Below, piece after piece: positions 1 to 64,000 of a stretch of 64,000 bases of DNA. The number at the start of each line of letters is the position of its first letter. Within the stretch, counting starts at the first letter, position 1. The translations under genes were made by a program, and so were the position numbers. The DNA comes from Pseudomonas hygromyciniae (GTDB lineage: Bacteria > Pseudomonadota > Gammaproteobacteria > Pseudomonadales > Pseudomonadaceae), in contig NZ_CP070506.1 of assembly GCF_016925675.1 (NCBI RefSeq), forward strand, positions 928,501-992,500. Reading direction: 5' to 3'. A model generated the notes under the pieces. The model was not told where the DNA came from. It did not search any database and saw only the letters and a list, made by a program, of their open reading frames with translations.

Positions 1-1846
1 TGAACGGCGTGCCGAACGGCAAGTCAGCCGGCAACAACTGGCGACGGCGCAGCGCGTCATCCAGGGTGCGTTGCTTGGCTTCCATATCACCGATCTGCCG
101 CCCGACCAGTTGCAGCTTGGCCGACAGCTGTTGCACGCGCTCGGTAAACGCATCGCTGGAGCGCTTCAACTCGTCCTGCGCGGCTTCCATCTGCGCCAGG
201 TGCTCCAGCTTCTCGCCTTCCTCGGCGCTCAGGGTCTGGCTGCGACGGAAGTCTTCCAGGGCTTTCTGCGCATCCAGCACTTGCTGGTACAGCGCTTCAG
301 TCTGGGTCTTGCTCGCCGCCCGGTCAGACGCTACCGCCTGCTGGGTTTTGAGTTGCTTGAGTTCTTTTTCCAGGCGCTCTTTCTGGTCGCGCAATGCCGC
401 ACGATCCGCCAGGGCTTGCAGAGCCGGCGGCTCGATATGCGAGATGTCGATGGACAGCCCCGGTACTTCAAAGCGCTCGCCCTTGAAACCATCGAGGATC
501 AGTTCCAGGGATTTGACCCACTGGCCGTCCTCATCCAGGGTGATGCCATGCTCGCCCAATGGCAGGCTGAACAGCGAACTGTTGAACAGGCGCATCAGAC
601 GTTCGACGTCCTGTTGCGAGAATTCTTCCCGCAGTTTGGCGTAGCTGTTGTTGTCGGCGTGATCGAGTTGCTGCTTGACCGACTTCAGGCGTTTTTCCAG
701 ATCGCGTAGGCGCTCATCCAGATCCTCGGCGCTGAACTGTCGCGACTGCGCCAGGGCGCCGGCCAGTTCATCGTGAGCATCCTTGGCCGCCAGCAGTTGC
801 TGCTCCAGGACCTTGACGTCATCCACCAGGGCAAAGCGATGCTTGAGCACCGACAACTCGCCCAGCCAGCGTTGAATACCAGTGATTTCCCGCTCCAGGC
901 GCATCAGCTCCTGGGTGCCGCCGCGCTGGTCGTTCTGCAGCGCGTCTTGCTCGTTGCGGTAGTGTTCGGCCTGGATTGTCAGCTCTTCCTTGCGTGCACT
1001 GGCGTAGTCCGACCAGGTGCCTAGCAACGAGTCGAGCAATGGCGACAAGCGATGCAGCTTGCCACGCAGGATATCGCGCTGTTTCACGCCATTGGCCAAG
1101 GCTTCGACCAAGGGGCCGGCGGCGACCAGGGAGTTGTAGTCCTGCTCCATGCGCCGCACATCGCGGAAGGCTTCTTCGCACGCCGCAATGTAATCGACGC
1201 TACCCGAGCGCAGGCTGTGCTCGAACGCATCGAGGAACAGCTGCTTGAGCTTGGCTGCGGTGATTTCGCGCATGTGCAGCAGGTTGATAAACAGTGCGCG
1301 GAAGGTCTTCAGGCTCTGCTCGCTGGTAGAACGCAGCGGAATCAGGGTCAGGTCCAGCGGGATCGAAGTATGGCCACCCACCAGCAAGCGTCGCAGTTCA
1401 TCGGGCTTGAGCTCATAGGCTTTCAGGCCTTCGCGCTCAAGGTTGGTGAACAGCTCTTTCTGGCGCAGGCAGGTGTCGTTTTTCTGATAGTGGGCCAGGT
1501 CCAGCTTGCCGGCGTAGGCAAAGAACTGGTGACCGAAGCCGCCACCCGGGCCGCGACCGACCACGCCGATCACATGTGGGCCGTGGGGCAGGGACACTTC
1601 GACAAGGATGTAGCTGGTGTCGGTGGCAAAGTAGAAGCGTCGCGACTGCTCAAGGGTGTACTTGCCGAAGCTCATGTCCGACATGCGTGCCAGGATCGGG
1701 AACTGCAAAGCGTTGATCGACGCCGATTTACCGAGGTTGTTCGCGCCATACACCGACAGCGGCTCTTCCAGCGGGAACAGGCCCAGGCTGTAGCCGGCGG
1801 TATTCAATAGGGCGAAGCGGCGAATGCCGTAGCGTTCCTTGCTCAT
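1..1846 (-). CDS. mksB: MksB, SMC-like ATPase of MksBEF condensin (partial, C-terminus outside window)
   Basis: About the first 615 residues of a MukB/MksB-like SMC ATPase are present; the gene runs off the left edge. The protein begins MSKERYGIRRFALLNTAGYS and has a Walker A motif GANNLGKS at residues 34-41. From roughly residue 300 it becomes a long charged, Leu/Gln-rich coiled coil, as expected for an SMC arm. Its start codon overlaps the mksE stop by 4 bp (ATGA), so the two are translationally coupled. MksBEF complexes condense and segregate the chromosome; related Wadjet (JetABCD) systems add a nuclease (MksG/JetD) and cut small circular DNA. Whether a fourth gene follows cannot be seen here. 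The family call is firm; the choice between housekeeping condensin and anti-plasmid system is open. Confidence 0.9.
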   Translation of the reverse strand, partial: MSKERYGIRRFALLNTAGYSLGLFPLEEPLSVYGANNLGKSASINALQFPILARMSDMSFGKYTLEQSRRFYFATDTSYILVEVSLPHGPHVIGVVGRGPGGGFGHQFFAYAGKLDLAHYQKNDTCLRQKELFTNLEREGLKAYELKPDELRRLLVGGHTSIPLDLTLIPLRSTSEQSLKTFRALFINLLHMREITAAKLKQLFLDAFEHSLRSGSVDYIAACEEAFRDVRRMEQDYNSLVAAGPLVEALANGVKQRDILRGKLHRLSPLLDSLLGTWSDYASARKEELTIQAEHYRNEQDALQNDQRGGTQELMRLEREITGIQRWLGELSVLKHRFALVDDVKVLEQQLLAAKDAHDELAGALAQSRQFSAEDLDERLRDLEKRLKSVKQQLDHADNNSYAKLREEFSQQDVERLMRLFNSSLFSLPLGEHGITLDEDGQWVKSLELILDGFKGERFEVPGLSIDISHIEPPALQALADRAALRDQKERLEKELKQLKTQQAVASDRAASKTQTEALYQQVLDAQKALEDFRRSQTLSAEEGEKLEHLAQMEAAQDELKRSSDAFTERVQQLSAKLQLVGRQIGDMEAKQRTLDDALRRRQLLPADLPFGTPF

Positions 1847-2550
1847 GCATCGGTCTCCTGTTCTTCGGCAATGGCGCGGGCCAGGGCGTCTTCCTCGCTT
1901 TGTGCTTCAAATTCGCTCAAGTCCAGCGGGTCATCGGTCTGCAGCAGTTTTTCATCGCTGTCTTCGTCGATGATCACCGGCGCCGGCAACGGCAGCACGC
2001 TGTGCACGCTGGCTGCCAGGTCGCGGTCAGCCTGGACCGATAGGCACACGTCGAGGAAACGGTGCATCGGTGGCAGGAAGCGATAAATACCGTTGTCTTC
2101 ACTGGCAAACCCGAGCTGGGTCATGCGGCGCATGATTTTTTCTTCCAGCTCCTCAACGGTCTGCACCTCGGCCTGGATAAACAGGTCACGGTACTTCTCC
2201 AGCAACGATGGCAATTCATCGCGGCCCAGGCTGCCACCATCGAGCACGGCAATCGGGTCGCGGCCCTGGTCGGCCAGGTGCTCGACGATGATGAAGGTAA
2301 ACAACGCCAGGCGCTGCGCGGTCTTGTTCACCTGCGCGGCGGCCACGGCAGTGTCCGGGACGAAGTAGTAGAACCCCCGGGTATCGCACACCAGCTCAAA
2401 GCCCAGGGCCTTGAACAGCGTGCGGTACTGGTCCTGGAAGTTCGACAATTGCGCGTACAACTCCGGGTCGCGGCGGCTGACGTGGTAACCCTTGAACAAC
2501 TCGCGAAAGATCGGCGCCAGTTGGGACAGTTCGGATAGATCAAGATGCAT
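1843..2550 (-). CDS. mksE: MksE, condensin accessory subunit
   Basis: A 235-residue protein beginning MHLDLSELSQLAPIFRELFK, with the paired winged-helix style of MukE/MksE and a strongly acidic C-terminal tail. I chose the ATG at 2550 rather than longer upstream starts because the protein then overlaps the mksF stop by only 11 bp and begins with the conserved leader of the family. MksE bridges the kleisin MksF and the SMC MksB. It sits between the two in a tight operon whose genes overlap, which matches the order in other pseudomonads. Confidence 0.88.
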   Translation of the reverse strand: MHLDLSELSQLAPIFRELFKGYHVSRRDPELYAQLSNFQDQYRTLFKALGFELVCDTRGFYYFVPDTAVAAAQVNKTAQRLALFTFIIVEHLADQGRDPIAVLDGGSLGRDELPSLLEKYRDLFIQAEVQTVEELEEKIMRRMTQLGFASEDNGIYRFLPPMHRFLDVCLSVQADRDLAASVHSVLPLPAPVIIDEDSDEKLLQTDDPLDLSEFEAQSEEDALARAIAEEQETDA

Positions 2551-3814
2551 GAGGTGTGCTCGCAGAGTGCTCGGCCGCGTCGCTGGCCGGGAGCAGGGCG
2601 AATGAGCGCAGGCTGACCTGGTGCTCGTGAGTATGGTAATCCCGGCGTTCCAGGCGCTCGCGCTTGAAACGCTTCTCCCGCGACAGGCGCGAGAACCAGT
2701 ACAGCAACTCGTCGGTGGCACCGTCCGGTTCCTGCTCCAGCAGCCAGGTCATCAGGTCCGGCATCGGCAGGGCGTCTTCGCAACGCTCCAGCATCTCCTT
2801 GACCGTACGCGGCGCACGCTGGGCTTCGCCCTTGTGGGATTTGTGCGCCTTGGGGAAACGCGCCGGTTTAGGTTCGAAGTTAGCCAGGGCATATACATAG
2901 GCTTCAACCTGGCTGGCACTGCCCAGGAAGGTGCTTTGTGGCCGGGTAAACATCGGCATCGCCGCTTGCGGCACCGCGTCCAGGCCCTTGCGTCGGATCG
3001 CCGACAGGGCCAGCGCCGCACCACGGGTCACGGCGTTGTGCCGGCGCGCCTCTTCGCGCAGCGGCAGCAGCAGCTCGCGGGCATGACGCAAGGTCAACTG
3101 GGCGCTGGTCTGCATTTCGAGGATGCGCGCGTGGGTGCGCAACAACATATCGTCGTCCACCAGGTGGCCCAGGCGCTGCTGCTCGGTGAGCATGCGCAGC
3201 AGCACGTTTTCCACCTTGCGTACGCCTTGTTCGAAGGCGCCGTCGGCATTCACCAGTTGAATCATCGGCTCGACGTACTCGTCCCAGGTCGCCAGGACCT
3301 CGGCATAGCGCTGGCGCAACGGGATTTGCCGGTCACTGGTCTTGGCGCGGTCGGCCACGGCAGCGAGGGCCTGTTCGTCGTTGGCGAGTTTTTTCAGCAC
3401 GTCGCGCACGCGCATGTCCAGCAGCCGCAGTTGGCGGGCCAGGTCATGGCCGTCGCGGATGTCGAAGGCGTCCTGGATATAACCGGCCAGGCGCTCGAGG
3501 TGGCGCAGGTAGGCTTCGATTTCCAGGCACAGGCCTAGCCGGTGCTCCTTGCGAAGATAGGCCAGGAAGTCATGGATCTGCGCGTTGAGCTCGAAACGGT
3601 TCGGGCTCTTGGCCACAGGCACCAGGATATCCAGGCGAATCCACACGTCCAGCAGGCTGGTGATGTCCTGTGGCGTGCTGTCCAGTTGTTGGGCGGCCAG
3701 TTGCGCGCGCAACTCGCCAAGGCTCAGGGTGCCTTGGTCGAAGTGTTCGCACAGTGGCTCAAGCAGGGCCCAGTGTTCGGCGAGGGCGCGCAAGACGCGC
3801 TTGGGTTCGATCAT
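2540..3814 (-). CDS. mksF: MksF, kleisin-like condensin subunit
   Basis: A 424-residue protein beginning MIEPKRVLRALAEHWALLEP. It is predicted to be almost all helical and charged, and is the first gene of the mksF-mksE-mksB operon. MksF is the kleisin that closes the SMC ring by joining the MksB heads. It ends in an unstructured Ala/Ser-rich tail. Position, length and operon order agree with the Pseudomonas Mks condensin. The 190 bp upstream, shared with divergent holD, must carry the operon promoter; I could not assign boxes with confidence. Confidence 0.85.
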   Translation of the reverse strand: MIEPKRVLRALAEHWALLEPLCEHFDQGTLSLGELRAQLAAQQLDSTPQDITSLLDVWIRLDILVPVAKSPNRFELNAQIHDFLAYLRKEHRLGLCLEIEAYLRHLERLAGYIQDAFDIRDGHDLARQLRLLDMRVRDVLKKLANDEQALAAVADRAKTSDRQIPLRQRYAEVLATWDEYVEPMIQLVNADGAFEQGVRKVENVLLRMLTEQQRLGHLVDDDMLLRTHARILEMQTSAQLTLRHARELLLPLREEARRHNAVTRGAALALSAIRRKGLDAVPQAAMPMFTRPQSTFLGSASQVEAYVYALANFEPKPARFPKAHKSHKGEAQRAPRTVKEMLERCEDALPMPDLMTWLLEQEPDGATDELLYWFSRLSREKRFKRERLERRDYHTHEHQVSLRSFALLPASDAAEHSASTPHAS

Positions 3815-4003
3815 CGGAATGGCCGGCTGGTTGGCGATTAAAAGCAGCGATTGTACTGCATCAGACGCGGGATTTATCCACAGCCGGTCAGGGCGCCTTC
3901 GCGATGGGCGGTCAGGAATGCAGAGAAAAGCATCAACGGTGGGCGATCATCGTCGAAGGGCGGTAGAATCCACGCTCTTTAGTTATCCACAAGTGGCCGA
4001 GCC

Positions 4004-4795
4004 TTGCTTATCGAGTCCCGACGTCGCGCTTACTTGACCGCCATGCAGGTGGTCAACTGGCTGCCGCGCACCGAATTGCCCTTTGCCGCCCCGTCGCGGC
4101 CCGAACTGCTGCAAGCGCTGGAACCGTTCGAGCCATTCGACGCCTCGGGCGAGGAAGCAGCGGCGCCGGTTGCGGTGGTCAAGCCCGCGGCTGAAGCAGC
4201 CGTGCGGCCATCGGAGCGGGTCAAGATCGAAGTGCCACGCCCTTCGACGGCGCCCAAGCCCGTTGCAGCGGCTGACGATACCCCGGCCCCGGTGGCCAAG
4301 GCCCCGGTCGTACCGCCACCGCGTTTTGCCTTGCAACTGTTGCGGGCCGGGCGCTGTTTGGTGTTGGTGGAGTTGCCGACCGGCGAACGTTTCCAGGCCC
4401 GCGATCCTGCCTATCTGCTGCTCAAGGACATGCTGCGCGCCGCCGGCCTGCCCGACAGCCCGCAGATCGTCGGCGAGCCCGTGCGCTGGCCGCTGCTGGT
4501 GCGCGGCAATATGGACCAGGGGCCGGACGCCGCACGTGACTTCGTGCAAGGCTTTGTTTCGGCCCGCCTGGAAGATGAACCCTGCGTGTGCCTGTGGCTG
4601 ATCGGTCTGCCTGCCGTGCGATTTGCCGGCGAAGCCAATGCCGAGGCCTGGTACCGCGAACTGCAGGTCGAAGGCCTGGGCTCGGTCTGGGCCTTGCCGG
4701 GCCTGGAATTATTAATGGAAGAGCCACAGCGTAAGGCTGATGTCTGGCAAGCCATGCGCCGGCTGATGGCGCGCTGGAAAACAACCGATGAGTGA
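4004..4795 (+). CDS. holD: DNA polymerase III psi subunit, divergent HolD
   Basis: A 263-residue protein usually listed as hypothetical. Its N-terminal SRRRAYLTAMQVVNWLPRTE resembles the chi-binding N-terminus of E. coli HolD (SRRDWQLQQLGITQWSLRRP). The C-terminal stretch LPGLELLMEEPQRKADVWQAM resembles HolD's P-A-L-T-D-L-R-A-N-P-x-A-R-A-A-L-W segment. Between them lies a Pro/Ala-rich linker of about 90 residues that E. coli lacks. The start is a TTG: an in-frame stop lies 24 bp upstream and the first ATG would delete the conserved N-terminus. It overlaps rimI by 8 bp, reproducing the holD-rimI order of E. coli. Psi links the clamp loader to chi and SSB. A cryptic pseudomonad psi has been described before; the match here is by eye. 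Confidence 0.72.
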   Translation: MLIESRRRAYLTAMQVVNWLPRTELPFAAPSRPELLQALEPFEPFDASGEEAAAPVAVVKPAAEAAVRPSERVKIEVPRPSTAPKPVAAADDTPAPVAKAPVVPPPRFALQLLRAGRCLVLVELPTGERFQARDPAYLLLKDMLRAAGLPDSPQIVGEPVRWPLLVRGNMDQGPDAARDFVQGFVSARLEDEPCVCLWLIGLPAVRFAGEANAEAWYRELQVEGLGSVWALPGLELLMEEPQRKADVWQAMRRLMARWKTTDE

Positions 4796-5240
4796 GGCTT
4801 TATCCTTCCGCCCGATGACCGAGGCTGACCTCGACGCCGTGCTGAAAATCGAATACGCGGCGTTCAGCCACCCCTGGACCCGTGGCATCTTTCTCGACGG
4901 GCTGGGCAAGTACCAGATCTGGTTGATGTTCGAAGGCGAGCAACAGGTGGGCCACGGGGTGGTGCAGATCATCCTCGATGAAGCGCATTTGTTGAACATT
5001 ACCGTCAAACCGGAAAACCAGGGCCGTGGCCTGGGCCTGGCGCTTCTGGAGCACCTGATGTCCCGCGCCTATGCCGCCAACGCCCGGGAGTGCTTCCTGG
5101 AAGTGCGCGACAGCAATACCGGCGCGTTCCGCCTGTATGAACGCTACGGTTTCAACGAAATCGGCCGTCGCCGCGATTACTACCCTGCCGTCGGTGGTCG
5201 CGAAGACGCAGTCGTCATGGCTTGCACCCTAGTCGACTAA
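4788..5240 (+). CDS. rimI: RimI, ribosomal protein bS18 N-terminal alanine acetyltransferase
   Basis: A 150-residue GNAT enzyme of the length usual for RimI. The acetyl-CoA binding loop V-x-P-x-x-Q-G-R-G-L-G lies near residues 73-83, followed by EVRDSNTGAFRLYERYGF, the RimI substrate-binding region. It acetylates the N-terminal alanine of ribosomal protein bS18 and other proteins. The ATG overlaps the end of holD, so translation is likely coupled. Confidence 0.93.
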   Translation: MSEALSFRPMTEADLDAVLKIEYAAFSHPWTRGIFLDGLGKYQIWLMFEGEQQVGHGVVQIILDEAHLLNITVKPENQGRGLGLALLEHLMSRAYAANARECFLEVRDSNTGAFRLYERYGFNEIGRRRDYYPAVGGREDAVVMACTLVD

Positions 5241-5280
5241 ACACCCGACCCCCTGTAGGCGCTGGCAAGGGCCAGGTGTA

Positions 5281-5691
5281 TCAGCGGTTGCCGTCTATCG
5301 GGTCAATATCGGCCAACTCAGCCTCATCCAACCCATTGCCGCCGCCTATCTCATCTTCATCGACGATACTCAGGTCCCAATCGGCCTGTTCGCCGTCACC
5401 TTCTTCCCGGGCATCCCGCGCGCCATCTTCATGGATCAGGGTTTCGGGGCTCATATCATCATCCGTGGGCTCATGATCCGCCGTCGAAGCCCCCGTCATC
5501 CCGGCCTCGCGCACCCGTTCGTCGGGTATCAGGTGCTCGCGCTCAGCACGGGGGATCTCATCGCCGATTTCCGCCGTCGGCTCCTGCTCGTCAAAGTCCA
5601 GCTCTCGCATCGAGCCCATGCGATCTTCGTTGTCATCTATCGGCTCGGGCTGCGTAGCGCCATACGGACGTCGTGATTGCGTCATGGTCAA
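5281..5691 (-). CDS. Acidic, disordered conserved Pseudomonas protein
   Basis: A 136-residue, extremely acidic protein rich in Asp, Glu and Gly with no hydrophobic core (for example ADWDLSIVDEDEIGGGNG). It is almost certainly intrinsically disordered. A gene of this type lies between rimI and the carbonic anhydrase gene in other pseudomonads, which supports it being real although no function is known. It faces rimI tail to tail with a 40-bp gap. Two ATGs start the frame (residues 1 and 3). Confidence 0.65.
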   Translation of the reverse strand: MTMTQSRRPYGATQPEPIDDNEDRMGSMRELDFDEQEPTAEIGDEIPRAEREHLIPDERVREAGMTGASTADHEPTDDDMSPETLIHEDGARDAREEGDGEQADWDLSIVDEDEIGGGNGLDEAELADIDPIDGNR

Positions 5692-5824
5692 TCCTCATGC
5701 TGTGGGGCTTATAGTGTGTGGACAGGCTCGGCGCTCCAAAGATTCAAGCTAATTTGCGTGCGGCGTGACCTGGGCGAGCGGTTGTCAGTCACAAAACTGC
5801 GCATCATTCCTGAGGCTTTCCCTG

Positions 5825-6469
5825 ATGAACGAACTACAAGACCTGCTTGATAACAACGAACGCTGGGCGGATGCGATCAAACAGGAAGATCCCGAATTCT
5901 TCGCCAAGCTCGCCCGCCAGCAGACCCCAGAGTATCTGTGGATCGGCTGTTCGGACGCCCGGGTGCCTGCCAACGAGATCGTCGGCATGCTGCCTGGCGA
6001 CCTGTTTGTACACCGCAACGTGGCCAACGTGGTGCTGCACACCGACCTCAACTGCCTGTCGGTGATCCAGTACGCGGTGGATGTGCTCAAGGTCAAACAT
6101 ATCCTGGTCACCGGCCACTACGGCTGCGGCGGCGTGCGTGCTTCGATGCAGGACCGCCAGTTTGGCCTGATCGACGGTTGGCTGCGCTCGATCCGCGACC
6201 TGTACTACGAGAACCGCGAAGTGTTGGCCCAGTTGCCCACCGAAGAAGAACGCGTTGATCGCCTGTGTGAACTCAACGTCATCCAGCAAGTGGCCAATGT
6301 CGGTCACACCAGCATTGTGCAGAACGCCTGGCACCGCGGGCAGAGCCTATCGATCCACGGTTGCATTTACGGCATCAAGGACGGTCGCTGGAAAAGCCTC
6401 AACGCCACCATCACCGGGTTCGAGCAACTGCCGCCGCAGTACCGCCTTCGCCCGATAGAGGCGATTTAA
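5825..6469 (+). CDS. can: Beta-class carbonic anhydrase
   Basis: A 214-residue beta-carbonic anhydrase interconverting CO2 and bicarbonate in the cytoplasm. The zinc ligands and the Asp-Arg dyad fall at the E. coli Can positions: C42, D44 and R46 in WIGCSDAR, and H98 and C101 in GHYGCGG. The ATG at 5825 starts MNELQDLLDNNERWA; upstream in-frame codons would add a non-homologous extension. It converges on the SET-domain gene with 4 bp of overlap. Confidence 0.95.
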   Translation: MNELQDLLDNNERWADAIKQEDPEFFAKLARQQTPEYLWIGCSDARVPANEIVGMLPGDLFVHRNVANVVLHTDLNCLSVIQYAVDVLKVKHILVTGHYGCGGVRASMQDRQFGLIDGWLRSIRDLYYENREVLAQLPTEEERVDRLCELNVIQQVANVGHTSIVQNAWHRGQSLSIHGCIYGIKDGRWKSLNATITGFEQLPPQYRLRPIEAI

Positions 6470-6990
6470 TAGCGTTTGCGTTGGCGCCACTGTTCCATGA
6501 ACAGTTGGCCTTGCGGGTTCAGCGGCTCTTTTGCGCCGGTGATCCAGCCGCGGCAGTTACCGGCACCGCAGCGGCAAGCGAACTGGCGGAACAGCACATC
6601 TTCGGTGGTGGCGTAATCCATCGTCAGCAGCGTGCCGGGGCGAATGGCCTGGATCGACCATAGCTCCAGTTCGCTGATGTCGAGAAACACATTCGGATCG
6701 CACGAATGCAGGAGCAGGCCGCTGAACCACGGGTCGTACAAGTGGATGCGCGACGATATCTGCAGCGTATGCAAGTGCCGTTCGCCCAATGCGTACCCGG
6801 AGATCTTCGCAATACGTATACGGCTGTCGAAGGCGACGCGGGTCTTGATGCCGGTTCCGCGACCATTGCGGGTGCTTACGACCTCGAACTGCCGGGGCGA
6901 GGGGTAACCTTTTTTGGCCAGCAGGTTGGCGAAGGGATAAATACAGTCGATCGCATCAGTTGGCGCATCTTCCATGACTTGGGTTTTCAT
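6466..6990 (-). CDS. SET-domain protein, putative lysine methyltransferase
   Basis: A 174-residue protein with the hallmarks of a compact SET domain: HSCDPN at residues 95-100 (the NHSCxPN motif with the first Asn replaced), MDYATTE at 124-130 contributing the catalytic-site DY, and a post-SET cluster with C139, C141 and C146 that would bind zinc with a further cysteine. SET proteins use S-adenosylmethionine to methylate lysines. Substrates of such short bacterial versions are mostly unknown. It could start at M1 or M6. It lies alone, tail to tail with can. Confidence 0.8.
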   Translation of the reverse strand: MKTQVMEDAPTDAIDCIYPFANLLAKKGYPSPRQFEVVSTRNGRGTGIKTRVAFDSRIRIAKISGYALGERHLHTLQISSRIHLYDPWFSGLLLHSCDPNVFLDISELELWSIQAIRPGTLLTMDYATTEDVLFRQFACRCGAGNCRGWITGAKEPLNPQGQLFMEQWRQRKRY

Positions 6991-7072
6991 AGCGTTCCTT
7001 GTCGGGCTGCATCGACCTCCTGATGTTGGTGTAACTGCCAGTCATGCAGCAAATGGGCACGATCCAAGATTT

Positions 7073-7137
7073 ACGCAAGTTGCAGCCGATATCTACTGTC
7101 AAATCTGACAGTAGATATCGGCGTTTTTTTGCGTAAG
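7073..7137 (+). terminator. Perfect 17-bp-stem hairpin with T-run, nested in a larger palindrome
   Basis: The stem GCCGATATCTACTGTCA (7085-7101) pairs perfectly with 7106-7122 across a 4-nt loop and is followed by a run of seven T on the plus strand. An outer TTACGCAA/TTGCGTAA pair flanks it. On the plus strand this is a strong intrinsic terminator, yet no plus-strand gene ends here: the last, can, ends about 600 bp upstream, and both neighbouring genes are on the minus strand. On the minus strand an A-run precedes the stem and there is no T-run after it. Confidence 0.7.
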
Positions 7138-7159
7138 CCAATACTCACAAGCAGGACGC

Positions 7160-8338
7160 TTAAAGGGCGGGGGCTGGCACAGACGCTTCTGGCAGCGGGC
7201 TTTTCAGACGCTTGAGCTGAGTCCTCATTGTGACGGTGGCGCATTTTTCCCTGGCCTGGTCGCCGGACAGTTCGCGAATCGAGGTGTAGAACAGCTCGCA
7301 AGTCTGTTCCTTGCGTGTTACCTGCCAGGTATTCATGCAGCCCTTGAGCAACACGTTGGGGTCGCTGGCCGGCTTCTGGCCCATGCCGGCCTGCCAGCAG
7401 GCCGCGCTCAGGTCCTGGCCCATGACTTTCAGACCGGCCTCGTCGGCCTTCTGTTCGTCACCGTCGTCACCGTCGTAGCTGTCCGGGTTGGCGGCGTACC
7501 AGATGTAACTGGGGTGATTGGCCCCCAGTACTGCGACTTTGCTGCCTTCGGCCGGGCTGATCTGCGCCAGGTCCAATACCCCGAGGGTTTGCCCGTACTG
7601 TTGCTGGATCCAGCTGCGCACGGGCGCGCCGAAGGCGACCATTGGCAATGAGCCTGTGGGGTGCAAACTCAGTTCCCGGACAATCCGGGTCTGGTACTCG
7701 CTGAAATAGCCGTAGACACCTTCCAGGTCCTTGCCCGCCGACGAGGGCGCGGCAATTGGCGCAATATCGATAATGGTCTGGTATTCCGGGGTCTGGGTTG
7801 CCGGTATCCCGTTGGCGGTCAGCAACGTAGCCCAGCGATCGGTGGTGGCGGACTCCAGATAGTCCTGGTAATGAGTCAGGGAATAATCCGGCGGGAAATG
7901 CATCAACTCGATGCTCTTGCGGTTCTCCAGGGCCATGCCCAACGGCAGGAACAGGTACCAGCTAAATTGCCACTTGCCCTCGCGGTTGAGCCGGCTGGCG
8001 CCCTCATAGGCCAGGTCGGCGGTGTTCAGCAACGCAGTCAGGGGTTGGCCATAGCCATCGGGCACGCCGGTAAAGTGGGCCAACACCTGATCCTGTCGGG
8101 CTTTCACGCTGACCCTGGCGCGGCTGTAGCCATCTCGCTGCAGGCTCTGGGTCAGGTAATGCTCCACCGTCTGCTCCAGCGTCCATGGCCGAAAACAGAT
8201 CACCCCGCAATTGTTGGGGTAGGCGAACAATTGCGTGACCCGTTGCGCGCTGCCCAGATTGAGTTCGACATCAGCGTGTAGGACCGTGCTCAAGGTGAGT
8301 ACGGCGAAGGTGAAGGACAGCCTGATCAGTTTAAACAT
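7160..8338 (-). CDS. Exported protein of unknown function
   Basis: A 392-residue protein with a clear Sec signal peptide (MFKLIRLSFTFAVLTLSTVLHA, cleavage near residue 22). The mature part has several Cys residues that could pair in the periplasm, and no membrane segment after the leader. I do not recognise a family. It stands alone between the SET-domain gene and the AtoE-type transporter, so context gives no role. Confidence 0.7.
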   Translation of the reverse strand: MFKLIRLSFTFAVLTLSTVLHADVELNLGSAQRVTQLFAYPNNCGVICFRPWTLEQTVEHYLTQSLQRDGYSRARVSVKARQDQVLAHFTGVPDGYGQPLTALLNTADLAYEGASRLNREGKWQFSWYLFLPLGMALENRKSIELMHFPPDYSLTHYQDYLESATTDRWATLLTANGIPATQTPEYQTIIDIAPIAAPSSAGKDLEGVYGYFSEYQTRIVRELSLHPTGSLPMVAFGAPVRSWIQQQYGQTLGVLDLAQISPAEGSKVAVLGANHPSYIWYAANPDSYDGDDGDEQKADEAGLKVMGQDLSAACWQAGMGQKPASDPNVLLKGCMNTWQVTRKEQTCELFYTSIRELSGDQAREKCATVTMRTQLKRLKSPLPEASVPAPAL

Positions 8339-8462
8339 AGGTGTTTCCTTGTCAGCTAAAGCCCGTCTGCGCGGGATGAATGCCCACCCTCACACAGTAG
8401 CGGCTGACCGGGAAAATGCGTCGGGAAATGCGCTTTTTTGCATCCCCCGACACCACTGGCCC

Positions 8463-9881
8463 CTAAGGCATCACGGGCGGCATGTACTTCAACGTCGTCC
8501 CCAACGCCCACAGCAAAAACAGCACCAACGGCGTGTGCACCAGCAACTGCACAAACGAGAAGCCAATCAGGTCCCGTGCCTTGAGCCCCAGCACACCAAG
8601 CAACGGCAGCATGTAGAACGGGTTGATCAGGTTCGGCAGCGCCTCGGCAGCGTTATAGATCTGCACGGCCCAGCCCAGGTGATATTGCAGGTCATTGGCC
8701 ACCTGCATCACATACGGCGCCTCGATGATCCACTTGCCACCGCCCGACGGGATAAAGAACCCCAGGACCGCCGAATACACGCCCATCAGCAGCGCATAGG
8801 TGTCGTGTGAAGCGATGGAGGTGAAGAAGGTCGAGATATGGTGGGCCAGGGTCTGGCCATCGCCGCCCTTGACCACGGTCATCAGCGCCGCGATGGAGCC
8901 GTACAGCGGAAACTGGATCAACACCCCCGTGGTGGTTGGCACCGCGCGGGCCACTGCGTCGAGGAAGCTGCGCGGGCGCCAGTGCAGCAAGGCGCCGACC
9001 ATGATGAACAGGAAGTTATAGGTGTTGAGCCCCGAGATAGCGCTGATCGCAGGTTTAGTCGAGAACTCATGGAACAACCAGCCGGCCGCCAGCAGCGCCA
9101 GCAAAATGGTGAGCAACGGGCTGTGTTCCAGCCATTCTCCCGGACGGCTTGGCGGCTGTGGCTTGGGCAGGTTGAATGACGGGTCCACACCACAGGCCTT
9201 GGCGTCACGCGCAGAGTTGGGGCCCGGTGCGGTGACGTAGGCGATGACCAGCGACACCACGATCAGCGCCAGCAACAGCACGCCCGATTGCCACAAAAAG
9301 ATGGTGTCGGTGAAGGGAATGGTGCCGGTGATCGCCAGGATCGACGGCGGCAGGCTGGCCGGGTTGGCCTGCAATTGCGCGGCCGAAGACGACAACCCCA
9401 GCGCCCACACGGCACCCAGGCCCAGATAGGCCGCCGCGCCGGCAGCGCGATAGTCCATGCGCAAATCCGTGCGCCGGGCCAGCGCCCGCACCAGCAACCC
9501 GCCGAACACCAGGGACAGGCCCCAGTTGAGCAGCGAGGCAACCATCGAGATCAGCGCTACCCACGCCACGGCCGAGCGGCCGTTTTTCGGGATACGCGCC
9601 AGGCGATCGATCAACTTCACAGCAGGCGGCGAGCTGGCGACCACATAGCCACCAATCACCACGAAGGCCATTTGCATGGTGAACGGTATCAGGCTCCAGA
9701 AACCATCGCCAAAGGCCTTGGCGGCGTCGGTGGGCGCAGCGCCCATACCCAGGGCGGCCACGGCGACAATAATCACGGCGAGGGCAGCAAACACCCAAGA
9801 GTCAGGAAACCAGCGTTCGGCAAAATTCGAGCAGCGCAGGGCAAAGCGGGCATAGCGGCTTTCTTCGATAGGATCGGCCAC
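8463..9881 (-). CDS. atoE: Short-chain fatty acid transporter, AtoE family
   Basis: A 472-residue polytopic inner-membrane protein with about 12 hydrophobic segments. It matches the AtoE family in length and in stretches such as FIPSGGGKWIIEAPYV and NAAEALPNLINPFYMLP near the C-terminus. Family members take up acetoacetate, butyrate and similar acids. No ato catabolic genes are adjacent, so it acts as a stand-alone permease here. It is divergent from the MHS-family transporter with a 180-bp shared promoter region. Confidence 0.85.
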   Translation of the reverse strand: MADPIEESRYARFALRCSNFAERWFPDSWVFAALAVIIVAVAALGMGAAPTDAAKAFGDGFWSLIPFTMQMAFVVIGGYVVASSPPAVKLIDRLARIPKNGRSAVAWVALISMVASLLNWGLSLVFGGLLVRALARRTDLRMDYRAAGAAAYLGLGAVWALGLSSSAAQLQANPASLPPSILAITGTIPFTDTIFLWQSGVLLLALIVVSLVIAYVTAPGPNSARDAKACGVDPSFNLPKPQPPSRPGEWLEHSPLLTILLALLAAGWLFHEFSTKPAISAISGLNTYNFLFIMVGALLHWRPRSFLDAVARAVPTTTGVLIQFPLYGSIAALMTVVKGGDGQTLAHHISTFFTSIASHDTYALLMGVYSAVLGFFIPSGGGKWIIEAPYVMQVANDLQYHLGWAVQIYNAAEALPNLINPFYMLPLLGVLGLKARDLIGFSFVQLLVHTPLVLFLLWALGTTLKYMPPVMP

Positions 9882-10062
9882 GTTATTTACCTCTTGTATT
9901 TATTATGGGGCGGATTGAGGGCATCTTGGCCCACGGCCATTTATTTGGGAATGTTGTTATTTTCATGGATCAATGAGTAAACCGAATATATCGGCGGCGA
10001 TTGCCAGGATCCGGCCCAGCTCATAACCTGCACGCCATTTTGTCTGTCTGCCGAGCTTCTCC

Positions 10063-11346
10063 ATGACTGCCACCGCTTATCCACAGGCGCAGCGTTTTTC
10101 CCGCTCCGACTACAAAACCCTGGGCCTGGCCGCCTTGGGCGGTGCCCTGGAAATTTACGACTTCATCATTTTCGTATTTTTCGCCCTGACCCTGAGCCAG
10201 CTGTTCTTCCCCCCGGAAATGCCCGAATGGCTGCGCCTGCTACAAAGTTTCGGGATTTTCGTCACCGGCTACCTGGCGCGCCCGCTGGGCGGCATCCTGA
10301 TGGCGCACTTCGCCGATCACCTGGGGCGCAAGCGGGTATTCAGCCTGAGTATCCTGATGATGGCCTTGCCGTGCCTGTTGATCGGAATCATGCCGACCTA
10401 CGCACAAATCGGCTATTTCGCGCCGCTGATCCTACTGGCGCTGCGGGTCCTGCAAGGCGCGGCGGTGGGCGGCGAAGTGCCCAGCGCCTGGGTCTTCGTC
10501 GCCGAGCACGCGCCGGCCAACCATCGCGGTTATGCCTTGGGGTTCCTGCAAGCCGGGCTGACGTTCGGTTACCTGCTGGGGGCCTTGACGGCGACCTTGC
10601 TGGCGCAGATGTTCACCGCTGAACAAATCCTCGATTACGCCTGGCGTTTTCCGTTTCTGTTGGGCGGTGTGTTTGGTGTGATTGGTGTCTGGCTGCGCCG
10701 CTGGCTCAGTGAAACCCCGGTGTTCCTGGCCATGCAGGCGCGTCGCCAGGCCGACGCAGAGCTGCCGCTGCGCACGGTATTGCGCGACCATCGCCAGGCG
10801 TTGTTGCCGGCCATGTTGCTGACCTGTGTGCTCACCTCGGCGGTGGTGGTGTTGGTGGTGATCACGCCAACCATGATGCAGAAAACCTTCGGCATGAGCC
10901 CCAGCCACACCTTCGCATTGAGTGCATTGGGCATCGTCTTCCTGAATATCGGTTGCGTATTGGCTGGCCTGTTGGTGGATCGCATTGGCGCCTGGCGCGC
11001 GGTGCTGGTCTACAGCCTGCTGCTGCCGGTGGGCATCGCCGTGCTTTACGCCAGCCTGATTGCCGGCGGCGTGTGGCTGGGCGCGGCCTATGCCATTGCC
11101 GGATTGAGTTGCGGGGTGGTGGGTGCGGTGCCATCGGTGATGGTCAGCCTGTTCCCGGCGCCGGTGCGCGTGTCGGGGATTTCCTTTACCTACAACATTG
11201 CCTATGCGCTGTGGGCGAGTACCACGCCGTTGATGCTGATTGCCTTGATGCCCACCAGCCCGTGGATTTGCGTTTTTTATTGTGTGGTGATGGGCGCGGT
11301 CGGCGTGGCCAGTGCAGTGCGATTTGCCAAACGACCTGTTTTTTAA
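10063..11346 (+). CDS. MFS metabolite:H+ symporter (MHS family)
   Basis: A 427-residue, 12-TM major facilitator. The loop after TM2 carries the MFS signature as LARPLGGILMAHFADHLGRKRV near residue 72, and RVLQGAAVGGEVP follows at TM4, typical of the metabolite:H+ symporters (citrate, ketoglutarate, proline/betaine types). The substrate cannot be named from sequence. It lies divergent to the AtoE-type gene, a pairing that suggests organic-acid uptake. Confidence 0.82.
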   Translation: MTATAYPQAQRFSRSDYKTLGLAALGGALEIYDFIIFVFFALTLSQLFFPPEMPEWLRLLQSFGIFVTGYLARPLGGILMAHFADHLGRKRVFSLSILMMALPCLLIGIMPTYAQIGYFAPLILLALRVLQGAAVGGEVPSAWVFVAEHAPANHRGYALGFLQAGLTFGYLLGALTATLLAQMFTAEQILDYAWRFPFLLGGVFGVIGVWLRRWLSETPVFLAMQARRQADAELPLRTVLRDHRQALLPAMLLTCVLTSAVVVLVVITPTMMQKTFGMSPSHTFALSALGIVFLNIGCVLAGLLVDRIGAWRAVLVYSLLLPVGIAVLYASLIAGGVWLGAAYAIAGLSCGVVGAVPSVMVSLFPAPVRVSGISFTYNIAYALWASTTPLMLIALMPTSPWICVFYCVVMGAVGVASAVRFAKRPVF

Positions 11347-11363
11347 AGCCGCCGCCTTATAAT

Positions 11364-11453
11364 TGTGGGAGCGGGCTTGCTCGCGAAAGCGGTGTGTCAG
11401 TCGGCACATGCATCAACTGACAGGCTGCTTTCGCGAGCAAGCCCGCTCCCACA
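11364..11453. repeat. REP pair (REPIN) palindrome
   Basis: Two inverted REP units, TGTGGGAGCGGGCTTGCTCG and its complement, enclose a 40-bp centre. This is the common Pseudomonas REPIN layout that RAYT transposases mobilise. It sits between the MHS transporter and czcR and may also act as a transcription stop for the transporter. Confidence 0.9.
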
Positions 11454-11510
11454 GGGGGCAGTCCATAACGAAGGCCAGGGTTTAGCCAGAAACCGCTCTC
11501 GCACTGACCG

Positions 11511-12185
11511 CTATTCGCGGTCCTCCAGCACGTAGCCGACCCCGCGCAAGGTGTGGATCAACTTGCGCTCGAACGGGTCGTCGATCTTTGCCCGCAGGCG
11601 GCGGATCGAGACCTCGACCACATTAGTGTCGCAATCGAAGTTCATGTCCCACACAAACGAGATGATTTGCGTGCGTGACAGCACCACTCCGCTCTGGCGC
11701 ATCAGCAGGTGCAGCAGGGCGAACTCCTTGGTGGTCAGGTCAATGCGCTGGCTGCCGCGAAAAGCCCGGTGGCGACCCTGGTCCAGCTCCAGATCGCCCA
11801 CCCTTAGCACGTCCGGCACGGCGGCCTCGATACTGCGGCGCATCAGGGTGCGGACCCTGGCCAGCAGTTCGGGAAACTCGAAAGGCTTGACCAGGTAGTC
11901 GTCGGCGCCCAGTTCCAGGCCCTTGATCTTGTCGGCCAGGCGGCCTTGGGCGGTCAGCATCATGATGCGCGTGTTGCTGGTCTGGCGGATCCGCTGCAAC
12001 ACATCCCAGCCGTCCATCAGCGGTAGGTTCACATCCAGAATCACCAGTTCATAAGCGTGTTGCCGGGCCAGGTGCAAACCGTCGGTACCGCTGGCCGCGC
12101 AATCAACCACATAGCCACTTTCGCTTAATCCCTGCTGCAAGTAGTCGGCGGTTTTCAGTTCATCTTCGATAACCAGGATTCGCAT
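11511..12185 (-). CDS. czcR: CzcR-type heavy-metal response regulator (copy 1, no adjacent kinase)
   Basis: A 224-residue OmpR-type regulator. The receiver domain carries D51 in LVILDVNLP and K101 in the VKPFEF loop; the C-terminal winged helix ends in [14 protein letters not shown] took the ATG at 12185 (MRILVIEDE); upstream extensions are non-homologous. It is divergent from czcCBA, the expected site for a metal-responsive activator, but no histidine kinase gene accompanies it. A close paralogue with czcS lies 9 kb away. Family knowledge: CzcR activates czcCBA on zinc, cadmium or cobalt. The 180 bp between it and czcC holds GTAATGT and GTTACAT half-sites that could be its box. Confidence 0.88.
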
Positions 12186-12367
12186 GTCGAGCGTGCCTCG
12201 GGGCAGGGGAAAGTAGCAGCAATTGCCGCGAAGGTTAAAGCAAAAGCCCGGACCAGAGCCTTTGCTAACGGATTTGTAATGTTCTGGCCACCCCCCTGAT
12301 AAGTAGCGAAAGTTACATTGCCCCTGCTTGGATTTGTCCGCCAACTCATGGGTGTGGAACGCTTGTT

Positions 12368-13591
12368 ATGCCAATGTTTTCAAGAACTATTGTGTGCTCC
12401 GTAGTGGGGTTATTGGCGATGGCCCAAGTGGCAAGCGCACAGACCCTGACCCTCGAATCGGCCCTGCAAAGTGCGTTTGCCGGTAACCCGGACCTGGCCG
12501 CTGCGCAATGGGAAATCGACATCGCCCAAGGCGGTCGTCAGCAGGCCGGGCTGATCCCCAACCCGGTGGCCTCCTGGGATGCCGAAGACACCCGCCGCAG
12601 CACCCGCACTACCACCGTCAAGCTGAGCCAGACCCTGGAGTTAGGCGGCAAACGCGGGGCGCGCATTGATGTGGCCTCGCGGGCACAAGAGGCCGCAGCC
12701 CAGGAACTGGAACAGCGGCGCAACGTGCTGCGGGCCGAAGTCATCGATGGCTTTTATGGTGCGCTGCGGGCCCAGGAACGCCTGGAGCTGGCCCAGCGCT
12801 CAATGGCACTGGCCGAGCGCGGCCTGGTGATTGCCAATGGCCGGGTCACGGCGGGCAAGGCATCGCCGGTCGAAGCCACTCGCGCCCAGGTACAGGTCTC
12901 GGAAATCCGCCTGGAACGCAGCCGCGCCGAGATCGGCGTGAGTGATGCCTATCGCCGCCTGGCGGCCATCACCGGCAGCGCCACTATCGGCTTTGAGCGC
13001 GTGGAGGCAGGTGCGGTGAATCCGCCGGCGCTGCCTTCGGCCACTCAACTGCTGGCGCGCCTGGAGAGCACTGCCGAGTTGCGCCTGGCGCAGCTGCAAA
13101 TCCAGCAACGGGAAGCCGGCCTGGGCCTGGAAAAGGCCCAGCGGATTCCCGACCTGGATGTCTCCATCGGCAGCCAGTACGACGCCAGCGTCCGCGAGCG
13201 GGTGAATCTGGTGGGCGTATCGATGCCGATCCCGCTGTTCAATCGCAACCAGGGCAATGTGCTGGCCGCCAGCCGCCGAGCTGACCAGGCGCGGGACTTG
13301 CGCAACGCTACCGAGCTGCGCCTGCGTACCGAAACCCGCCAGGCCCTGGACCTGTGGTCGACCGCCGACAGTGAGGTGCGCACCTTCAACCAAGTGATCC
13401 TGCCCGCCGCCCAAAGCGCGGTGGACAGCGCCACCCGTGGCTTTGAGATGGGCAAGTTCAACTTCCTCGAGGTGCTCGACGCTCAGCGCACCTTGATCGC
13501 CGCCCGCACCCAATACCTCGCCGCGCGCGCCCAGGCCACCGATGCCTGGGTGCGCATCGAACGGATTTACGGCGACCTCGCCCGCATTTGA
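12368..13591 (+). CDS. czcC: CzcC, outer-membrane channel of the Czc efflux system
   Basis: A 407-residue TolC-family outer-membrane factor with a signal peptide ending ASAQ near residue 24, and the duplicated coiled-coil repeat of the family (LGGKRGARIDVASRAQEAAA in the first half). It forms the exit duct of the tripartite cobalt-zinc-cadmium pump. It is the first gene of czcCBA; the next gene follows after 17 bp. Confidence 0.9.
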   Translation: MPMFSRTIVCSVVGLLAMAQVASAQTLTLESALQSAFAGNPDLAAAQWEIDIAQGGRQQAGLIPNPVASWDAEDTRRSTRTTTVKLSQTLELGGKRGARIDVASRAQEAAAQELEQRRNVLRAEVIDGFYGALRAQERLELAQRSMALAERGLVIANGRVTAGKASPVEATRAQVQVSEIRLERSRAEIGVSDAYRRLAAITGSATIGFERVEAGAVNPPALPSATQLLARLESTAELRLAQLQIQQREAGLGLEKAQRIPDLDVSIGSQYDASVRERVNLVGVSMPIPLFNRNQGNVLAASRRADQARDLRNATELRLRTETRQALDLWSTADSEVRTFNQVILPAAQSAVDSATRGFEMGKFNFLEVLDAQRTLIAARTQYLAARAQATDAWVRIERIYGDLARI

Positions 13592-13608
13592 TCTTTCAGG
13601 AGTTCCCC

Positions 13609-14775
13609 ATGAACAAACAACAAGGCCTGGCTTTGGCTGTTGCAGCGGCCATTGCCCTCGGGGCGATGGCGTTTTGGCCGGCCACCAGCGTGGCGCCCCA
13701 GGCACCGGTGGCGAGCGTCCAAGCGCCGGAGGAAGAAGAAGAGGAAGAGGGTGTGCTGGTGCTCAATGAGCAGCAGATCCAGGCCGCCGGCATTCAACTG
13801 GCCAAGGCCCAACCCCGACAAATCAGCACACTGCTGTCGTTGCCCGGCGAGGTGCGATTCGACGAAGACCGCACCTCCCATATCGTGCCCCGTGCGGCGG
13901 GTGTGGTGGAGTCGGTCAAGGTCAATCTAGGGCAGAAGGTCAAGCAGGGCGAGCTGTTGGCGGTGATCGCCAGCCAGCAGATTTCGGATCAGCGCAGCGA
14001 GTTGGCGGCCAGCCAACGCCGGGTCGAACTGGCCCGCACCACCTTCCAGCGTGAGCGCCAGTTATGGCAGGACAAGATCTCCGCCGAACAGGATTACCTG
14101 CTGGCGCGCCAGACCCTGCAAGAAGCCGAGATTGCCCTGAACAACGCGCGGCAAAAGATGAACGCCCTGAGTGGCAGCGCGGTCCTGGCCGGCGGCAATC
14201 GCTATGAATTGCGTGCGCCGTTTGCCGGTGTGGTGGTGGAAAAACACCTGGGCGTCGGCGAGGTAGTGAGTGAGACCAGTGCCGCTTTCACCCTGTCGGA
14301 CCTGTCCCAGGTGTGGGTCACGTTTGGCGTATTCCCCAAGGATCTGAACAAGGTCCAGGTTGGTCGGCCGGTGAAGGTCAGCTCGGCGGAAATGGGCACC
14401 GAGGTGATGGGCGCCGTGGCCTATGTCGGCAACTTGCTGGGCGAGCAGACGCGTACCGCAACGGTGCGGGTCAGCGTGGCCAACCCCGATGACTCGTGGC
14501 GCCCCGGGTTGTTCGTGGCGGTGCAAGTGGCGACGGATAGCTACCCGGCGGCGGTCACCGTGCCGGTGGACGCGATCCAGACCGTGGAAGACAAACCGTC
14601 GCTGTTTGTGCGCACCGCCGAAGGTTTCGTCACCCGCCACGTTGAACTGGGTGTCAGTGAAAACGGCTTTGTCGAAGTCCGCCAGGGCCTGGAGGCCGGC
14701 GCCGAGGTGGCGACCGTTGGCAGCTTTGTCCTCAAGTCCGAGCTGGGCAAGGCTTCGGCCGAGCACGCCCATTGA
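13609..14775 (+). CDS. czcB: CzcB, periplasmic adaptor of the Czc efflux system
   Basis: A 388-residue membrane-fusion protein with an N-terminal membrane anchor, a coiled-coil hairpin (SDQRSELAASQRRVELARTT region) flanked by lipoyl half-motifs, and a beta-barrel domain. The ATG at 13609 follows a CAGGAG ribosome site. Just after the anchor it has a run of seven glutamates, where other CzcB proteins carry metal-binding histidines; the acidic run could serve a similar role, which is inference. It connects CzcA to CzcC. Confidence 0.9.
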   Translation: MNKQQGLALAVAAAIALGAMAFWPATSVAPQAPVASVQAPEEEEEEEGVLVLNEQQIQAAGIQLAKAQPRQISTLLSLPGEVRFDEDRTSHIVPRAAGVVESVKVNLGQKVKQGELLAVIASQQISDQRSELAASQRRVELARTTFQRERQLWQDKISAEQDYLLARQTLQEAEIALNNARQKMNALSGSAVLAGGNRYELRAPFAGVVVEKHLGVGEVVSETSAAFTLSDLSQVWVTFGVFPKDLNKVQVGRPVKVSSAEMGTEVMGAVAYVGNLLGEQTRTATVRVSVANPDDSWRPGLFVAVQVATDSYPAAVTVPVDAIQTVEDKPSLFVRTAEGFVTRHVELGVSENGFVEVRQGLEAGAEVATVGSFVLKSELGKASAEHAH

Positions 14776-14793
14776 TCCTGCGAGTGATTCCCC

Positions 14794-17700
14794 ATGTTTG
14801 AACGTCTGATTCAATTTGCCATCGAGCAGCGCATTATCGTGCTGCTGGCGGTGTTGTTGATGGCCGGTGTCGGCATCGCCAGCTACCAGAAACTACCGAT
14901 CGACGCGGTACCGGACATCACCAACGTCCAGGTGCAGATCAACTCGGCGGCGCCCGGCTTTTCACCGCTGGAAACCGAACAGCGCATCACCTTTTCTATC
15001 GAAACCGCCATGGCCGGTTTGCCGGGCTTGCAGCAGACTCGTTCGCTGTCGCGTTCGGGGCTGTCCCAGGTCACGGTGATCTTCAAGGACGGCACCGACC
15101 TGTTCTTCGCCCGGCAACTGGTCAACGAGCGCTTGCAGGTGGCCCGCGAACAATTGCCGGACGGTATCGAAACGGCCATGGGGCCGATTTCCACGGGGCT
15201 TGGGGAAATCTTCCTGTGGACCGTGGAAGCTGAAGACGGCGCACGCAAGGAAGACGGTTCGGCCTACACGCCGACGGACCTGCGGGTGATCCAGGACTGG
15301 ATCATCAAGCCGCAGTTGCGCAACGTGCCCGGCGTTGCCGAGATCAACACGATTGGCGGCTTCGCCAAGGAATACCAGATCGCCCCGGACCCCAAGCGCC
15401 TGGCCGCCTACAACCTGACCTTGAACGACCTGGTGACGGCGCTTGAGCGCAACAACGCCAACGTCGGCGCCGGTTACATCGAGCGCAGCGGCGAGCAATT
15501 GCTGATCCGCGCGCCGGGGCAAGTGGCGTCCATCGATGACATCGCCAATATCGTGATCAACACCGTGGATGGCACGCCGATCCGCGTGCGCAATGTGGCC
15601 CAGGTCGATATCGGCCGCGAGTTGCGCACCGGTGCGGCCACCGAAAATGGCCGCGAAGTGGTGCTCGGTACGGTCTTCATGCTGATCGGCGAAAACAGCC
15701 GCACCGTGTCCCAGGCCGTGGCGAAAAAACTCGAAGAGATCAACCGCTCCCTGCCAGAAGGCGTGGTGGCGGTCACGGTCTACGACCGCACCAACCTGGT
15801 AGAAAAAGCCATCGCCACCGTGAAGAAAAACCTCTTCGAGGGTGCGCTGCTGGTGATCGTGATTCTGTTCCTGTTCCTGGGCAACATCCGCGCGGCGTTG
15901 ATCACCGCGATGGTGATCCCGCTGGCCATGTTGTTCACCTTTACCGGGATGTTCACCAACAAGGTCAGCGCCAACCTCATGAGCCTGGGGGCCCTGGATT
16001 TCGGGATTATCGTCGATGGCGCGGTGGTGATCGTCGAGAACGCGATCCGCCGCCTGGCCCATGCGCAGCAACGCCACGGCCGCCTGCTGACCCGCAGCGA
16101 GCGCTTGCACGAAGTGTTCGCCGCGGCCAAAGAAGCGCGCCGCGCGCTGATCTTCGGGCAACTGATCATCATGGTGGTGTACCTGCCGATCTTCGCCCTG
16201 ACCGGCGTTGCCGGGAAAATGTTCCATCCCATGGCGTTTACCGTGGTCCTGGCCTTGTTGGGCGCGATGATCCTGTCGGTGACCTTCGTGCCGGCGGCGA
16301 TTGCGCTGTTCGTCACCGGCAAGGTCAAGGAAGATGAAAACTGGGTGATGCGCAACGCGCGCCGTGGTTATGCACCGGTGCTGGACTGGGTGATGGCACA
16401 CCGCAGTTGGGCGTTTGGCCTGGCGCTGTTGACCATCGTGATGTCTGGCGCCGTGGCCAGCCGCATGGGCAGCGAATTTATCCCCAGCCTCAGCGAAGGT
16501 GACTTCGCCCTGCAAGCCTTGCGCGTACCGGGCACCAGCCTCACGCAATCGGTGCAGATGCAGCAGCAACTGGAAAAAACCTTGATGGCGCAGGTGCCGG
16601 AAATCCAGCGGGTATTTGCCCGTACCGGCACTGCAGAAATTGCCTCCGACCCGATGCCGCCGAATATTTCCGACGCCTACTTGATGCTCAAGCCCAAGGA
16701 GCAGTGGCCGGACCCGAAAAAATCCCGCGAAGCGCTGATCGCCGATATCCAGCGCGCCAGTGCGATTGTGCCGGGCAGCCAGTACGAGCTGTCGCAACCG
16801 ATCCAGCTGCGTTTCAACGAGCTGATTTCCGGGGTGCGCAGTGACGTGGCGGTGAAGGTTTTTGGCGATGATCGGGGTGTGCTGAACACCACCGCCGGGG
16901 AAATTGCCGAAACCTTGCGCAAGCTCGATGGCGCCTCGGAAGTGAAAGTAGAACAGACCTCCGGCCTGCCGGTGCTGACCATCAATATCGACCGTGACAA
17001 GGCCGCGCGCTTTGGCCTGAATGTGGGCGATGTGCAAGACATCATCGCCGTCGCCGTGGGCGGGCGCCAGGCCGGCACTCTGTACGAAGGCGACCGGCGT
17101 TTTGACATGGTGGTGCGTCTGTCGGAAACCCTGCGCACCGATATCGAAGGCTTGTCGCGGCTACTGATCCCGATTCCGGCGCTGGCCGGCAATACCACGG
17201 GGCAACTGGGCTTTATCGCCCTGTCGCAAGTGGCCAGCCTGGACCTGGTGCTGGGCCCGAACCAGATCAGCCGCGAAAACGGCAAGCGCCTGGTGGTTGT
17301 CAGTGCCAACGTGCGCGGGCGGGACATCGGCTCGTTTGTCGCAGAAGCCGAACGCGTGATGGCCGCGCAGGTGAAGATCCCCGCCGGCTACTGGACAACC
17401 TGGGGCGGCCAGTTCGAACAGCTCAAGGAAGCCTCCGAGCGCCTGCAGATCGTGGTGCCGGTGGCGTTGCTGCTGGTGTTCGGCTTGCTGTTCATGATGT
17501 TCAACAACCTTAAGGATGGGCTGCTGGTATTCACCGGGATTCCCTTTGCGTTGACCGGTGGGATCATGGCGCTGTGGTTGCGCGATATTCCGTTGTCGAT
17601 TTCTGCCGGGGTGGGGTTTATCGCGTTGTCGGGGGTGGCGGTGCTCAATGGCTTGGTGATGATTGCGTTTATCCGCAACCTGCGTGAGGAGGGGCGTTCG

Positions 17701-17940
17701 TTGTCGGTGGCGATCAACGAAGGAGCCTTGACCCGCTTGCGCCCGGTGTTGATGACGGCGTTAGTGGCGTCCCTCGGGTTTATCCCCATGGCCCTGGCCA
17801 CCGGCACCGGCGCTGAAGTGCAACGGCCACTGGCGACGGTGGTGATTGGCGGGATTATCTCGTCGACCTTACTGACCTTGCTGGTACTGCCAGCGCTTTA
17901 CCAGTGGGCCCATCGGCGCGATGAAGAGCCGGCGTCTTGA
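14794..17940 (+). CDS. czcA: CzcA, heavy-metal RND efflux pump
   Basis: A 1048-residue RND transporter of the HME class with the usual 12 TM helices and two large periplasmic loops. In TM4, LDFGIIVDGAVVIVEN places D402, D408 and E415 exactly at the proton/metal relay positions of Cupriavidus CzcA. It exports Zn, Cd and Co from periplasm or cytoplasm by proton antiport, together with CzcB and CzcC. The gene ends 21 bp before the REP array. Confidence 0.95.
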   Translation: MFERLIQFAIEQRIIVLLAVLLMAGVGIASYQKLPIDAVPDITNVQVQINSAAPGFSPLETEQRITFSIETAMAGLPGLQQTRSLSRSGLSQVTVIFKDGTDLFFARQLVNERLQVAREQLPDGIETAMGPISTGLGEIFLWTVEAEDGARKEDGSAYTPTDLRVIQDWIIKPQLRNVPGVAEINTIGGFAKEYQIAPDPKRLAAYNLTLNDLVTALERNNANVGAGYIERSGEQLLIRAPGQVASIDDIANIVINTVDGTPIRVRNVAQVDIGRELRTGAATENGREVVLGTVFMLIGENSRTVSQAVAKKLEEINRSLPEGVVAVTVYDRTNLVEKAIATVKKNLFEGALLVIVILFLFLGNIRAALITAMVIPLAMLFTFTGMFTNKVSANLMSLGALDFGIIVDGAVVIVENAIRRLAHAQQRHGRLLTRSERLHEVFAAAKEARRALIFGQLIIMVVYLPIFALTGVAGKMFHPMAFTVVLALLGAMILSVTFVPAAIALFVTGKVKEDENWVMRNARRGYAPVLDWVMAHRSWAFGLALLTIVMSGAVASRMGSEFIPSLSEGDFALQALRVPGTSLTQSVQMQQQLEKTLMAQVPEIQRVFARTGTAEIASDPMPPNISDAYLMLKPKEQWPDPKKSREALIADIQRASAIVPGSQYELSQPIQLRFNELISGVRSDVAVKVFGDDRGVLNTTAGEIAETLRKLDGASEVKVEQTSGLPVLTINIDRDKAARFGLNVGDVQDIIAVAVGGRQAGTLYEGDRRFDMVVRLSETLRTDIEGLSRLLIPIPALAGNTTGQLGFIALSQVASLDLVLGPNQISRENGKRLVVVSANVRGRDIGSFVAEAERVMAAQVKIPAGYWTTWGGQFEQLKEASERLQIVVPVALLLVFGLLFMMFNNLKDGLLVFTGIPFALTGGIMALWLRDIPLSISAGVGFIALSGVAVLNGLVMIAFIRNLREEGRSLSVAINEGALTRLRPVLMTALVASLGFIPMALATGTGAEVQRPLATVVIGGIISSTLLTLLVLPALYQWAHRRDEEPAS

Positions 17941-17961
17941 TCTCGCGCTGGACGGGCTTAC

Positions 17962-18173
17962 TGTGGAGAGGGTGCTTGCTGTGGAGAGGGGGCTTGTTGT
18001 GGAGAGGGGGCTTGTCCCCCGTTGGGTGGCGAAGCCGCCCTAAAACCTGCTTGCGCGGTGTGTCTGGCGAAACTGGGGTGGGTTTGTAGCCCAGCGCGGG
18101 GCAAGCCCGCTCGCCACAGTGGGGTGGTTGGCGCGGGAAATGTGGAGTTGCCGGCTTACTGTGGAGAGGGGGC
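17962..18173. repeat. REP array with 18-bp tandem units, left of the IS
   Basis: Three head-to-tail units starting TGTGGAGAGGG at 17962, 17980 and 17998 (period 18 bp) lead into a full REP palindrome with GCTTGTCCCCCGTTGGG. A further unit ends at 18173, directly at the insertion-sequence boundary. These belong to the Pseudomonas REP family also seen at 30.8 kb and to the right of the IS. Confidence 0.8.
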
Positions 18174-18192
18174 TAATGAGATGGTCACCCCC

Positions 18193-18234
18193 AACACCCT
18201 GTGAGGGCTACGCTTTCACGGGGTGTTTTGTTTT
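18193..18234 (+). terminator. Left-end hairpin terminator upstream of the transposase
   Basis: AACACCC (18193-18199) pairs with GGGTGTT (18221-18227), with an inner GTGA/TCAC pairing, followed by a T-rich tract. It lies before the transposase start and would stop transcription entering from the REP array and czcA. Confidence 0.65.
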
Positions 18235-18248
18235 CGGAGGCCATCGTC

Positions 18249-19274
18249 ATGAGCGAGTCAGCACTGATTGGTATCGATCTCGGTAAACACACTTTCCACC
18301 TGCACGGCCAGGATAAGTCGGGCCGCGAGGTGTTTCGCAAAAAATGCTCACGGGCGCAGATGATGCAGTTTTTCGGCAACTCGCCGAGCTGTGTCGTGGT
18401 GATGGAAGCCTGTGCGGGGTCGCACCATGTTGCTCGTCAGTTGGCGGCAATGGGGCACACGGCCAAGCTGATTTCCCCGCAGTTCGTTAAGCCCTTCGTC
18501 AAGGGTAACAAAAACGACTTTGTCGACGCTGAGGCAATCTGCGAAGCCGCTTCCCGCCCATCCATGCGCTTCGTTACGCCTAAGACTGAATCCCAGCAAA
18601 CCCTGTCTGTGCTGCACCGCATGCGCGAATCATGGGTACATGACCGCACCAAAACGGCTAATCAAATGCACGGTTTCCTGCTGGAGTTTGGGATTAGCCT
18701 GCCCAAGGGATTGGCCATCATGAAGCGTTTGGCAAACGTCTTGGCCGAACATGAGTTGCCCGTTCGTCTGACGGTCTTGTTGCAGCGTCTGCACGATCAC
18801 TTTGCCTACTTGGATGAGCAAATCAAGGTCTTGGATAAGGAACTGGCGGGCCAACTGGCCGACGATGATCTGGGTAGTCGTTTGCTGAGCATGCCGTGTG
18901 TCGGCCCGATCACCGCCAGCCTGCTGGCTGTGGAGATGGGCGATGGTAAACAGTATCGATGCAGTCGGGACTTTGCTGCCTCCGTTGGCTTAGTGCCCAG
19001 GCAGTACAGCACGGGCGGCAAGGCCAATTTGCTGGGGATCAGCAAGCGGGGTGACAAGCACCTGCGACAGCTGTTGGTGCAGTGTTCCAGGGTCTATATG
19101 CAGAATCTGGAACACCAAAAGGGCGCCTTGGCCGACTGGGTGCGCTCATTGCTGAGTCGACGACATTCAAATGTCGTGGCTTGTGCCCTGGCTAACAAAT
19201 TGGCGCGCATTGCTTGGGCGATAGCCGCCCACCATACGCAATATGAAGCAGGGCCAGACGCATTGAACGCCTGA
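18249..19274 (+). CDS. IS110-family (IS1111-type) DEDD transposase
   Basis: A 341-residue transposase with a RuvC-like N-terminal domain: D10 in GIDLGKHTF, E53 in VVMEACAG, and D90 and D93 in KNDFVDAEA. The C-terminal Transposase_20 domain contains LLSMPCVGPITASLLA and QCSRVYM, a serine in the region of the catalytic Ser of this family. I chose the ATG at 18249, which follows GGAGG; a GTG 48 bp upstream lies inside the end hairpin. These enzymes use an RNA encoded by the element to choose target and donor sites. Confidence 0.9.
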   Translation: MSESALIGIDLGKHTFHLHGQDKSGREVFRKKCSRAQMMQFFGNSPSCVVVMEACAGSHHVARQLAAMGHTAKLISPQFVKPFVKGNKNDFVDAEAICEAASRPSMRFVTPKTESQQTLSVLHRMRESWVHDRTKTANQMHGFLLEFGISLPKGLAIMKRLANVLAEHELPVRLTVLLQRLHDHFAYLDEQIKVLDKELAGQLADDDLGSRLLSMPCVGPITASLLAVEMGDGKQYRCSRDFAASVGLVPRQYSTGGKANLLGISKRGDKHLRQLLVQCSRVYMQNLEHQKGALADWVRSLLSRRHSNVVACALANKLARIAWAIAAHHTQYEAGPDALNA

Positions 19275-19516
19275 CCCTGCGGTTGTTGCAGTACCACGAT
19301 TCACCCTTCAGGTTTTGCGATAGCTGAACAACAGATGATGTGAACGGCACACCGGCCTGGCGAAGATCCTGACACAAAAATCGGCTTCAGAAGCCGACGG
19401 GCTTTTAAGGATCGTCAGGCGCGACTCTCATCGTGGCGCTGGGGCATGCCCCAAACAGACGCCGGATAGATTTAAGCAAGCCAACCACACCACCCGTTAA
19501 TCAGTATTGCAAAAAT
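19275..19516 (+). ncRNA. Candidate bridge/seeker RNA region of the IS1111-type element
   Basis: The 240 bp between the transposase stop and the right-end repeat has no ORF. It contains several hairpins, for example TCGGCTT/AAGCCGA at about 19380-19396 and GGGGC/GCCCC near 19453. In IS1111-type elements the guide RNA lies in this 3' non-coding end. Short stretches such as CAAGCC near 19473 are complementary to the GGCTTG of the REP target, but I cannot define loops or guides without folding and comparison. Confidence 0.5.
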
Positions 19517-19534
19517 GGGGGTGACCATAGATTT

Positions 19535-19600
19535 TTGTGGAGAGGGGGGCTTGTCCCCCGTTGGGGGGCGGAGCCGCCCTAAAACCTGTTTGCTCGGTGT
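19535..19600. repeat. REP unit right of the IS
   Basis: TGTGGAGAGGGGGGCTTGTC and the following GGGGGGCGGAGCCGCCCTAA repeat the REP sequence seen at 17998-18050, so the insertion sequence lies within a REP array. No gene lies between this and the czcS stop. Confidence 0.8.
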
Positions 19601-19638
19601 GGCAGGGGGTGGGGTTGTTGGGGCAAGGGGGTCGGTAG

Positions 19639-21045
19639 CTACGGGACTTGCGGGGTGGTGGCCAGGACGGGAAATATCAGCCGGAACTGGGTCTCGCCGC
19701 CCGGTACGCTGCTGATCTCGGCCTGGCCTTGGTGCAAGCTCATGATCGAGCGCACGATCGCCAGCCCCAGCCCGGTGCCGCCCTCGGACCGGGCGCGGCT
19801 GTTGTCGGCGCGGTAAAAGCGCTCGAACAGGTATGGCAGGTGTTGCGCTTCAATCCCCGGGCCCGGGTTGCTCACGGCCAGCGCTACACGCTGGTTGTGG
19901 GTGTCGACCTGCAATGAAATCCTAGAGCCGTACGGGCTATGGCGGATTGCATTGGACAGCAGGTTGGAAATGGCCCGTTGAATCATCAGCCGATCACCCA
20001 GGACCCAAGCGTCGCCGGCCTGGGTCAACTTCAGTGCTTTGTCTTCGGCGCTCAAGGCAAACAGTTCCATGACCCGCAGCGTTTCATCCCGCAGGTTCAC
20101 TGTGGTGAACGAAGCCCGCGCCGCCGGATGGCTGACCTGGGCCAGAAACAGCATGTCGGCGACGATCCGCGCCAAGCGGTCCAGTTCTTCGGTGCTGGAT
20201 TCCAGTGCCGATTTGTACTCGTCGGGCGCCCGGGCGCGAGATAACGTCACCTGGGCCTTGCCCATCAGGTTGGTCAAGGGCGCGCGCAGTTCGTGGGCCA
20301 GGTCGTCGGAGAATTGCGACAGCTGCTGCACACCGGCATCCAGCCGATCGAGCATCACGTTGATGCCCCGGGCCAGTTCGTTGAGTTCCCTGGGCAGATT
20401 CTCGACGGCCAGGCGATGGCTCAGGTCCTGGGTGGTGACTTTGGCGGCGACGCGGCTGAATTGCTGCAACGGGGCGAGCCCGCGCTGCACCAGCCACCAC
20501 GCACCCATGCCAATCAAGATCAGCAACAGAGGCAGGGCGATGACCGTGGATTGCAGGTAGGCACTGAGCAACGCCTGGTCGTCAGAGCGATCGAGGGACA
20601 GCAACACTCGCACGTTCTCCCCGGTGTGCAGGCGCATCAGGCTCGACGCGCTGAGGATCTGGTTGTCGCGGCCATCGGTCCAGTTCAGAAAGCCCAGGGT
20701 TTGCCCGGCGGTAAAGTCCAGCAGCAAGGGCTCCTGGGGCCTGGCGCCGACGCTCAGCAGCACCGCGTTGGCGGGCGCCGGGCCGATGATGGTCAGGTAG
20801 AAGTTGTCATGGCCCATCACCAGGTCCAGCAGTGAATGGGGCCGGGCACTGATGTCGCGGGTATTGAGGTCCTGGAGCAGGCTGTGCTGGATCTGCTCCA
20901 TCTTGCTTTCCAGGCCCTTGCGCGCAAGGTTTTCCAGCTCATGGGTGAGGGCCAGGTACGCCAGACTTGCCAGCAACAACACCAGGCCGGCGCCCATCAG
21001 GCTGACGGTGAGCCCCAGGCGCATGGATAGACTGCCGGTTCTCAT
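19639..21045 (-). CDS. czcS: CzcS-type heavy-metal sensor histidine kinase
   Basis: A 468-residue kinase with two TM helices (about residues 14-36 and 168-190), a periplasmic sensor loop, a HAMP domain, an H-box DDLAHELRAPLTNLMG, an N-box SNLLSNAIRHSPYG and G-boxes SNPGPGIE and GGTGLGLAI. It phosphorylates CzcR in response to periplasmic metal. Its start overlaps the czcR stop by 4 bp (ATGA). It converges on czcCBA across the IS and REP array. Confidence 0.92.
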   Translation of the reverse strand: MRTGSLSMRLGLTVSLMGAGLVLLLASLAYLALTHELENLARKGLESKMEQIQHSLLQDLNTRDISARPHSLLDLVMGHDNFYLTIIGPAPANAVLLSVGARPQEPLLLDFTAGQTLGFLNWTDGRDNQILSASSLMRLHTGENVRVLLSLDRSDDQALLSAYLQSTVIALPLLLILIGMGAWWLVQRGLAPLQQFSRVAAKVTTQDLSHRLAVENLPRELNELARGINVMLDRLDAGVQQLSQFSDDLAHELRAPLTNLMGKAQVTLSRARAPDEYKSALESSTEELDRLARIVADMLFLAQVSHPAARASFTTVNLRDETLRVMELFALSAEDKALKLTQAGDAWVLGDRLMIQRAISNLLSNAIRHSPYGSRISLQVDTHNQRVALAVSNPGPGIEAQHLPYLFERFYRADNSRARSEGGTGLGLAIVRSIMSLHQGQAEISSVPGGETQFRLIFPVLATTPQVP

Positions 21046-21716
21046 TGGCGTGCTTCCAGCACGTAACCCACGCCACGAATGGTATGGATCAACTTGACGT
21101 CGCTCTGGTCATCGACCTTGGCCCGCAACCGGCTGATCGAGACCTCTACCACATTGGTGTCGCAGTCGAAGTTCATGTCCCAGACCAGCGAGATAATCTG
21201 CGTACGCGTCAGCACCTCGCCGCTCTGGCGCATCAATACCTGCAACAGCGCGAACTCCTTGGTGGTCAGGTCGATGCGCCGCGTACCCCGGTAAGCCCGG
21301 TGGCGGCGCGGGTCCAGCTCCAGGTCGGCGACGCGGAATATCTCCGGCAACGCAATCGGCTCACTGCGCCGCAGCAACGAGCGCACCCTGGCCAGCAACT
21401 CGGGAAATTCGAAAGGCTTGACCAGGTAATCATCGGCGCCCATGTCCAGGCCCTTGATCTTATCGGCCAGGCGCCCACGGGCGGTGAGCATCATCACCCG
21501 CAAGGTATTGTCGCGGCGCAACTGTTCCAGCACCTGCCAGCCGTCCTGGCCGGGCAGGTTGACGTCAAGGATCACCAGTTCATAGCGATGCTGCCCGGCC
21601 AGGTGCAGGCCGTCGATGCCGCTGGCAGCGCAATCGACGACATAACCACTCTCACTCAAGCCTTGATGCAAGTAGTCGGCAGTTTTTGGTTCGTCCTCAA
21701 CCACAAGGATACGCAT
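21042..21716 (-). CDS. czcR: CzcR-type heavy-metal response regulator (copy 2, paired with czcS)
   Basis: A 224-residue OmpR-type regulator with D51 in the receiver, and closely similar to copy 1 over its whole length, including [20 protein letters not shown] and the winged-helix DNA-reading segment [24 protein letters not shown]. The ATG at 21716 gives the same N-terminus as copy 1. It is translationally coupled to czcS. Two CzcR copies around one czcCBA operon suggest duplication of the czcRS module with loss of the kinase from one copy. Confidence 0.9.
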   Translation of the reverse strand: MRILVVEDEPKTADYLHQGLSESGYVVDCAASGIDGLHLAGQHRYELVILDVNLPGQDGWQVLEQLRRDNTLRVMMLTARGRLADKIKGLDMGADDYLVKPFEFPELLARVRSLLRRSEPIALPEIFRVADLELDPRRHRAYRGTRRIDLTTKEFALLQVLMRQSGEVLTRTQIISLVWDMNFDCDTNVVEVSISRLRAKVDDQSDVKLIHTIRGVGYVLEARQ

Positions 21717-21861
21717 GCAGATTGACCTCTTACTGATAAGCGAATAGGTGACGGGAGCTACACGGGATAACGGCTGTAGTCCGCAAAGTAGGAAAATTCT
21801 GAGCCTTGAAGTAGCTTCAGGGTCAAGGAGGGCGTTGGATAGCATCGAGCGGGCAAAAAAA

Positions 21862-21879
21862 AGCGCCCGTGAGGGCGCT
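21862..21879 (-). terminator. Intrinsic terminator (minus strand)
   Basis: AGCGCCC/GGGCGCT 7-bp stem with GTGA loop; on the minus strand it is followed by a run of eight T (21854-21861). It lies 72 bp downstream of the small exported-protein gene. A second inverted pair (ATTCATCTC at 21884-21892 with 21925-21933) and a CTCCTT/AAGGAG hairpin lie between them. Confidence 0.8.
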
Positions 21880-21951
21880 AAAAATTCATCTCCTTCCAAA
21901 GGAGCTCCACAAAAAAAGCTTCAAGAGATGAATGTGCTCGGGGTACGCCGC

Positions 21952-22146
21952 TCAGATGGCTGTTGGGGCCGATGCATCCGAGGGCGCTGGATTTTGCTCT
22001 GCCACGGCTTGGCTGGCGTGGATCTGCTGCTGTTGCTGGCGAAACTCGGCCAGCCACTGGCGGGAACGCTCACCACCGTCATCGGCCAGGGCCGCGGTGG
22101 ATGCCGCACCGATTAAAACGCTGAATAAAATGTGCAGTGGCTTCAT
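21952..22146 (-). CDS. Small exported protein, 64 residues
   Basis: MKPLHILFSVLIGAASTAALA is a signal peptide, leaving a mature peptide of about 43 residues rich in Gln, Glu and Ala (RQWLAEFRQQQQQIHASQAV). I took the ATG at 22146, which follows GGAGAAC. No family recognised. It lies between czcR and the OprD-type porin on the same strand and has its own terminator. A role in metal or envelope response is only suggested by position. Confidence 0.65.
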   Translation of the reverse strand: MKPLHILFSVLIGAASTAALADDGGERSRQWLAEFRQQQQQIHASQAVAEQNPAPSDASAPTAI

Positions 22147-22280
22147 AAACGTTCTCCGCAAAAGACCCGTGCCGTTAGTTCGCGGTCGGTCGAGGAAGCC
22201 AGTATATGAAGGCCAACTTAACGAGAACGTGAGGCGCATATTACAGTTCTGACAGACTGCAAATTGTGAAGAAGTGCTAG

Positions 22281-22314
22281 TTAACGGCAAGTGAATGTAA
22301 GCACTTGCCGTTAA
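22281..22314 (-). terminator. 13-bp-stem hairpin after the porin gene
   Basis: TTAACGGCAAGTG (22281-22293) pairs perfectly with 22302-22314 across an 8-nt loop, 7 bp after the porin stop on the minus strand. There is no strong T-run after it, so it may be a 3' stabiliser as much as a terminator. Confidence 0.6.
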
Positions 22315-22320
22315 GTGTTA

Positions 22321-23649
22321 TCAGAGGATGGCTAGCGGGTATTCCATGATCAGCCGGAATTCTTCCAGGTCCGATTCAAAGGCGCTGGAGCGTACCGTCG
22401 CCTGGCGAATGCGTACCGACAAGTCTTTCAGAGTGCCGCCCTGAAACACGTACTTGGCCTCGATATCGCGCTCCCAGCGGCGCTGGTCGGTGAGCGGGTC
22501 GCCCAAGGCGTCGCGGCGCATGTACACCGAGTTGGCGTTACTGTAGTCAGCGCCAGTGCCCTTGCCATAGCGAGTCATGAAGGACAGGCCGGGGATGCCC
22601 AGGGTCTGCATGTCCAGGTCATAGCGCAGGGCCCATGAACGTTCCTTGGGCGAGTTGAAGTCGCTGTATTGGATCGAGTTGTCGAGGAAGATCGAGTCTG
22701 ACTGGCGCAGGTAATCGAAGTCATCGTTGCCGTTGTTGCGCTGGTGGGACAGCGCCAGGCGATGGGCGCCGACCTTGACCCCAAGCTTGGCGCTCCAGAT
22801 ATTGTTGTTGAGCTCGCCCAACAACCGCTTGCCCTCGTCCTGGGCGTTGTAATAGTTGAAGCCGGCAAACATCGCCACCTCGTCCGTCAGCGGATAATTG
22901 ACCGCTGTACCGAAGTAGTACTGATCCCACGCGTCCTTGAGGCGGCTGCTGTAGAGGCTCAGGCTCCAATGCTGATTGGCCTGGTAGTCGCCGCCGAAGT
23001 AACCGACCCAGGGCGCATTCACATTGCCTGCGTAAAACGTCGCAAAACCCTCACGCATACCGCTTTGGGTGGGTTGGCTCATGGCGTGCAAGCGTCCACC
23101 TTGCAAGGTCAGGCCTTCCAGGCTGGTGTTTTCCAGCGTGACGCCACGGAAGCTTTCCGGCAGCAGGCGTGAGTCGCCGTAGTGCACCACCGGGGTTTGC
23201 GGGAAGACGTCGCCGACTTTGACCACGGTATCCAGCAGACGCATTTTTACTGCACCGCCGAGCTTGCTGTAGTCGTCTTCGGGGCGGTTGTCGCTGTCTA
23301 CCGGCAACATGTCGAATGAGCCCCGGCCGCCGCTGCGCCCTGTGCCGGAATCGAGCTTGAGGCCATACATCGCAAACGCATCCAGGCCGAACCCCACGGT
23401 GCCCTGGGTGAACCCGGATTCGAACTTGCCGATCAGGCCCTGGGCCCACGCTTCTGAATAACCGTTTCCGGTGGGGCTGGACTGGCCTTTGCGGTCATCG
23501 CGATTGAAGTAAAAGTTGCGCGCCAGTACGTTCAGCGTACTGCCTTCGATAAACCCTTCGGGCTTGTCTTCTGCGGCCATGCCCGCCAGCGGTGTTGCGC
23601 TGGCCAGTGCCGCGATGATGGAAAGGGAAAGTGTGCGGTTAGTACGCAT
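22321..23649 (-). CDS. OprD-family outer-membrane porin
   Basis: A 442-residue protein with a signal peptide ending GMAAED near residue 27, then the OprD opening (EGFIEGSTLNVLARNFYFNR) and RDDRKGQSSPTGNGYSEAWAQG, ending in the aromatic-rich strand region RLIMEYPLAIL. Family members are 18-strand, substrate-specific porins for basic amino acids or small acids. It lies next to czcRS. In P. aeruginosa CzcR represses oprD, so shared metal control is plausible, but the substrate and regulation here are inference. Confidence 0.88.
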   Translation of the reverse strand: MRTNRTLSLSIIAALASATPLAGMAAEDKPEGFIEGSTLNVLARNFYFNRDDRKGQSSPTGNGYSEAWAQGLIGKFESGFTQGTVGFGLDAFAMYGLKLDSGTGRSGGRGSFDMLPVDSDNRPEDDYSKLGGAVKMRLLDTVVKVGDVFPQTPVVHYGDSRLLPESFRGVTLENTSLEGLTLQGGRLHAMSQPTQSGMREGFATFYAGNVNAPWVGYFGGDYQANQHWSLSLYSSRLKDAWDQYYFGTAVNYPLTDEVAMFAGFNYYNAQDEGKRLLGELNNNIWSAKLGVKVGAHRLALSHQRNNGNDDFDYLRQSDSIFLDNSIQYSDFNSPKERSWALRYDLDMQTLGIPGLSFMTRYGKGTGADYSNANSVYMRRDALGDPLTDQRRWERDIEAKYVFQGGTLKDLSVRIRQATVRSSAFESDLEEFRLIMEYPLAIL

Positions 23650-23907
23650 GTATCGCTCCTCGGTGTTGGCAGCTATGAGCTTTTTTAGTCGCCTGGGGCG
23701 TTCTTATTGGAGAGCTATCCCTGATGCGGGGAGCCCGGCTCATAGTTGCAAACAGCGAATAACGCCGAGGTGGCATGGGCATTACAATTTTGCCAGTTCA
23801 GCGGTTTATAACGGATACGTAATCCGCCCGTGAAGCTCCTGACAGGAAGCGTTAGTTACTCTCGATCCTGAACTTTCAACCACTTGAAGTCAGACGAGGA
23901 CACTTTA

Positions 23908-24240
23908 ATGAAGCGTTTAACACGAGCCTTGGGCGTGCTGGTTTTTTCTCTGTCCATGGGGGCAATGGCCGAAGGCGGTGGGGATCGCGCCATGGCGCAA
24001 TTGATGCAAAACAACCAGGAGGCCATGGCGCGTTATGCCGCCGAGCAAGGCAAGCCCGTGCCTGAAGTGCAGGCTTATCGCTACGGGATGAAGCTGGATA
24101 TCGCCCGGGTGGTGAGTGTCACGCCGCCGGTTCGGACCTGCAAGGTCGTGCCCTCGCGCATGACCTATGAAGACTCCAGCGGTCAACTCAAGACCCTTGA
24201 GTATCAGGTCTTGGGTTTGTGCCGTAACAACGGCAGTTGA
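23908..24240 (+). CDS. DUF2790 family exported protein
   Basis: A 110-residue protein with signal peptide MKRLTRALGVLVFSLSMGAMA and the family core CKVVPSRMTYEDSSGQLKTLEYQVLGLC, where two cysteines bracket a beta-rich segment. DUF2790 proteins occur in multiple copies in Pseudomonas and respond to metals or stress in some species; function is not known. I chose the ATG at 23908 over an upstream start because it begins the signal peptide. Confidence 0.85.
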   Translation: MKRLTRALGVLVFSLSMGAMAEGGGDRAMAQLMQNNQEAMARYAAEQGKPVPEVQAYRYGMKLDIARVVSVTPPVRTCKVVPSRMTYEDSSGQLKTLEYQVLGLCRNNGS

Positions 24241-24344
24241 GGGACTGAAAAAATAGTTGAGTCGGGGGCTCAAGTCCTCTTCAGAAAACGCCAGCAGCGC
24301 CGATGGTTAGACAATCCACTATTGACTGCCCTCCGGTGCTCCCC

Positions 24345-25661
24345 ATGTTCAATACCCGCTTGAAGCAGGAGCTGTCCGCTCTTCGCGAAGAACTGTCCAG
24401 CCTGCAGCAGGTCAAGGAAAGCCTGGAGAGCGAGATGCTGGCCCTGAGCCTCGACCCCGAAGGCCGGATCGAGTCGGTCAACCAGAACTTCCTCGACGAA
24501 ATGCTCTACAAGTCCAGCGACCTGCTGGGCCATGCCATCCATGGGTTTGTGCCAGAGCACGTGAAGCGCGACGAGTTCCAGCAGCGCTTCAACAACGCCT
24601 TGAGCCGTGGCGAACACTTTGCCGGCACGGTGCGCCTGCTGCGCGGCAATGGCAAGGAAGCGTGGTTGCGCTCCATCGTGCAGCCGGTGCGGGGCGCGGA
24701 CGGGCGCATCAAACGGTTTTCGGTGTACTCCAGCGACCTGACCCGCACCATCGAGGCGTCCCGTGAGCATGAAAACCTGATCACCGCGCTGGTGCGTTCC
24801 ACAGCGGTGATCGAGTTCGACCTCAATGGCAACGTGCTGGCTGCCAACGAGCGTTTCCTCCAGGGCATGGGTTACAACTTGGCGCAGATCCAGGGCAAAC
24901 ATCACCGTATGTTCTGTGAGCCCCAGGATTACAACAGCGCTGAATACCAAGCCTTCTGGAAACGTTTGAACGACGGTGAATATGTCGCTGGCCGCTTCAA
25001 GCGCGTTGACGCCCATGGCCGCGAAGTCTGGCTGGAAGCCTCCTACAACCCGGTGTTGGATGCCAACGACCGGCTGTACAAAGTGGTCAAGTTCGCGACG
25101 GTGATCACCGACCAGATCCATCAGGAACGCGCGGTGGCCGAGGCTGCCAACATTGCCTACAGCACGTCATTGCACACCGACAGCAGTGCCCAGCGCGGCA
25201 CCGCTGTGGTCACCCAGGCGGTGGAGGTGATGCGCGACCTGGCCACGCACATGGAACAGGCCGGCGAGGGCATCGAGGCGCTCAACGCCCAGTCCCAGGT
25301 GATTGGCAGTATCGTCAAGACCATCAGCGGGATTGCCGAGCAGACCAACCTGTTGGCGCTCAACGCTGCGATTGAAGCGGCTCGTGCCGGCGAGCAGGGT
25401 CGCGGGTTTGCGGTGGTGGCCGATGAAGTGCGGCAGTTGGCCTCGCGTACCAGCAAAGCCACGGAAGAAATCGTCGGCGTGGTGCGTCAGAACCAGGACA
25501 TGGCCCGCGATGCCGTGGCGCTGATGACCGATGGCCGGCTACAGGCCGAGCAGGGTTTGTCCCTGGCGGCAGAGGCGGGCACGGTGATCGTCGAGATCCA
25601 GGACGGCGCGCAGAAAGTGGTGAGTGCCGTTGGCCAGTTTGCCAACCAGTTGTCCACCTAG
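24345..25661 (+). CDS. Soluble PAS-PAS methyl-accepting chemotaxis transducer (BdlA/Aer-like)
   Basis: A 438-residue cytoplasmic transducer without TM segments. A short coiled coil is followed by PAS1 (about 35-135), PAS2 (about 150-255) and an MCP signalling hairpin with the conserved tip [20 protein letters not shown] and [29 protein letters not shown] order and length resemble the P. aeruginosa biofilm-dispersion protein BdlA. It may bind FAD or heme through a PAS domain; the ligand cannot be read from sequence. I used the ATG at 24345 ([10 protein letters not shown]). Confidence 0.85.
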
Positions 25662-25677
25662 ACGCAAGGCCAACCGA

Positions 25678-26193
25678 TCATGGGGCATGAACCTCGAACA
25701 GCAGCAGGTCGAACCATTGCCCATCGAGCAGGAACGCCTTGCGTGAATGCCCATACTGGGTAAAGCCGCTGCGCTGCAACACCCGCAGCGAGCCCGGGTT
25801 CTGCGGGCGTACGGTGGCTTCGATGCGCTTGAGGGCATGCTCGCCAAAGGCTTTTTCCAGGCCCAGTGCCACGGCTTGTCGCGCCAGGCCGCGACCGGTG
25901 AACTGGGCCCCCATGCGGTAGCCCAGGGACGCCGAGTGATAATAGCGGCGGCGCACTTGGGTAAAGTTGATCCGCCCCACCAGCACGCCGTTTTCGCGGA
26001 TCAAGTATTGATAGGCGCGGTCTTCGCTGGCCTCCAGCAGCGCGCGCTCGATGGCGCGCTGTACGCCTTCGACGCTGTAGTACGCCTCGGGCCGGGCATT
26101 GATCCAACTTTCGAAAAAGTCCCGATTGGCCAGCTCGAACGCCAATAACTCGTTCACGTCATCCCACTGTGGGGGCGTCAATGTCAGGTTCAT
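25678..26193 (-). CDS. GNAT N-acetyltransferase, RimJ/RimL type
   Basis: A 171-residue GNAT protein. GYRMGAQFTGRGLARQAVAL provides the acetyl-CoA loop, and RIEATVRPQNPGSLRVLQRSGF is the classic RimJ/RimL segment. It probably acetylates a protein N-terminus or a small amine. The ATG at 26193 gives the usual family length. It stands alone. Confidence 0.85.
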   Translation of the reverse strand: MNLTLTPPQWDDVNELLAFELANRDFFESWINARPEAYYSVEGVQRAIERALLEASEDRAYQYLIRENGVLVGRINFTQVRRRYYHSASLGYRMGAQFTGRGLARQAVALGLEKAFGEHALKRIEATVRPQNPGSLRVLQRSGFTQYGHSRKAFLLDGQWFDLLLFEVHAP

Positions 26194-26265
26194 CCCTGGA
26201 AAACCTCTTGGTGGTGGCCGCGCAGTCTTTCTTCTCACACTCGGGGCGCTGGATTCAAGCGCTGC

Positions 26266-27150
26266 CTACCAGTGCGCCTGTGCCAATGCCTCGGCAAAGG
26301 CGATCAGCTTCGGCGAGTACTGGCGCGAGGGTGGATACACCAGGGAAATTGCGCGGCTGCGCCCGGCGAAGTCTTCCAGGATCGGCACCAAGCGCCCGGC
26401 GGCGAGGTCGTCGCGCACGGCAAAGTCCATCACTTGGGCAATCCCGAATCCGCCCACCGCGCCGTCCACCAGGGCATCGCCAATGTCGAAGATCAGCCGC
26501 CCCTCGACGCTGACATCGCGCACCTTGCCGTCGAGCATGAACTGCCAGTCCACCATCCGCCCGCTGCGCAGGTTGCGCACGGTCAGGCAACTGTGGTCGT
26601 GCAGTTCTTCGACGGTTTGCGGGGTGCCTAAGCGCGCCAGGTAGGCAGGGGAGGCGACGGTCACCCAGCGCAGGGGCGTCAAGGCCCGGGCGATCAGGCG
26701 CTGGTCGTGGATCTCGCCGGTACGCAGCAGGGCGTCGAAACCCTCATCGACGATATCCACCAGACGGTCGGTCATCACCGCTTCGATGCGCAGCTCGGGG
26801 TAGCGTAAGGTCAGCTCACCAATCACCGGCATCACCACTTTGCGCCCGAACAGCGACGGGGTGCTGATTTTCAGTAAACCCGAGGGCGTGCTGCGACGGT
26901 CGAGCAGCAGCTTTTCGGTTTCGGCCAGTTCGGCCAGCAACGGTGCGCTGCGTTCATACAGCATTTGCCCATCCGGGGTCAGGCTGACGCTACGGGTGTT
27001 GCGTTGCAGCAGGCGTACGCCCAGCTCGGCTTCCAGGCGCGAGATGGCGCGCGACAAACCTGATTGGGTGAGCCCAAGATCCCCGGCGGCACGGGTGAAA
27101 CTGCGGGTTTCGGCGACGCGGACCAGCAGGCGAACGGCGTTCAGATCCAT
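26266..27150 (-). CDS. LysR-type transcriptional regulator
   Basis: A 294-residue LysR regulator with an N-terminal winged HTH (FTRAAGDLGLTQSGLSRAISRLE) and a periplasmic-binding-like effector domain. The ATG at 27150 (MDLNAVRLLVRV) gives the family start. It is divergent from the adjacent MFS efflux gene with a 94-bp spacer, the classic arrangement for a LysR regulator controlling its neighbour. Confidence 0.9.
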   Translation of the reverse strand: MDLNAVRLLVRVAETRSFTRAAGDLGLTQSGLSRAISRLEAELGVRLLQRNTRSVSLTPDGQMLYERSAPLLAELAETEKLLLDRRSTPSGLLKISTPSLFGRKVVMPVIGELTLRYPELRIEAVMTDRLVDIVDEGFDALLRTGEIHDQRLIARALTPLRWVTVASPAYLARLGTPQTVEELHDHSCLTVRNLRSGRMVDWQFMLDGKVRDVSVEGRLIFDIGDALVDGAVGGFGIAQVMDFAVRDDLAAGRLVPILEDFAGRSRAISLVYPPSRQYSPKLIAFAEALAQAHW

Positions 27151-27244
27151 GATTAAAGTCATAACTGAAAGAGTGATATGGCTATTTATCATCTACTGGG
27201 CATGAAAGACACTGGCCGCACTCTTTTTTGGACAGGATGTTGTG

Positions 27245-28645
27245 ATGCCCGCCATTCCCTCAAGTCGTCCCTCGGGCTGGATGTTGATGTTGCTGGCCAC
27301 TGCCCAACTGATCATCGCCCTGGACGCGACCATTGTGTTTGTTGCCTTGCCGCAGATCGGCAGCCACCTGGGCTTTTCTGCCCAACAGTTACAGTGGGTG
27401 GTCAGCGCGTATACCGTGGCGTTTGGCGGTTTTCTATTGCTCGGTGGCCGGGCCACGGACCTGCTGGGCAAACGCCGTTTGTACCGGGTGGGCCAGTCGT
27501 TGTACGCGCTGTCGTCGTTGGCGGCGGTACTGGGCGGCAGCGCGTTGTTGCTGGTGCTGGCGCGCGCGGTACAAGGGGTGGGCGGTGCGCTGCTGTTTCC
27601 GGCGACCTTGGCGTTGATCAACACGCACTATGCGCAAGGGCCGCAGCGCAACCGGGCCTTTGCGGTGTGGAGCGCAGCGTCGGCCGCCGGGTTGGCGTTG
27701 GGTGCGTTGTTGGGCGGCGTGCTGACCCAATGGTGGGGCTGGGAGGCGGTGTTTCTGGTCAACGTGCCCTTGGCGGGCGGCTGTGCCCTGGCGGCGCGCT
27801 ACTGGATCCCCGCCGACGGCGAGCGCAGCCGAGGTCGCAGTTTTGATGTGAGTGGTGCGTTGACCGTTACCGTCGGCGGCACGCTGCTGGTGTTCGCCCT
27901 GGTGCAGGGGCCGGAATGGGGTTGGACGGCGCCCGCGACCCTGGGCTGCATGCTGTTGGCGCTGGCCTTGCTCGGGCTGTTTGCCTGGATCGAACACCGT
28001 GGCCGCGATCCGTTGATGCCACTGCGCCTGCTGGGTTACCGCGAGTTACGCATGGCCATGGTGCTGACCGCTGTCTTTATGAGCAGCTTCGGCGTGCAGT
28101 ACTACTTCCTCGCCCTGTACTACCAGCAAGTCTACGGCTACAGCGTGCTGCAGGCCGGGCTGGCGTTCTTGCCGGCGACATTGGTGTGTACCCTGGGCAT
28201 CTGGTTGGCCGAGCGCGCGCTGGTCAAAATCGGCTTGCGCAACACCCTGGTCAGCGGCCAGTTGGCCGGGGCGCTGGGGATTGCCCTGGTGTGCCTGGCG
28301 TTGCCCACAGGGGTGGGGTTCTGGTCGTTGTTGCCGGGGATCTTTATCTTGAGCCTTGGCCAAGGCATGACCTGGACGGCGATGTGGGTGGCCGCAGGCC
28401 TTGGCGTCAAGCCGGGAGAGCAGGGCGTGGCGGCGGGCATGGCCTCGACCACGCAACAGATCGGCGGCGCGCTGGGGTTGGCGGTGCTGGTGTCGCTGGC
28501 CAACGCCGGTGGCGCGACGGGCGCGGGTCAAGCTCAGGGGATCGAGTTGGCGTTGTGGTGGAGCGCGGGCATTGCGTTGGTGGGAGCGATGGTGGCATTG
28601 CGACTGAGGTCATCGCGGCCCGGACCGGTTCTGGAGGCGGCTTAG
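27245..28645 (+). CDS. MFS drug exporter, DHA2 (EmrB/QacA) family, 14 TM
   Basis: A 466-residue efflux pump with the DHA2 features: LDATIVFVALPQIGSHLGF in TM1, motif A-like GRATDLLGKRRLY, and motif C-type GLALGALLGGVLTQWWGWE. It exports hydrophobic compounds by proton antiport. No membrane-fusion partner is adjacent. Divergent LysR regulator. Confidence 0.87.
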   Translation: MPAIPSSRPSGWMLMLLATAQLIIALDATIVFVALPQIGSHLGFSAQQLQWVVSAYTVAFGGFLLLGGRATDLLGKRRLYRVGQSLYALSSLAAVLGGSALLLVLARAVQGVGGALLFPATLALINTHYAQGPQRNRAFAVWSAASAAGLALGALLGGVLTQWWGWEAVFLVNVPLAGGCALAARYWIPADGERSRGRSFDVSGALTVTVGGTLLVFALVQGPEWGWTAPATLGCMLLALALLGLFAWIEHRGRDPLMPLRLLGYRELRMAMVLTAVFMSSFGVQYYFLALYYQQVYGYSVLQAGLAFLPATLVCTLGIWLAERALVKIGLRNTLVSGQLAGALGIALVCLALPTGVGFWSLLPGIFILSLGQGMTWTAMWVAAGLGVKPGEQGVAAGMASTTQQIGGALGLAVLVSLANAGGATGAGQAQGIELALWWSAGIALVGAMVALRLRSSRPGPVLEAA

Positions 28646-28651
28646 GGTTTG

Positions 28652-28750
28652 TGTAGGAGCGAGCTTGCTCGCGAAGAGCTTAACTGTACTGCGTTTATCC
28701 TGGATAAACGTGGCGTTCTCAGGTTTTTCGCGAGCAAGCTCGCTCCTACA
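28652..28750. repeat. REP pair (REPIN)
   Basis: TGTAGGAGCGAGCTTGCTCG and its complement enclose a 50-bp centre. It lies between the MFS exporter and the convergent AraC gene. Confidence 0.9.
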
Positions 28751-28752
28751 GG

Positions 28753-29562
28753 TTAGCGGCCGAGCATCTTCACCCAGCGCGACGGCGGTATGCCGAAGGT
28801 GCTGCGAAACTGCCGGGTCATGTGGCTCTGGTCGGTGAAGCCGGCGATCAGCGCCGCATCCACCAATGACTGACCCTGGCCCAGCAGGTTGCGCACCAGA
28901 TCCAGGCGGCGCATGGTCAGGTAGCGGTAGGGGCTGGTGCCGAACAACAGGCGAAAATCCCGCGACAAGGCCCAGCGATCCCGCCCGCAATGCGCGGCCA
29001 TTTCATCCAGGGTGATGCTGCGCCCCAAGGCGCTGTGGATAAATTCCCGGGCCCGTTCGGCGGCCTGGTAATCAAAGGTCTTGCGGTTGGCGCTGATACC
29101 CGATGCGTTGTTCAGGGCGTGGGCCAGGTCAAACAGCGCGTCTTGCTCTTGCATCGGGTCCAGCGGGCAATCGAGTTGCTGCACAAAGGCCTGGCAGGCC
29201 CGGTGCAGCCATGGGTCGTTGGACAGCCCGTTGTGGATAAAGGGCAACGGCTTGCCGCCGAGAATCTGCTGGATCAGCGCCGGCTCTACATAAATCATCC
29301 GGTACTTGAAGCCTTCGTCGCTGCCAGCCCAGCCATCGTGGACCTCATCAGGATGGATCACCATGGTCGTGCCTGGCAGGCTGTGGGTCTGGCTGCCGCG
29401 ATAATGAAAACTCTGTACGCCGAACAAGGTGTGGCCAATGGCGTAGGTGTCGTGGCGATGAGGGTCGAAGCCAAACCCGGAAAAATACGCTTCGATCCGC
29501 TCCAGGCCACTGCCATGGGGCGCACGGTGCAGCCAGTCGATATTCGCGGTGAGTTTGCCCAT
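28753..29562 (-). CDS. AraC-family regulator with cupin sensor domain
   Basis: A 269-residue regulator. The N-terminal AraC-type cupin includes FDPHRHDTYAIGHTLFGVQSF and the C-terminal double HTH includes LDEMAAHCGRDRWALSRDFRL and LVDAALIAGFTDQSHMTRQFR. The ATG at 29562 starts MGKLTANIDW. Target genes are not evident; its neighbours are ddl and the REPIN. Confidence 0.87.
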   Translation of the reverse strand: MGKLTANIDWLHRAPHGSGLERIEAYFSGFGFDPHRHDTYAIGHTLFGVQSFHYRGSQTHSLPGTTMVIHPDEVHDGWAGSDEGFKYRMIYVEPALIQQILGGKPLPFIHNGLSNDPWLHRACQAFVQQLDCPLDPMQEQDALFDLAHALNNASGISANRKTFDYQAAERAREFIHSALGRSITLDEMAAHCGRDRWALSRDFRLLFGTSPYRYLTMRRLDLVRNLLGQGQSLVDAALIAGFTDQSHMTRQFRSTFGIPPSRWVKMLGR

Positions 29563-29716
29563 GGGATGTTTTTCGAAAGATGTCGGATGGAGTGACGTTA
29601 ACTGAGTCTGAGGTGGCTGTCTGCCGGGGTCTTGTACGATTGTGCGCGGTCGCAACGGTGGCGAAGCGCTGACGGCCCGTGGTAATAAGCCTTACTTTCT
29701 ACAGTGAGGCCGGGTC

Positions 29717-30811
29717 ATGAGTCAGTTGCGGGTAGGGATTATTTTTGGTGGCCGTTCGGCTGAGCACGAAGTGTCGTTGCAGTCGGCACGCAACATCGTC
29801 GACGCCCTCGACCGCACGCGTTTCGAACCGGTGCTGATTGGCATCGACAAGGCTGGCCACTGGCACCTCAATGACACCTCGAACTTCCTGCTCAACCAGG
29901 AAAACCCTGCGCTGATCGCCCTCAACCAGTCCAACCGCGAGCTGGCAGTAGTGCCGGGCAAGGCCAGCCAACAACTGGTGGAAACCTCGGGCCAGGGCTT
30001 GCTGGAACATGTCGATGTGATCTTCCCGATTGTCCACGGCACCCTCGGCGAAGACGGTTGCCTGCAAGGATTGCTGCGCATGGCGGACCTGCCGTTCGTG
30101 GGTTCCGATGTACTGGGTTCGGCGGTGTGCATGGACAAGGACATCAGCAAACGCCTGCTGCGCGATGCCGGTATCGCCGTGGCGCCCTTTATCACCCTCA
30201 ACCGTGGCAACGCGGCGCGCACAACCTTCGACCAGGCCCGGCAAAAGCTCGGTTTGCCGCTGTTCGTCAAACCGGCCAACCAAGGCTCCTCCGTGGGCGT
30301 GAGCAAGGTGGCTGACGAAGCTGGGTACTTGGCCGCTGTTGAGCTGGCGTTGGGCTTCGATGAAAAAGTGTTGGTGGAATCCGCTGTCAAAGGCCGGGAG
30401 ATCGAATGCGCGGTACTGGGCAACGAGCGTCCCATCGCCAGCGGTTGTGGCGAGATCGTGGTGCGTGACGGCTTCTATTCTTACGACAGCAAATACATCG
30501 ACGACCAGGCCGCACAAGTGCTGGTGCCGGCCGACATCAGTGTTGAGGCCAGCGAGCGCATCCGTGCCCTGGCCGTCGAGGCGTTTGAAGTGCTGGGCTG
30601 CGCCGGGCTGGCGCGGGTTGATGTGTTTCTGTGTGAAGACGGTGAAGTCTTGATCAACGAGGTCAACTCATTGCCCGGTTTCACCCGCATCAGCATGTAC
30701 CCCAAGTTGTGGCAGGCGGCGGGGATGAGTTACAGCGAACTGGTCAGCCGCTTGATCGAGCTGGCGCTGGAACGGCACACGGCACGCAGGGGGTTGAAGA
30801 TCAGCCGCTAA
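29717..30811 (+). CDS. ddl: D-alanine--D-alanine ligase
   Basis: A 364-residue ATP-grasp ligase that joins two D-alanines for peptidoglycan synthesis. [19 protein letters not shown] is the N-terminal signature; GRSAEHEVS, the ATP-grasp loop [14 protein letters not shown] and the metal-binding [11 protein letters not shown] near residue 316 are all present. Length suggests the DdlA type, separate from the ddlB copy usually found in the division cluster. Confidence 0.94.
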
Positions 30812-30828
30812 GGGACAGACCAAGGACT

Positions 30829-30959
30829 GTGGCGAGGGGGCTCATCCCCCGCTGGGCTGCGCAGCAGCCCCAAAACCAGCCACCTCGGTGTGCCTGACAC
30901 TACTCGGTGGGCCTTATTGGGACTGCTGCGCAGCCCAGCGGGACGAGCCCCCTCGCCAC
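30829..30959. repeat. REP pair with long arms
   Basis: GTGGCGAGGGGGCTCATCCC...GCTGGGCTGCGCAGCAGCCCC is repeated in inverted orientation, leaving a 40-bp centre. It separates ddl from the convergent ggt gene and can fold into a strong hairpin. Confidence 0.88.
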
Positions 30960-30971
30960 CAGGGTTGGTTC

Positions 30972-32816
30972 TCAATCCCCCAGCGCTTCCCCCTCACGCC
31001 GTGGATCTGCGCCGCCACTCCAGGTCGCCTTGCCCTGGGCATCGCGCACTCGCACGATGGCCTGGGTACCGCTGGTCATATCGATCTCGCTCAAGGCGTG
31101 CCCACGGTCCTTGAGGGCCGCTTTCAATTGCGCGCTGAACAGCCCTTGCTCCAGCTCGGTCGCGCCGTTGCGGCTGCCGAAGTTGGGCAGGCTGATGGCG
31201 GCTTGTGGGTCGAGGTTCCAGTCGAGCATGCCCACCAGGGATTTGCTCACGTATTCGATGATCTGCGATCCGCCGGGAGAGCCGACCGTGGCCAGCAGCT
31301 CGCCGCTTTGGCGGTCGAAGACCAGGGTCGGCGCCATGGACGAACGCGGGCGTTTGCCCGGCTCGATACGGTTGGCCACTGGTTGGCCGTTTTCTTCGGG
31401 GATAAAGGAAAAGTCCGTCATCTGATTATTCAGCAGGAAGCCCTGGACCATCACGTGGGAGCCGAACGCGGCTTCGATGGTGGTGGTCATCGACACCGCG
31501 CCGCCCTGGTCATCTACAGCGACCACTTGCGAGGTGGAAATACGCAGTGGCGAGCGATCCGGCGCGTAAGCCACCTCAACCCCCGCCGGTTGGCCGGGCT
31601 TGGCTACGCCCATGCTGCGCTCGCCAATCAATGCCGCGCGGCTGGCCAGATAGCCGGGGGCGAGCAGGCCCGCGACCGGCACGGCGACGAAGTCTTGATC
31701 GGCTACATATTGTGCGCGGTCGGCGTAGGCCAGGCGATCGGCCTCGGCAATCAGGTGCACGGCGGTGGGCACAGGTTCCAGGCCAGCGGCAGTCGTTGTC
31801 TTCACAGGTTTGAGCGGCGCCAGGGCCCAGCGCGGGTCGCGGGCTTCGAGGGCCTGCAAGGTGCCGAGGATCTGCGCAATGGCCACCCCGCCCGAAGACG
31901 GCGGCGGCATGCCGCACACCTGCCAGCGCTTGTAGTCGGTACACAGCGGCGTGCGCTCCTTGGCGCGGTAGGCCTGCAGATCGTTCAACGCGAGGCGGCC
32001 AGTGTGGTGATGGCCCTGGACCTTGCGTGCAATCTCCTCGGCGATCGGGCCGTGGTAAAGCGCGTCGGGCCCTTCCTTGGCGATACGTTTGAATACATTG
32101 GCCAGCGCCGGGTTTTTCAACAGGGTGCCCGTGGCTTTCGGGCTGCCGTCGGCATTGAGAAAATACGCCGCCATGTCTGGTGACTGGCTGATGTAGCGGT
32201 CGGCGGCGATCAGGCTGTGCAGGCGCGCAGAAATCGCAAAGCCCTGCTCGGAGAGCTGGATTGCCGGCGCAAACAATTGCGCCCAGGGCAGGCGGCCGCT
32301 TTGTTCGTGGGCCATCTTCAGCGCGCGCAGGACACCGGGGGTGGCGACCGACCGACCACCGATCTGCGCCTGGGCAAACGCCATCGGCGTGCCGTCGGCA
32401 TTGAGCAGCATATCGGGCGTGGCGCCGGCCGGTGCGGTTTCACGGCCGTCATAGGCCCTAACCTGCTTGCCATCCCACAGCATGATAAAGGCGCCACCGC
32501 CGATCCCCGAGGACTGCGGCTCCACCAGTGTCAGCACCGCCTGCATGGCGATGGCCGCATCGATGGCCGAGCCACCCTGGCGCAAAATCGTGCGCCCGGC
32601 TTCGGCTGCCAGCGGGTTGGCTGCCGCCGCCATATGGCGCTCGGCGTGGCGAACTGTCATATCGGTGCGATAGCCCGAACCCAGCTCCGGGGCGGGCGGC
32701 AAGTCGGGGCTGCTGGTGCTGTGGCAGGCGCTGAGGCTGAGGGCGGCGACGATCACCGAAAGGCTGGTAAGGCGCTGCAAGCGTAGGTTGAAAAGCACGC
32801 GCTGAACTCCGTTCAT
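30972..32816 (-). CDS. ggt: Gamma-glutamyltransferase, lipoprotein type
   Basis: A 614-residue Ntn-hydrolase precursor that cleaves gamma-glutamyl compounds such as glutathione. The lipobox LSAC places the lipidated Cys at residue 31. ST-SQVVAVDDQGGAVSMTTT contains the autocleavage Thr that becomes the catalytic N-terminus of the small subunit, and SSMAPTLVF and SPGGSQII are substrate-site segments. It probably acts in the periplasm, tethered to a membrane. Confidence 0.92.
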   Translation of the reverse strand: MNGVQRVLFNLRLQRLTSLSVIVAALSLSACHSTSSPDLPPAPELGSGYRTDMTVRHAERHMAAAANPLAAEAGRTILRQGGSAIDAAIAMQAVLTLVEPQSSGIGGGAFIMLWDGKQVRAYDGRETAPAGATPDMLLNADGTPMAFAQAQIGGRSVATPGVLRALKMAHEQSGRLPWAQLFAPAIQLSEQGFAISARLHSLIAADRYISQSPDMAAYFLNADGSPKATGTLLKNPALANVFKRIAKEGPDALYHGPIAEEIARKVQGHHHTGRLALNDLQAYRAKERTPLCTDYKRWQVCGMPPPSSGGVAIAQILGTLQALEARDPRWALAPLKPVKTTTAAGLEPVPTAVHLIAEADRLAYADRAQYVADQDFVAVPVAGLLAPGYLASRAALIGERSMGVAKPGQPAGVEVAYAPDRSPLRISTSQVVAVDDQGGAVSMTTTIEAAFGSHVMVQGFLLNNQMTDFSFIPEENGQPVANRIEPGKRPRSSMAPTLVFDRQSGELLATVGSPGGSQIIEYVSKSLVGMLDWNLDPQAAISLPNFGSRNGATELEQGLFSAQLKAALKDRGHALSEIDMTSGTQAIVRVRDAQGKATWSGGADPRREGEALGD

Positions 32817-33019
32817 TTTGAGAATGATCTGTTGTCCCTGGGGGTGATGCTTTGCGGGTAAGTCGCACCTGGCAGATATCTGCGGGGAAGGAGGGCGGAC
32901 ACTAACAGCGGGGATGCAGGAGCGTCAAAAACCGATGGGTAACAGAATCGATATTGCGCAAGTCCCATGGGGGCAAGACGCGTTCATTACCGATTGGGCC
33001 TTAACGCCCATGTGCGCCC

Positions 33020-33060
33020 CCCATCATGCTGCACTGCACAGCGAGCATGATGGTGGGCTG
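33020..33060. repeat. Inverted repeat in the ggt - cytochrome b561 gap
   Basis: CCATCATGCT (33021-33030) pairs with 33044-33053. It lies just past the cytochrome gene stop on the minus strand but has no T-run, so it is at most a weak terminator. Confidence 0.5.
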
Positions 33061-33065
33061 AAGGA

Positions 33066-33617
33066 TTAGCGCGGGTGACGCCGTGGCAACATGCGTGTCA
33101 GGGTGTTATCCCGCAGCCAGTAGTGATGGAGCAATCCGGCGCCAGCGTGCAGGCCGATCAGCCAGTAGCCGGCGCTGCCGAGCAGCTCGTGCCAGTACTT
33201 GAACTGCTTGGCCAGGTCGGGATTGACTGCCAGTAGTGTCGGCATCTGGAACCCCCAATACGGGAACGGTTTACCGCCAGCGGTGAGCATCAGCCAAGCC
33301 AGTAATGGCGTGATGATCATTAAGCCATAGAGGGCCAGGTGCATCAGGTGTGACAAGCCAGATTGCCAGGTCGGTGGCTGGGGGGTGATAGGGGGGCGCG
33401 GCGTCAGGCGGCCTAACAGGCGCACCCAGACCAACGCAAAAATGCTCAGGCCGAACACCCCGTGCAAGCCCAGCAGCAGGCTTCGTGCGTCGCTTCCTCG
33501 GGGCATAAAACCCTTGAGTTCGATGCATGCGTACACGCAGACAAACAGCACCAGCATCAGCCAGTGCATGATGATCGACAGTCTTCCATAACGTGTGACG
33601 ACCTTCTTGGTGGTCAT
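33066..33617 (-). CDS. Cytochrome b561 family protein
   Basis: A 183-residue, four-TM membrane protein. Heme-ligand histidines are visible in YGRLSIIMHWLM, LLGLHGVFGL, KQFKYWHELLG and LIGLHAGAGLLHHYW. Members move electrons from ubiquinol or oxidise superoxide (CybB). Its lone position gives no partner. Confidence 0.9.
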   Translation of the reverse strand: MTTKKVVTRYGRLSIIMHWLMLVLFVCVYACIELKGFMPRGSDARSLLLGLHGVFGLSIFALVWVRLLGRLTPRPPITPQPPTWQSGLSHLMHLALYGLMIITPLLAWLMLTAGGKPFPYWGFQMPTLLAVNPDLAKQFKYWHELLGSAGYWLIGLHAGAGLLHHYWLRDNTLTRMLPRRHPR

Positions 33618-33806
33618 AAAGGGCCTCCTGACTCAGCGTAAGTGGCGGCCAATGGGTTTGGCGGCCTTGATCCGGTTGCGTCGAACCGATGGGCACTTTG
33701 CAACACCCGCCTTAAGACATTCTGAAGGCAGCCTTCTCACCTTCAGACTTCGTTAAGAAATGGCTTGGATACTCCTCCCACACCTATTAAGGGAGGCGTC
33801 TTGCCC

Positions 33807-34484
33807 ATGACCCTTGTTGACTGGAATATCCGCCTGCCCCTGCACTTTGGTCAGGCCCACGTGCCGCAAATGACACTCTCAAGTGCGTTGCCGGATGACC
33901 CTCAGCGCCCGTTATTCGAATCGTTTATCCAACAGCGTTTTCAAAAAGCCCACGGTGCTGACATTCGCCACTTCATGCCTGAGCTGTTTGGGATGCACAA
34001 CGGCGATGGCGAGCTGTGCGCAGTGGCGGGGGTACGCCGCGCGCAAGTGGAGCCGCTGTTTCTCGAGCGCTACCTGGATCAACCCATTGAACCGCTGATC
34101 AGTGCGGCGGCGGGTCGTGATGTGGAGCGCGCCGGGATTGTCGAGGTTGGCAACCTTGCCGCCAGCGACACCGGCAGTGCACGGCTGAGCATCGTGGCCA
34201 TCACCTATTTGCTGGCCATGGGGGGCCTGGAATGGGTGACCTTTACCGGCAGTATCGGCCTGGTCAACAGCTTCCACCGCCTGGGTTTGAAACCGGTGAC
34301 CCTGTGCGCTGCCGATCCGGAGCGCCTGGGGGACGACCGTCACAGTTGGGGCAGTTACTACGAGAGTAAGCCTTGGGTACATGTGGGCAATATCCGCAGC
34401 GGCTTTGTCCATCTGCGCAACATGGGGCTGTTCAACCGCTTAGGGCTGTCGACCTCGATGGAAGGAGCTTTTCATGTCGCTTGA
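33807..34484 (+). CDS. Thermostable-hemolysin family protein (acyltransferase-like)
   Basis: A 225-residue protein of the thermostable hemolysin family (Vibrio delta-VPH type). Core segments are AGVRRAQVEPLFLERYLDQP, GIVEVGNLAASDTGSARLSI and LEWVTFTGSIGLVNSFHRLGL. The pattern of a variable N-terminus, LExYLD and an EVGNLA strand resembles autoinducer-synthase-like GNAT folds, so an acyl or aminoacyl transfer role is more likely than pore formation; that is inference. I took the ATG at 33807, ten bases after GGGAGG. It opens a seven-gene coupled operon and overlaps the next gene by 11 bp. Confidence 0.75.
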   Translation: MTLVDWNIRLPLHFGQAHVPQMTLSSALPDDPQRPLFESFIQQRFQKAHGADIRHFMPELFGMHNGDGELCAVAGVRRAQVEPLFLERYLDQPIEPLISAAAGRDVERAGIVEVGNLAASDTGSARLSIVAITYLLAMGGLEWVTFTGSIGLVNSFHRLGLKPVTLCAADPERLGDDRHSWGSYYESKPWVHVGNIRSGFVHLRNMGLFNRLGLSTSMEGAFHVA

Positions 34485-35955
34485 ATTGCAACGATTTAAA
34501 CAAACCTTGCTCCAGCATGCCGAGCGCGAACCCAGCGGCGTCGCGCTGTGGGGCGATACCCTCAAGCTTGATTACGCCACCCTCTATGCAGAGGTGCTGT
34601 ATCGCCAGGAGCGCTTGCGCGATGAGCATGTGGAGGTGATTGCGCTGGCCCAGGACAACGGCGTCGAAGCCATGCTCTGGGACTTGGCCATTTTGTTCGA
34701 GGGCCTGACCTGCGTGACGCTGCCACCGTTTTTCAGCCCGGCGCAGCGTGCCCATTGCCTTGAGCAAAGTCAGGCCGAACGTGTGATCGCAGGGCCGGAG
34801 CTTGCGCACGAGTTAACTGCCGGCGGTTATCAACAGCAGGGCGAGTTCTGGTGCCGCACGTTTAGTGGCCCCAACCAGATGCCTGCCGGTACCGCCAAGC
34901 TGACCTTCACCTCCGGCACCACCGGTACGCCCAAAGGCGTGTGTCTGAGTGCGCAAAGCCTGCTGCGGGTTGCACGGGAGTTGGACCAGGCGAGTAAATC
35001 CAGCGATTCGCGGCATCACCTGTCGCTGCTGCCGCTGGCGATCCTGCTAGAGAATCTCGGTTGCTACGCCGCGCTCTACGCGGGGGCGACGCTGAGCTTG
35101 CCGAGTCAGGAAGTCCTGGGCATTCAAGGCGCCAGCAGTGTCGATGTCCCGCGGCTGCTGGGTTGCCTGGCCGCTCGCCAGCCGCAGAGCCTGATTTTGG
35201 TGCCGCAACTGCTGCAACTATTGGTCGGTGCTGCCGAACAGAAGGGTTTCAATCCGCAGAACCTGCGCTTTGTAGCGGTGGGTGGGGCGCGGGTGTGCGA
35301 GGACTTACTGCAGCGTGCGCAGCGCGTGGGGGTGCCCGTCTATGAAGGGTACGGATTATCGGAGTGCGCCTCGGTGGTCTGCCTGAACCGTCCCGGTCTG
35401 TGCCGCCCGGGCAGCGTCGGCCAACCCTTGCCCCATGCGCAAGTGAAACTGGCCGAGGACGGAGAAGTGTTGATCAAGGGCACGAACTTGCTCGGCTATC
35501 TCGGTGAGCCCGCCTACAGCGAAGAGTGGTGGCCGAGCGGGGATATCGGCGAGTTCGATTCCCAGGGCTTTCTCTACCTCAAGGGGCGCAAGAAACATCA
35601 GTTCGTCACCAGTTTCGGGCGCAACGTCAACCCAGAATGGGTTGAGTCCGAACTGACCCAGCGCAATCACATCGCCCAAGCCTTTGTGTACGGCGAGGCG
35701 CTGGCGCGCAACCACGCCTTGCTCTGGCCTCATCGACCCGATTGCAGCGATGCGCAGTTGGACTTCGCGGTCGCCCAGGCCAACGAGACCTTACCCGATT
35801 ACGCCCGGGTGCATAGCTGGACGCGCCTGGCCCAACCATTCACGGCTGCCAATGGCCTGCTCACCGCCAACGGCCGTCCGCGCCGCGATGCCATTGTGGC
35901 GCAGTACCGCACACAACTCACTCAAGCCGTTCTTTCCCAGGAATCGATGTCATGA
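34474..35955 (+). CDS. AMP-dependent acyl/aminoacyl ligase (ANL superfamily)
   Basis: A 493-residue adenylating enzyme. Motif A3 is LTFTSGTTGTPKGV (about residue 144), A5 is YGLSEC, A7 is SGDIGEFDSQGFLYLKGRKK. The C-terminal A10 motif reads LLTANGRPRRDAI: the catalytic lysine of NGKxxR appears as Arg. The C-terminal lid is short. It should activate a carboxylic acid with ATP; the acceptor (CoA, an amine, or the partner proteins) is unknown and no acyl-carrier gene is nearby. Its stop overlaps the next start by ATGA. Confidence 0.8.
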   Translation: MSLELQRFKQTLLQHAEREPSGVALWGDTLKLDYATLYAEVLYRQERLRDEHVEVIALAQDNGVEAMLWDLAILFEGLTCVTLPPFFSPAQRAHCLEQSQAERVIAGPELAHELTAGGYQQQGEFWCRTFSGPNQMPAGTAKLTFTSGTTGTPKGVCLSAQSLLRVARELDQASKSSDSRHHLSLLPLAILLENLGCYAALYAGATLSLPSQEVLGIQGASSVDVPRLLGCLAARQPQSLILVPQLLQLLVGAAEQKGFNPQNLRFVAVGGARVCEDLLQRAQRVGVPVYEGYGLSECASVVCLNRPGLCRPGSVGQPLPHAQVKLAEDGEVLIKGTNLLGYLGEPAYSEEWWPSGDIGEFDSQGFLYLKGRKKHQFVTSFGRNVNPEWVESELTQRNHIAQAFVYGEALARNHALLWPHRPDCSDAQLDFAVAQANETLPDYARVHSWTRLAQPFTAANGLLTANGRPRRDAIVAQYRTQLTQAVLSQESMS

Positions 35956-36626
35956 ATTTTTTCGACGAGCTGCAAGACGCCACGCAACAGGAACGTCACG
36001 AACTGTTCAACCTGCCCATCATTGTCAGTGCGCTACGAGGCGATGTGAGCCTTGAGAGCTATCGGGCGTTTCTGGTCCAGGCTTATTACCACGTGCGCCA
36101 TACGGTGCCGCTGATGATGGCATGCGGTGCGCGTCTGCCCGCCCGTCTGGAGTGGCTGCGCAAAGCCGTGTGTGAGTACATCGAAGAGGAGTACGGCCAT
36201 GAACAGTGGGTGCTCGACGACATTGTCGCCTGTGGTGGCGACCGCATTGCCGTACGCGATGGCCAGCCGTCGCTGTCGATTGAGTTAATGGTCAGTTATC
36301 TCTATGACCTGATCGCCCGTGGCAACCCGGTCGGCCTGTTTGGCATGGTCAATGTACTCGAAGGCACCAGCATTGCACTGGCAACCCACGCAGCGGGCAG
36401 CATTCGCACGCGCCTGGGGTTGCCGGAAACGGCCTTCAGTTATCTGAGCTCCCATGGCTCGCTCGATATTGAGCACATGCAGACCTATCGTCGCCTGATG
36501 AACCAGCTGGAAGATCGGGACGATCAAGAGGCGGTGATTCACGCCTCGAAAGTCGTGTATCGCTTGTACACCGATATGTTCCGCGGCCTGTCCCGCGATG
36601 TGGAGGGGCAACATGCAGCTGCATGA
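35952..36626 (+). CDS. Iron-containing redox enzyme, heme-oxygenase-like (TenA/HDO fold)
   Basis: A 224-residue all-helical protein of the iron-containing redox family. Likely metal ligands are H47/H50 in AYYHVRHT, E79-E80 and H83 in IEEEYGHEQW, E137 in VLEGTS, and H168, D172 and H175 in HGSLDIEHM. Such heme-oxygenase-like diiron oxidases carry out N-oxidation, desaturation or C-C cleavage (UndA, SznF and BesC are examples). It sits between an adenylating enzyme and an SDR in a coupled operon, which argues for a tailoring step. Confidence 0.75.
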   Translation: MNFFDELQDATQQERHELFNLPIIVSALRGDVSLESYRAFLVQAYYHVRHTVPLMMACGARLPARLEWLRKAVCEYIEEEYGHEQWVLDDIVACGGDRIAVRDGQPSLSIELMVSYLYDLIARGNPVGLFGMVNVLEGTSIALATHAAGSIRTRLGLPETAFSYLSSHGSLDIEHMQTYRRLMNQLEDRDDQEAVIHASKVVYRLYTDMFRGLSRDVEGQHAAA

Positions 36627-37422
36627 CGCGCGGGTGGTCGTGGCCGGTGCCAGTGGTGGCATTGGCCTGGCCATCGTCGGCGCCTTGTGCGCGGCCGGCG
36701 CTCGGGTCTTGGCCGTGGCCAGGCATTCGGAAGCATTGGCGCCCCTTTTGGAGCGCTATCCGCAGCAGATTGCATGGGTATCCGCCGACCTGACCGTCTT
36801 GAGCGAGCGGCGTAAGGTGTTTTCGATGGCACAGACCATGGGCGATATCAACTTGCTGATCAACGCCGCCGGGGTCAATCACTTCGGCATGATCGAACAG
36901 CTCGATGACAGCGAGATCAACGCGATGCTGGCGGTGAATATCAGCGCGCCGATCTGCCTGACCAAACTGTTGTTGCCGCTGCTCAAACAGGCGGACAGCG
37001 CCATGGTGGTCAACGTGGGCTCCACTTACGGTTCGATCGGTTATCCAGGTTATGCGAGTTACTGCGCGACCAAGTTTGCCTTGCGTGGTTTTTCCGAAGC
37101 GTTGCGTCGGGAACTGGCAGACACCCGGGTCAGTGTCCTGTATGTGGCACCCCGCGCCACGCGCACGTCGATGAACAGCGAGTCGGCACAAGCCCTCAAT
37201 GATGCACTCAAAGCCAGTGTGGACGATCCGCAGGCCGTGGCTGCGGCGGTCATCCACGCGATTGCCGGCGACCGTCGTGATCTCTACCTGGGGTGGCCGG
37301 AGCGGTTTTTCGTGCGCCTCAACAGTCTGCTACCGCATTTGGTGGATCGAGGCTTGCGCAAGCAATTGCCGCTGATCCGACACCTGAGCAAAAAAACTGA
37401 CAGCGAGCCGCCAAAATCATGA
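36613..37422 (+). CDS. Short-chain dehydrogenase/reductase (SDR)
   Basis: A 269-residue classical SDR. The cofactor loop is GASGGIG (residues 9-15), the structural NAAG follows, and the catalytic Ser plus YxxxK appear in VGSTYGSIGYPGYASYCATK. It uses NAD(P)H on an unknown carbonyl or alcohol. The ATG at 36613 follows GGAGGGG and lies 14 bp inside the previous gene; its own end overlaps the next start by ATGA. Confidence 0.88.
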   Translation: MQLHDARVVVAGASGGIGLAIVGALCAAGARVLAVARHSEALAPLLERYPQQIAWVSADLTVLSERRKVFSMAQTMGDINLLINAAGVNHFGMIEQLDDSEINAMLAVNISAPICLTKLLLPLLKQADSAMVVNVGSTYGSIGYPGYASYCATKFALRGFSEALRRELADTRVSVLYVAPRATRTSMNSESAQALNDALKASVDDPQAVAAAVIHAIAGDRRDLYLGWPERFFVRLNSLLPHLVDRGLRKQLPLIRHLSKKTDSEPPKS

Positions 37423-38063
37423 AAAAAATCTATGCCTGCCTACTCCTGGGCGTATTGAGTCAGAGCGTGTGGGCGCTGGACGCCGCCGATCAGCAGCGCC
37501 TGAGCGATATTCAGCAGCGTTGGGCACACATCCAGTATGAAATACCGCAGGACCAGCGCGCCGATGCATTCGAGCAACTGTCCTCGCAAGCCAGCACATT
37601 CACCCGCGAACGTCCGGCCGTCGCCGAAGCCTGGATCTGGAAAGGTATTGTCACCAGCAGTTGGGCCGGTGCGCAGGGTGGGCTCGGCGCGCTGGGCAAG
37701 GCCAAGGACGCCAAGGCCGATCTGGAAAAGTCCTTGAGCCTTGACCCTCAAGCCCTTCAAGGCTCGGCCTATACCAGCTTGGCGGCGCTGTATGATCGTG
37801 TTCCGGGTTGGCCAATCGGCTTCGGCGATAGTGAACAGGCAGAACAGTTGCTCAAACAGGCGCTGCAGCTTAATCCTGAAGGCATCGACAGCCTGTACTT
37901 CTGGGGCGATCACCTCTACCGTCAGAAACGCTACGCTCAAGCCCGGGACGCGCTGCAAAAAGCCCTGCAAGCACGCCCTCGGCCAGGCCGTGAAAGCGCC
38001 GATGCCGGCCGTCGCGCGGAAATCGCCGCGTTACTGGTGGATGTGAACAAGAAACTCAAATGA
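37419..38063 (+). CDS. Exported TPR-like repeat protein
   Basis: A 214-residue protein with a signal peptide (MKKIYACLLLGVLSQSVWA) and helical repeats such as EQAEQLLKQALQLNPEGIDSLYF and AQARDALQKALQARP that look like TPR units. It probably works in the periplasm as a binding or scaffold protein. It is fused by translational coupling to the four biosynthesis-like genes before it and followed by a two-component pair, so it could present a signal to the kinase; that is inference. Confidence 0.72.
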   Translation: MKKIYACLLLGVLSQSVWALDAADQQRLSDIQQRWAHIQYEIPQDQRADAFEQLSSQASTFTRERPAVAEAWIWKGIVTSSWAGAQGGLGALGKAKDAKADLEKSLSLDPQALQGSAYTSLAALYDRVPGWPIGFGDSEQAEQLLKQALQLNPEGIDSLYFWGDHLYRQKRYAQARDALQKALQARPRPGRESADAGRRAEIAALLVDVNKKLK

Positions 38064-38074
38064 CAGGAGTCCAT

Positions 38075-38737
38075 GTGCGGCTATTACTGATTGAGGATGA
38101 CGAGGCGCTCGGTGAAGGCATTCATCAAGCGCTGGGGCGTGAAGGCTATACCGTCGACTGGCTCAAGGACGGCGGCAGCGCCTTGCATGCCTTGCTCAGT
38201 GAAACCTTCGATCTGGCGGTGCTTGATCTGGGGCTGCCGCGCATGGATGGGCTTGAAGTGTTACGTCGTCTGCGCGACAGCGGTTCGATCCTGCCCGTGC
38301 TGATCCTCACCGCCCGGGATGCCACAGAGGACCGCATCGCCGGGCTTGATGCCGGTGCCGATGATTACCTGATCAAACCGTTCGACCTGGCAGAACTCAA
38401 GGCACGCCTGCGCGCCTTGTTGCGGCGCAGTGCCGGGCGCGCCCAAGCGCTGATCGAGCACGCCGGTATCAGCCTCAACCCCAGTACTCAGCAAGTCAGC
38501 TATCAAGGCATGCCGGTCGCGCTGACGCCCAAGGAATACCAACTGCTCCACGAACTGCTCTCGCCACCGGGCCGGGTCATGACGCGCGACCAGTTGATGC
38601 AACTGCTCTACGGTTGGAACGAGGAAGCGGAAAGCAACACGTTGGAAGTGCATATCCACCATTTGCGCAAAAAGTTCTCTACCGACTTGATCCGCACGAT
38701 TCGCGGGGTGGGTTACCTGGTGGAGGAGAGCCTATGA
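38075..38737 (+). CDS. OmpR-family response regulator (QseB/PmrA-like)
   Basis: A 220-residue regulator with D51 in VLDLGLPRMDG, the K in LIKPFDLAEL and a winged helix ending LIRTIRGVGYLVEE. I prefer the GTG at 38075, five bases after CAGGAG, because it gives the family start VRLLLIEDD and the canonical D51; an ATG 15 bp upstream overlapping the previous stop is the alternative. It is paired with the kinase that follows by ATGA overlap. Likely targets are this operon and/or the adjacent TonB receptor. Confidence 0.9.
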   Translation: MRLLLIEDDEALGEGIHQALGREGYTVDWLKDGGSALHALLSETFDLAVLDLGLPRMDGLEVLRRLRDSGSILPVLILTARDATEDRIAGLDAGADDYLIKPFDLAELKARLRALLRRSAGRAQALIEHAGISLNPSTQQVSYQGMPVALTPKEYQLLHELLSPPGRVMTRDQLMQLLYGWNEEAESNTLEVHIHHLRKKFSTDLIRTIRGVGYLVEESL

Positions 38738-40132
38738 GCTCAATCCGCCGCCGCACGCTGACACTGATCATCGGTTTGATGCTGGCCGGGTTGGCGGTGT
38801 TGAGTGTGTTCAACTTACACGACAGTAACCATGAAATTGCTGAAGTCTATGATGCGCAGCTGGCGCAAAATGCTCGCCTGCTGCAGGGCGTGATGCGGAT
38901 GCCGATGACGGGGCAAGCCCACCGCGATCTGTACCAGCAGTTCAACGAGGCGCTGGCTGAGGCCGTGCCGCGAGTCGATGGCCATCCTTACGAAAGCAAG
39001 ATCGCCTTTCAGATCTGGAGCCCCGAGGGGGCAGTACTCGTTCACACCGCCAGCGCGCCCTCATTGAGCGCGCCGCCGACCCAGTCGGGCTTCAGCGACA
39101 TCACCGACCTTAAAGGCCGGCAGTGGCGCGCGTTCATGCTTGAAGACAAACAGAGTGGCGTGCGTATCTGGGTTGGCGAGCGTAACGACGTACGCGCTGA
39201 CCTGGTGGGGCGTATTGTCCGTCACACCCTTTGGCCGAACGTATTGGGCAGCCTGATCCTGGCCGCAATGGTCTGGGTCGCCATCGGTTGGGGGCTCAAG
39301 CCCCTGGCGAACATGGCGGCGACTCTGCGCTCGCGCCACAGTGGCTCACTGGAGCCGCTGCAACTGACTCCTCTGCCCAGTGAGCTTGAGCCCATGCAGG
39401 CGGCGCTTAACCGTATGCTGGGGCAGATTCAGGAAGCGCTCGGCCGCGAACGCCGATTTATTGCCGACGCCGCCCACGAAATGCGCACCCCGCTGGCGGT
39501 GTTGCGGGTGCATGCGCAAAACCTGCAGGAAGCCGGTACCGAGCAGCAGCGCCGCGAGTCACTGGCGTTCCTGATCGCGGGTGTCGACCGGACCAGTCGC
39601 CTGGTCAACCAACTGCTGACGATGGCGCGCCTTGAACCCAAAGCCATGGCGCCGGTATCGCAACATATTGATTTGGGTAAGACCGTGCGCAACAGCCTGG
39701 TAACACTCACGCCATGGTTGCTGAGCAAGCGGCTGGAGTTGGATTTCGACGACTCGCAGTCCCATTTTTCGGTAGTCGCAGATGCTGCCTCCATCGATAT
39801 CGCCCTCAATAACCTCATCACCAATGCCGCTAACTTCTCGCCGGAACACGGGGTGATCAGCGTCAGGCTTAGCCAGTCCGAAGGTTTTTGTCATCTGATC
39901 GTCGAAGACCAGGGGCCGGGAATTGATGAGGAGCATCGCGCACGCTTGTTTGAACGCTTTTATAGCGCTGGCAATCCCGAAGGGGCAGGGCTGGGGCTGA
40001 ACATCGTGCATGCGATTTCGACGCGTTTGGGGGGGAAGGATCACCCTTGCCAATCGAGAGGAGGGTGGGCTGCGGGCTACTTTATCGATTCCGATGAAAG
40101 GCAGTGATCGGCACATTGATTCGAATTTATAG
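38734..40132 (+). pseudogene. Sensor histidine kinase (QseC/PmrB-like) with C-terminal frameshift
   Basis: Two TM helices, a periplasmic loop, HAMP, H-box FIADAAHEMRTPLAVLRVH, N-box NNLITNAANFSPEH, EDQGPGIDEEHR and GAGLGLNIVHAI are intact. At 40029-40035 a run of seven G shifts the frame: the current frame ends at 40107 with an unrelated tail. Reading with six G restores GGRITLANREEGGLRATLS, the normal last strands of the ATPase domain, and a stop at 40132. Only about 25 residues are affected. The cause could be a recent mutation, phase variation or a base-calling error. Without the tail the ATPase fold may be weakened rather than lost. Confidence 0.8.
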
Positions 40133-40255
40133 TGAATATTTAACGTTAGAAAATGTCGACGTATTGACTCTTTTGCGCGCTATTCGATGGATTTATAAGA
40201 AATTAGACCCTTTTTAAATATGTGGGGTTAGGCTTGAGTTGTCACAAGGGTCTTT

Positions 40256-40274
40256 CTAAATGATAAGGATTTGC
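40256..40274 (+). promoter_or_regulatory. Fur-box-like site upstream of TonB receptor
   Basis: CTAAATGATAAGGATTTGC matches 12 of 19 positions of the consensus GATAATGATAATCATTATC, with an unbroken AATGATAA left half. It lies 65 bp before the receptor start, a typical operator position, in an AT-rich 200-bp gap. Confidence 0.5.
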
Positions 40275-40338
40275 ATTACGCTCCGCGACCTTTAGTGCTC
40301 CGTCTTGGTGCATATCGGCTCAACAAGGACTGTTTGCA

Positions 40339-42393
40339 ATGAAAAATCCCCCCTACCTTTTCAGCTCTCTTTTCCTGTCCGTCGGCATGTTGATCGCCGC
40401 CCCGGCGTTGCAAGCAGAAGAGATTGGCGAGGTCGATAAACACGCCGTCACAGAACTCGACACCTCGTTCGTCACCGCCACCGGCGGCGCCACGGACCTG
40501 CGCGATGCGCCGGCCAGCGTCAGCGTCATTACCCGCGAAGAAATCGAGCGCCAGCCGGTATATGACCTCAATACCCTGCTGCGGCGTGTTCCGGGTGTCA
40601 CCGGTGGTTTCGGTCCGGTGGGCGAGCAATCGAAAATCAAACTGCGTGGCTTGGACGACAAGTACACCTTGATCCTGGTGGATGGCAAACGCCTCGGCGG
40701 CTCGGGGGATTTGAGCTATCGCCGCGACCTGGCGCGCCAGGACCTGAACTGGATTACCCCGAACATGATCGAGCGCATCGAGATCGTGCGCGGGCCCATG
40801 TCTTCGCTGTACGGCTCGGATGCCATGGGCGGGGTGATCAACATCATCACCCGCAAGGTATCGAGCACCTGGAGCGGTTCGGCCAACGTCAACACCACGA
40901 TTCCCGAAGATTCCGACCGCGGCCAGACCACCCAGACCAGCCTCAACCTGTCCGGGCCTTTGACCGAGTCCGTGGGCCTGCGCCTGGGCGCCAACCTGAC
41001 CCGGCGTGCCGCCGATGAGGTCACGGCGCGCCTGGATAAGGATGGCGAGTTCATGTACGGCGACGGCGCGGGCGGTGCCAAGGACCACAGCGTCAACGCC
41101 TTGCTCGACTGGAAAATCAATGATGAGCAAAGTCTGTCGTTCGAGGCCGTGCATGGCGTCGAGCGGTCCTGGTCGAGTAAAAAGACCTTCGGTGACTGGG
41201 GCGAAACCATCGGTGGCAGCTTCGGGCCCGGCCGTCTGATTCGCGACAGCTTCTCCGTATCCCACAACGGGGACTGGAGCTTCGGTACCTCGAAAGTGGA
41301 CCTGTACCTGAACAAGTTCAAGAACGATATCGACTGGGGCAAGTCCAGCGCCGAAGAAAAAATCGCCGAAGGCAGCCTGAACATTCCGTTTGAATTCCTG
41401 CTCAGCCAGCGCATGACCGTGGGCGGGCAGTGGAAGCGTGAAGAACTGACCAATAGCGATACCCTGGGCACGGTGCCCGTGGACTATCAAGGCGTTGCAG
41501 TCTCCGGTTCTTCGCTCAAGGGCGACTATTCGGCCGCGTTTATCGAAGATGAGTTGTACCTGCTCGACAACCTGGCGCTGACCCTGGGCAACCGTTTCGA
41601 CCACAGTCAAGACTACGGCAACCACAACAGCCCGCGTGCGTACCTGGTCTACCATCCGCATCCGGACTGGACCGTACGCGGTGGTGTGTCCAAGGGCTTT
41701 CGTGCGCCAAGCCTGAAAGAGGGGAGCGCCGGTGCCGCCACCGAGTCCGGTGGTCGCGGTTGCGGTTCGTTGAAACCCTTGGGTTATGTGAACGGCAGTT
41801 GCTGGATGGCCGGTAACCCGAACCTGTCGCCAGAAACCAGCGTCAACAAGGAGATTGGCGTGTCGTTCGATCGTGACGGTTGGGAGGCCAGCCTCACCTA
41901 CTTCCACACCGATTTCGAAGACAAGATCGAGTACGCACCACTGGGCCAGTTCCAGGGGCGCTGGTGGACCATGCTGGAAAACGTCGAAGAAGCCCGGACC
42001 CGAGGCTGGGAAGGCTCGGTTCGCGTCCCGCTGACCGACTCCCTGGATTGGCGCACCAACGCCACCTACATGCTGGAGAGCAAAAACCTGTCCACCGGCG
42101 AAGACCTGATCAGCGCGCCCAAGTTGTCTGCCTTCAGTGCGCTCAACTGGCAAGTCACCGACAAGCTCAACACCGAACTTTCGGCGCAGCATGTCGGCAA
42201 ACAGCGGGGTATTGGCAATGACTTCGTCAAGTCGTACACCACCTACGACCTGACGGCGAACCTGGCCGTGACCAAGTGGTTGACGTTGAATGGCGGCGTG
42301 CAGAACTTGCTGGATGAAGATGCGCGTGATGGTTCGACGACGTTCTATGTGCCGGGCCGTGCGTTCTTTGCCGGGGCGACCACTTATTTTTGA
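40339..42393 (+). CDS. TonB-dependent catecholate siderophore receptor, CirA-like
   Basis: A 684-residue outer-membrane receptor: signal peptide ending ALQAEE near residue 26, plug domain with DAPASVSVITREEIERQPVYDL and RGPMSSLYGSDAMGGVINIITRK, then a 22-strand barrel ending in Phe (ATTYF). Plug and mid-barrel sequence resemble E. coli CirA more than FepA, suggesting import of catecholate iron chelators. It follows the two-component genes with its own promoter region and a Fur-like site, an arrangement comparable to PfeR-PfeS-PfeA. Confidence 0.88.
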   Translation: MKNPPYLFSSLFLSVGMLIAAPALQAEEIGEVDKHAVTELDTSFVTATGGATDLRDAPASVSVITREEIERQPVYDLNTLLRRVPGVTGGFGPVGEQSKIKLRGLDDKYTLILVDGKRLGGSGDLSYRRDLARQDLNWITPNMIERIEIVRGPMSSLYGSDAMGGVINIITRKVSSTWSGSANVNTTIPEDSDRGQTTQTSLNLSGPLTESVGLRLGANLTRRAADEVTARLDKDGEFMYGDGAGGAKDHSVNALLDWKINDEQSLSFEAVHGVERSWSSKKTFGDWGETIGGSFGPGRLIRDSFSVSHNGDWSFGTSKVDLYLNKFKNDIDWGKSSAEEKIAEGSLNIPFEFLLSQRMTVGGQWKREELTNSDTLGTVPVDYQGVAVSGSSLKGDYSAAFIEDELYLLDNLALTLGNRFDHSQDYGNHNSPRAYLVYHPHPDWTVRGGVSKGFRAPSLKEGSAGAATESGGRGCGSLKPLGYVNGSCWMAGNPNLSPETSVNKEIGVSFDRDGWEASLTYFHTDFEDKIEYAPLGQFQGRWWTMLENVEEARTRGWEGSVRVPLTDSLDWRTNATYMLESKNLSTGEDLISAPKLSAFSALNWQVTDKLNTELSAQHVGKQRGIGNDFVKSYTTYDLTANLAVTKWLTLNGGVQNLLDEDARDGSTTFYVPGRAFFAGATTYF

Positions 42394-42465
42394 GGGGGAG
42401 CTAAGTCATGGCTCGCGAGCGTGAGTAGCTCGTGGGCTTGCTCTCGAAGATTTCTGCGGGCATAA

Positions 42466-42497
42466 AAAAACGGCCTACCTTTCGGTAAGCCGTTTTT
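42466..42497. terminator. Bidirectional terminator at the left island edge
   Basis: AAAAACGGC/GCCGTTTTT with inner TACC/GGTA and a TTTC loop, T-run on both strands. It terminates the TonB-receptor gene on the plus strand. On the minus strand it follows the tRNA-like att remnant and looks like the original terminator of tRNA-Met, now separated from its gene by the island. Confidence 0.75.
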
Positions 42498-42498
42498 A

Positions 42499-42526
42499 GT
42501 ACTTGGTGGTACACAGTCATTTGAAC
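42499..42526 (-). other. attL candidate: degenerate 3' end of tRNA-Met
   Basis: GTACTTGGTGGTACACAG matches the tRNA-Met 3' end and following bases at 61072-61090 except for one missing C, and TTGAAC recurs 4 bases further on, as in the T-loop. It marks the far border of an island integrated into the 3' end of the tRNA. The imperfection suggests an old insertion. Confidence 0.6.
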
Positions 42527-42579
42527 TCGTCGCTATAAGCCCTGTATTTATTGAGCTTTTAGTCGTGTTGTTTTCGCGG

Positions 42580-42603
42580 GCATACACGCAGGCATACACG
42601 GAG
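42580..42603 (+). repeat. Integrase arm-type direct repeat, left copy
   Basis: GCATACACG occurs twice with a 12-bp period (42581 and 42593). The same two-unit motif with the same period and the following GGAG lies upstream of the integrase at 60943-60966, in the same orientation. Short phased repeats near both ends are typical integrase or excisionase binding sites. Confidence 0.55.
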
Positions 42604-42639
42604 CACCCTGCTGCCTTGGATGTTGTAAGGCATTGATCA

Positions 42640-43344
42640 TCAGATATTTGCGTCTAAGGCATTGTTGAGAGCTAATCCAACGCTTACGACAATCTCAGCT
42701 TGGCGCTTGTATTCTGACTCAAGTGTGGGTCCAACCCATCGCTCCGGATAGGTTTTCCCCTCGTACTCAAAACGCGAAAATTTGAGCCCGTGCGGCGTGG
42801 GACTGTCACCGGTAAGGTCGAGCGAATAGTTGGCTTTTACGATGCTGCGATGCTTTGAATGGTTTGTGATTGCTGATAAGTAAACGAAGTCATCATGTTC
42901 GACCAGTGTTTTCAAATGTCGCTTCAGAGCTCCCTCAGGGAGGTGGCGAGACACTGAGTGTATTCCTACCCTGCGCGGCTCTATCGTTTTGGCGGGGTCT
43001 AGGTTCATGCCAAAGGCGTAGTAGAGCGTGTGACCTAGCAGATCTGCGACGGTGTGCATGCTCTGTAGGCATGCTGTGATGTGGGCAGCGGCTTGAAAGC
43101 CCGCCCTCTGGAATACAGCGCTAGCTTCCTCATCCACACCCATTATGAGTTGCATGATCTGCATCTCACTGTCTTCTGAAGTTGCTACGTCTCTAATGAG
43201 GCGTTGGGCTTCGTGGTAGTGGTATCTGGCAAACTCTCGGCGTTGATGGATTGAGTCTAGCGAGGGGGTAATTGCTGACCTCTGGTCTCGTCCGTGAAGC
43301 CGTTCAACGGATGATCTAAGTTCTTTCAGGTCCCATATCGGCAT
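42640..43344 (-). CDS. Island protein of unknown function
   Basis: A 234-residue, helix-rich protein with no signal or TM segment. A patch HDDFVYLSAITNHSKHRSIV recalls the conserved helical core of HEPN-like or abortive-infection proteins, but I cannot assign a family. It lies just inside attL and is transcribed toward it. Confidence 0.6.
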   Translation of the reverse strand: MPIWDLKELRSSVERLHGRDQRSAITPSLDSIHQRREFARYHYHEAQRLIRDVATSEDSEMQIMQLIMGVDEEASAVFQRAGFQAAAHITACLQSMHTVADLLGHTLYYAFGMNLDPAKTIEPRRVGIHSVSRHLPEGALKRHLKTLVEHDDFVYLSAITNHSKHRSIVKANYSLDLTGDSPTPHGLKFSRFEYEGKTYPERWVGPTLESEYKRQAEIVVSVGLALNNALDANI

Positions 43345-43805
43345 ATCTGTTGCTCCTTGCGAGGTGAAGATGATGGCAATTTATTCTATTGACGCTAGCT
43401 ACGACAGATAACTGCCGGGGACCCTGGAGCATTTTCTATCGCACGGGGCATGAAACCCGCGGGATCGAGTTAGTGGGAGGTGCCGGAAGTTACTGAAATT
43501 TCAATCGTTGAAATTGAAAGGATCTTGAAGAAAAAGGGCCATCGTTACAGCTTCGGTAAAGGTGGCTGTATCTGTTGCTGATAGTGAACACCTGCATGGC
43601 GTCAACCATGGTGATGGGTGTCAACCACGTCAACCTGTCAACCAACTTAAAAAATCCATCCGCTAGCACGAACGCGCGGGTTCTATGCCCCGTACCTAGA
43701 AGAATTATCGAGGGTCCCCACCATCGAACCCAAGCCAAGAGCATGAGCCACCTCGCTTCGCTGAAGGAGCAATGCCACAGGGGCTAGGGGGCTACCCTAA
43801 TAAAA
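43345..43805. other. Intergenic stretch without supported gene
   Basis: Contains short ORFs in several frames without ribosome sites or family resemblance. It leads into the iteron module. Confidence 0.5.
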
Positions 43806-43931
43806 CCGTGTTACCGGTGTTACGCGTGTTACAAAAGTATATAACTATATGATTTTAATAGATTTATAGTGCGTTACACAGCTGGGTCTGGTTTGCCGAT
43901 ATGCGTGTTACATGGCGAAGAGGTGTTACAT
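43806..43931 (+). other. Six-iteron module, left copy (candidate replication origin)
   Basis: GTGTTAC occurs at 43808, 43817 and 43826 (9-bp phase). A 38-bp AT-rich tract follows, then GCGTTAC at 43871 and GTGTTAC at 43905 and 43923. Offsets are 0, 9, 18, 63, 97 and 115. The complement of exactly this spacing recurs at 59517-59638. Iterons next to an AT-rich unwinding-type tract are the layout of plasmid and satellite-phage origins. An RBS-like AGGAG and ATG at 43962 follow but the frame is cut by the 186-bp element at 44016. Confidence 0.6.
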
Positions 43932-44015
43932 CAATTAATGCCTTGGCAGGAGCTGACTGTGATGATTGCGGCGGGTGCCATCGACCTAGGGGCTGCGTTT
44001 AGAAGGGCCGCTACC

Positions 44016-44201
44016 GGCCGATTCTGTTGAAAAAGTCGGCCATGGTTGCCACGGCAGAAAAGTACGCGCCTGAGATTGAAATTTTTACTTTGGGCAGAGG
44101 CTTCCAGGCTCAGATTTCACGTAGCAGCGTGTAAAAAAGGCGTTTTCACCGGCCAATATTCAGGCTATTTGGGCGAACCGACTTTTTCAACAGAATCGGC
44201 C
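44016..44201. mobile_element. MITE-like element with 24-bp terminal inverted repeats
   Basis: GGCCGATTCTGTTGAAAAAG and four further bases (44016-44039) are perfectly inverted at 44178-44201. The 186-bp interior has no transposase. Such ends are typical of IS5-type elements, so this is probably a non-autonomous derivative. It lies where a gene start after the left iteron module would be. Confidence 0.75.
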
Positions 44202-44691
44202 AGAAGCAGACGCCACTCAATTCAGCGCGCTGATTGTGATTGCTCTCGAAATCAGGGAACGAGCGACGAGTCCTCCTTTCAAAAGCGTAACGAATCCTTC
44301 GATACCGCTTTCCAGACACTTCAGCTTTTCCATCGGCTATTCCTTATTTGATTCGCATCAGTTCATAGAACACCCGCGATCCGCTCGGATGCCATCAAAC
44401 GAGATGAAAACAACACAGCCGAACCACCAGGTGCGGCATACCGCACATGGTGATTACGGCCTCCCTGGGTGTTCATGGCAATGAGGAGACTGTCCATTAG
44501 TGGTTCTGCGCAACGTCGCGGCGCTGTAGCGCTTGCTGTGATCTTTCGGGCGGCAGGTAGCCGCCGCTGCGGGGTTGAGTTTCCTGACAGACGGCAGGAA
44601 CAGTGCCCACTGCCAGAGGTGACAAAAAATTGATGAGCAACTATGGTTGGCATCAGTTTGCCATCCGTAATCCGGAACGTAGAGGGATCTA
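44202..44691. other. Decayed sequence, no supported gene
   Basis: Short overlapping ORFs on both strands, none with convincing start or family. One plus-strand frame from 44236 may be the remainder of a gene broken by the element at 44016. Confidence 0.45.
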
Positions 44692-45681
44692 ATGTCAAAG
44701 CCACCGCGCCCCGTTGAGTTGGGTAATTTTGTCTGCAAGTTCGGCAGCAAAAATCTCCTCGATTATTTTGAGACTGTTGTCTATCCAGCTTTTGCTGATG
44801 ATGGCCTACTGCGGAAGTACAGTGATACGAAATACTTTTTTGATAAAGTTGAGTTGATAACCATCGACGGCAGAGTTCTACTGGTCGGTAGATTCATAAA
44901 AGATATGATTCTGGAGCGGGAACAGATTTACAAGCAGTCACAGGGTTTGGTAGAAGATCACGATGAAATGCAATCCTCTCCGTCAGCAATATTTGTGCTG
45001 GTTCTGGATGTCCATCGCTTGATCTATTTGAAAGAAACTAAATTTGCACCCACTCTGGAAAATTTTAAATCAACTATTGAGAGTTTCATCAAGGCAAAAC
45101 ACAAACTGTACATTGATAATCTCGCCGAGGAAAGTAAGGCGGCGGGAAACCGAGTGACGAAGAAGAAATTATTGCTTGAGCATTTTCCGCCGACACTAGA
45201 CATAATTCCTTTGACATCAGCTCATAATGTGGAAGATTTCATTCGGCAGTATGAAGTGCTCAGCTCCGTGACCTATAAGTTTTCAGATAGGAACGATGAA
45301 CTGGACAACGAAGGGTTTTTCCGGGCAGTTCAGAGACAGAAAGACGAGGTAGGCAGTCGTACCACGACAATCAAGCACTCAAGCCCAGAGGGGCTAGAGA
45401 AGGAGGCCGTGATCGAAGAGGTTCAGGCTGCAACAGTTCAGGGTAACCAGCGGGTGGTGATGGTGGGCAAAGATTCATCTGGAAACACCGTTAGGGGTGA
45501 CAATAATGATTTCCAGCTCAAAACCTCGATCGAGGTTACCAGTCATACACCGGTTCGTATCGCCAAAAAAATGTTTAGTAAGTTTTTGGAACTCCTGGGT
45601 GATGGTTTGATTCAAGTCGAAAACCCGCCCAAACGTGCGCGTGAGAAACTAGCTCCCTATCGAGACAATGACGATGAATAA
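44692..45681 (+). CDS. Island protein of unknown function, first of a two-gene pair
   Basis: A 329-residue soluble protein beginning MSKPPRPVELGNFVCKFGSK. It is AT-richer than the core genome. The centre (SAIFVLVLDVHRLIYLKETK followed by ENFKSTIESFIKAKHKLYID) alternates strands and helices, and a beta-rich middle (VVMVGKDSSGNTVRGDNNDF) precedes a helical C-terminus. I do not recognise a family. It overlaps the next gene, which encodes a membrane protein, by 14 bp. The soluble-plus-membrane pairing on an island is typical of phage-defence modules, for example Kiwa, but only in composition. Confidence 0.65.
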   Translation: MSKPPRPVELGNFVCKFGSKNLLDYFETVVYPAFADDGLLRKYSDTKYFFDKVELITIDGRVLLVGRFIKDMILEREQIYKQSQGLVEDHDEMQSSPSAIFVLVLDVHRLIYLKETKFAPTLENFKSTIESFIKAKHKLYIDNLAEESKAAGNRVTKKKLLLEHFPPTLDIIPLTSAHNVEDFIRQYEVLSSVTYKFSDRNDELDNEGFFRAVQRQKDEVGSRTTTIKHSSPEGLEKEAVIEEVQAATVQGNQRVVMVGKDSSGNTVRGDNNDFQLKTSIEVTSHTPVRIAKKMFSKFLELLGDGLIQVENPPKRAREKLAPYRDNDDE

Positions 45682-46289
45682 CGATGATCTGTCGGCCAAG
45701 GCTTTGACGGAGGAGAAAAGCCTGTGGGCCGTCTATCTCAGGGCTCGCCGGATCCCTTTCAACTCTTTCAATATTTGGACAACAATCGCCGTTGTGGGTC
45801 TCGTGACCGCTCAATACTGCGTTTTAGAAATCTCTCTTGATGAAAAAACTTAAAATAGTGAGGAATTTTCGTCAATCGCGATGGGGATTGTCGTCTCTGT
45901 GCTTGGGTTCCTTTTGGCGGGGTTCACAATCTTCGCCACCATTAGCCAACCCGATATGTTAGTTGCTATGTCGAGGCACCGTCACGAGAAATCCGGCTTA
46001 TCCTATTTGAAGAATAATTTCTTTATTTTTTATACGGATCTTCATATATTACTTGGTATATACCATAGCTTGCTTATTGATAACAGTTTTCGGGGTTAAG
46101 GGTGGGCTATTGTACAAGCTGATCTCTATGTCGCCGATTGGGTGCCATATCGAAGAGTGGCTTGTAGGTATCTCATATGTTTTTCTTTATGGAGGCATGT
46201 TCTTTCTTATGATGCAGCTTAAGTCCTTTATCTACAACGTTTATCTGTCAGTGATGACCGCTATCAGGTGGAAGGCTATGCAAGATTGA
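45668..46289 (+). pseudogene. Decayed four-TM membrane protein, partner of the preceding gene
   Basis: Reading through gives about 207 residues with TM segments around IWTTIAVVGLVTAQYCVL, GIVVSVLGFLLAGFTIFA, IYYLVYTIACLLITVFGV and GISYVFLYGGMFFLMMQL. Two lesions are visible: an in-frame TAA at 45851-45853 where CAA (Gln) would fit, and a +1 shift in the T6 run at 46026-46031. It overlaps the upstream gene, so the two were one operon. Loss of the membrane partner suggests the module is inactive. Confidence 0.65.
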
Positions 46290-46629
46290 TGAGGAAGAGG
46301 TTACTCCCGAATATCCGCTTCCGGCCAAAAGCCGTCACTGAGTGTCTACGAAAGCCGGGGCGATTCACTCGGCTTTGTAACGAATATTTTGGCGGCGTAA
46401 ATCGCGGTGCTCGCTCAGGAGATTGGAGATAGACAAGTAACTCCACGCGATGGGAAGAACGGCGTATTGGATGCGCAGTTATCGGCGCTGGATACGGCAA
46501 CTGTTGACGGCGTGCCGCTTAATAGCAGAAAACGTAGTATGGGCTAAACCCACAGGGCGAGCGCCGTTCTAGCCGATGTCAATCTTTTAGGGGCCTGCCC
46601 GCTCCTCCCACCAAGGACTGCCCACCGTA
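46290..46629. other. Non-coding stretch with a solo IS3 end
   Basis: 46342-46368 matches the left tip of the IS3 element at 57.5 kb in 26 of 27 positions, inverted. No transposase accompanies it. The rest shows no supported gene and separates the two-gene pair from the DUF4238 gene. Confidence 0.55.
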
Positions 46630-47505
46630 ATGACTAAGACCAGAGATAATCACTTCGTAGCACAATGGCATCAGAAGGGCTTTATCGACGCTGGAGAGAA
46701 ACTTTGCTACTTAACCCGCAGGGATATTGTTCGAAACGGGCAGAACGAAACGATATATTCGAAGAAGTGGCGCACCCCAGCTCAACAATTTTATAGGAAA
46801 GATCTTTACTCTACATTTTTTGGTGACGAGGTTAACGACGACATAGAGCAAAAGTTGTTTGGCCCCATTGACGACAGCGGCTCCAAGGCCATTCGGGCAT
46901 TTTCAACAAACGATCAGTCTCAGTGGCATAATAACTTTGAAAGTTTTTTTACGTATCTGGATGCTCAAAAACTGCGAACGCCGAAAGGTCTGGATTGGAT
47001 TCAAAGCAAATACCCTGAACTAAGCCAACTCTCTCTCATGACAGAGATGCAATCGCTACGATCCATACATTGCACCCTGTGGGCGGAAGGGGTCCGCGAG
47101 TTGGTGTCCGCGGAAAACTCTGACGTTAAATTTATTGTTTCAGATCATCCGGTCACCATTTATAACTACGCTTGCCCGCCCGATTCACTAATGTGCGAGT
47201 ACCCTAGCGACCCAGATATAGCACTGAAAGGATCTCAGACAATATTCCCCCTAAATAAGAATCGCTGTTTAATTCTCACAAACTTGGAATTTGCTAAAAA
47301 CCCTAATGCGGTCGACCCACTCGAGCCACGCACAAACGCTAATCGTGTTCGTCAAAGCCTCGTAAATACAATTGAGTTCATCAACTCCCGAAATCTAACC
47401 TCAGAGGAAGTTACAAAAAATAAATTATATTATCAAGAGCAGAGCCGAGTCTGTGGCTGCTGGGAAAGAAGAGTGGCTTTATCCAGAACTAGAAATAACT
47501 GCTGA
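46630..47505 (+). CDS. DUF4238-family N-terminal part of a probable split gene
   Basis: A 291-residue ORF beginning MTKTRDNHFVAQWHQKGFID, the DUF4238 opening (NHxVxQxxQxxF). A middle segment VKFIVSDHPVTIYNYACPP contains the conserved SDxPV of this family. The last residues after QEQSR are out of frame: a +1 shift near 47452 would continue into the next ORF. DUF4238 proteins are common on islands and have no proven function; nuclease or defence roles have been guessed. Confidence 0.65.
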   Translation: MTKTRDNHFVAQWHQKGFIDAGEKLCYLTRRDIVRNGQNETIYSKKWRTPAQQFYRKDLYSTFFGDEVNDDIEQKLFGPIDDSGSKAIRAFSTNDQSQWHNNFESFFTYLDAQKLRTPKGLDWIQSKYPELSQLSLMTEMQSLRSIHCTLWAEGVRELVSAENSDVKFIVSDHPVTIYNYACPPDSLMCEYPSDPDIALKGSQTIFPLNKNRCLILTNLEFAKNPNAVDPLEPRTNANRVRQSLVNTIEFINSRNLTSEEVTKNKLYYQEQSRVCGCWERRVALSRTRNNC

Positions 47506-49033
47506 CTGGGCGGAGTTAAAAAGTTTATTACTTCCGCCAAAAGATATGATTTACAGGTTTGGTGGAGAAATGTACGCCTCTTTTGCTGATGGCTCCGTTC
47601 ACTACCAAGATGCATTCGGGCGGACCGAGCCCCACGATGAGTTTCTAAACAAGAATATTGTCGAGGAGTCTATTAGCCGGAACGGGAATTGTGGCTGTGG
47701 TAGCGGCCGAAAGTATAAAAACTGTTGCCGGAACACTCCGATCGAGCTTCGAACGACGTGGAGTGTCGCCAGCGTTCGAGAGCGAAACCTAGCATTCTGC
47801 AACTGCATACGAGAAGTTTTAGGACTCAGCAATGGTAAGTGTTGGCAAGACGTGCGTCGAGAGCTGACCAACGAACAAATTTCAGAAATTTATAAATTTT
47901 ACGGGATTCTTTGGCCTCGCAGCACCGACATTTATGCGATGCTGCCGAAGCCGGACGGTAAATTTCGGGCGCTTTATAGCGGAATATTGGACGTTCGCGT
48001 CATAAGCGATAACGCATTACCAGCTGCATCTTTTTTTGACGAGTTCCTTATACAAACGCCTGTTACCAATCCTAATAATATTCGCCCAGAATTCAGCCCA
48101 ATCCAATCGCCAGCTAAGTACAAGTATCAAGCATTAAAAGAATTTCTTTTCATGCTTGATATAGAGCCACTCATTGCGCATGGATTAGTAAACCTTATTC
48201 CCGACCCCTCTGATTTCGACAGTGCTCTAATGAGCGCAATGTTAGAAATGGCGAGAGGCCGGTCTAAAAATCGCACCAAAGACGCTATGAGCGTAGAAGA
48301 CTTAAAGGTAGGCTATAAACTGCAACTGGACGATCTACTTAATTCGACCGCCATGATGCCGAGCGAGGCGAGAGTTCAGTTTTTGGTTCATGATTTCGGG
48401 CTGACGCACGAGGATGCTGAAACAGCTGTGTCTGAACTAGAGCTACTAGCGGAATCTTCTCCGCTAATGTTGTTACAAAAGCTGGACTATCCTGAGGGAG
48501 GACAGTTCATGCAATTTCGAATGGGGCCGAACTACGAAATGGCATTATTCTTAGCTCAAGTAACCGGCTCGATTTTGGTCACGGATAGTAGTTCAAGATG
48601 GCGTGAATTAATTACGGCGCAACACCGCGACCAAGGAATTGTTAACTACCCATGGAACAGCGGGCTAGGCCAATTTTGCTCACTTCCAGTTGATTACGAT
48701 TTTTTACAAAATCTTCGTAAAAGCAATGGCTTATTCTCGGAGTGTAGAGATTTTTTGAAAAGCGCGAATAATTTAGTCCTGAATGATGATCGCGACAGCT
48801 CAAAAATATCAAGACTGACTAATCAAGCTGCTACGCTGCAGCAGAGAATTCTTCAAGCTTATGAGCATGACAAGATTGTAAGTTTAGAAATACTTTCCCC
48901 TAGCGGTGGACTGTATGACGCAAGCGTGCAGCGATTGTTAGTTAGATCAAGCTGTATGCGGTACGAAAATAAAGTTAGATCGGTGTATGGCATTGCGCTT
49001 TCAAATACAAATACTGAATCGCCCCTAGTTTAA
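47453..49033 (+). CDS. SEC-C-motif protein, probable C-terminal part of the DUF4238 gene
   Basis: A 526-residue ORF starting at a GTG that overlaps the previous ORF by 53 bp in the +1 frame. Its opening AAGKEEWLYPELEITADWAE lacks a start-like context, and GGEMYASFADGSVHYQDAFG continues naturally from a DUF4238 domain. Residues 79-93 carry a zinc-binding SEC-C motif (NCGCGSGRKYKNCC). The final codons fall in an IS3-end fragment (49015-49031), so the true C-terminus may be lost. Treating both ORFs as one 810-820-residue gene with a frameshift is my preferred reading. Confidence 0.6.
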   Translation: MAAGKEEWLYPELEITADWAELKSLLLPPKDMIYRFGGEMYASFADGSVHYQDAFGRTEPHDEFLNKNIVEESISRNGNCGCGSGRKYKNCCRNTPIELRTTWSVASVRERNLAFCNCIREVLGLSNGKCWQDVRRELTNEQISEIYKFYGILWPRSTDIYAMLPKPDGKFRALYSGILDVRVISDNALPAASFFDEFLIQTPVTNPNNIRPEFSPIQSPAKYKYQALKEFLFMLDIEPLIAHGLVNLIPDPSDFDSALMSAMLEMARGRSKNRTKDAMSVEDLKVGYKLQLDDLLNSTAMMPSEARVQFLVHDFGLTHEDAETAVSELELLAESSPLMLLQKLDYPEGGQFMQFRMGPNYEMALFLAQVTGSILVTDSSSRWRELITAQHRDQGIVNYPWNSGLGQFCSLPVDYDFLQNLRKSNGLFSECRDFLKSANNLVLNDDRDSSKISRLTNQAATLQQRILQAYEHDKIVSLEILSPSGGLYDASVQRLLVRSSCMRYENKVRSVYGIALSNTNTESPLV

Positions 49034-49046
49034 TAGTCACTTTCTA

Positions 49047-49225
49047 ATGGCCGCTTCTGGCCCAGAGTGTGTAAAAACGCTTCGCCAAAATTGAAGTGTG
49101 CGCGTCTACGTTAAATCTGAAATTTATCGGCACGTCTGCAGATGTGGATTTCGCGTAGAAACGCGATTTCTAGTCCGGTTTTGAGCACCTGACGCGCTCA
49201 AAAACGTTTTTACACAGCCTCGGCC
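49047..49225. repeat. 179-bp inverted repeat, left copy
   Basis: The complement of this segment recurs at 51127-51305 with 7 differences in 179 bases and sharp borders. Within each copy, TGTGTAAAAACG near both ends is inverted, so each copy looks like a small MITE or IS remnant. The pair brackets a 1.9-kb cassette of four small exported-protein genes. Confidence 0.85.
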
Positions 49226-49351
49226 GATTGCTGCCCTTCAGGTGTTTTAATATTGCCCGTCAAGAAGCTTGCTTGGGCCTAGCTTGATGCGTCCCTGGCC
49301 GGGGACTTATGAACGCTTTATCAATGCAGCAACGAGTTCGAGGAAAAGATC

Positions 49352-49630
49352 ATGAGCAGTGACGAAAACGAGCACAAAATCACTCTGCCCCCCGGCTCTC
49401 GATTTCGGCGACAGGCTGGTCCGTATGACTTAGATACCGGCCGTCCGTGTTACGCCGTCCAGGTAATCGCGCCGGATGAGCAGGCGAGACGCCAGGTCGA
49501 GGACAACTCACAGATCATGGGCACTCCTGGCAAGCACTTTTATGTGTGGGATATCAAGAACGGCTCGACTTGGCCTGTTTTTCTGACCCTGACAGTGGAT
49601 GGAGTGATGGTAGGCACGGACAACGACTGA
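49352..49630 (+). CDS. Small cytoplasmic protein of unknown function
   Basis: A 92-residue soluble protein beginning MSSDENEHKITLPPGSRFRR, preceded by GAGGAAAAG. It has no cysteine cluster, signal or TM segment. Not recognised. It is first in the cassette between the 179-bp repeats; the next gene follows after 24 bp, also with a GAGGAAA site. Confidence 0.6.
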   Translation: MSSDENEHKITLPPGSRFRRQAGPYDLDTGRPCYAVQVIAPDEQARRQVEDNSQIMGTPGKHFYVWDIKNGSTWPVFLTLTVDGVMVGTDND

Positions 49631-49654
49631 CAAACTGTTCGAGGAAACCGAAGC

Positions 49655-49867
49655 ATGGAGCCCCGTCATACGCTGATAGCTTTAGGTTTGATTATCGCCG
49701 CGATAATTGCGGCGAATACTTCAGCCTGCAATCCACCGGCACATACAGCATCCTCGACGCAGCAAGCGAAGCAGATCTGCGATGAAGTTTACGATGACAG
49801 CGAGGACGCTAGTGGATACGGCGATTGCGTCAACTCAGCAAAGCGAAGCCTCGAAAATACTAATTGA
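49655..49867 (+). CDS. Small exported or membrane-anchored protein, 70 residues
   Basis: MEPRHTLIALGLIIAAIIAA is a hydrophobic leader followed by TSACNPP; a lipobox is only approximate. The mature part contains CDEVYDDSEDASGYGDCVNS, two Cys that could pair. Not recognised. Its end overlaps the possible upstream start of the next gene. Confidence 0.55.
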   Translation: MEPRHTLIALGLIIAAIIAANTSACNPPAHTASSTQQAKQICDEVYDDSEDASGYGDCVNSAKRSLENTN

Positions 49868-49887
49868 CGGAAAAAGGAAACTCCGCA

Positions 49888-50460
49888 TTGAAATATCTCA
49901 TCGTTTTAAGCGTCACCGTGCTCTTGGCCGGCTGTGGTCAGGAATCCAAGCCAGCAACTGTACTTCACCTTGCTCCGATCACACCTGGTGCTATTCCCGA
50001 AAAGATCGGTGGCTGCGGGGAAGGTTGTAAGAAACTGGACAAGTTTGCTAAGTGGCAACCGCTGCTCGCTCCGCTGGTTGAAATGCACCGCAGGCAGGAG
50101 AAGTGCTCCTCAGTTGAGTATGCGATGCCCGATACCGACTCTGACCCAGTGGACCCGAAGTTTTATGTACAGTGCAAAGAAGTGAGAAGCGGCCAGCTTT
50201 ACAACACCTTCTACACTCGGACACAGATCGAGATGGGCACGCCGGCTACGAGTGAGCCGGTTTCCCGTGCGTATGCTGAACCTCTTTGTGCAGGCCAATT
50301 GGCTGAAAAACTGCCCGGCGCTACAATTGCCAATCAACGCTTTTACGAAGCTCCGAACGGCTCAGTACGTCTAACCTATGACTTAAAAGTAAATGGCGTC
50401 GACAAGAAGGCGGCTTGTCTAGTTAGCCACGAGTCTGTTGAGTTCAACGTCGTCCGGTAG
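49888..50460 (+). CDS. Lipoprotein of unknown function
   Basis: A 190-residue protein starting at a TTG about nine bases after AAAGGA. The leader YLIVLSVTVLLAGC ends in a lipobox LAGC. The mature part has six further Cys (C-GEGC, KCSSVEY, VQCKEV, LCAGQ, ACLVS) and is likely disulfide-rich in the periplasm. Not recognised. It precedes the Ltp-like gene by 200 bp without obvious genes. Confidence 0.6.
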   Translation: MKYLIVLSVTVLLAGCGQESKPATVLHLAPITPGAIPEKIGGCGEGCKKLDKFAKWQPLLAPLVEMHRRQEKCSSVEYAMPDTDSDPVDPKFYVQCKEVRSGQLYNTFYTRTQIEMGTPATSEPVSRAYAEPLCAGQLAEKLPGATIANQRFYEAPNGSVRLTYDLKVNGVDKKAACLVSHESVEFNVVR

Positions 50461-50659
50461 CTCAGTAATCAAGGAAAAAATGACTCTCGCAATAAACGTG
50501 ATTCTTGTCCTATTGCCGCAGCTGCAGGCACTGATTGACCAAGTGAAAGCCGAGGAAATTCGCTCAGCCCCTTCAACGGGACGTGTCATGTAAAGTTGAG
50601 CCGTAAGACAAGAATTTTAAGGCCGTTAGAGGCGCTGCATGGGTTCTGGAGATATTCCG

Positions 50660-51037
50660 ATGAATTTTTTGAAAGTAATATTGGCTGTCACTTTTTTTGC
50701 TGCTGCTCCCTCATGGGCTGGAGATTTGACTGGACCTCAAAATAATGCAGTCAGATCAGCGAAGCAGTATCTCAGCATGACGGGCTTCTCACGGAATGGG
50801 CTTATTCATCAGCTTTCATCTGATGCTGGAGAGGGTTTCGACGTTTCTGACGCTACGATAGCAGTGGACAGCATGAACATTGATTGGAACCAGCAGGCGG
50901 TGAGGTCTGCGAAGCAGTATCTCAATATGATGGGCTTCTCGTGCAAAGGCCTCATTAAGCAACTTTCCTCGAGTGCTGGAGAAAAATACACTGTGGACCA
51001 AGCAACCTACGGGGCAAAACATGCAGATGGTTGCTGA
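50660..51037 (+). CDS. Ltp-family exported protein (superinfection-exclusion-like)
   Basis: A 125-residue protein with a signal peptide (MNFLKVILAVTFFAAAPSWA) and two tandem copies of the Ltp helix-turn-helix repeat: AVRSAKQYLSMTGFSRNGLI-HQLSS (about 29-75) and AVRSAKQYLNMMGFSCKGLI-KQLSS (about 79-125). The repeats are also alike at DNA level. In the Streptococcus phage TP-J34 Ltp lipoprotein such repeats block DNA injection by binding the tape-measure protein. A periplasmic homologue on a mobile cassette suggests superinfection exclusion; that is inference. Confidence 0.7.
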   Translation: MNFLKVILAVTFFAAAPSWAGDLTGPQNNAVRSAKQYLSMTGFSRNGLIHQLSSDAGEGFDVSDATIAVDSMNIDWNQQAVRSAKQYLNMMGFSCKGLIKQLSSSAGEKYTVDQATYGAKHADGC

Positions 51038-51051
51038 AAAACGGCGTGCTT

Positions 51052-51078
51052 TAAATCGCCCCTAGTTTCGTAGACGCC
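51052..51078 (+). mobile_element. IS3-end fragment
   Basis: TAAATCGCCCCTAGTTTCGT and the next bases match the left tip of the 57.5-kb IS3 element in about 23 of 27 positions. A shorter copy (TGAATCGCCCCTAGTTT) lies at 49015-49031, left of the other 179-bp repeat. Confidence 0.55.
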
Positions 51079-51126
51079 ATCAAGCTACAAGGAAGGGTTG
51101 CTAACCCTGCATAACTGTCCGCTTTT

Positions 51127-51305
51127 GGCCGAGGCTGTGTAAAAACGTTTTTGAGCGCGCCAGGTGCTCAAAACCGGACTGGAAATCGCGTTTCTACGCG
51201 AAATCCACATCTGCAGACGTGCCGATAAATTTCAGATTCAACGTAGATGCGCACACTTCAATTTTGACGAAGCGTTTTTACACACTCTGGGCCGGAAGCG
51301 GTCAT
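51127..51305. repeat. 179-bp inverted repeat, right copy
   Basis: Inverted partner of 49047-49225 with about 96 percent identity over the same length. Confidence 0.85.
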
Positions 51306-51406
51306 AAGCTCGCAGCCGCCACAGACCGAAAGCCGAAAAATCTGGAGTATTCTTTGTAATGGAAGGATCTAGCAAAGCGGAAACTGCTTAAGCTTCCGCT
51401 TCTTCC

Positions 51407-51616
51407 TCACCCTCCCTTTCTTTTGAGTTGAACGTCAATGAAATCAAGCTCTGCCTTGATTGCATCAATCGTGAGCGTCTCAACCTTGGTGTCTTTGTTT
51501 TCTCTAGCGTTGCGCTTTTTCATGCCAGCCAGGACGACAATTATCCCATTTAAATGAAGCTTTCGGGCCTTCAGGTAATCAGGCATCTGTGCGCTGTTCT
51601 GTGGTGGTTTGTTCAT
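51407..51616 (-). CDS. Small island protein, 69 residues
   Basis: MNKPPQNSAQMPDYLKARKL... is basic and helical with a C-terminal LKRKGG. It follows the coiled-coil gene on the same strand by 63 bp, at the end of the primase operon. Not recognised. Confidence 0.45.
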   Translation of the reverse strand: MNKPPQNSAQMPDYLKARKLHLNGIIVVLAGMKKRNARENKDTKVETLTIDAIKAELDFIDVQLKRKGG

Positions 51617-51679
51617 GATTGGACCGATGGTAGGCCCGAAGCAACAAGCTCTCGCAGATTACTTCGGGGTAGGTTTGGG

Positions 51680-52522
51680 TTAGGCAGCCAGCAGGTCAAG
51701 CAGGCTGTGTTGGTGCGAGCGATCCACGAGTTCGCGCCAGGTCCAGCTTCCAAAGTGCTCGCCCTGTTCGGGGATATCCAGCTTCATCAGTGCGACCGGG
51801 TCACGACTAATCAGGTTGCGTGCTGCCCACAGCTTGCCGCCTGTCTCAAGCAGTGCTTTCGCGGCCTCATTCCATTGTTCTTCTAACACTGTGTTCGCCA
51901 GATGAGCCGCTTGGTTTTCGATTTTGGCGCGTTCTTTTTGTGCCTCTGTGATGTGCTGATCAATCGTCACGAGCTCCTGCTCCAGCGCGTTGATGAGCAG
52001 TTGTTGACGGCGGTGATGTTCAACCGCAATCGTGAGGTTTTTTGCTGCTTTTTGAGCTTCGGCGTTGGCCGCTTTCTCGCCCTCCACATCGCCCCAGGCG
52101 ACAGCCTGCGCATAAGCGGTGGCTGCGTCCGTTTCAGCTTGTCGAGCTTTTGCCATGTCCTCCTGATCGCTCTGGCGGACCTGCTGCAACCGGGTCTCGA
52201 TACTGGTGCGCTTTTCGTTGAGTTCCATCTCGTCGGCTTTCCAGGTTGCCATGGCGTTGATGTAGTCCGCAGCCAAGCTCTCACGGTTCGCCAGTGCCTC
52301 GAGGCGATCAATCTTTTGATTCAGGTGATAGATCTCAAGAGATCGAGAGTCGATGCGCCTTTTGTGATCGTTGATTTCATCCTGCACGGCCCGTTGACGG
52401 CCCTGCTGGATAACCTCGGGGCTTTCCAGCGCCTCTTCGAAGGGCGCCAGGTCGTGCTGAATGCTCTCCATTTCGACGGTCAAAGTGTCGCGGCGGTCTT
52501 TCAGTTCTTGGATAGTGTTCAT
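51680..52522 (-). CDS. Coiled-coil island protein
   Basis: A 280-residue protein that is coiled coil for most of its length (heptads from about 5 to 215, e.g. SLEIYHLNQKIDRLEALANR) with a short globular C-terminus. It lies 98 bp downstream of the primase gene on the same strand, a usual partner in Pseudomonas islands of this kind. Function unknown. Confidence 0.65.
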   Translation of the reverse strand: MNTIQELKDRRDTLTVEMESIQHDLAPFEEALESPEVIQQGRQRAVQDEINDHKRRIDSRSLEIYHLNQKIDRLEALANRESLAADYINAMATWKADEMELNEKRTSIETRLQQVRQSDQEDMAKARQAETDAATAYAQAVAWGDVEGEKAANAEAQKAAKNLTIAVEHHRRQQLLINALEQELVTIDQHITEAQKERAKIENQAAHLANTVLEEQWNEAAKALLETGGKLWAARNLISRDPVALMKLDIPEQGEHFGSWTWRELVDRSHQHSLLDLLAA

Positions 52523-52620
52523 CTGTATTGTCTCTGGGTACTACGGTTGATAGGGATAGTTATCGAACGGCTGGCGAGGCCGGGATTGAGCCGGCGCTAC
52601 CTCGATCAGCAGGCATGCCA

Positions 52621-55509
52621 TCAGGCGGCCTTGGCCTCGCTTTCATCCGTTCCAGGAACTGTCTTCACCACATAGCAGCGTTGAGGTCCTAACCCCGGCA
52701 GGCGAATCAAGCTGTACGCCTTGCCGTCGCTTCCCGGTTCGAGCACGCCCCGTTGCAGCAGCTCCTTATTCACCGCACTGATATTCATGCCCTTGAAGAT
52801 CTCGGCCCTCCAGGCTTCAGGCAGCACGTAGTAGGTGTTGGTGGTGTGCAGGGCGTCGCCCATTCCGTGTTCCAGGGTCTTGCGAAAGCCCAACCGATCA
52901 ATCGTGCGAGGGCCGTGCTCATCGATCTTGGCGGCGGCAGATTCCCAACGAGTAAAGCGGCTTTCTCCAAATCGCTCGATCACCTGCCGTAGCCGGGCCA
53001 AGATCGCATCACCCTCGAAGTTACCGGCACCGCCACGTTCGGCCAGCCACGCATGCAGGCAGACGCGTGCAGCCGTTGTGGCCGTGCCATCGGGCCAGCC
53101 AGTGACGCCGAAGGCGGTGGCCAACTCCCCGGCTGCTGCGGCGAGGCCGAAGCGAAGGGCGGCGCGTTGCGCCTGACCACTGGCCGACGTGGGTAGGTTT
53201 TGGGTGATGAACTGCTCAACAGTGCGACGAACAATCACCGACCACCTGAGCATTTCTCCGGGCGCGCATAGCGCGTGTAGGAAAGTGGTGAGGGGCGTGC
53301 CGTAGTATTTGGCTACACGGACCTTGAGTGCATCGGAGAGGGCGGCAGCGTCTTCAAAACCGTTCAGTACATCGAACATGCCGAGGCCCTTGCTGGCATC
53401 CGCTGGCACCGCAAGCATGCGCACCTCCATGCCCGCTTTCAGCTCCTTGTTGGCATCCGCCATGTGCTGCGCCAACGTCTTCTCGCCCGTCGAGAGAAAC
53501 AGCAAGCGCCACTCCTGCACCTGTCGGCCCGCCTGTCCTCGATCATTGGCACGGGCCTTACCGGTGCCGTTGCCGAGCATGTACACCGTTTCGCCAATAA
53601 TGCGCGGGTCGCACATGCCGATTTCATCCAGGACTAGAAGACCGTCTGAGTGGGCTGCGGCGATGGACTCCAGAGCGTTATCTGTCGAACGCCACGAACG
53701 CACCAGACGCGGCCCTCCATAGACCGAAGCAGCGACTTGCAGGTGAGTGGTCTTGCCCCCGGAACTGTCGCCGTACAGGTGGAAGCCGCCCGACTCATGC
53801 CCCAACATGTTCAGCAGAGGGCCCGCAAAGGCCACAGAGACGACAAACGCCAAGCGGTGGTTGCCAACGCACAGGGCGCCGATTTGCTGCTGCCATTGCT
53901 CCAGAGAGCCCGCCTCGTTGATCGGTGGCAACTGCGCACCGGCCTCATAAAAATGCAGGTGTTCGGCGTGCGAGCCGATCTGTTGTTCGGGCAATAGGAA
54001 CGCGTTGTTGTGCCAGCCCAAGCGCGTCACCAATCGTGCGCGCTGGGCGCTATCGAAGCCACCGAGATAGCTCTGCAGGTCATTACGAGCATTGCGCCCT
54101 GATCGGCTTCCGGCAAGGCGCAGGCCCATGTCTACTAAGGGGCCGAGTACGTCTTTGCCGAAGTCGCCGGTCATAGTCCTGGCTGGAATATTCCAGCGTT
54201 TTTTGGCGCCGTCCGGGTCATCGAACTCGACCAATAAACCCCAGTTGTGGCCCTTGTCGTCGCGAGTGCGAGCGATGATTTCGAGAGGCGAACACACGGG
54301 ACGCGCCTCGCCATCATCGCCGGAATAAAACACCCCTTCAGGCGTCAGGCGAAAGCCGCCCGGCAACAGGTCATTTTTCGATTTCGCAGGGCGTTTGGCG
54401 GGCGCCTTGGTCTTTGGTTCTTGAGGTTCGGTGGGCTCAGCAACACTGCCGAAAAACTCGCCGTTGTGCACCAGCTCGGCGACGTGGCCTGCGGTCCAGC
54501 CTTTGGCTACTGCATCCGCTGCATCGTCGCCGTCTGCCCATTTTCCGCCTTTCACGAGCGTCGGTTTGCCGCCTTTGCTGCTGGGCTTTAGCTTGAACAC
54601 GTCGAGGGAGATTCGCTGCACTGACGCGGCGCCCAGCTCAATCAGTTTGAGCTCGACGGCATCCATGCAGGTCTTTCCGCTGGCATCGTTATCCGGCCAC
54701 AGCACAACGCTTCGCCCTTTGAGTGACGTCAGATCGGCCTTGTGCCAAGAGTTGGAACCGTTCGGCCAGCAGGTGGCCACGTGTTCGGGCATCAGTTCAG
54801 CGGCGGCGTCAGCAGCTTTCTCGCCTTCACACAGCACTACAGGCGCATCTGCACGCTGTACCAGCTCATCCAGGCGCAGCAATGGCCTAGGTTCCGGCAA
54901 GCCTTGCCAGCGCCATTGTGTGGTTTGTCCATCGGAGCGGTTGCACCAGGTTAGCGGCGCAAAGACCTTTCTTGGTTTGCCGTCTTCATCGGGGCCCAAG
55001 TCGAAGCGATACAGCGCCATGACCGGTTGGCCCTGCGCATCGCGATAGATCCATACCTTTGACGGAGCTCCGTGTTGCCGGTGCTTGGCTGGGCATTTGT
55101 TCATGGCCTCGGCCGGGATCGGCTGAATTGCGATCCACTCCGGTGTTGCGCTCTTGGCTGGTGTGCTTTTGGTGGTTGCAGATCCTGCGGAAACGCTGAG
55201 CAGATCTGCCAGTTTTTTAAAGGCCTCAACGTCCGTGCCGCCGTCGATGTAACGCACCAGGTCGATCAGGTCGCCGCCCTTATCGCCGGTGGCAAAATCC
55301 GCCCAGGTGCCTTTGCTCAAATTGACCTTGAGTGAGCCCGCACGTTTGTCCGTGCGCGTGGGATTCGGTGCGGTGTATTCCTTGCCGCCGTCGACGCGTT
55401 TGCCGTTTGGCAGCCAGTGAGTAACGACGCGGTCGATGTTCTTCAGGGCGGCGCTTTTTACGTCCGCAAAGCTGGGACGTTTTGAGGTGTTGCCGATGCG
55501 CTGGGTCAT
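52621..55509 (-). CDS. Primase/helicase with TOPRIM-like and DUF927 domains
   Basis: A 962-residue replication protein. The N-terminal 100 residues resemble a CHC2-like primase head without the zinc cysteines (GTWADFATGDKGGDLIDLVR). A TOPRIM-like domain has PVVLCEGEKAADAAAEL near residue 222 and LWPDNDASGKTC. The C-terminal DUF927 ATPase has Walker A YGDSSGGKTT at about 578-587 and LLVLDEIGM as Walker B. Such proteins replicate satellite phages and integrative elements (P4 alpha is the functional analogue). It overlaps the next upstream gene by 4 bp. Confidence 0.85.
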   Translation of the reverse strand: MTQRIGNTSKRPSFADVKSAALKNIDRVVTHWLPNGKRVDGGKEYTAPNPTRTDKRAGSLKVNLSKGTWADFATGDKGGDLIDLVRYIDGGTDVEAFKKLADLLSVSAGSATTKSTPAKSATPEWIAIQPIPAEAMNKCPAKHRQHGAPSKVWIYRDAQGQPVMALYRFDLGPDEDGKPRKVFAPLTWCNRSDGQTTQWRWQGLPEPRPLLRLDELVQRADAPVVLCEGEKAADAAAELMPEHVATCWPNGSNSWHKADLTSLKGRSVVLWPDNDASGKTCMDAVELKLIELGAASVQRISLDVFKLKPSSKGGKPTLVKGGKWADGDDAADAVAKGWTAGHVAELVHNGEFFGSVAEPTEPQEPKTKAPAKRPAKSKNDLLPGGFRLTPEGVFYSGDDGEARPVCSPLEIIARTRDDKGHNWGLLVEFDDPDGAKKRWNIPARTMTGDFGKDVLGPLVDMGLRLAGSRSGRNARNDLQSYLGGFDSAQRARLVTRLGWHNNAFLLPEQQIGSHAEHLHFYEAGAQLPPINEAGSLEQWQQQIGALCVGNHRLAFVVSVAFAGPLLNMLGHESGGFHLYGDSSGGKTTHLQVAASVYGGPRLVRSWRSTDNALESIAAAHSDGLLVLDEIGMCDPRIIGETVYMLGNGTGKARANDRGQAGRQVQEWRLLFLSTGEKTLAQHMADANKELKAGMEVRMLAVPADASKGLGMFDVLNGFEDAAALSDALKVRVAKYYGTPLTTFLHALCAPGEMLRWSVIVRRTVEQFITQNLPTSASGQAQRAALRFGLAAAAGELATAFGVTGWPDGTATTAARVCLHAWLAERGGAGNFEGDAILARLRQVIERFGESRFTRWESAAAKIDEHGPRTIDRLGFRKTLEHGMGDALHTTNTYYVLPEAWRAEIFKGMNISAVNKELLQRGVLEPGSDGKAYSLIRLPGLGPQRCYVVKTVPGTDESEAKAA

Positions 55510-55778
55510 GGCGCAGTACTCCCTGCATGCAGCGCATCGTTGACGTCATCAATCAGCGCTTTTGCCATTTCGCCCAGGTAGAAAGCGGGCCAACTGAACC
55601 GCTCGCCCTCGTTACTCATGGCTGCATCGAGGGTCAGTTGATTGGCGTAGTACTGAAACAGCGATATGGCCTCAAGTGCGTCCTCGATCGGCACGCCAGC
55701 ATTGACCCTAAACAGCTTTTGAGGACCGCTGGCAACGCACGAGAATTCGGCACGCCCGAGAGTATTGGCAGTGTTCAC
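55506..55778 (-). CDS. DUF3077 family protein
   Basis: A 90-residue protein with the family pattern LFRVNAGVPIEDALEAISLFQYYANQLTLDAA. These small proteins are common in Pseudomonas islands and prophages; function unknown. It overlaps the primase start by 4 bp and the next upstream gene by 4 bp. Confidence 0.75.
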   Translation of the reverse strand: MNTANTLGRAEFSCVASGPQKLFRVNAGVPIEDALEAISLFQYYANQLTLDAAMSNEGERFSWPAFYLGEMAKALIDDVNDALHAGSTAP

Positions 55779-56059
55779 AGGGCACCGCCTTTCTGGCCCA
55801 TTGGCACGGAGGAGGCATCACCGTACATGGTGAGCGTTTTGATTAGGCCCAAGGTGCCGCGTACGTCCCAAATAACGGACGACAGCACGCGGTTTGAAAG
55901 CAGGGGTTTATCGCCGTCTAAGTGATCTTCCAAAAGCATGAGAACTGAATCGGCACGGTCGAGCGCGCAGGTGATGGCGTCGATAGGTAGGCCGGCTTCA
56001 GCGTCTTGGCTGACGCAGAGCAGATCCTCGGGCAGCGCAAAGCCTGGGAGTATGCTCAT
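55775..56059 (-). CDS. Small island protein, 94 residues
   Basis: MSILPGFALPEDLLCVSQDA followed by GLPIDAITCALDRADSVLML; the GxPxDxA.....D pattern is similar to the DUF3077 neighbour, so the two may be distant paralogues. The ATG at 56059 overlaps the next upstream stop by 4 bp; longer upstream starts would run through that gene. Confidence 0.65.
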   Translation of the reverse strand: MSILPGFALPEDLLCVSQDAEAGLPIDAITCALDRADSVLMLLEDHLDGDKPLLSNRVLSSVIWDVRGTLGLIKTLTMYGDASSVPMGQKGGAL

Positions 56060-56214
56060 TGGGCACCCCCTGCGGCTTCCAGAGCTCGGGCTTTGGACAT
56101 ATGGGCGTTGTAACGGGAGAGGCGTGTAGCGAGGCTGGAGTTGGCGTGTAAAGCGGCGAGAGCCATTGCTCGATGAGCGGCGGCGCGAATTTTGGACGGA
56201 TTGGTGGCGTGCAT
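56056..56214 (-). CDS. Small basic island protein, 52 residues
   Basis: MHATNPSKIRAAAHRAMALA... is Ala/Arg-rich and helical. The ATG at 56214 follows AAGGAG. It opens the primase operon, being coupled by overlaps to the genes downstream. Confidence 0.6.
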   Translation of the reverse strand: MHATNPSKIRAAAHRAMALAALHANSSLATRLSRYNAHMSKARALEAAGGAQ

Positions 56215-56545
56215 TGGGCGAAACTCCTTTGTCTGGGGAGCTACCACGGTTCGCCGTCAAACGAATAAGGGTGGCAGCTGTACGCAGGTTGACGGACCGG
56301 GGACAAAGGAACCCGGCATACCCGAAGGTATCCCGCGCACAGCCGCCATAAACAGGATGTGCAGACACAAAAAAAGCGCCTGCAATCGTGATGGGGCGCC
56401 TGTGCGCCAATGTCTGAACGGGCCGTCAAACCCGGTCGCTGAATTTGCAGCGACAGCCAGAGAGTAACGTCCGTTTTTTGAAAGTGCAACTGTGCTGACG
56501 GCTTGCGGTTTTTTTTGATGCGGCATAAATTGGACAGGCATGTAG
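56215..56545 (-). promoter_or_regulatory. Leader region of the primase operon, P4-like (ash/icd type)
   Basis: On the minus strand this region has the repeated CAGGCGC motif before a T7 run (56365-56411) and open frames ending in GMPGSFVPGPSTCVQLPPLF. Both resemble the leaders of P4-like elements, where Ash/Icd-like frames overlap an immunity RNA. No well-supported ordinary gene is present. I treat it as a leader with possible small RNA; details need alignment. Confidence 0.4.
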
Positions 56546-56586
56546 ATTTACCTCAACGCCTCCGGTTGCCGCCGGGGGCGTTTTCG

Positions 56587-56925
56587 TTAGTGCTGGGAGG
56601 CGATACGACTCAAGTTCATCCAGAACAGGTGATTGCCATGCCGGGAGTTTGTGAGCATTAACTCCAGCGCAGTCACGTTGGCCTGGACACTCGGAATGAG
56701 CTGTTCGGTATCCTCAACCAGCACGCCTTCTGGCGGCTCGATTGAGAGCATCACCCACTCGCGAGATGGCCAGACGAGAAGCATTACGTGAGCCCCTTTT
56801 GATATGGCGTCATCGCGCAATGTACGGAGGCGGTCTTGGCCTTTGGCAGTAACGTTAGGTAGAAGGCCGATGCCGAGTAAGTCGCCGGTGTCCGAAGTTG
56901 TTTGTGGCAGGAACATAGGAGTCAT
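56587..56925 (-). CDS. Island protein of unknown function, 112 residues
   Basis: A soluble protein beginning MTPMFLPQTTSDTGDLLGIG with a strand-rich middle (HVMLLVWPSREWVMLSIEPP). The ATG at 56925 overlaps the AlpA stop by 4 bp, so the two are coupled. Not recognised. Confidence 0.6.
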   Translation of the reverse strand: MTPMFLPQTTSDTGDLLGIGLLPNVTAKGQDRLRTLRDDAISKGAHVMLLVWPSREWVMLSIEPPEGVLVEDTEQLIPSVQANVTALELMLTNSRHGNHLFWMNLSRIASQH

Positions 56926-57188
56926 GCAGCCACCCTGTCGCGAGCAGCGATGCGTGCGTGAGTCCAATCCAAAACTTCAGAAAGGACCCATGCGACGGGC
57001 GCCCCCCGAGCGGTGCTGTCGGTGAGTTTTACTGCTTGTGGAAAGCCGCTTTCAGGCTGGCTCATGAGCTTGTAAATGGTGGGGCGGGCGAGGCCTACAA
57101 TGGCCATTACTTCAGTAACTCTGATTAACCTTGTTGCGGGCGCCAGATCTTTGATGTGTACGGATTTGGAGGGGATAGAGCTCGTCAT
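56922..57188 (-). CDS. AlpA-family phage/island regulator
   Basis: An 88-residue MerR/excisionase-like HTH protein: LIRVTEVMAIVGLARPTIYKLMSQPESGFPQAVKL is the AlpA signature with the Ser replaced by Pro-Thr in the recognition turn, and ending WVLSEVLDWTHARIAARD. AlpA proteins activate integrase or act as excisionase. The ATG at 57188 is preferred over one 30 bp upstream. Confidence 0.82.
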   Translation of the reverse strand: MTSSIPSKSVHIKDLAPATRLIRVTEVMAIVGLARPTIYKLMSQPESGFPQAVKLTDSTARGAPVAWVLSEVLDWTHARIAARDRVAA

Positions 57189-57535
57189 AGTCGTGCCTGT
57201 AAAGTGAAAGACAGGCACAGACTAAGAGGCAAAAAAAAAGCAAACATGGTTTGCTTTTCTTCCACTGCATAAAAATTATCTTGGTAGAAAACCGCCTTTC
57301 TTAAGGTATTTCCTTACGGTTGGTATAGAGCCCTTGCCCTGTTTAACGAGTATTTTGACGAGGTCGGCCGCTGATATTTTGGGGTCAATAGCGATTTGCT
57401 TTATTGCCGATTTGCTTATCTCTTCAAAAAGCTTCTTGGTGTTCTCTTGCTTCGCTGTCCCCGGCTTGCGGTTGGCTTTCCCGGCTGCTTTGGCCCTTTC
57501 CGACGCTTTTGCTGCAAATGCCTGATCCAGTGCAG

Positions 57536-58767
57536 TGAATCGCCCCGGGTTTCGTAGACACCTCCATGCCTTAAAATGAGGCCAATCAGGAGGTGCCATG
57601 AGCAACCCGCGTTATCCCGAAGAATTCAAAATCCAAGCAGTCAATCAAGTGACCGAAAAGAAGCTGCCTGTCGCTGAGGTAGCCGCCCGTCTCGGCGTGT
57701 CGACGCATAGCCTCTATGCCTGGATAAAGCGCTACAGCAAACCTCAAGAAGAACGGCAGCAGGATGATGATCAGCACGCTGAGCTACGTCGTCTGCGAGC
57801 GGAACTCAAGCGCGTCACTGAAGAGCGAGACATATTAAAAAAAGGCCGCCGCGTACTTTGCCAAGGAGTGCGGCTGAAGTACGCCTTTATCAAGCAGCGC
57901 GCGGGCGACTATTCGATTCGACGGCTTTGCCTGACGCTGAAAGTCCATCCCAGCGGTTATTACGCCTGGCTGTCTGAGCCGCAATCTGTACGCGCCAAAG
58001 ACGACCAGCGACTGCTGGGTTTGATCAAGCATTCCTGGTTGGAGAGCGGTGGCGTTTATGGCTATCGCAAAATCCACGACGATCTGCGCGAGGTCGGTGA
58101 GGATTGTGGTCGTCATCGTGTGGCGAGGCTGATGCGTCTTGAAGGTCTGCGTTCTCAGACAGGTTATCGACGCCGCCCTGGAAAGTACGGCGGTAAGCCA
58201 GCGGTCGTCTCACCCAATTTGCTGAAGCGCCAGTTCGATGTTGTGGAACCCAACAAGGTTTGGGTAACCGACATCACGTACATTCGTACGTATGAAGGCT
58301 GGTTGTATTTGGCGGTGGTACTGGATCTGTTTTCTCGGCAGGTCGTTGGCTGGTCAATGAAGTCGCAGATGACCAGTGATTTGGCTATTGATGCGTTGTT
58401 GATGGCGGTTTGGAGGCGTAAACCGAAGCAAGAGGTGATGGTTCATTCCGACCAAGGCAGCCAGTACAGCAGCTCCGATTGGCGCAGCTTTTTGAAGGCA
58501 AACAATTTGGTTGCCAGCATGAGTCGCCGAGGCAACTGTCATGACAACGCCGTGGCCGAGAGCTTTTTCCAGCTTCTGAAACGGGAACGGATCAAGCGAA
58601 AAATCTACACCACGCGGGAAGATGCTCGGAGTGATGTGTTTGATTACATCGAGATGTTCTACAACGTAAAACGCCGCCATGGTTTCAACAATCAGCTGTC
58701 ACCGGTAGAGTTTGAAAAGCGTTACGCAATGAGCTTGCAAGGTGTCTAGAGAATCCGGGGCGATTCA
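57536..58767 (+). mobile_element. IS3-family insertion sequence, 1232 bp, with 3-bp CAG duplication
   Basis: Ends TGAATCGCCCCGG are inverted (57536-57548 and 58755-58767), with partial matches continuing to TAGACACC. Flanking CAG at 57533-57535 and 58768-58770 is the target duplication, confirmed by the reading frame of the interrupted gene. Length and single transposase locus fit the family. Confidence 0.92.
57598..58749 (+). CDS. IS3-family transposase, OrfA-OrfB fused in one frame
   Basis: A 383-residue protein: N-terminal HTH and leucine zipper of OrfA (to EERDILKK, residue 82), then directly the OrfB integrase with D225 (WVTDITY), D285 (VHSDQGSQY) and E321 (NAVAESFF). In related elements the two are joined only by -1 frameshifting at A-AAA-AAG. 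Here the run is seven A (57837-57843), one more than the slippery heptamer needs, which puts OrfB in frame without slippage. This would make the fusion transposase constitutively. Confidence 0.88.
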   Translation: MSNPRYPEEFKIQAVNQVTEKKLPVAEVAARLGVSTHSLYAWIKRYSKPQEERQQDDDQHAELRRLRAELKRVTEERDILKKGRRVLCQGVRLKYAFIKQRAGDYSIRRLCLTLKVHPSGYYAWLSEPQSVRAKDDQRLLGLIKHSWLESGGVYGYRKIHDDLREVGEDCGRHRVARLMRLEGLRSQTGYRRRPGKYGGKPAVVSPNLLKRQFDVVEPNKVWVTDITYIRTYEGWLYLAVVLDLFSRQVVGWSMKSQMTSDLAIDALLMAVWRRKPKQEVMVHSDQGSQYSSSDWRSFLKANNLVASMSRRGNCHDNAVAESFFQLLKRERIKRKIYTTREDARSDVFDYIEMFYNVKRRHGFNNQLSPVEFEKRYAMSLQGV

Positions 58768-59514
58768 CAGTTCGCAGAAACCGAGATGCGCTCAAGTCGT
58801 TCCGGAGGTTGTCCGTGTGGTCAGCTTCTTGGTATAGCGAAGCTAACATCAATGTTTTTGAGGTCTCGCCATACCGAATGGCGAACTCCTCCCGGGCCTC
58901 TATTTCAAGTTCGCTGCTACGCTCCCTTTCCCTTTTGAGGAGAGAAGCATACAGGGTGGCGTCAGTCAGCCTGATCTGTTCGACTAGATCATAGTCAAGA
59001 TCGTAAAGACGCAGCTCTATGTTGAAAAGCCAGTTGCCAAGTGCCGTTACTGCCTCGACTGCCTGAATGAGCGCATAGGTTGCTACAAGCTGGGTGTCGC
59101 TGGCTGGGTGATTGATCCCTAGGACGCCTCGAATGACTCTAGGTAGTGAGGTCGCTTCGGAAAAACAAACGTGCTGATCAATCACGCTTCGAAGATGAAA
59201 CATCTTCGTCGTAGTTGATTCTGCGCAGTCAGCGTAGCGGCCGTCCTCTAGCCAGTAGGACATCGCGTTGTCGATGCAGTGAAACGCATCGCTAAATCTT
59301 TCGGAGAATTGGTGATACAACGACAAGGTGCGAACAGCGCTTTCAACATCGTCGAGATCCCAAAATAGACAGTCGACATCTACACCGGCGATTTCTAGTT
59401 CCACACCTAGCTCAGTTTCCATTTAGGTCTCCCCGCCGCCCCGAGGCCAGTGAGCTAACGCAGCGATTTTCGGATGGAAACGCTGATGCCAGCAGGGTTG
59501 CGGGCGTGGCCGTT

Positions 59515-59640
59515 TTGTAACACGACTCCTCCATGTAACACGTGGTGCTCAGAAGTTTTTCCGTGCGTGTAACGCTAAATATATTCAATAAAAACAATGG
59601 TTTATATGTTTGCGTAACACGGGTAACACCCGTAACACCA
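59515..59640 (-). other. Six-iteron module, right copy (inverted)
   Basis: Read on the minus strand, GTGTTAC starts at 59638, 59629 and 59620, then after an AT-rich 38-bp tract GCGTTAC at 59575, and GTGTTAC at 59541 and 59523: offsets 0, 9, 18, 63, 97 and 115, identical to the left module. Spacer sequences do not match. It lies between the integrase stop and the start of the IS-interrupted gene. Confidence 0.6.
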
Positions 59641-59668
59641 TTTGTTAGGGGGGATAGGGTTAACTGCT

Positions 59669-60910
59669 TCACACGGCCTTCCCAAATTGACCTTGCACTA
59701 CATTTCCGGCCTCTAGGGAATCAAGATGATCGGCGTACCACTGCATCATCTGCGAGCGCTGCTCAAGGTATTGAGCCTTGTTGTAAATCCCGCGGACACC
59801 TTGTGCCTTGTGGCTGAGTTGGGCCTCGATATGGTCAGCAGGATATCCGTGCTCGTTGAGGATAGTGCTGGCGATGTGGCGGAAGCCATGACCGGTCTGG
59901 CGCCCTTCGTAGCCAAGGCGTCTGAGTGCCATTAGGAACACGGTATCGCTGCGAGGTTTAGTGCGGTCGCTTCTACCTGGAAACAGGAGTGGGTAAGCGC
60001 TGGTGAGTTGCCGAAGCTCCAATAGTGCTTCGACTGCTTGAGTGCATAGTGGTACTAGGTGCTCACGACCTTTCTTACGACCCTTGCGCTCGACTGGAAC
60101 GGTCCACAGCCTCTTGTCGAAATCGAACTCCACCCAATGTGCCTCTCGCAGTTCGCTGGGGCGTACAGCCATCAGGGTCAGTAGCCTTAGGCCGAGCTGA
60201 ACATCTTTGGCATGAGGGTAGGAGCGTATTGCTCGAAGTAACCCTGGAAGTTCATCGGGGGAGACATGGGCGTAGTTCTCTGCCTTTCCAGAGGACAGAA
60301 ATTTATGCACACCCTCCAACGGATTGTTGACTGCTCTGCCGGTCACTCGCGCTAGGTCATAGATATCTTTGCAGTAAGCCCTCACACGGCTCATCTGTTC
60401 CAGAATCCCCTGACGCTCAAGCCCTCTCAATAGCTCCATCCACTCCATCGACATGATTGAGGTGTAGGGGCGTTTACCGAGCGAGGGGAATACATGGCGT
60501 TCAAGTGCGCCAAGTATCCTTTTGGCCGTACCAGCATCCCAGCCGCTAAGGCGAGACGTGTGCCACTCCCTTGCCAATGCTTCAAAGGTGTCGTTGGCCG
60601 CATCGATCTCGGCCGCTTGGCGAGCTTTCTTGGAGGTGATCGGGTTCTTACCTTCCGATGCGTCGGAGCGTAGATCAGCCGCTTTCTGTCGAGCGAAAGC
60701 GCCACCCACTTCCGGGTAGCCGCCAAGACCAAGCCATGACCACTTGCCGTCCGGCTTCTTGTAGCGTAATTCCCAGGACTTTTGGCCGTTTGGCTTGACC
60801 CTGAAATACAGCCCTGGGCTGTCTAGTTCGCGGTATGTCCCGGCCTCAGGCTCCAGGCTGGAAAGGGTCGTGTCAGCGAGAGGGCGTCGCTTGATATCGG
60901 TACGTTTCAT
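59669..60910 (-). CDS. P4-type tyrosine integrase
   Basis: A 413-residue recombinase with an N-terminal DUF4102 arm-binding domain (PLADTTLSSLEPEAGTYREL) and a catalytic domain containing R in MAVRPSELREA, H-x-x-R in TGHGFRHIAST, H in QLSHKAQG and the nucleophile Y in IYNKAQYLEQR. It is transcribed away from the tRNA-Met gene that it uses as its site. Confidence 0.93.
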   Translation of the reverse strand: MKRTDIKRRPLADTTLSSLEPEAGTYRELDSPGLYFRVKPNGQKSWELRYKKPDGKWSWLGLGGYPEVGGAFARQKAADLRSDASEGKNPITSKKARQAAEIDAANDTFEALAREWHTSRLSGWDAGTAKRILGALERHVFPSLGKRPYTSIMSMEWMELLRGLERQGILEQMSRVRAYCKDIYDLARVTGRAVNNPLEGVHKFLSSGKAENYAHVSPDELPGLLRAIRSYPHAKDVQLGLRLLTLMAVRPSELREAHWVEFDFDKRLWTVPVERKGRKKGREHLVPLCTQAVEALLELRQLTSAYPLLFPGRSDRTKPRSDTVFLMALRRLGYEGRQTGHGFRHIASTILNEHGYPADHIEAQLSHKAQGVRGIYNKAQYLEQRSQMMQWYADHLDSLEAGNVVQGQFGKAV

Positions 60911-60942
60911 CCTTGTATGCCTTCAGTTCAATTATTTATGAA

Positions 60943-60966
60943 GCATACACGTGGGCATACACGGAG
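60943..60966 (+). repeat. Integrase arm-type direct repeat, right copy
   Basis: GCATACACG at 60943 and 60955 with the 12-bp period seen at the left island end; 33 bp upstream of the integrase start, so it may also act as an autoregulatory operator. Confidence 0.55.
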
Positions 60967-61009
60967 GGGAAGGATAGGGATAGATAGAGGTGGACAGCCA
61001 GAAACAAGA

Positions 61010-61030
61010 AAGCCCGCACTAGGCGGGCTT
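61010..61030 (-). terminator. Island-supplied terminator of tRNA-Met
   Basis: AAGCCCGC/GCGGGCTT stem with 5-nt loop and a T-rich tract after it on the minus strand, 46 bp past the tRNA 3' end. Since the island begins at the tRNA end, this replaces the ancestral terminator left at 42466-42497. Confidence 0.7.
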
Positions 61031-61076
61031 CTTGAGGTGATTCATAGACTGCTGTAGACATCTATGGATCGGTACT

Positions 61077-61153
61077 TGGTGGCTACACAGGGACTTGAAC
61101 CCCGGACCCCAGCATTATGAATGCTATGCTCTAACCAACTGAGCTATGTAGCC
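61077..61153 (-). tRNA. tRNA-Met (CAT), with attR at its 3' end
   Basis: A 77-nt cloverleaf including the encoded CCA. Acceptor GGCTACA/TGTAGCC, D-arm GCTC-GAGC, anticodon loop TTCATAA, T-arm CGGGG-TTCAAGT-CCCTG. Its 5' half resembles the elongator tRNA-Met of enterobacteria, not the initiator. The 3' end and following GTAC match the attL remnant at 42.5 kb. Confidence 0.95.
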
Positions 61154-61301
61154 AAGTGGCGCGCATTATTCGCTCAGAACGAAGAAGCGTCAAGCGCTTT
61201 TTTGAAAATTTATCTACGCTATCAACTGTTTAAGCAAAAACGCCGGGTCAGGCGACCAGTGGCTGGGTTTCGCGCAGGTCCCAAAGCCGCAAAGATTAAA
61301 G

Positions 61302-61390
61302 TGTGGGAGCGGGCTTGCTCGCGATGGCGGTGTATCAGGTCAGCCGTACTTGACTGACACGCCGCCTTCGCGGGCAAGCCCGCTCCCACA
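61302..61390. repeat. REP pair (REPIN)
   Basis: TGTGGGAGCGGGCTTGCTCG and its complement, same type as at 11.4 kb. It marks the return to core sequence right of the tRNA. Confidence 0.9.
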
Positions 61391-61567
61391 TTTGATCTTG
61401 GGTGTTCTAACGTCGGCGTACTAGCTTGCTGGTCCTTTACAAGGCATGACCGCTGCATCGATTCACCTACTCGTTAGCCTGCTAACGGGATAGCCTTCCT
61501 GCCCCAATAAGTGGCACATTGTCACACCTGCACCTGTGCATCCATCTGCTGTACGGAAACGTTCCTC

Positions 61568-62785
61568 ATGGCTCTTACCAATTCCCAGCCTTCAGTGGCT
61601 ACGACACCGGCCGCCGCGCAATCCAGCCCGTTGGTCATGTCTATCATCGGCGCCGTAGCGCTGGCGCACTTGATCAATGACCTGATCCAGGCGGTGTTGC
61701 CGTCGATTTATCCGATGCTCAAGGAAAGCTATGGCCTGACCTTTACCCAGGTCGGCCTGATTACCCTGACGTTCCAACTCACGGCGTCCTTGCTCCAGCC
61801 GTGGGTGGGTTACTACACCGATCGCCATCCCAAGCCGTTCCTGCTGCCGTGCGGGATGATCTGCACGCTGATCGGGATTCTGATGATGTCCCAGGTCGGC
61901 AGTTTTCCACTGATTCTGCTGGCGGCGGCCTTGATCGGTATCGGTTCCTCGACCTTCCACCCGGAAGCATCCCGCGTGGCGCGCCTGGCATCCGGTGGCC
62001 GCTACGGCCTGGCGCAGTCGACCTTCCAGGTGGGCGGTAACGCCGGCTCGGCCTTTGGCCCGTTGCTGGCGGCGGCGATCATCATTCCGTTTGGCCAGGG
62101 CAATGTGGCCTGGTTCGGTTTGTTCGCGGTGTTTGCCCTGGGTGTGCTGTACGCGATCAGCCGCTGGTACCGCAACCACTTGAACCTGTTCAAGCTCAAG
62201 CAAGGTCAGGCCGCGACCCATGGCCTGTCGAAAAACCGCGTACTAGGTGCGCTGGTGGTGCTGGGGCTGTTGGTGTTTTCCAAGTACTTCTACATGGCCA
62301 GCTTCACCAGCTACTTCACCTTTTACTTGATCGAGAAGTTCGACCTGTCGGTGGCCAGTTCCCAACTGCATCTGTTCCTGTTCCTTGGGGCGGTGGCGGC
62401 GGGCACGTTCTTTGGTGGGCCGATTGGCGACAAGATCGGCCGTAAGGCGGTGATCTGGTTCTCGATCCTGGGCGTGGCACCGTTCACCCTGTTGCTGCCC
62501 CATGTCGATCTGTTCTGGACCAGCGTGCTCAGTGTGGTGATCGGTTTTATCCTCGCCTCGGCGTTCTCGGCGATTGTGGTGTACGCGCAGGAATTGGTAC
62601 CGGGCAATGTAGGGATGATCGCCGGGGTGTTCTTTGGCCTAATGTTCGGGTTTGGCGGGATTGGTGCGGCGTTGCTGGGCTATCTGGCGGACATCCACGG
62701 CATCGAATACGTGTACACGCTGTGCTCGTACCTGCCGCTGCTCGGGGTGCTGGCGATTTTGTTGCCGCGTTCGAAAAAAGCCTGA
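61568..62785 (+). CDS. fsr: MFS efflux transporter, fosmidomycin-resistance (Fsr) type
   Basis: A 405-residue, 12-TM MFS protein. ALAHLINDLIQAVLPSIYPM opens TM1 as in Fsr; STFHPEASRVARLASGGRYG and GQSTFQVGGN-like AQSTFQVGGNAG are family marks. It exports fosmidomycin and similar compounds. I took the ATG at 61568; earlier in-frame starts lie in the intergenic region. Confidence 0.88.
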   Translation: MALTNSQPSVATTPAAAQSSPLVMSIIGAVALAHLINDLIQAVLPSIYPMLKESYGLTFTQVGLITLTFQLTASLLQPWVGYYTDRHPKPFLLPCGMICTLIGILMMSQVGSFPLILLAAALIGIGSSTFHPEASRVARLASGGRYGLAQSTFQVGGNAGSAFGPLLAAAIIIPFGQGNVAWFGLFAVFALGVLYAISRWYRNHLNLFKLKQGQAATHGLSKNRVLGALVVLGLLVFSKYFYMASFTSYFTFYLIEKFDLSVASSQLHLFLFLGAVAAGTFFGGPIGDKIGRKAVIWFSILGVAPFTLLLPHVDLFWTSVLSVVIGFILASAFSAIVVYAQELVPGNVGMIAGVFFGLMFGFGGIGAALLGYLADIHGIEYVYTLCSYLPLLGVLAILLPRSKKA

Positions 62786-62823
62786 AACCGGGAGGTTGGC
62801 CCTATCCCTGGGCGATCCCTCTC

Positions 62824-63375
62824 CTACTGGAACGGGTGAGATTTTGTCGCGCGTTTCAGTTGTTCCCGTGCCCGGGACAGGCGCGAACGCACGGTTCCGA
62901 TCGGAATCGCCAGGGCATCAGCGGTGTCCTGGTAGCTGCCGTCGGTTTCCAGTGAGGCATACAAGGTGTTGCGCATTTCCAGGGGCAGGTGCTGGATCGC
63001 ATTGAGGGTGTTTTCCAGCCGGCGGCTGATCTCGAATTGGCGCGCCAGGTCCTGCTCTTCGTTGTGCCCATGGGACAACGATTCATCGAACTCGCAATGC
63101 ACCGGCTTGGCATAGAGCCGGCGAAAGTGATTGCGGATCAAATTCAACGCGATCCCGCACATCCAGGTACTCAGTGACGCCTGCGCGCTGAAGTGATGAC
63201 GGTTACGCCATGCCTCCAGATACGTCAGTTGCAGGATATCGTCCGCATCCTCCGGGTTCAGTACGCGTTTATGAATGAACCGGCGCAGGCGTTTGTGGTG
63301 GTCATCGGACAGATCTTGGATGGATTGGCTTGGGTCGCGGGGAAGATTGACTAAAACACTGATTGGGATATCCAT
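62824..63375 (-). CDS. rspL: ECF sigma factor of the type III secretion system (HrpL/RspL-like)
   Basis: A 183-residue ECF sigma factor with region 2 (DADDILQLTYLEAWRNRHHFS) and region 4 (LPLEMRNTLYASLETDGSYQDTADALAIPIGTVRSRLSRAREQL). It is divergent from a gene with a perfect hrp box and itself has a sigma-54 promoter, the arrangement of hrpL/rspL. It should activate hrp-box promoters. Confidence 0.87.
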   Translation of the reverse strand: MDIPISVLVNLPRDPSQSIQDLSDDHHKRLRRFIHKRVLNPEDADDILQLTYLEAWRNRHHFSAQASLSTWMCGIALNLIRNHFRRLYAKPVHCEFDESLSHGHNEEQDLARQFEISRRLENTLNAIQHLPLEMRNTLYASLETDGSYQDTADALAIPIGTVRSRLSRAREQLKRATKSHPFQ

Positions 63376-63426
63376 GATTTTTCCTCAGGGTATAAACGGT
63401 CGAAATGGTTTCGACGAGAACCCTGT

Positions 63427-63445
63427 TAGCACCGCTTGTGCCAAG
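63427..63445 (-). promoter_or_regulatory. Sigma-54 (-24/-12) promoter of rspL
   Basis: CTTGGCACAAGCGGTGCTA on the minus strand has GG-N10-GC and fits YTGGCACGRNNNTTGCW at all but two defined positions. It lies about 50 bp before the rspL start. HrpL-type genes are known to be sigma-54 dependent via HrpRS/RspR. Confidence 0.8.
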
Positions 63446-63577
63446 CGGAAATAATCACTATCTATTTGATAAATATGAGGAAATATCTTGCTTTAGGTGT
63501 TTTTTGTGCAATCGTTTGCGCAAAGCATCTTGGGTTTGTGCCGGTATTTTCATGGGGCATGGGAAGCGGATGAGGAT

Positions 63578-63606
63578 GGAACCGGATCGGACCTTCCAGC
63601 CACACA
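63578..63606 (+). promoter_or_regulatory. hrp box promoter
   Basis: GGAACC (63578-63583), 16 bases, then CCACACA (63600-63606): an exact match to the HrpL-dependent consensus GGAACC-N16-CCACNNA, 31 bp before the hrpJ-like start. Confidence 0.9.
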
Positions 63607-63636
63607 AGGATACGAATCTCTTGCTATGGCATTCCC

Positions 63637-64000
63637 ATGAAAGTCGATCCCAACCTTGATGTGCAAAATCCCGCGCACCTGAATCAACCGGCACCGGCAC
63701 GGATTGAAAATGGGCCGCCCTCTCAGATAAGCGCCCCCGTGGCGGACGATCTCAGTGCGCTGTTCAGCCAAGAGGTGGAACTCAACGCCAAGGCGCTGGG
63801 CAAGCGCCAACTGGGCTTGCGCGCCCCGGCGGCCGAGCAGTTGACTCAGCTCTATGAGCAGTTGGGGCATCCGGCCCAGGCGAAAATGGCGACCATCGCC
63901 CGCAATGTCAGGGTCCAGCTGCTGCTCGGGGCCGGGGTCGGCAAGATGATGGACATCAGCGGCAACGACCCGGCGCGGGCCTATGTGGTGCTCAAGCATG
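63637..64000 (+). CDS. rspJ: HrpJ-like type III secretion gatekeeper (partial)
   Basis: The first 121 residues (MKVDPNLDVQNPAHLNQPAP...) of an HrpJ/SctW-type protein that controls the order of substrate export; EVELNAKALGKRQLGLRAPA and LLLGAGVGKMMDISGNDPAR are conserved segments. It heads an operon that leaves the window. The ATG at 63637 has only a weak ribosome site. Confidence 0.82.
   Translation, partial: MKVDPNLDVQNPAHLNQPAPARIENGPPSQISAPVADDLSALFSQEVELNAKALGKRQLGLRAPAAEQLTQLYEQLGHPAQAKMATIARNVRVQLLLGAGVGKMMDISGNDPARAYVVLKH

Follow-up and report, generated by a model that had tools for sequence, protein, structure and literature searches.

Among the closest described systems, P4, with its alpha protein, has two cis-acting regions (ori1 and crr), an integrase and C4-type immunity in common with the island described here. 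The six type I iterons of ori1 are arranged as in our island, three direct, one inverted and two direct, but their starts (0, 10, 21, inverted 43, 86, 96) differ from those reported below. The ori and crr of P4 also differ from each other, crr consisting of two 120-bp repeats with five iterons each, and relatives of alpha carry PF19263, PF08706 and PF03288 (D5_N/Pox_D5 type), whereas the island primase-helicase carries DUF927 instead. SaPIs and PICIs, like the island, possess a DUF927-related AAA+ helicase and iterons in two sets, and the C-terminal domain of their Rep helicase recognises these iterons, as described in PMC7581432 and PMC6092414. The PICI ori lies directly 3' of rep, with the two sets flanking a single AT-rich region; the island instead has two complete six-iteron modules, 15.8 kb apart when integrated. 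Our literature searches found no description of the replication sites of this group of Pseudomonas islands.

The DNA analysed here, hereafter the window, is a stretch of 64,000 nucleotides from Pseudomonas hygromyciniae (contig NZ_CP070506.1). Its island has a tyrosine integrase at a tRNA gene and a C4 antisense RNA for immunity together with the a1/b1 targets, both traits of P4-like satellites, and a C4 RNA was also present in all seven further loci scanned (six islands and phiAH14b). Ten ORFs scanned with Pfam and ten scanned with PHROGs gave no match to the capsid-size/polarity genes sid, delta and psu. The features that matter for our argument are the following.

42499..42509, left att-like 11-mer GTACTTGGTGG
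43794..43807, plus strand, box preceding iteron 1 of the distal module, ACCCTAATAAAACC
43808..43929, plus strand, distal (D) six-iteron module
43808-43814, 43817-43823, 43826-43832, 43905-43911 and 43923-43929, plus strand, direct iterons of D
43833..43872, plus strand, AT-rich gap of D
43873-43879, inverted iteron of D, GTTACAC
51680..52522, minus strand, gene following the DUF927 gene, with no assigned function; belongs to the core block that most related islands share
52621..55509, minus strand, DUF927 primase-helicase (962 aa, open throughout), the proposed initiator
52624..52989, minus strand, C-terminal part of the DUF927 protein (aa 841-962), which co-varies with the iteron word
52675-52689, codons of DUF927 aa 941-945
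56267..56353, minus strand, C4 antisense RNA (P4-type immunity)
56415..56467, minus strand, a1/b1 targets of the C4 RNA
56922..57218, minus strand, AlpA-type excisionase/regulator
59517..59638, minus strand, integrase-side (P) six-iteron module
59632-59638, 59623-59629, 59614-59620, 59535-59541 and 59517-59523, minus strand, direct iterons of P
59567-59573, inverted iteron of P (GTGTAAC on the plus strand)
59574..59613, minus strand, AT-rich gap of P
59639..59652, minus strand, box preceding iteron 1 of P, CCCCCTAACAAATG, less well kept than that of D
59669..60910, minus strand, tyrosine integrase, its stop about 30 nt ahead of P
61072..61153, minus strand, right att copy (at 61072) and tRNA-Met (61077-61153)

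The two modules face inward and carry their six units at offsets 0, 9, 18, 63, 97 and 115, exactly as the original prediction had it, and their distances of about 1.3-1.4 kb to the att sites were likewise given correctly. The fourth unit had been read as a direct GCGTTAC; it is in fact an inverted iteron, GTTACAC, which becomes GGAACAC in islands whose word is GTGTTCC, so that each module consists of three direct, one inverted and two direct iterons. Each base of GTTACAC is conserved at 85-100% in 76 modules (the scan demanded the GTTAC part and not the final AC, which is kept at 98% each), against 47-59% for the leading 'GC'. The box of D resembles a partly conserved motif, ccCct..aaAa.c., found across 64 unique modules.

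The window contains 14 copies of GTGTTAC, where 3.4 are expected and 100 shuffles gave a maximum of eight, and ten of the 14 fall inside the modules. The triplet GTGTTAC-N2-GTGTTAC-N2-GTGTTAC, at up to three mismatches, is found twice in the window and never in the shuffles. The spacers had been called unrelated, which holds only loosely for the window pair (47% identity, against a mean of 37% between P and D of different islands) but not for five islands in which P and D are 78-81% alike. Similarly, the gap after the third iteron is AT-rich in both window modules (86% AT over the measured part), but this is not general: mean AT contents are 64% (P) and 70% (D) in islands with GTGTWAC words, and 52% (P) and 48% (D) in those with GTGTTC words. 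That the gap is not AT-rich in the latter islands is a point against an origin role, and its proposal as a general melting site is unsupported.

The pattern recurs in related islands, a check that the original prediction had called for. Of 398 Pseudomonas genomes sampled, 64 contain the triplet at up to two mismatches: 50 of the 55 genomes, listed by eye, that encode a near full-length DUF927 protein of at least 83% identity, and 14 of the 343 others (Fisher p 1e-44). The remaining five DUF927 genomes have a P module with a different or variant word. An exact-module search covering other genera of the order matched four of 293 genomes, all in the window's own genus. Scanning with the full module at a score of at least 37.9 returned 87 modules in 61 loci and none in 3.66 Mb of simulated sequence. 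The offsets are exact in 65 of the 76 modules, a set confined to scores of 37.9 and above, for which the scan fixes iterons 1-3 and allows one base for iterons 4-6; a spacing-free scan, counted by eye, gave 22 clusters at exactly 0, 9, 18, 63, 97 and 115 in 41 loci. An altered triplet period, or a change to all of iterons 4-6, left no modules. Shifting only iteron 4, 5 or 6 left 59, 26 and 19, respectively, because the score tolerates the loss of one iteron. Triplet-only scans of the collection, with many repeat genes among the matches listed, were used for a single scoring step.

All 53 loci with an integrase homologue possess P (24-39 nt from int in 50 of them) and 51 possess D, 35 of the 53 being the window itself or loci selected for the triplet; among the 18 integrase loci selected by their DUF927 gene and not repeats, P is present in 18 and D in 16. 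The distance from P to D ranges from 6.5 to 16.7 kb, and the iterons of both modules switch word together, between GTGTWAC, GTGTTCC and GTGTTCT/C. The module pair is a family trait of these islands. Some observations count against an origin role: one locus (L309) has no D module within the stretch fetched, another (L280) retains int and both modules but has no DUF927 gene, and the stretches fetched around the DUF927 genes of pORIO1 and p.C, as well as L306, gave no arrays.

The DUF927 protein of the window matches PF06048 (E 7.6e-83), PHROG primase and primase/helicase families, and the PDB entries 8tch ('Pathogenicity island protein') and 5dgk ('Active helicase'); by sequence it is thus of the self-loading Rep helicase type of PICIs and SaPIs. 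A scan of viral contigs with the whole protein yielded no confirmed relative. Its C-terminal part has no match in the PDB; in Pfam, three of 25 members matched anything, in each case RPEL (best E 0.19), and the one PHROG common to all 25 is phrog_1139, a DNA primase. A comparison of profiles, which were shallow, with the DNA-binding domain of P4 alpha (1ka8) gave nothing.

It is this C-terminal part that tracks the iteron word. All 41 proteins that read RCY at residues 944-946 are paired with GTGTWAC, all ten that read R[AV]Y with GTGTTC[CT], and the one that reads RTY with GTGTAAT, so that residues and commonest word are concordant in 52 of 52 proteins (a set made without L280-L282, L284-L287, L306 and L317). 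Word separation reaches z values of 8.7-9.8 in DUF927 alignment columns 840-960, against 1.6-7.0 in the rest of the protein and at most 4.3 in AlpA, the integrase and two neighbours. In the column analysis, restricted to proteins of sufficient coverage that lack internal stops, and with the GTGTWAC within-class figures taken from a hand-picked set of diverged proteins, a single DUF927 column, aa 945, separates the words fully; AlpA, INT, o55506 and o55775 have none. The mosaic proteins are instructive: L307 (GTGTTCT) has a helicase part 94% identical to that of L305 (GTGTAAC), while its C-terminus shares no more than 64% identity with that of any GTGTWAC protein; L304 is closest to GTGTWAC proteins through column 900 and diverges at the last residues; and L312 shares 94% identity with L316 (GTGTAAC) in columns 1-410, but from the helicase part onward it goes with the GTGTTCC group. 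The co-variation is partly phylogenetic, as further DUF927 columns (z up to 7.0) distinguish the word classes as well, and the trees of body and C-terminal part differ by few word changes, four versus two, compared with six for INT and four for the neighbour o55775. L304 and L309 are placed loosely on the C-terminal tree. As judged from this co-variation, the C-terminal domain probably sets iteron specificity, a PICI/SaPI-type trait.

We therefore regard it as probable, judging from sequence comparisons, that the modules are binding and loading sites of the island's DUF927 initiator and that the inverted pair forms one split origin. This reading is favoured because changes of word go along with changes in the C-terminal part of DUF927, and not with AlpA or the integrase. 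The C-terminal 120 or so residues would read the iterons in their fixed phase, a helicase ring would assemble at the module and open the DNA, and replication would start after excision. The two mutually inverted modules would thus act as one bipartite origin, either with two helicases loaded in opposite orientations, one per module, or with a division of labour in which one module serves as ori and its partner as a helper site resembling crr. The sequence comparisons establish the constant geometry, the pairing and placement of the modules, their association with DUF927 and the co-variation of word and C-terminal part; we infer that the protein binds the iterons directly, that helicases load there, that the modules serve as an origin and that both copies are needed and act jointly. 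Accordingly, the earlier suggestion of paired origins for the DUF927 protein, comparable to P4 ori and crr, is favoured by the co-variation, with origin activity itself as its presumptive part.

Other roles for the modules have to be weighed against this. They might be operators of AlpA or another island regulator; both face the island's interior with a gene block next in line, and AlpA itself is of a regulator type. Yet the genes after D vary between islands (the cargo ORFs o44692 and o49352 match none of the other 60 loci), AlpA, which the original prediction had put forward for binding tests, is an unlikely binder with no separating column and a z of at most 2.8, and six phased sites, one inverted and present twice per element, would in our judgement be unusual for an operator. 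Nor is the pattern spread over unrelated genes: both triplet sites in the 6,286,888-base genome lie within the island, and a reversed control pattern gave none. Hence, we consider the operator explanation improbable, while autoregulation by the initiator may be an additional role. Still harder to reconcile with our data are arm-type sites of the kind known from lambda or P4, at which the integrase would be bound during excision and integration. P does adjoin int, and both window modules lie less than 1.5 kb from att sites; however, D is 6.5-16.7 kb away from P, and INT has no separating column and six word changes on its tree. Integrase types sort by target tRNA (Met, Leu, Arg or Thr), but the words cut across them, with GTGTTC words at Leu (L298), Arg (L304), Met (L307, L310) and Thr (L308). 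We give equally little credence to a helper-phage target, a packaging (pac/cos-like) or a partition site. A helper packages a satellite of this general type (phiAH14b, PMC4936722), and two copies near the ends could suit packaging, but the word tracks an island-encoded replication protein, and the plasmids pMNOD05 and pSR-7 carry similar paired arrays.

The split origin loaded by the DUF927 protein might extend to DUF927 replicons at large, a generalisation that we put forward tentatively and would sooner doubt than assume. Their quasi-symmetrical origin would consist of two complete, equally phased modules in inverted orientation, each loading one ring, and bidirectional replication would need both. 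When integrated, the modules face inward; excision would bring their heads to either side of attP, about 2.8 kb apart for the island of the window, and circularisation itself could therefore license the origin. The C-terminal code would read G-x-Q-R-C for GTGTWAC, [APS]-K-x-R-[AV] for GTGTTC[CT] and G-S-T-R-T for GTGTAAT; if true, it would set the word and let islands sharing a cell replicate independently. Neither the split inverted geometry nor the match of word and residues was found in our literature searches. The islands offer a concrete candidate origin with its initiator, open to experiment, for a large set of Pseudomonas elements, and a natural protein-DNA specificity series that includes mosaic proteins.

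Paired inverted arrays also lie near other DUF927 genes, on pMNOD05, pSR-7, phiAH14b and a distant Pseudomonas element, and this rule can help to find the origins of further DUF927 plasmids and satellites. The Pseudomonas satellite phiAH14b shares with the island int, AlpA, C4 RNA, a TOPRIM primase, a DUF927-related helicase (32.5% identity over 57% of the query) and two inverted iteron arrays, one 3-1-2 and the other 3-1-1 (five units found). Unlike in the island, its primase and helicase are separate genes, and its arrays, with the word GGGGAACA, are adjacent (9300-9527) and follow the helicase gene; the words iteron and DUF927 are absent from the main text of its description (PMC4936722). 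The Methylobacterium nodulans plasmid pMNOD05 encodes a DUF927 protein 37.5% identical over 94% and has two inverted, equally spaced GTGTGAC modules. Their offsets (as 8-mers: direct 0, 9, 18, 84 and 105, inverted 61) differ from ours, the plasmid is circular, and one module lies 84 bp past the DUF927 gene, whereas the window modules are 8.7 kb from its 3' end and 4.0 kb from its 5' end. The rule of paired arrays also bears on a question raised by P4, namely why a replicon keeps two separate initiator sites.

The two six-iteron modules with identical spacing that the original prediction had placed at the ends of the island are present there, inverted relative to each other, as located by a sequence scan of the window:

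43808-43929, + strand: distal module (D)
59638-59517, - strand: integrase-side module (P)

Scanning for G[TC]GT[TA]AC only, with spacing left unconstrained, returned the offsets 0, 9, 18, 63, 97 and 115 for both modules. The rest of the 6,286,888-base genome contains no further copy of the triplet GTGTTAC-N2-GTGTTAC-N2-GTGTTAC at up to three mismatches, and the reversed control pattern scored zero. In outline the island is P4-like, with an integrase adjoining tRNA-Met, AlpA, a C4 antisense RNA together with the a1/b1 sites it targets, and a DUF927 protein of 962 aa; the 11-mer at the tRNA end has a second copy at 42499. Just inside D lies an element of about 200 bp (44010-44207) whose 30-nt inverted ends (93% complementary) make it look like a small non-autonomous insertion element. 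An insertion sequence (57535-58768), presumably IS3-like, is bounded by 29-nt inverted ends (86% complementary) and contains a transposase-like ORF of 383 aa; its neighbours are AlpA and the ORF 58685-59422, into the 3' end of which it extends.

The internal build of the modules departs in one respect from what had been claimed. The fourth unit is not a direct GCGTTAC but an inverted iteron, GTTACAC, each base of which is kept in 85-100% of 76 modules, as against 47-59% for the preceding GC; the scan prescribed the GTTAC part, and the final AC (98% each) is independent of it. Islands whose iteron sequence class, or word, is GTGTTCC carry GGAACAC at this site, and together these observations define the module as three direct, one inverted and two direct iterons. 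In most GTGTTC-word modules an additional inverted unit stands near offset 87 and the direct one at 97 is missing; one island, L304, has both. Two features outside the iterons show partial conservation: a box upstream of the first unit (ccCct..aaAa.c.), and the dinucleotide AA at offset 35-36. An AT-rich gap after the third iteron is not a general trait of the modules, and melting may therefore take place elsewhere. In five GTGTTCC-word islands (L298-L301 and L304), inspection by eye shows this gap to contain, in place of AT-rich sequence, an inverted repeat resembling GAAAGCC...GGCTTTC. Across 41 GTGTWAC islands, spacer identity amounts to 45% between P modules, 39% between D modules, 43% between P and D of the same island and 37% between P and D of different islands, and in five islands P and D are 78-81% alike; these spacers hint, if weakly, at two long-separated module lineages.

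The pattern recurs in related islands, where the original prediction had suggested looking for it: the triplet, at up to two mismatches, occurs in 64 of 398 evenly drawn Pseudomonas genomes (reversed control zero in every listed genome), often as one plus-strand and one minus-strand site 13-16 kb apart. The window module was found in no other genus of the order, the four matching genomes among 293 all belonging to Pseudomonas. We compared 61 loci, comprising the window, 40 stretches around triplet matches and 20 around DUF927 genes (14 at 70-79% identity, five at 83% or more without the triplet, one distant). An integrase homologue is present in 53, and all 53 have P, which starts 30 nt past the integrase end in 38 and 24-39 nt past it in 50. 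D accompanies 51 of them (50 by scan, L307 on closer look) and was not found in the L309 stretch nor in L313, where the locus stops at a contig end. Since 35 of the 53 are the window or were selected by the triplet, the 18 chosen by DUF927 alone are given separately: P is present in 18, D in 16. Where the core is present the order is constant: integrase, P, an optional ORF, AlpA, small genes (o56587 in some islands, then usually o55775 and o55506, named after the window ORFs), DUF927, usually one or two genes, and D. Cargo can occupy the space before D, as it does in the window between DUF927 and D, and the P-to-D distance ranges from 6.5 to 16.7 kb; in the ten GTGTTC-word islands D follows DUF927 by about 1.2 kb (six), 2.3 kb (two) or 6-7 kb (two). 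The window cargo includes a pair of genes (46630-49033), one for a DUF4238 protein and the other for a protein containing a cysteine-rich stretch, also neighbours in island L303 (L303:8016-10385; 72% and 56% identity); a short stretch of the second protein matches PADLOC E1-E2/E2 models (best E 2.4e-07), and the pair is a possible defence module. In L281 (8838-9708) and L282 (5867-6813) two modules stand less than 1 kb apart in divergent order, an arrangement that two islands joined at their distal ends would give.

The modules keep close company with DUF927. The triplet occurs in 50 of 55 genomes encoding a near full-length DUF927 protein at least 83% identical, and in 14 of 343 others; the five exceptions among the 55 carry a module with a different or variant word (L312-L316), and four of the 14 retain DUF927 remnants. 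Long stretches were compared for two loci of the remainder, L280 and L284. L280 (3149-11491) has the integrase, P and D without DUF927, and a truncated post-P ORF abuts a remnant of the gene that usually follows DUF927; the core was apparently lost by deletion, and the island may be either a relic or a dependent element.

The iteron word shifts as a set (GTGTWAC, GTGTTCC or GTGTTCT/C; GTGTAAT in L309, which has P only), and it follows the C-terminus of DUF927. Up to alignment column 850, GTGTTC-word and GTGTWAC-word proteins match each other about as well as members of one class do, and beyond it less well: in the last three windows identity is 0.70, 0.62 and 0.27 between classes versus 0.80/0.86, 0.75/0.73 and 0.46/0.54 within, the GTGTWAC figures coming from a hand-picked set of diverged proteins. 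The separation z-score is 8.7-9.8 at columns 840-960, 1.6-7.0 in the rest of DUF927, and at most 2.8 in AlpA, 2.3 in the integrase and 4.3 in two small neighbours. Residue 945 is the sole DUF927 column without a residue common to both classes; AlpA, the integrase, o55506 and o55775 have no fully class-separating column. The local motif matches the commonest word in 52 of 52 proteins (RCY with GTGTWAC, 41; R[AV]Y with GTGTTC[CT], 10; RTY with GTGTAAT, L309). Mosaic proteins illustrate the switch. L307 (GTGTTCT) is 94% identical to L305 (GTGTAAC) in its helicase part, but at the C-terminus it shares 94% with L308 (GTGTTCT) and no more than 64% with any GTGTWAC protein. In L304 (GTGTTCC) the sequence as far as column 900 is closest to GTGTWAC proteins, and the last residues alone are of the other kind. 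L312 (GTGTTCC) shares 94% of its first 410 columns with L316 (GTGTAAC); its helicase part is already closer to the GTGTTCC group (97% versus 90%), and the switch there thus extends beyond the C-terminus. Trees of DUF927 residues 841-962 require two word changes, those of 1-840, 1-380 and 381-840 four, five and four, and those of AlpA, the integrase, o55506 and o55775 five, six, six and four; shuffled labels give about nine on DUF927 trees. The words do not sort by integrase type or by tRNA target (Met, Leu, Arg, Thr).

A similar design, with iteron words of its own, is found near DUF927 genes of other replicons; of nine records from outside the island family, two clear arrays occur in three and partial ones in two. 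The circular, 20,286-bp Methylobacterium plasmid pMNOD05 (DUF927 protein 37.5% identical) has two inverted, equally spaced GTGTGAC modules (direct 0, 9, 18, 84, 105; inverted 61); no replication domain was found in the 10 scanned of its 20 listed genes, where ParA and resolvase domains are present. Skermanella pSR-7 has two modules at 0, 9, 18, 50, 72 and 81, the fourth unit inverted in one and direct in the other. Arrays flank the distant DUF927 gene of L317, a Pseudomonas element, one complete (0, 9, 18, inverted 40, 72, 81) and one of five units. The satellite phiAH14b, homologues of which are reported from other Pseudomonas genomes (PMC4936722), has two inverted GGGGAACA arrays of six and five units past its helicase gene; a second cluster, GCGAACC/GGTTCGC (L318:14619-14678), lies away from that gene and is perhaps a regulator's site. 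Partial arrays occur in phage U10 and pMaqPC2, and no more than weak repeat clusters in pTAO100 and MT835519; an exact-word scan around DUF927 returned no iteron-like array in pORIO1 and p.C.

The simplest account of these sequence patterns would have each module serve the DUF927 initiator as a loading site, with P and D together forming a split origin. From the coordinates, excision of the window element would give a circle with the modules head to head on either side of att, some 2.8 kb from each other; where an island carries cargo beyond D this arc is longer, and a short arc across att is therefore not general. Literature searches, with most subscription journals outside their coverage, found no published description of these modules; DUF927 with iterons led to SCCmec only, and DUF927 with Pseudomonas and satellite to nothing. 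Among solved chains the window DUF927 protein has two matches: 8tch, named 'Pathogenicity island protein', and 5dgk, named 'Active helicase', the latter of which we take to be SCC Cch. In PMC6092414, E. coli PICI origins are described as an AT-rich region flanked by two iteron sets, and the cloned rep-ori of a Gram-negative PICI as replicating. The likeness to P4 lies in the two sites kept and in ori1, which is built of three direct, one inverted and two direct units as the island modules are; the difference lies in crr, the second P4 site, whose array is unlike ori1.
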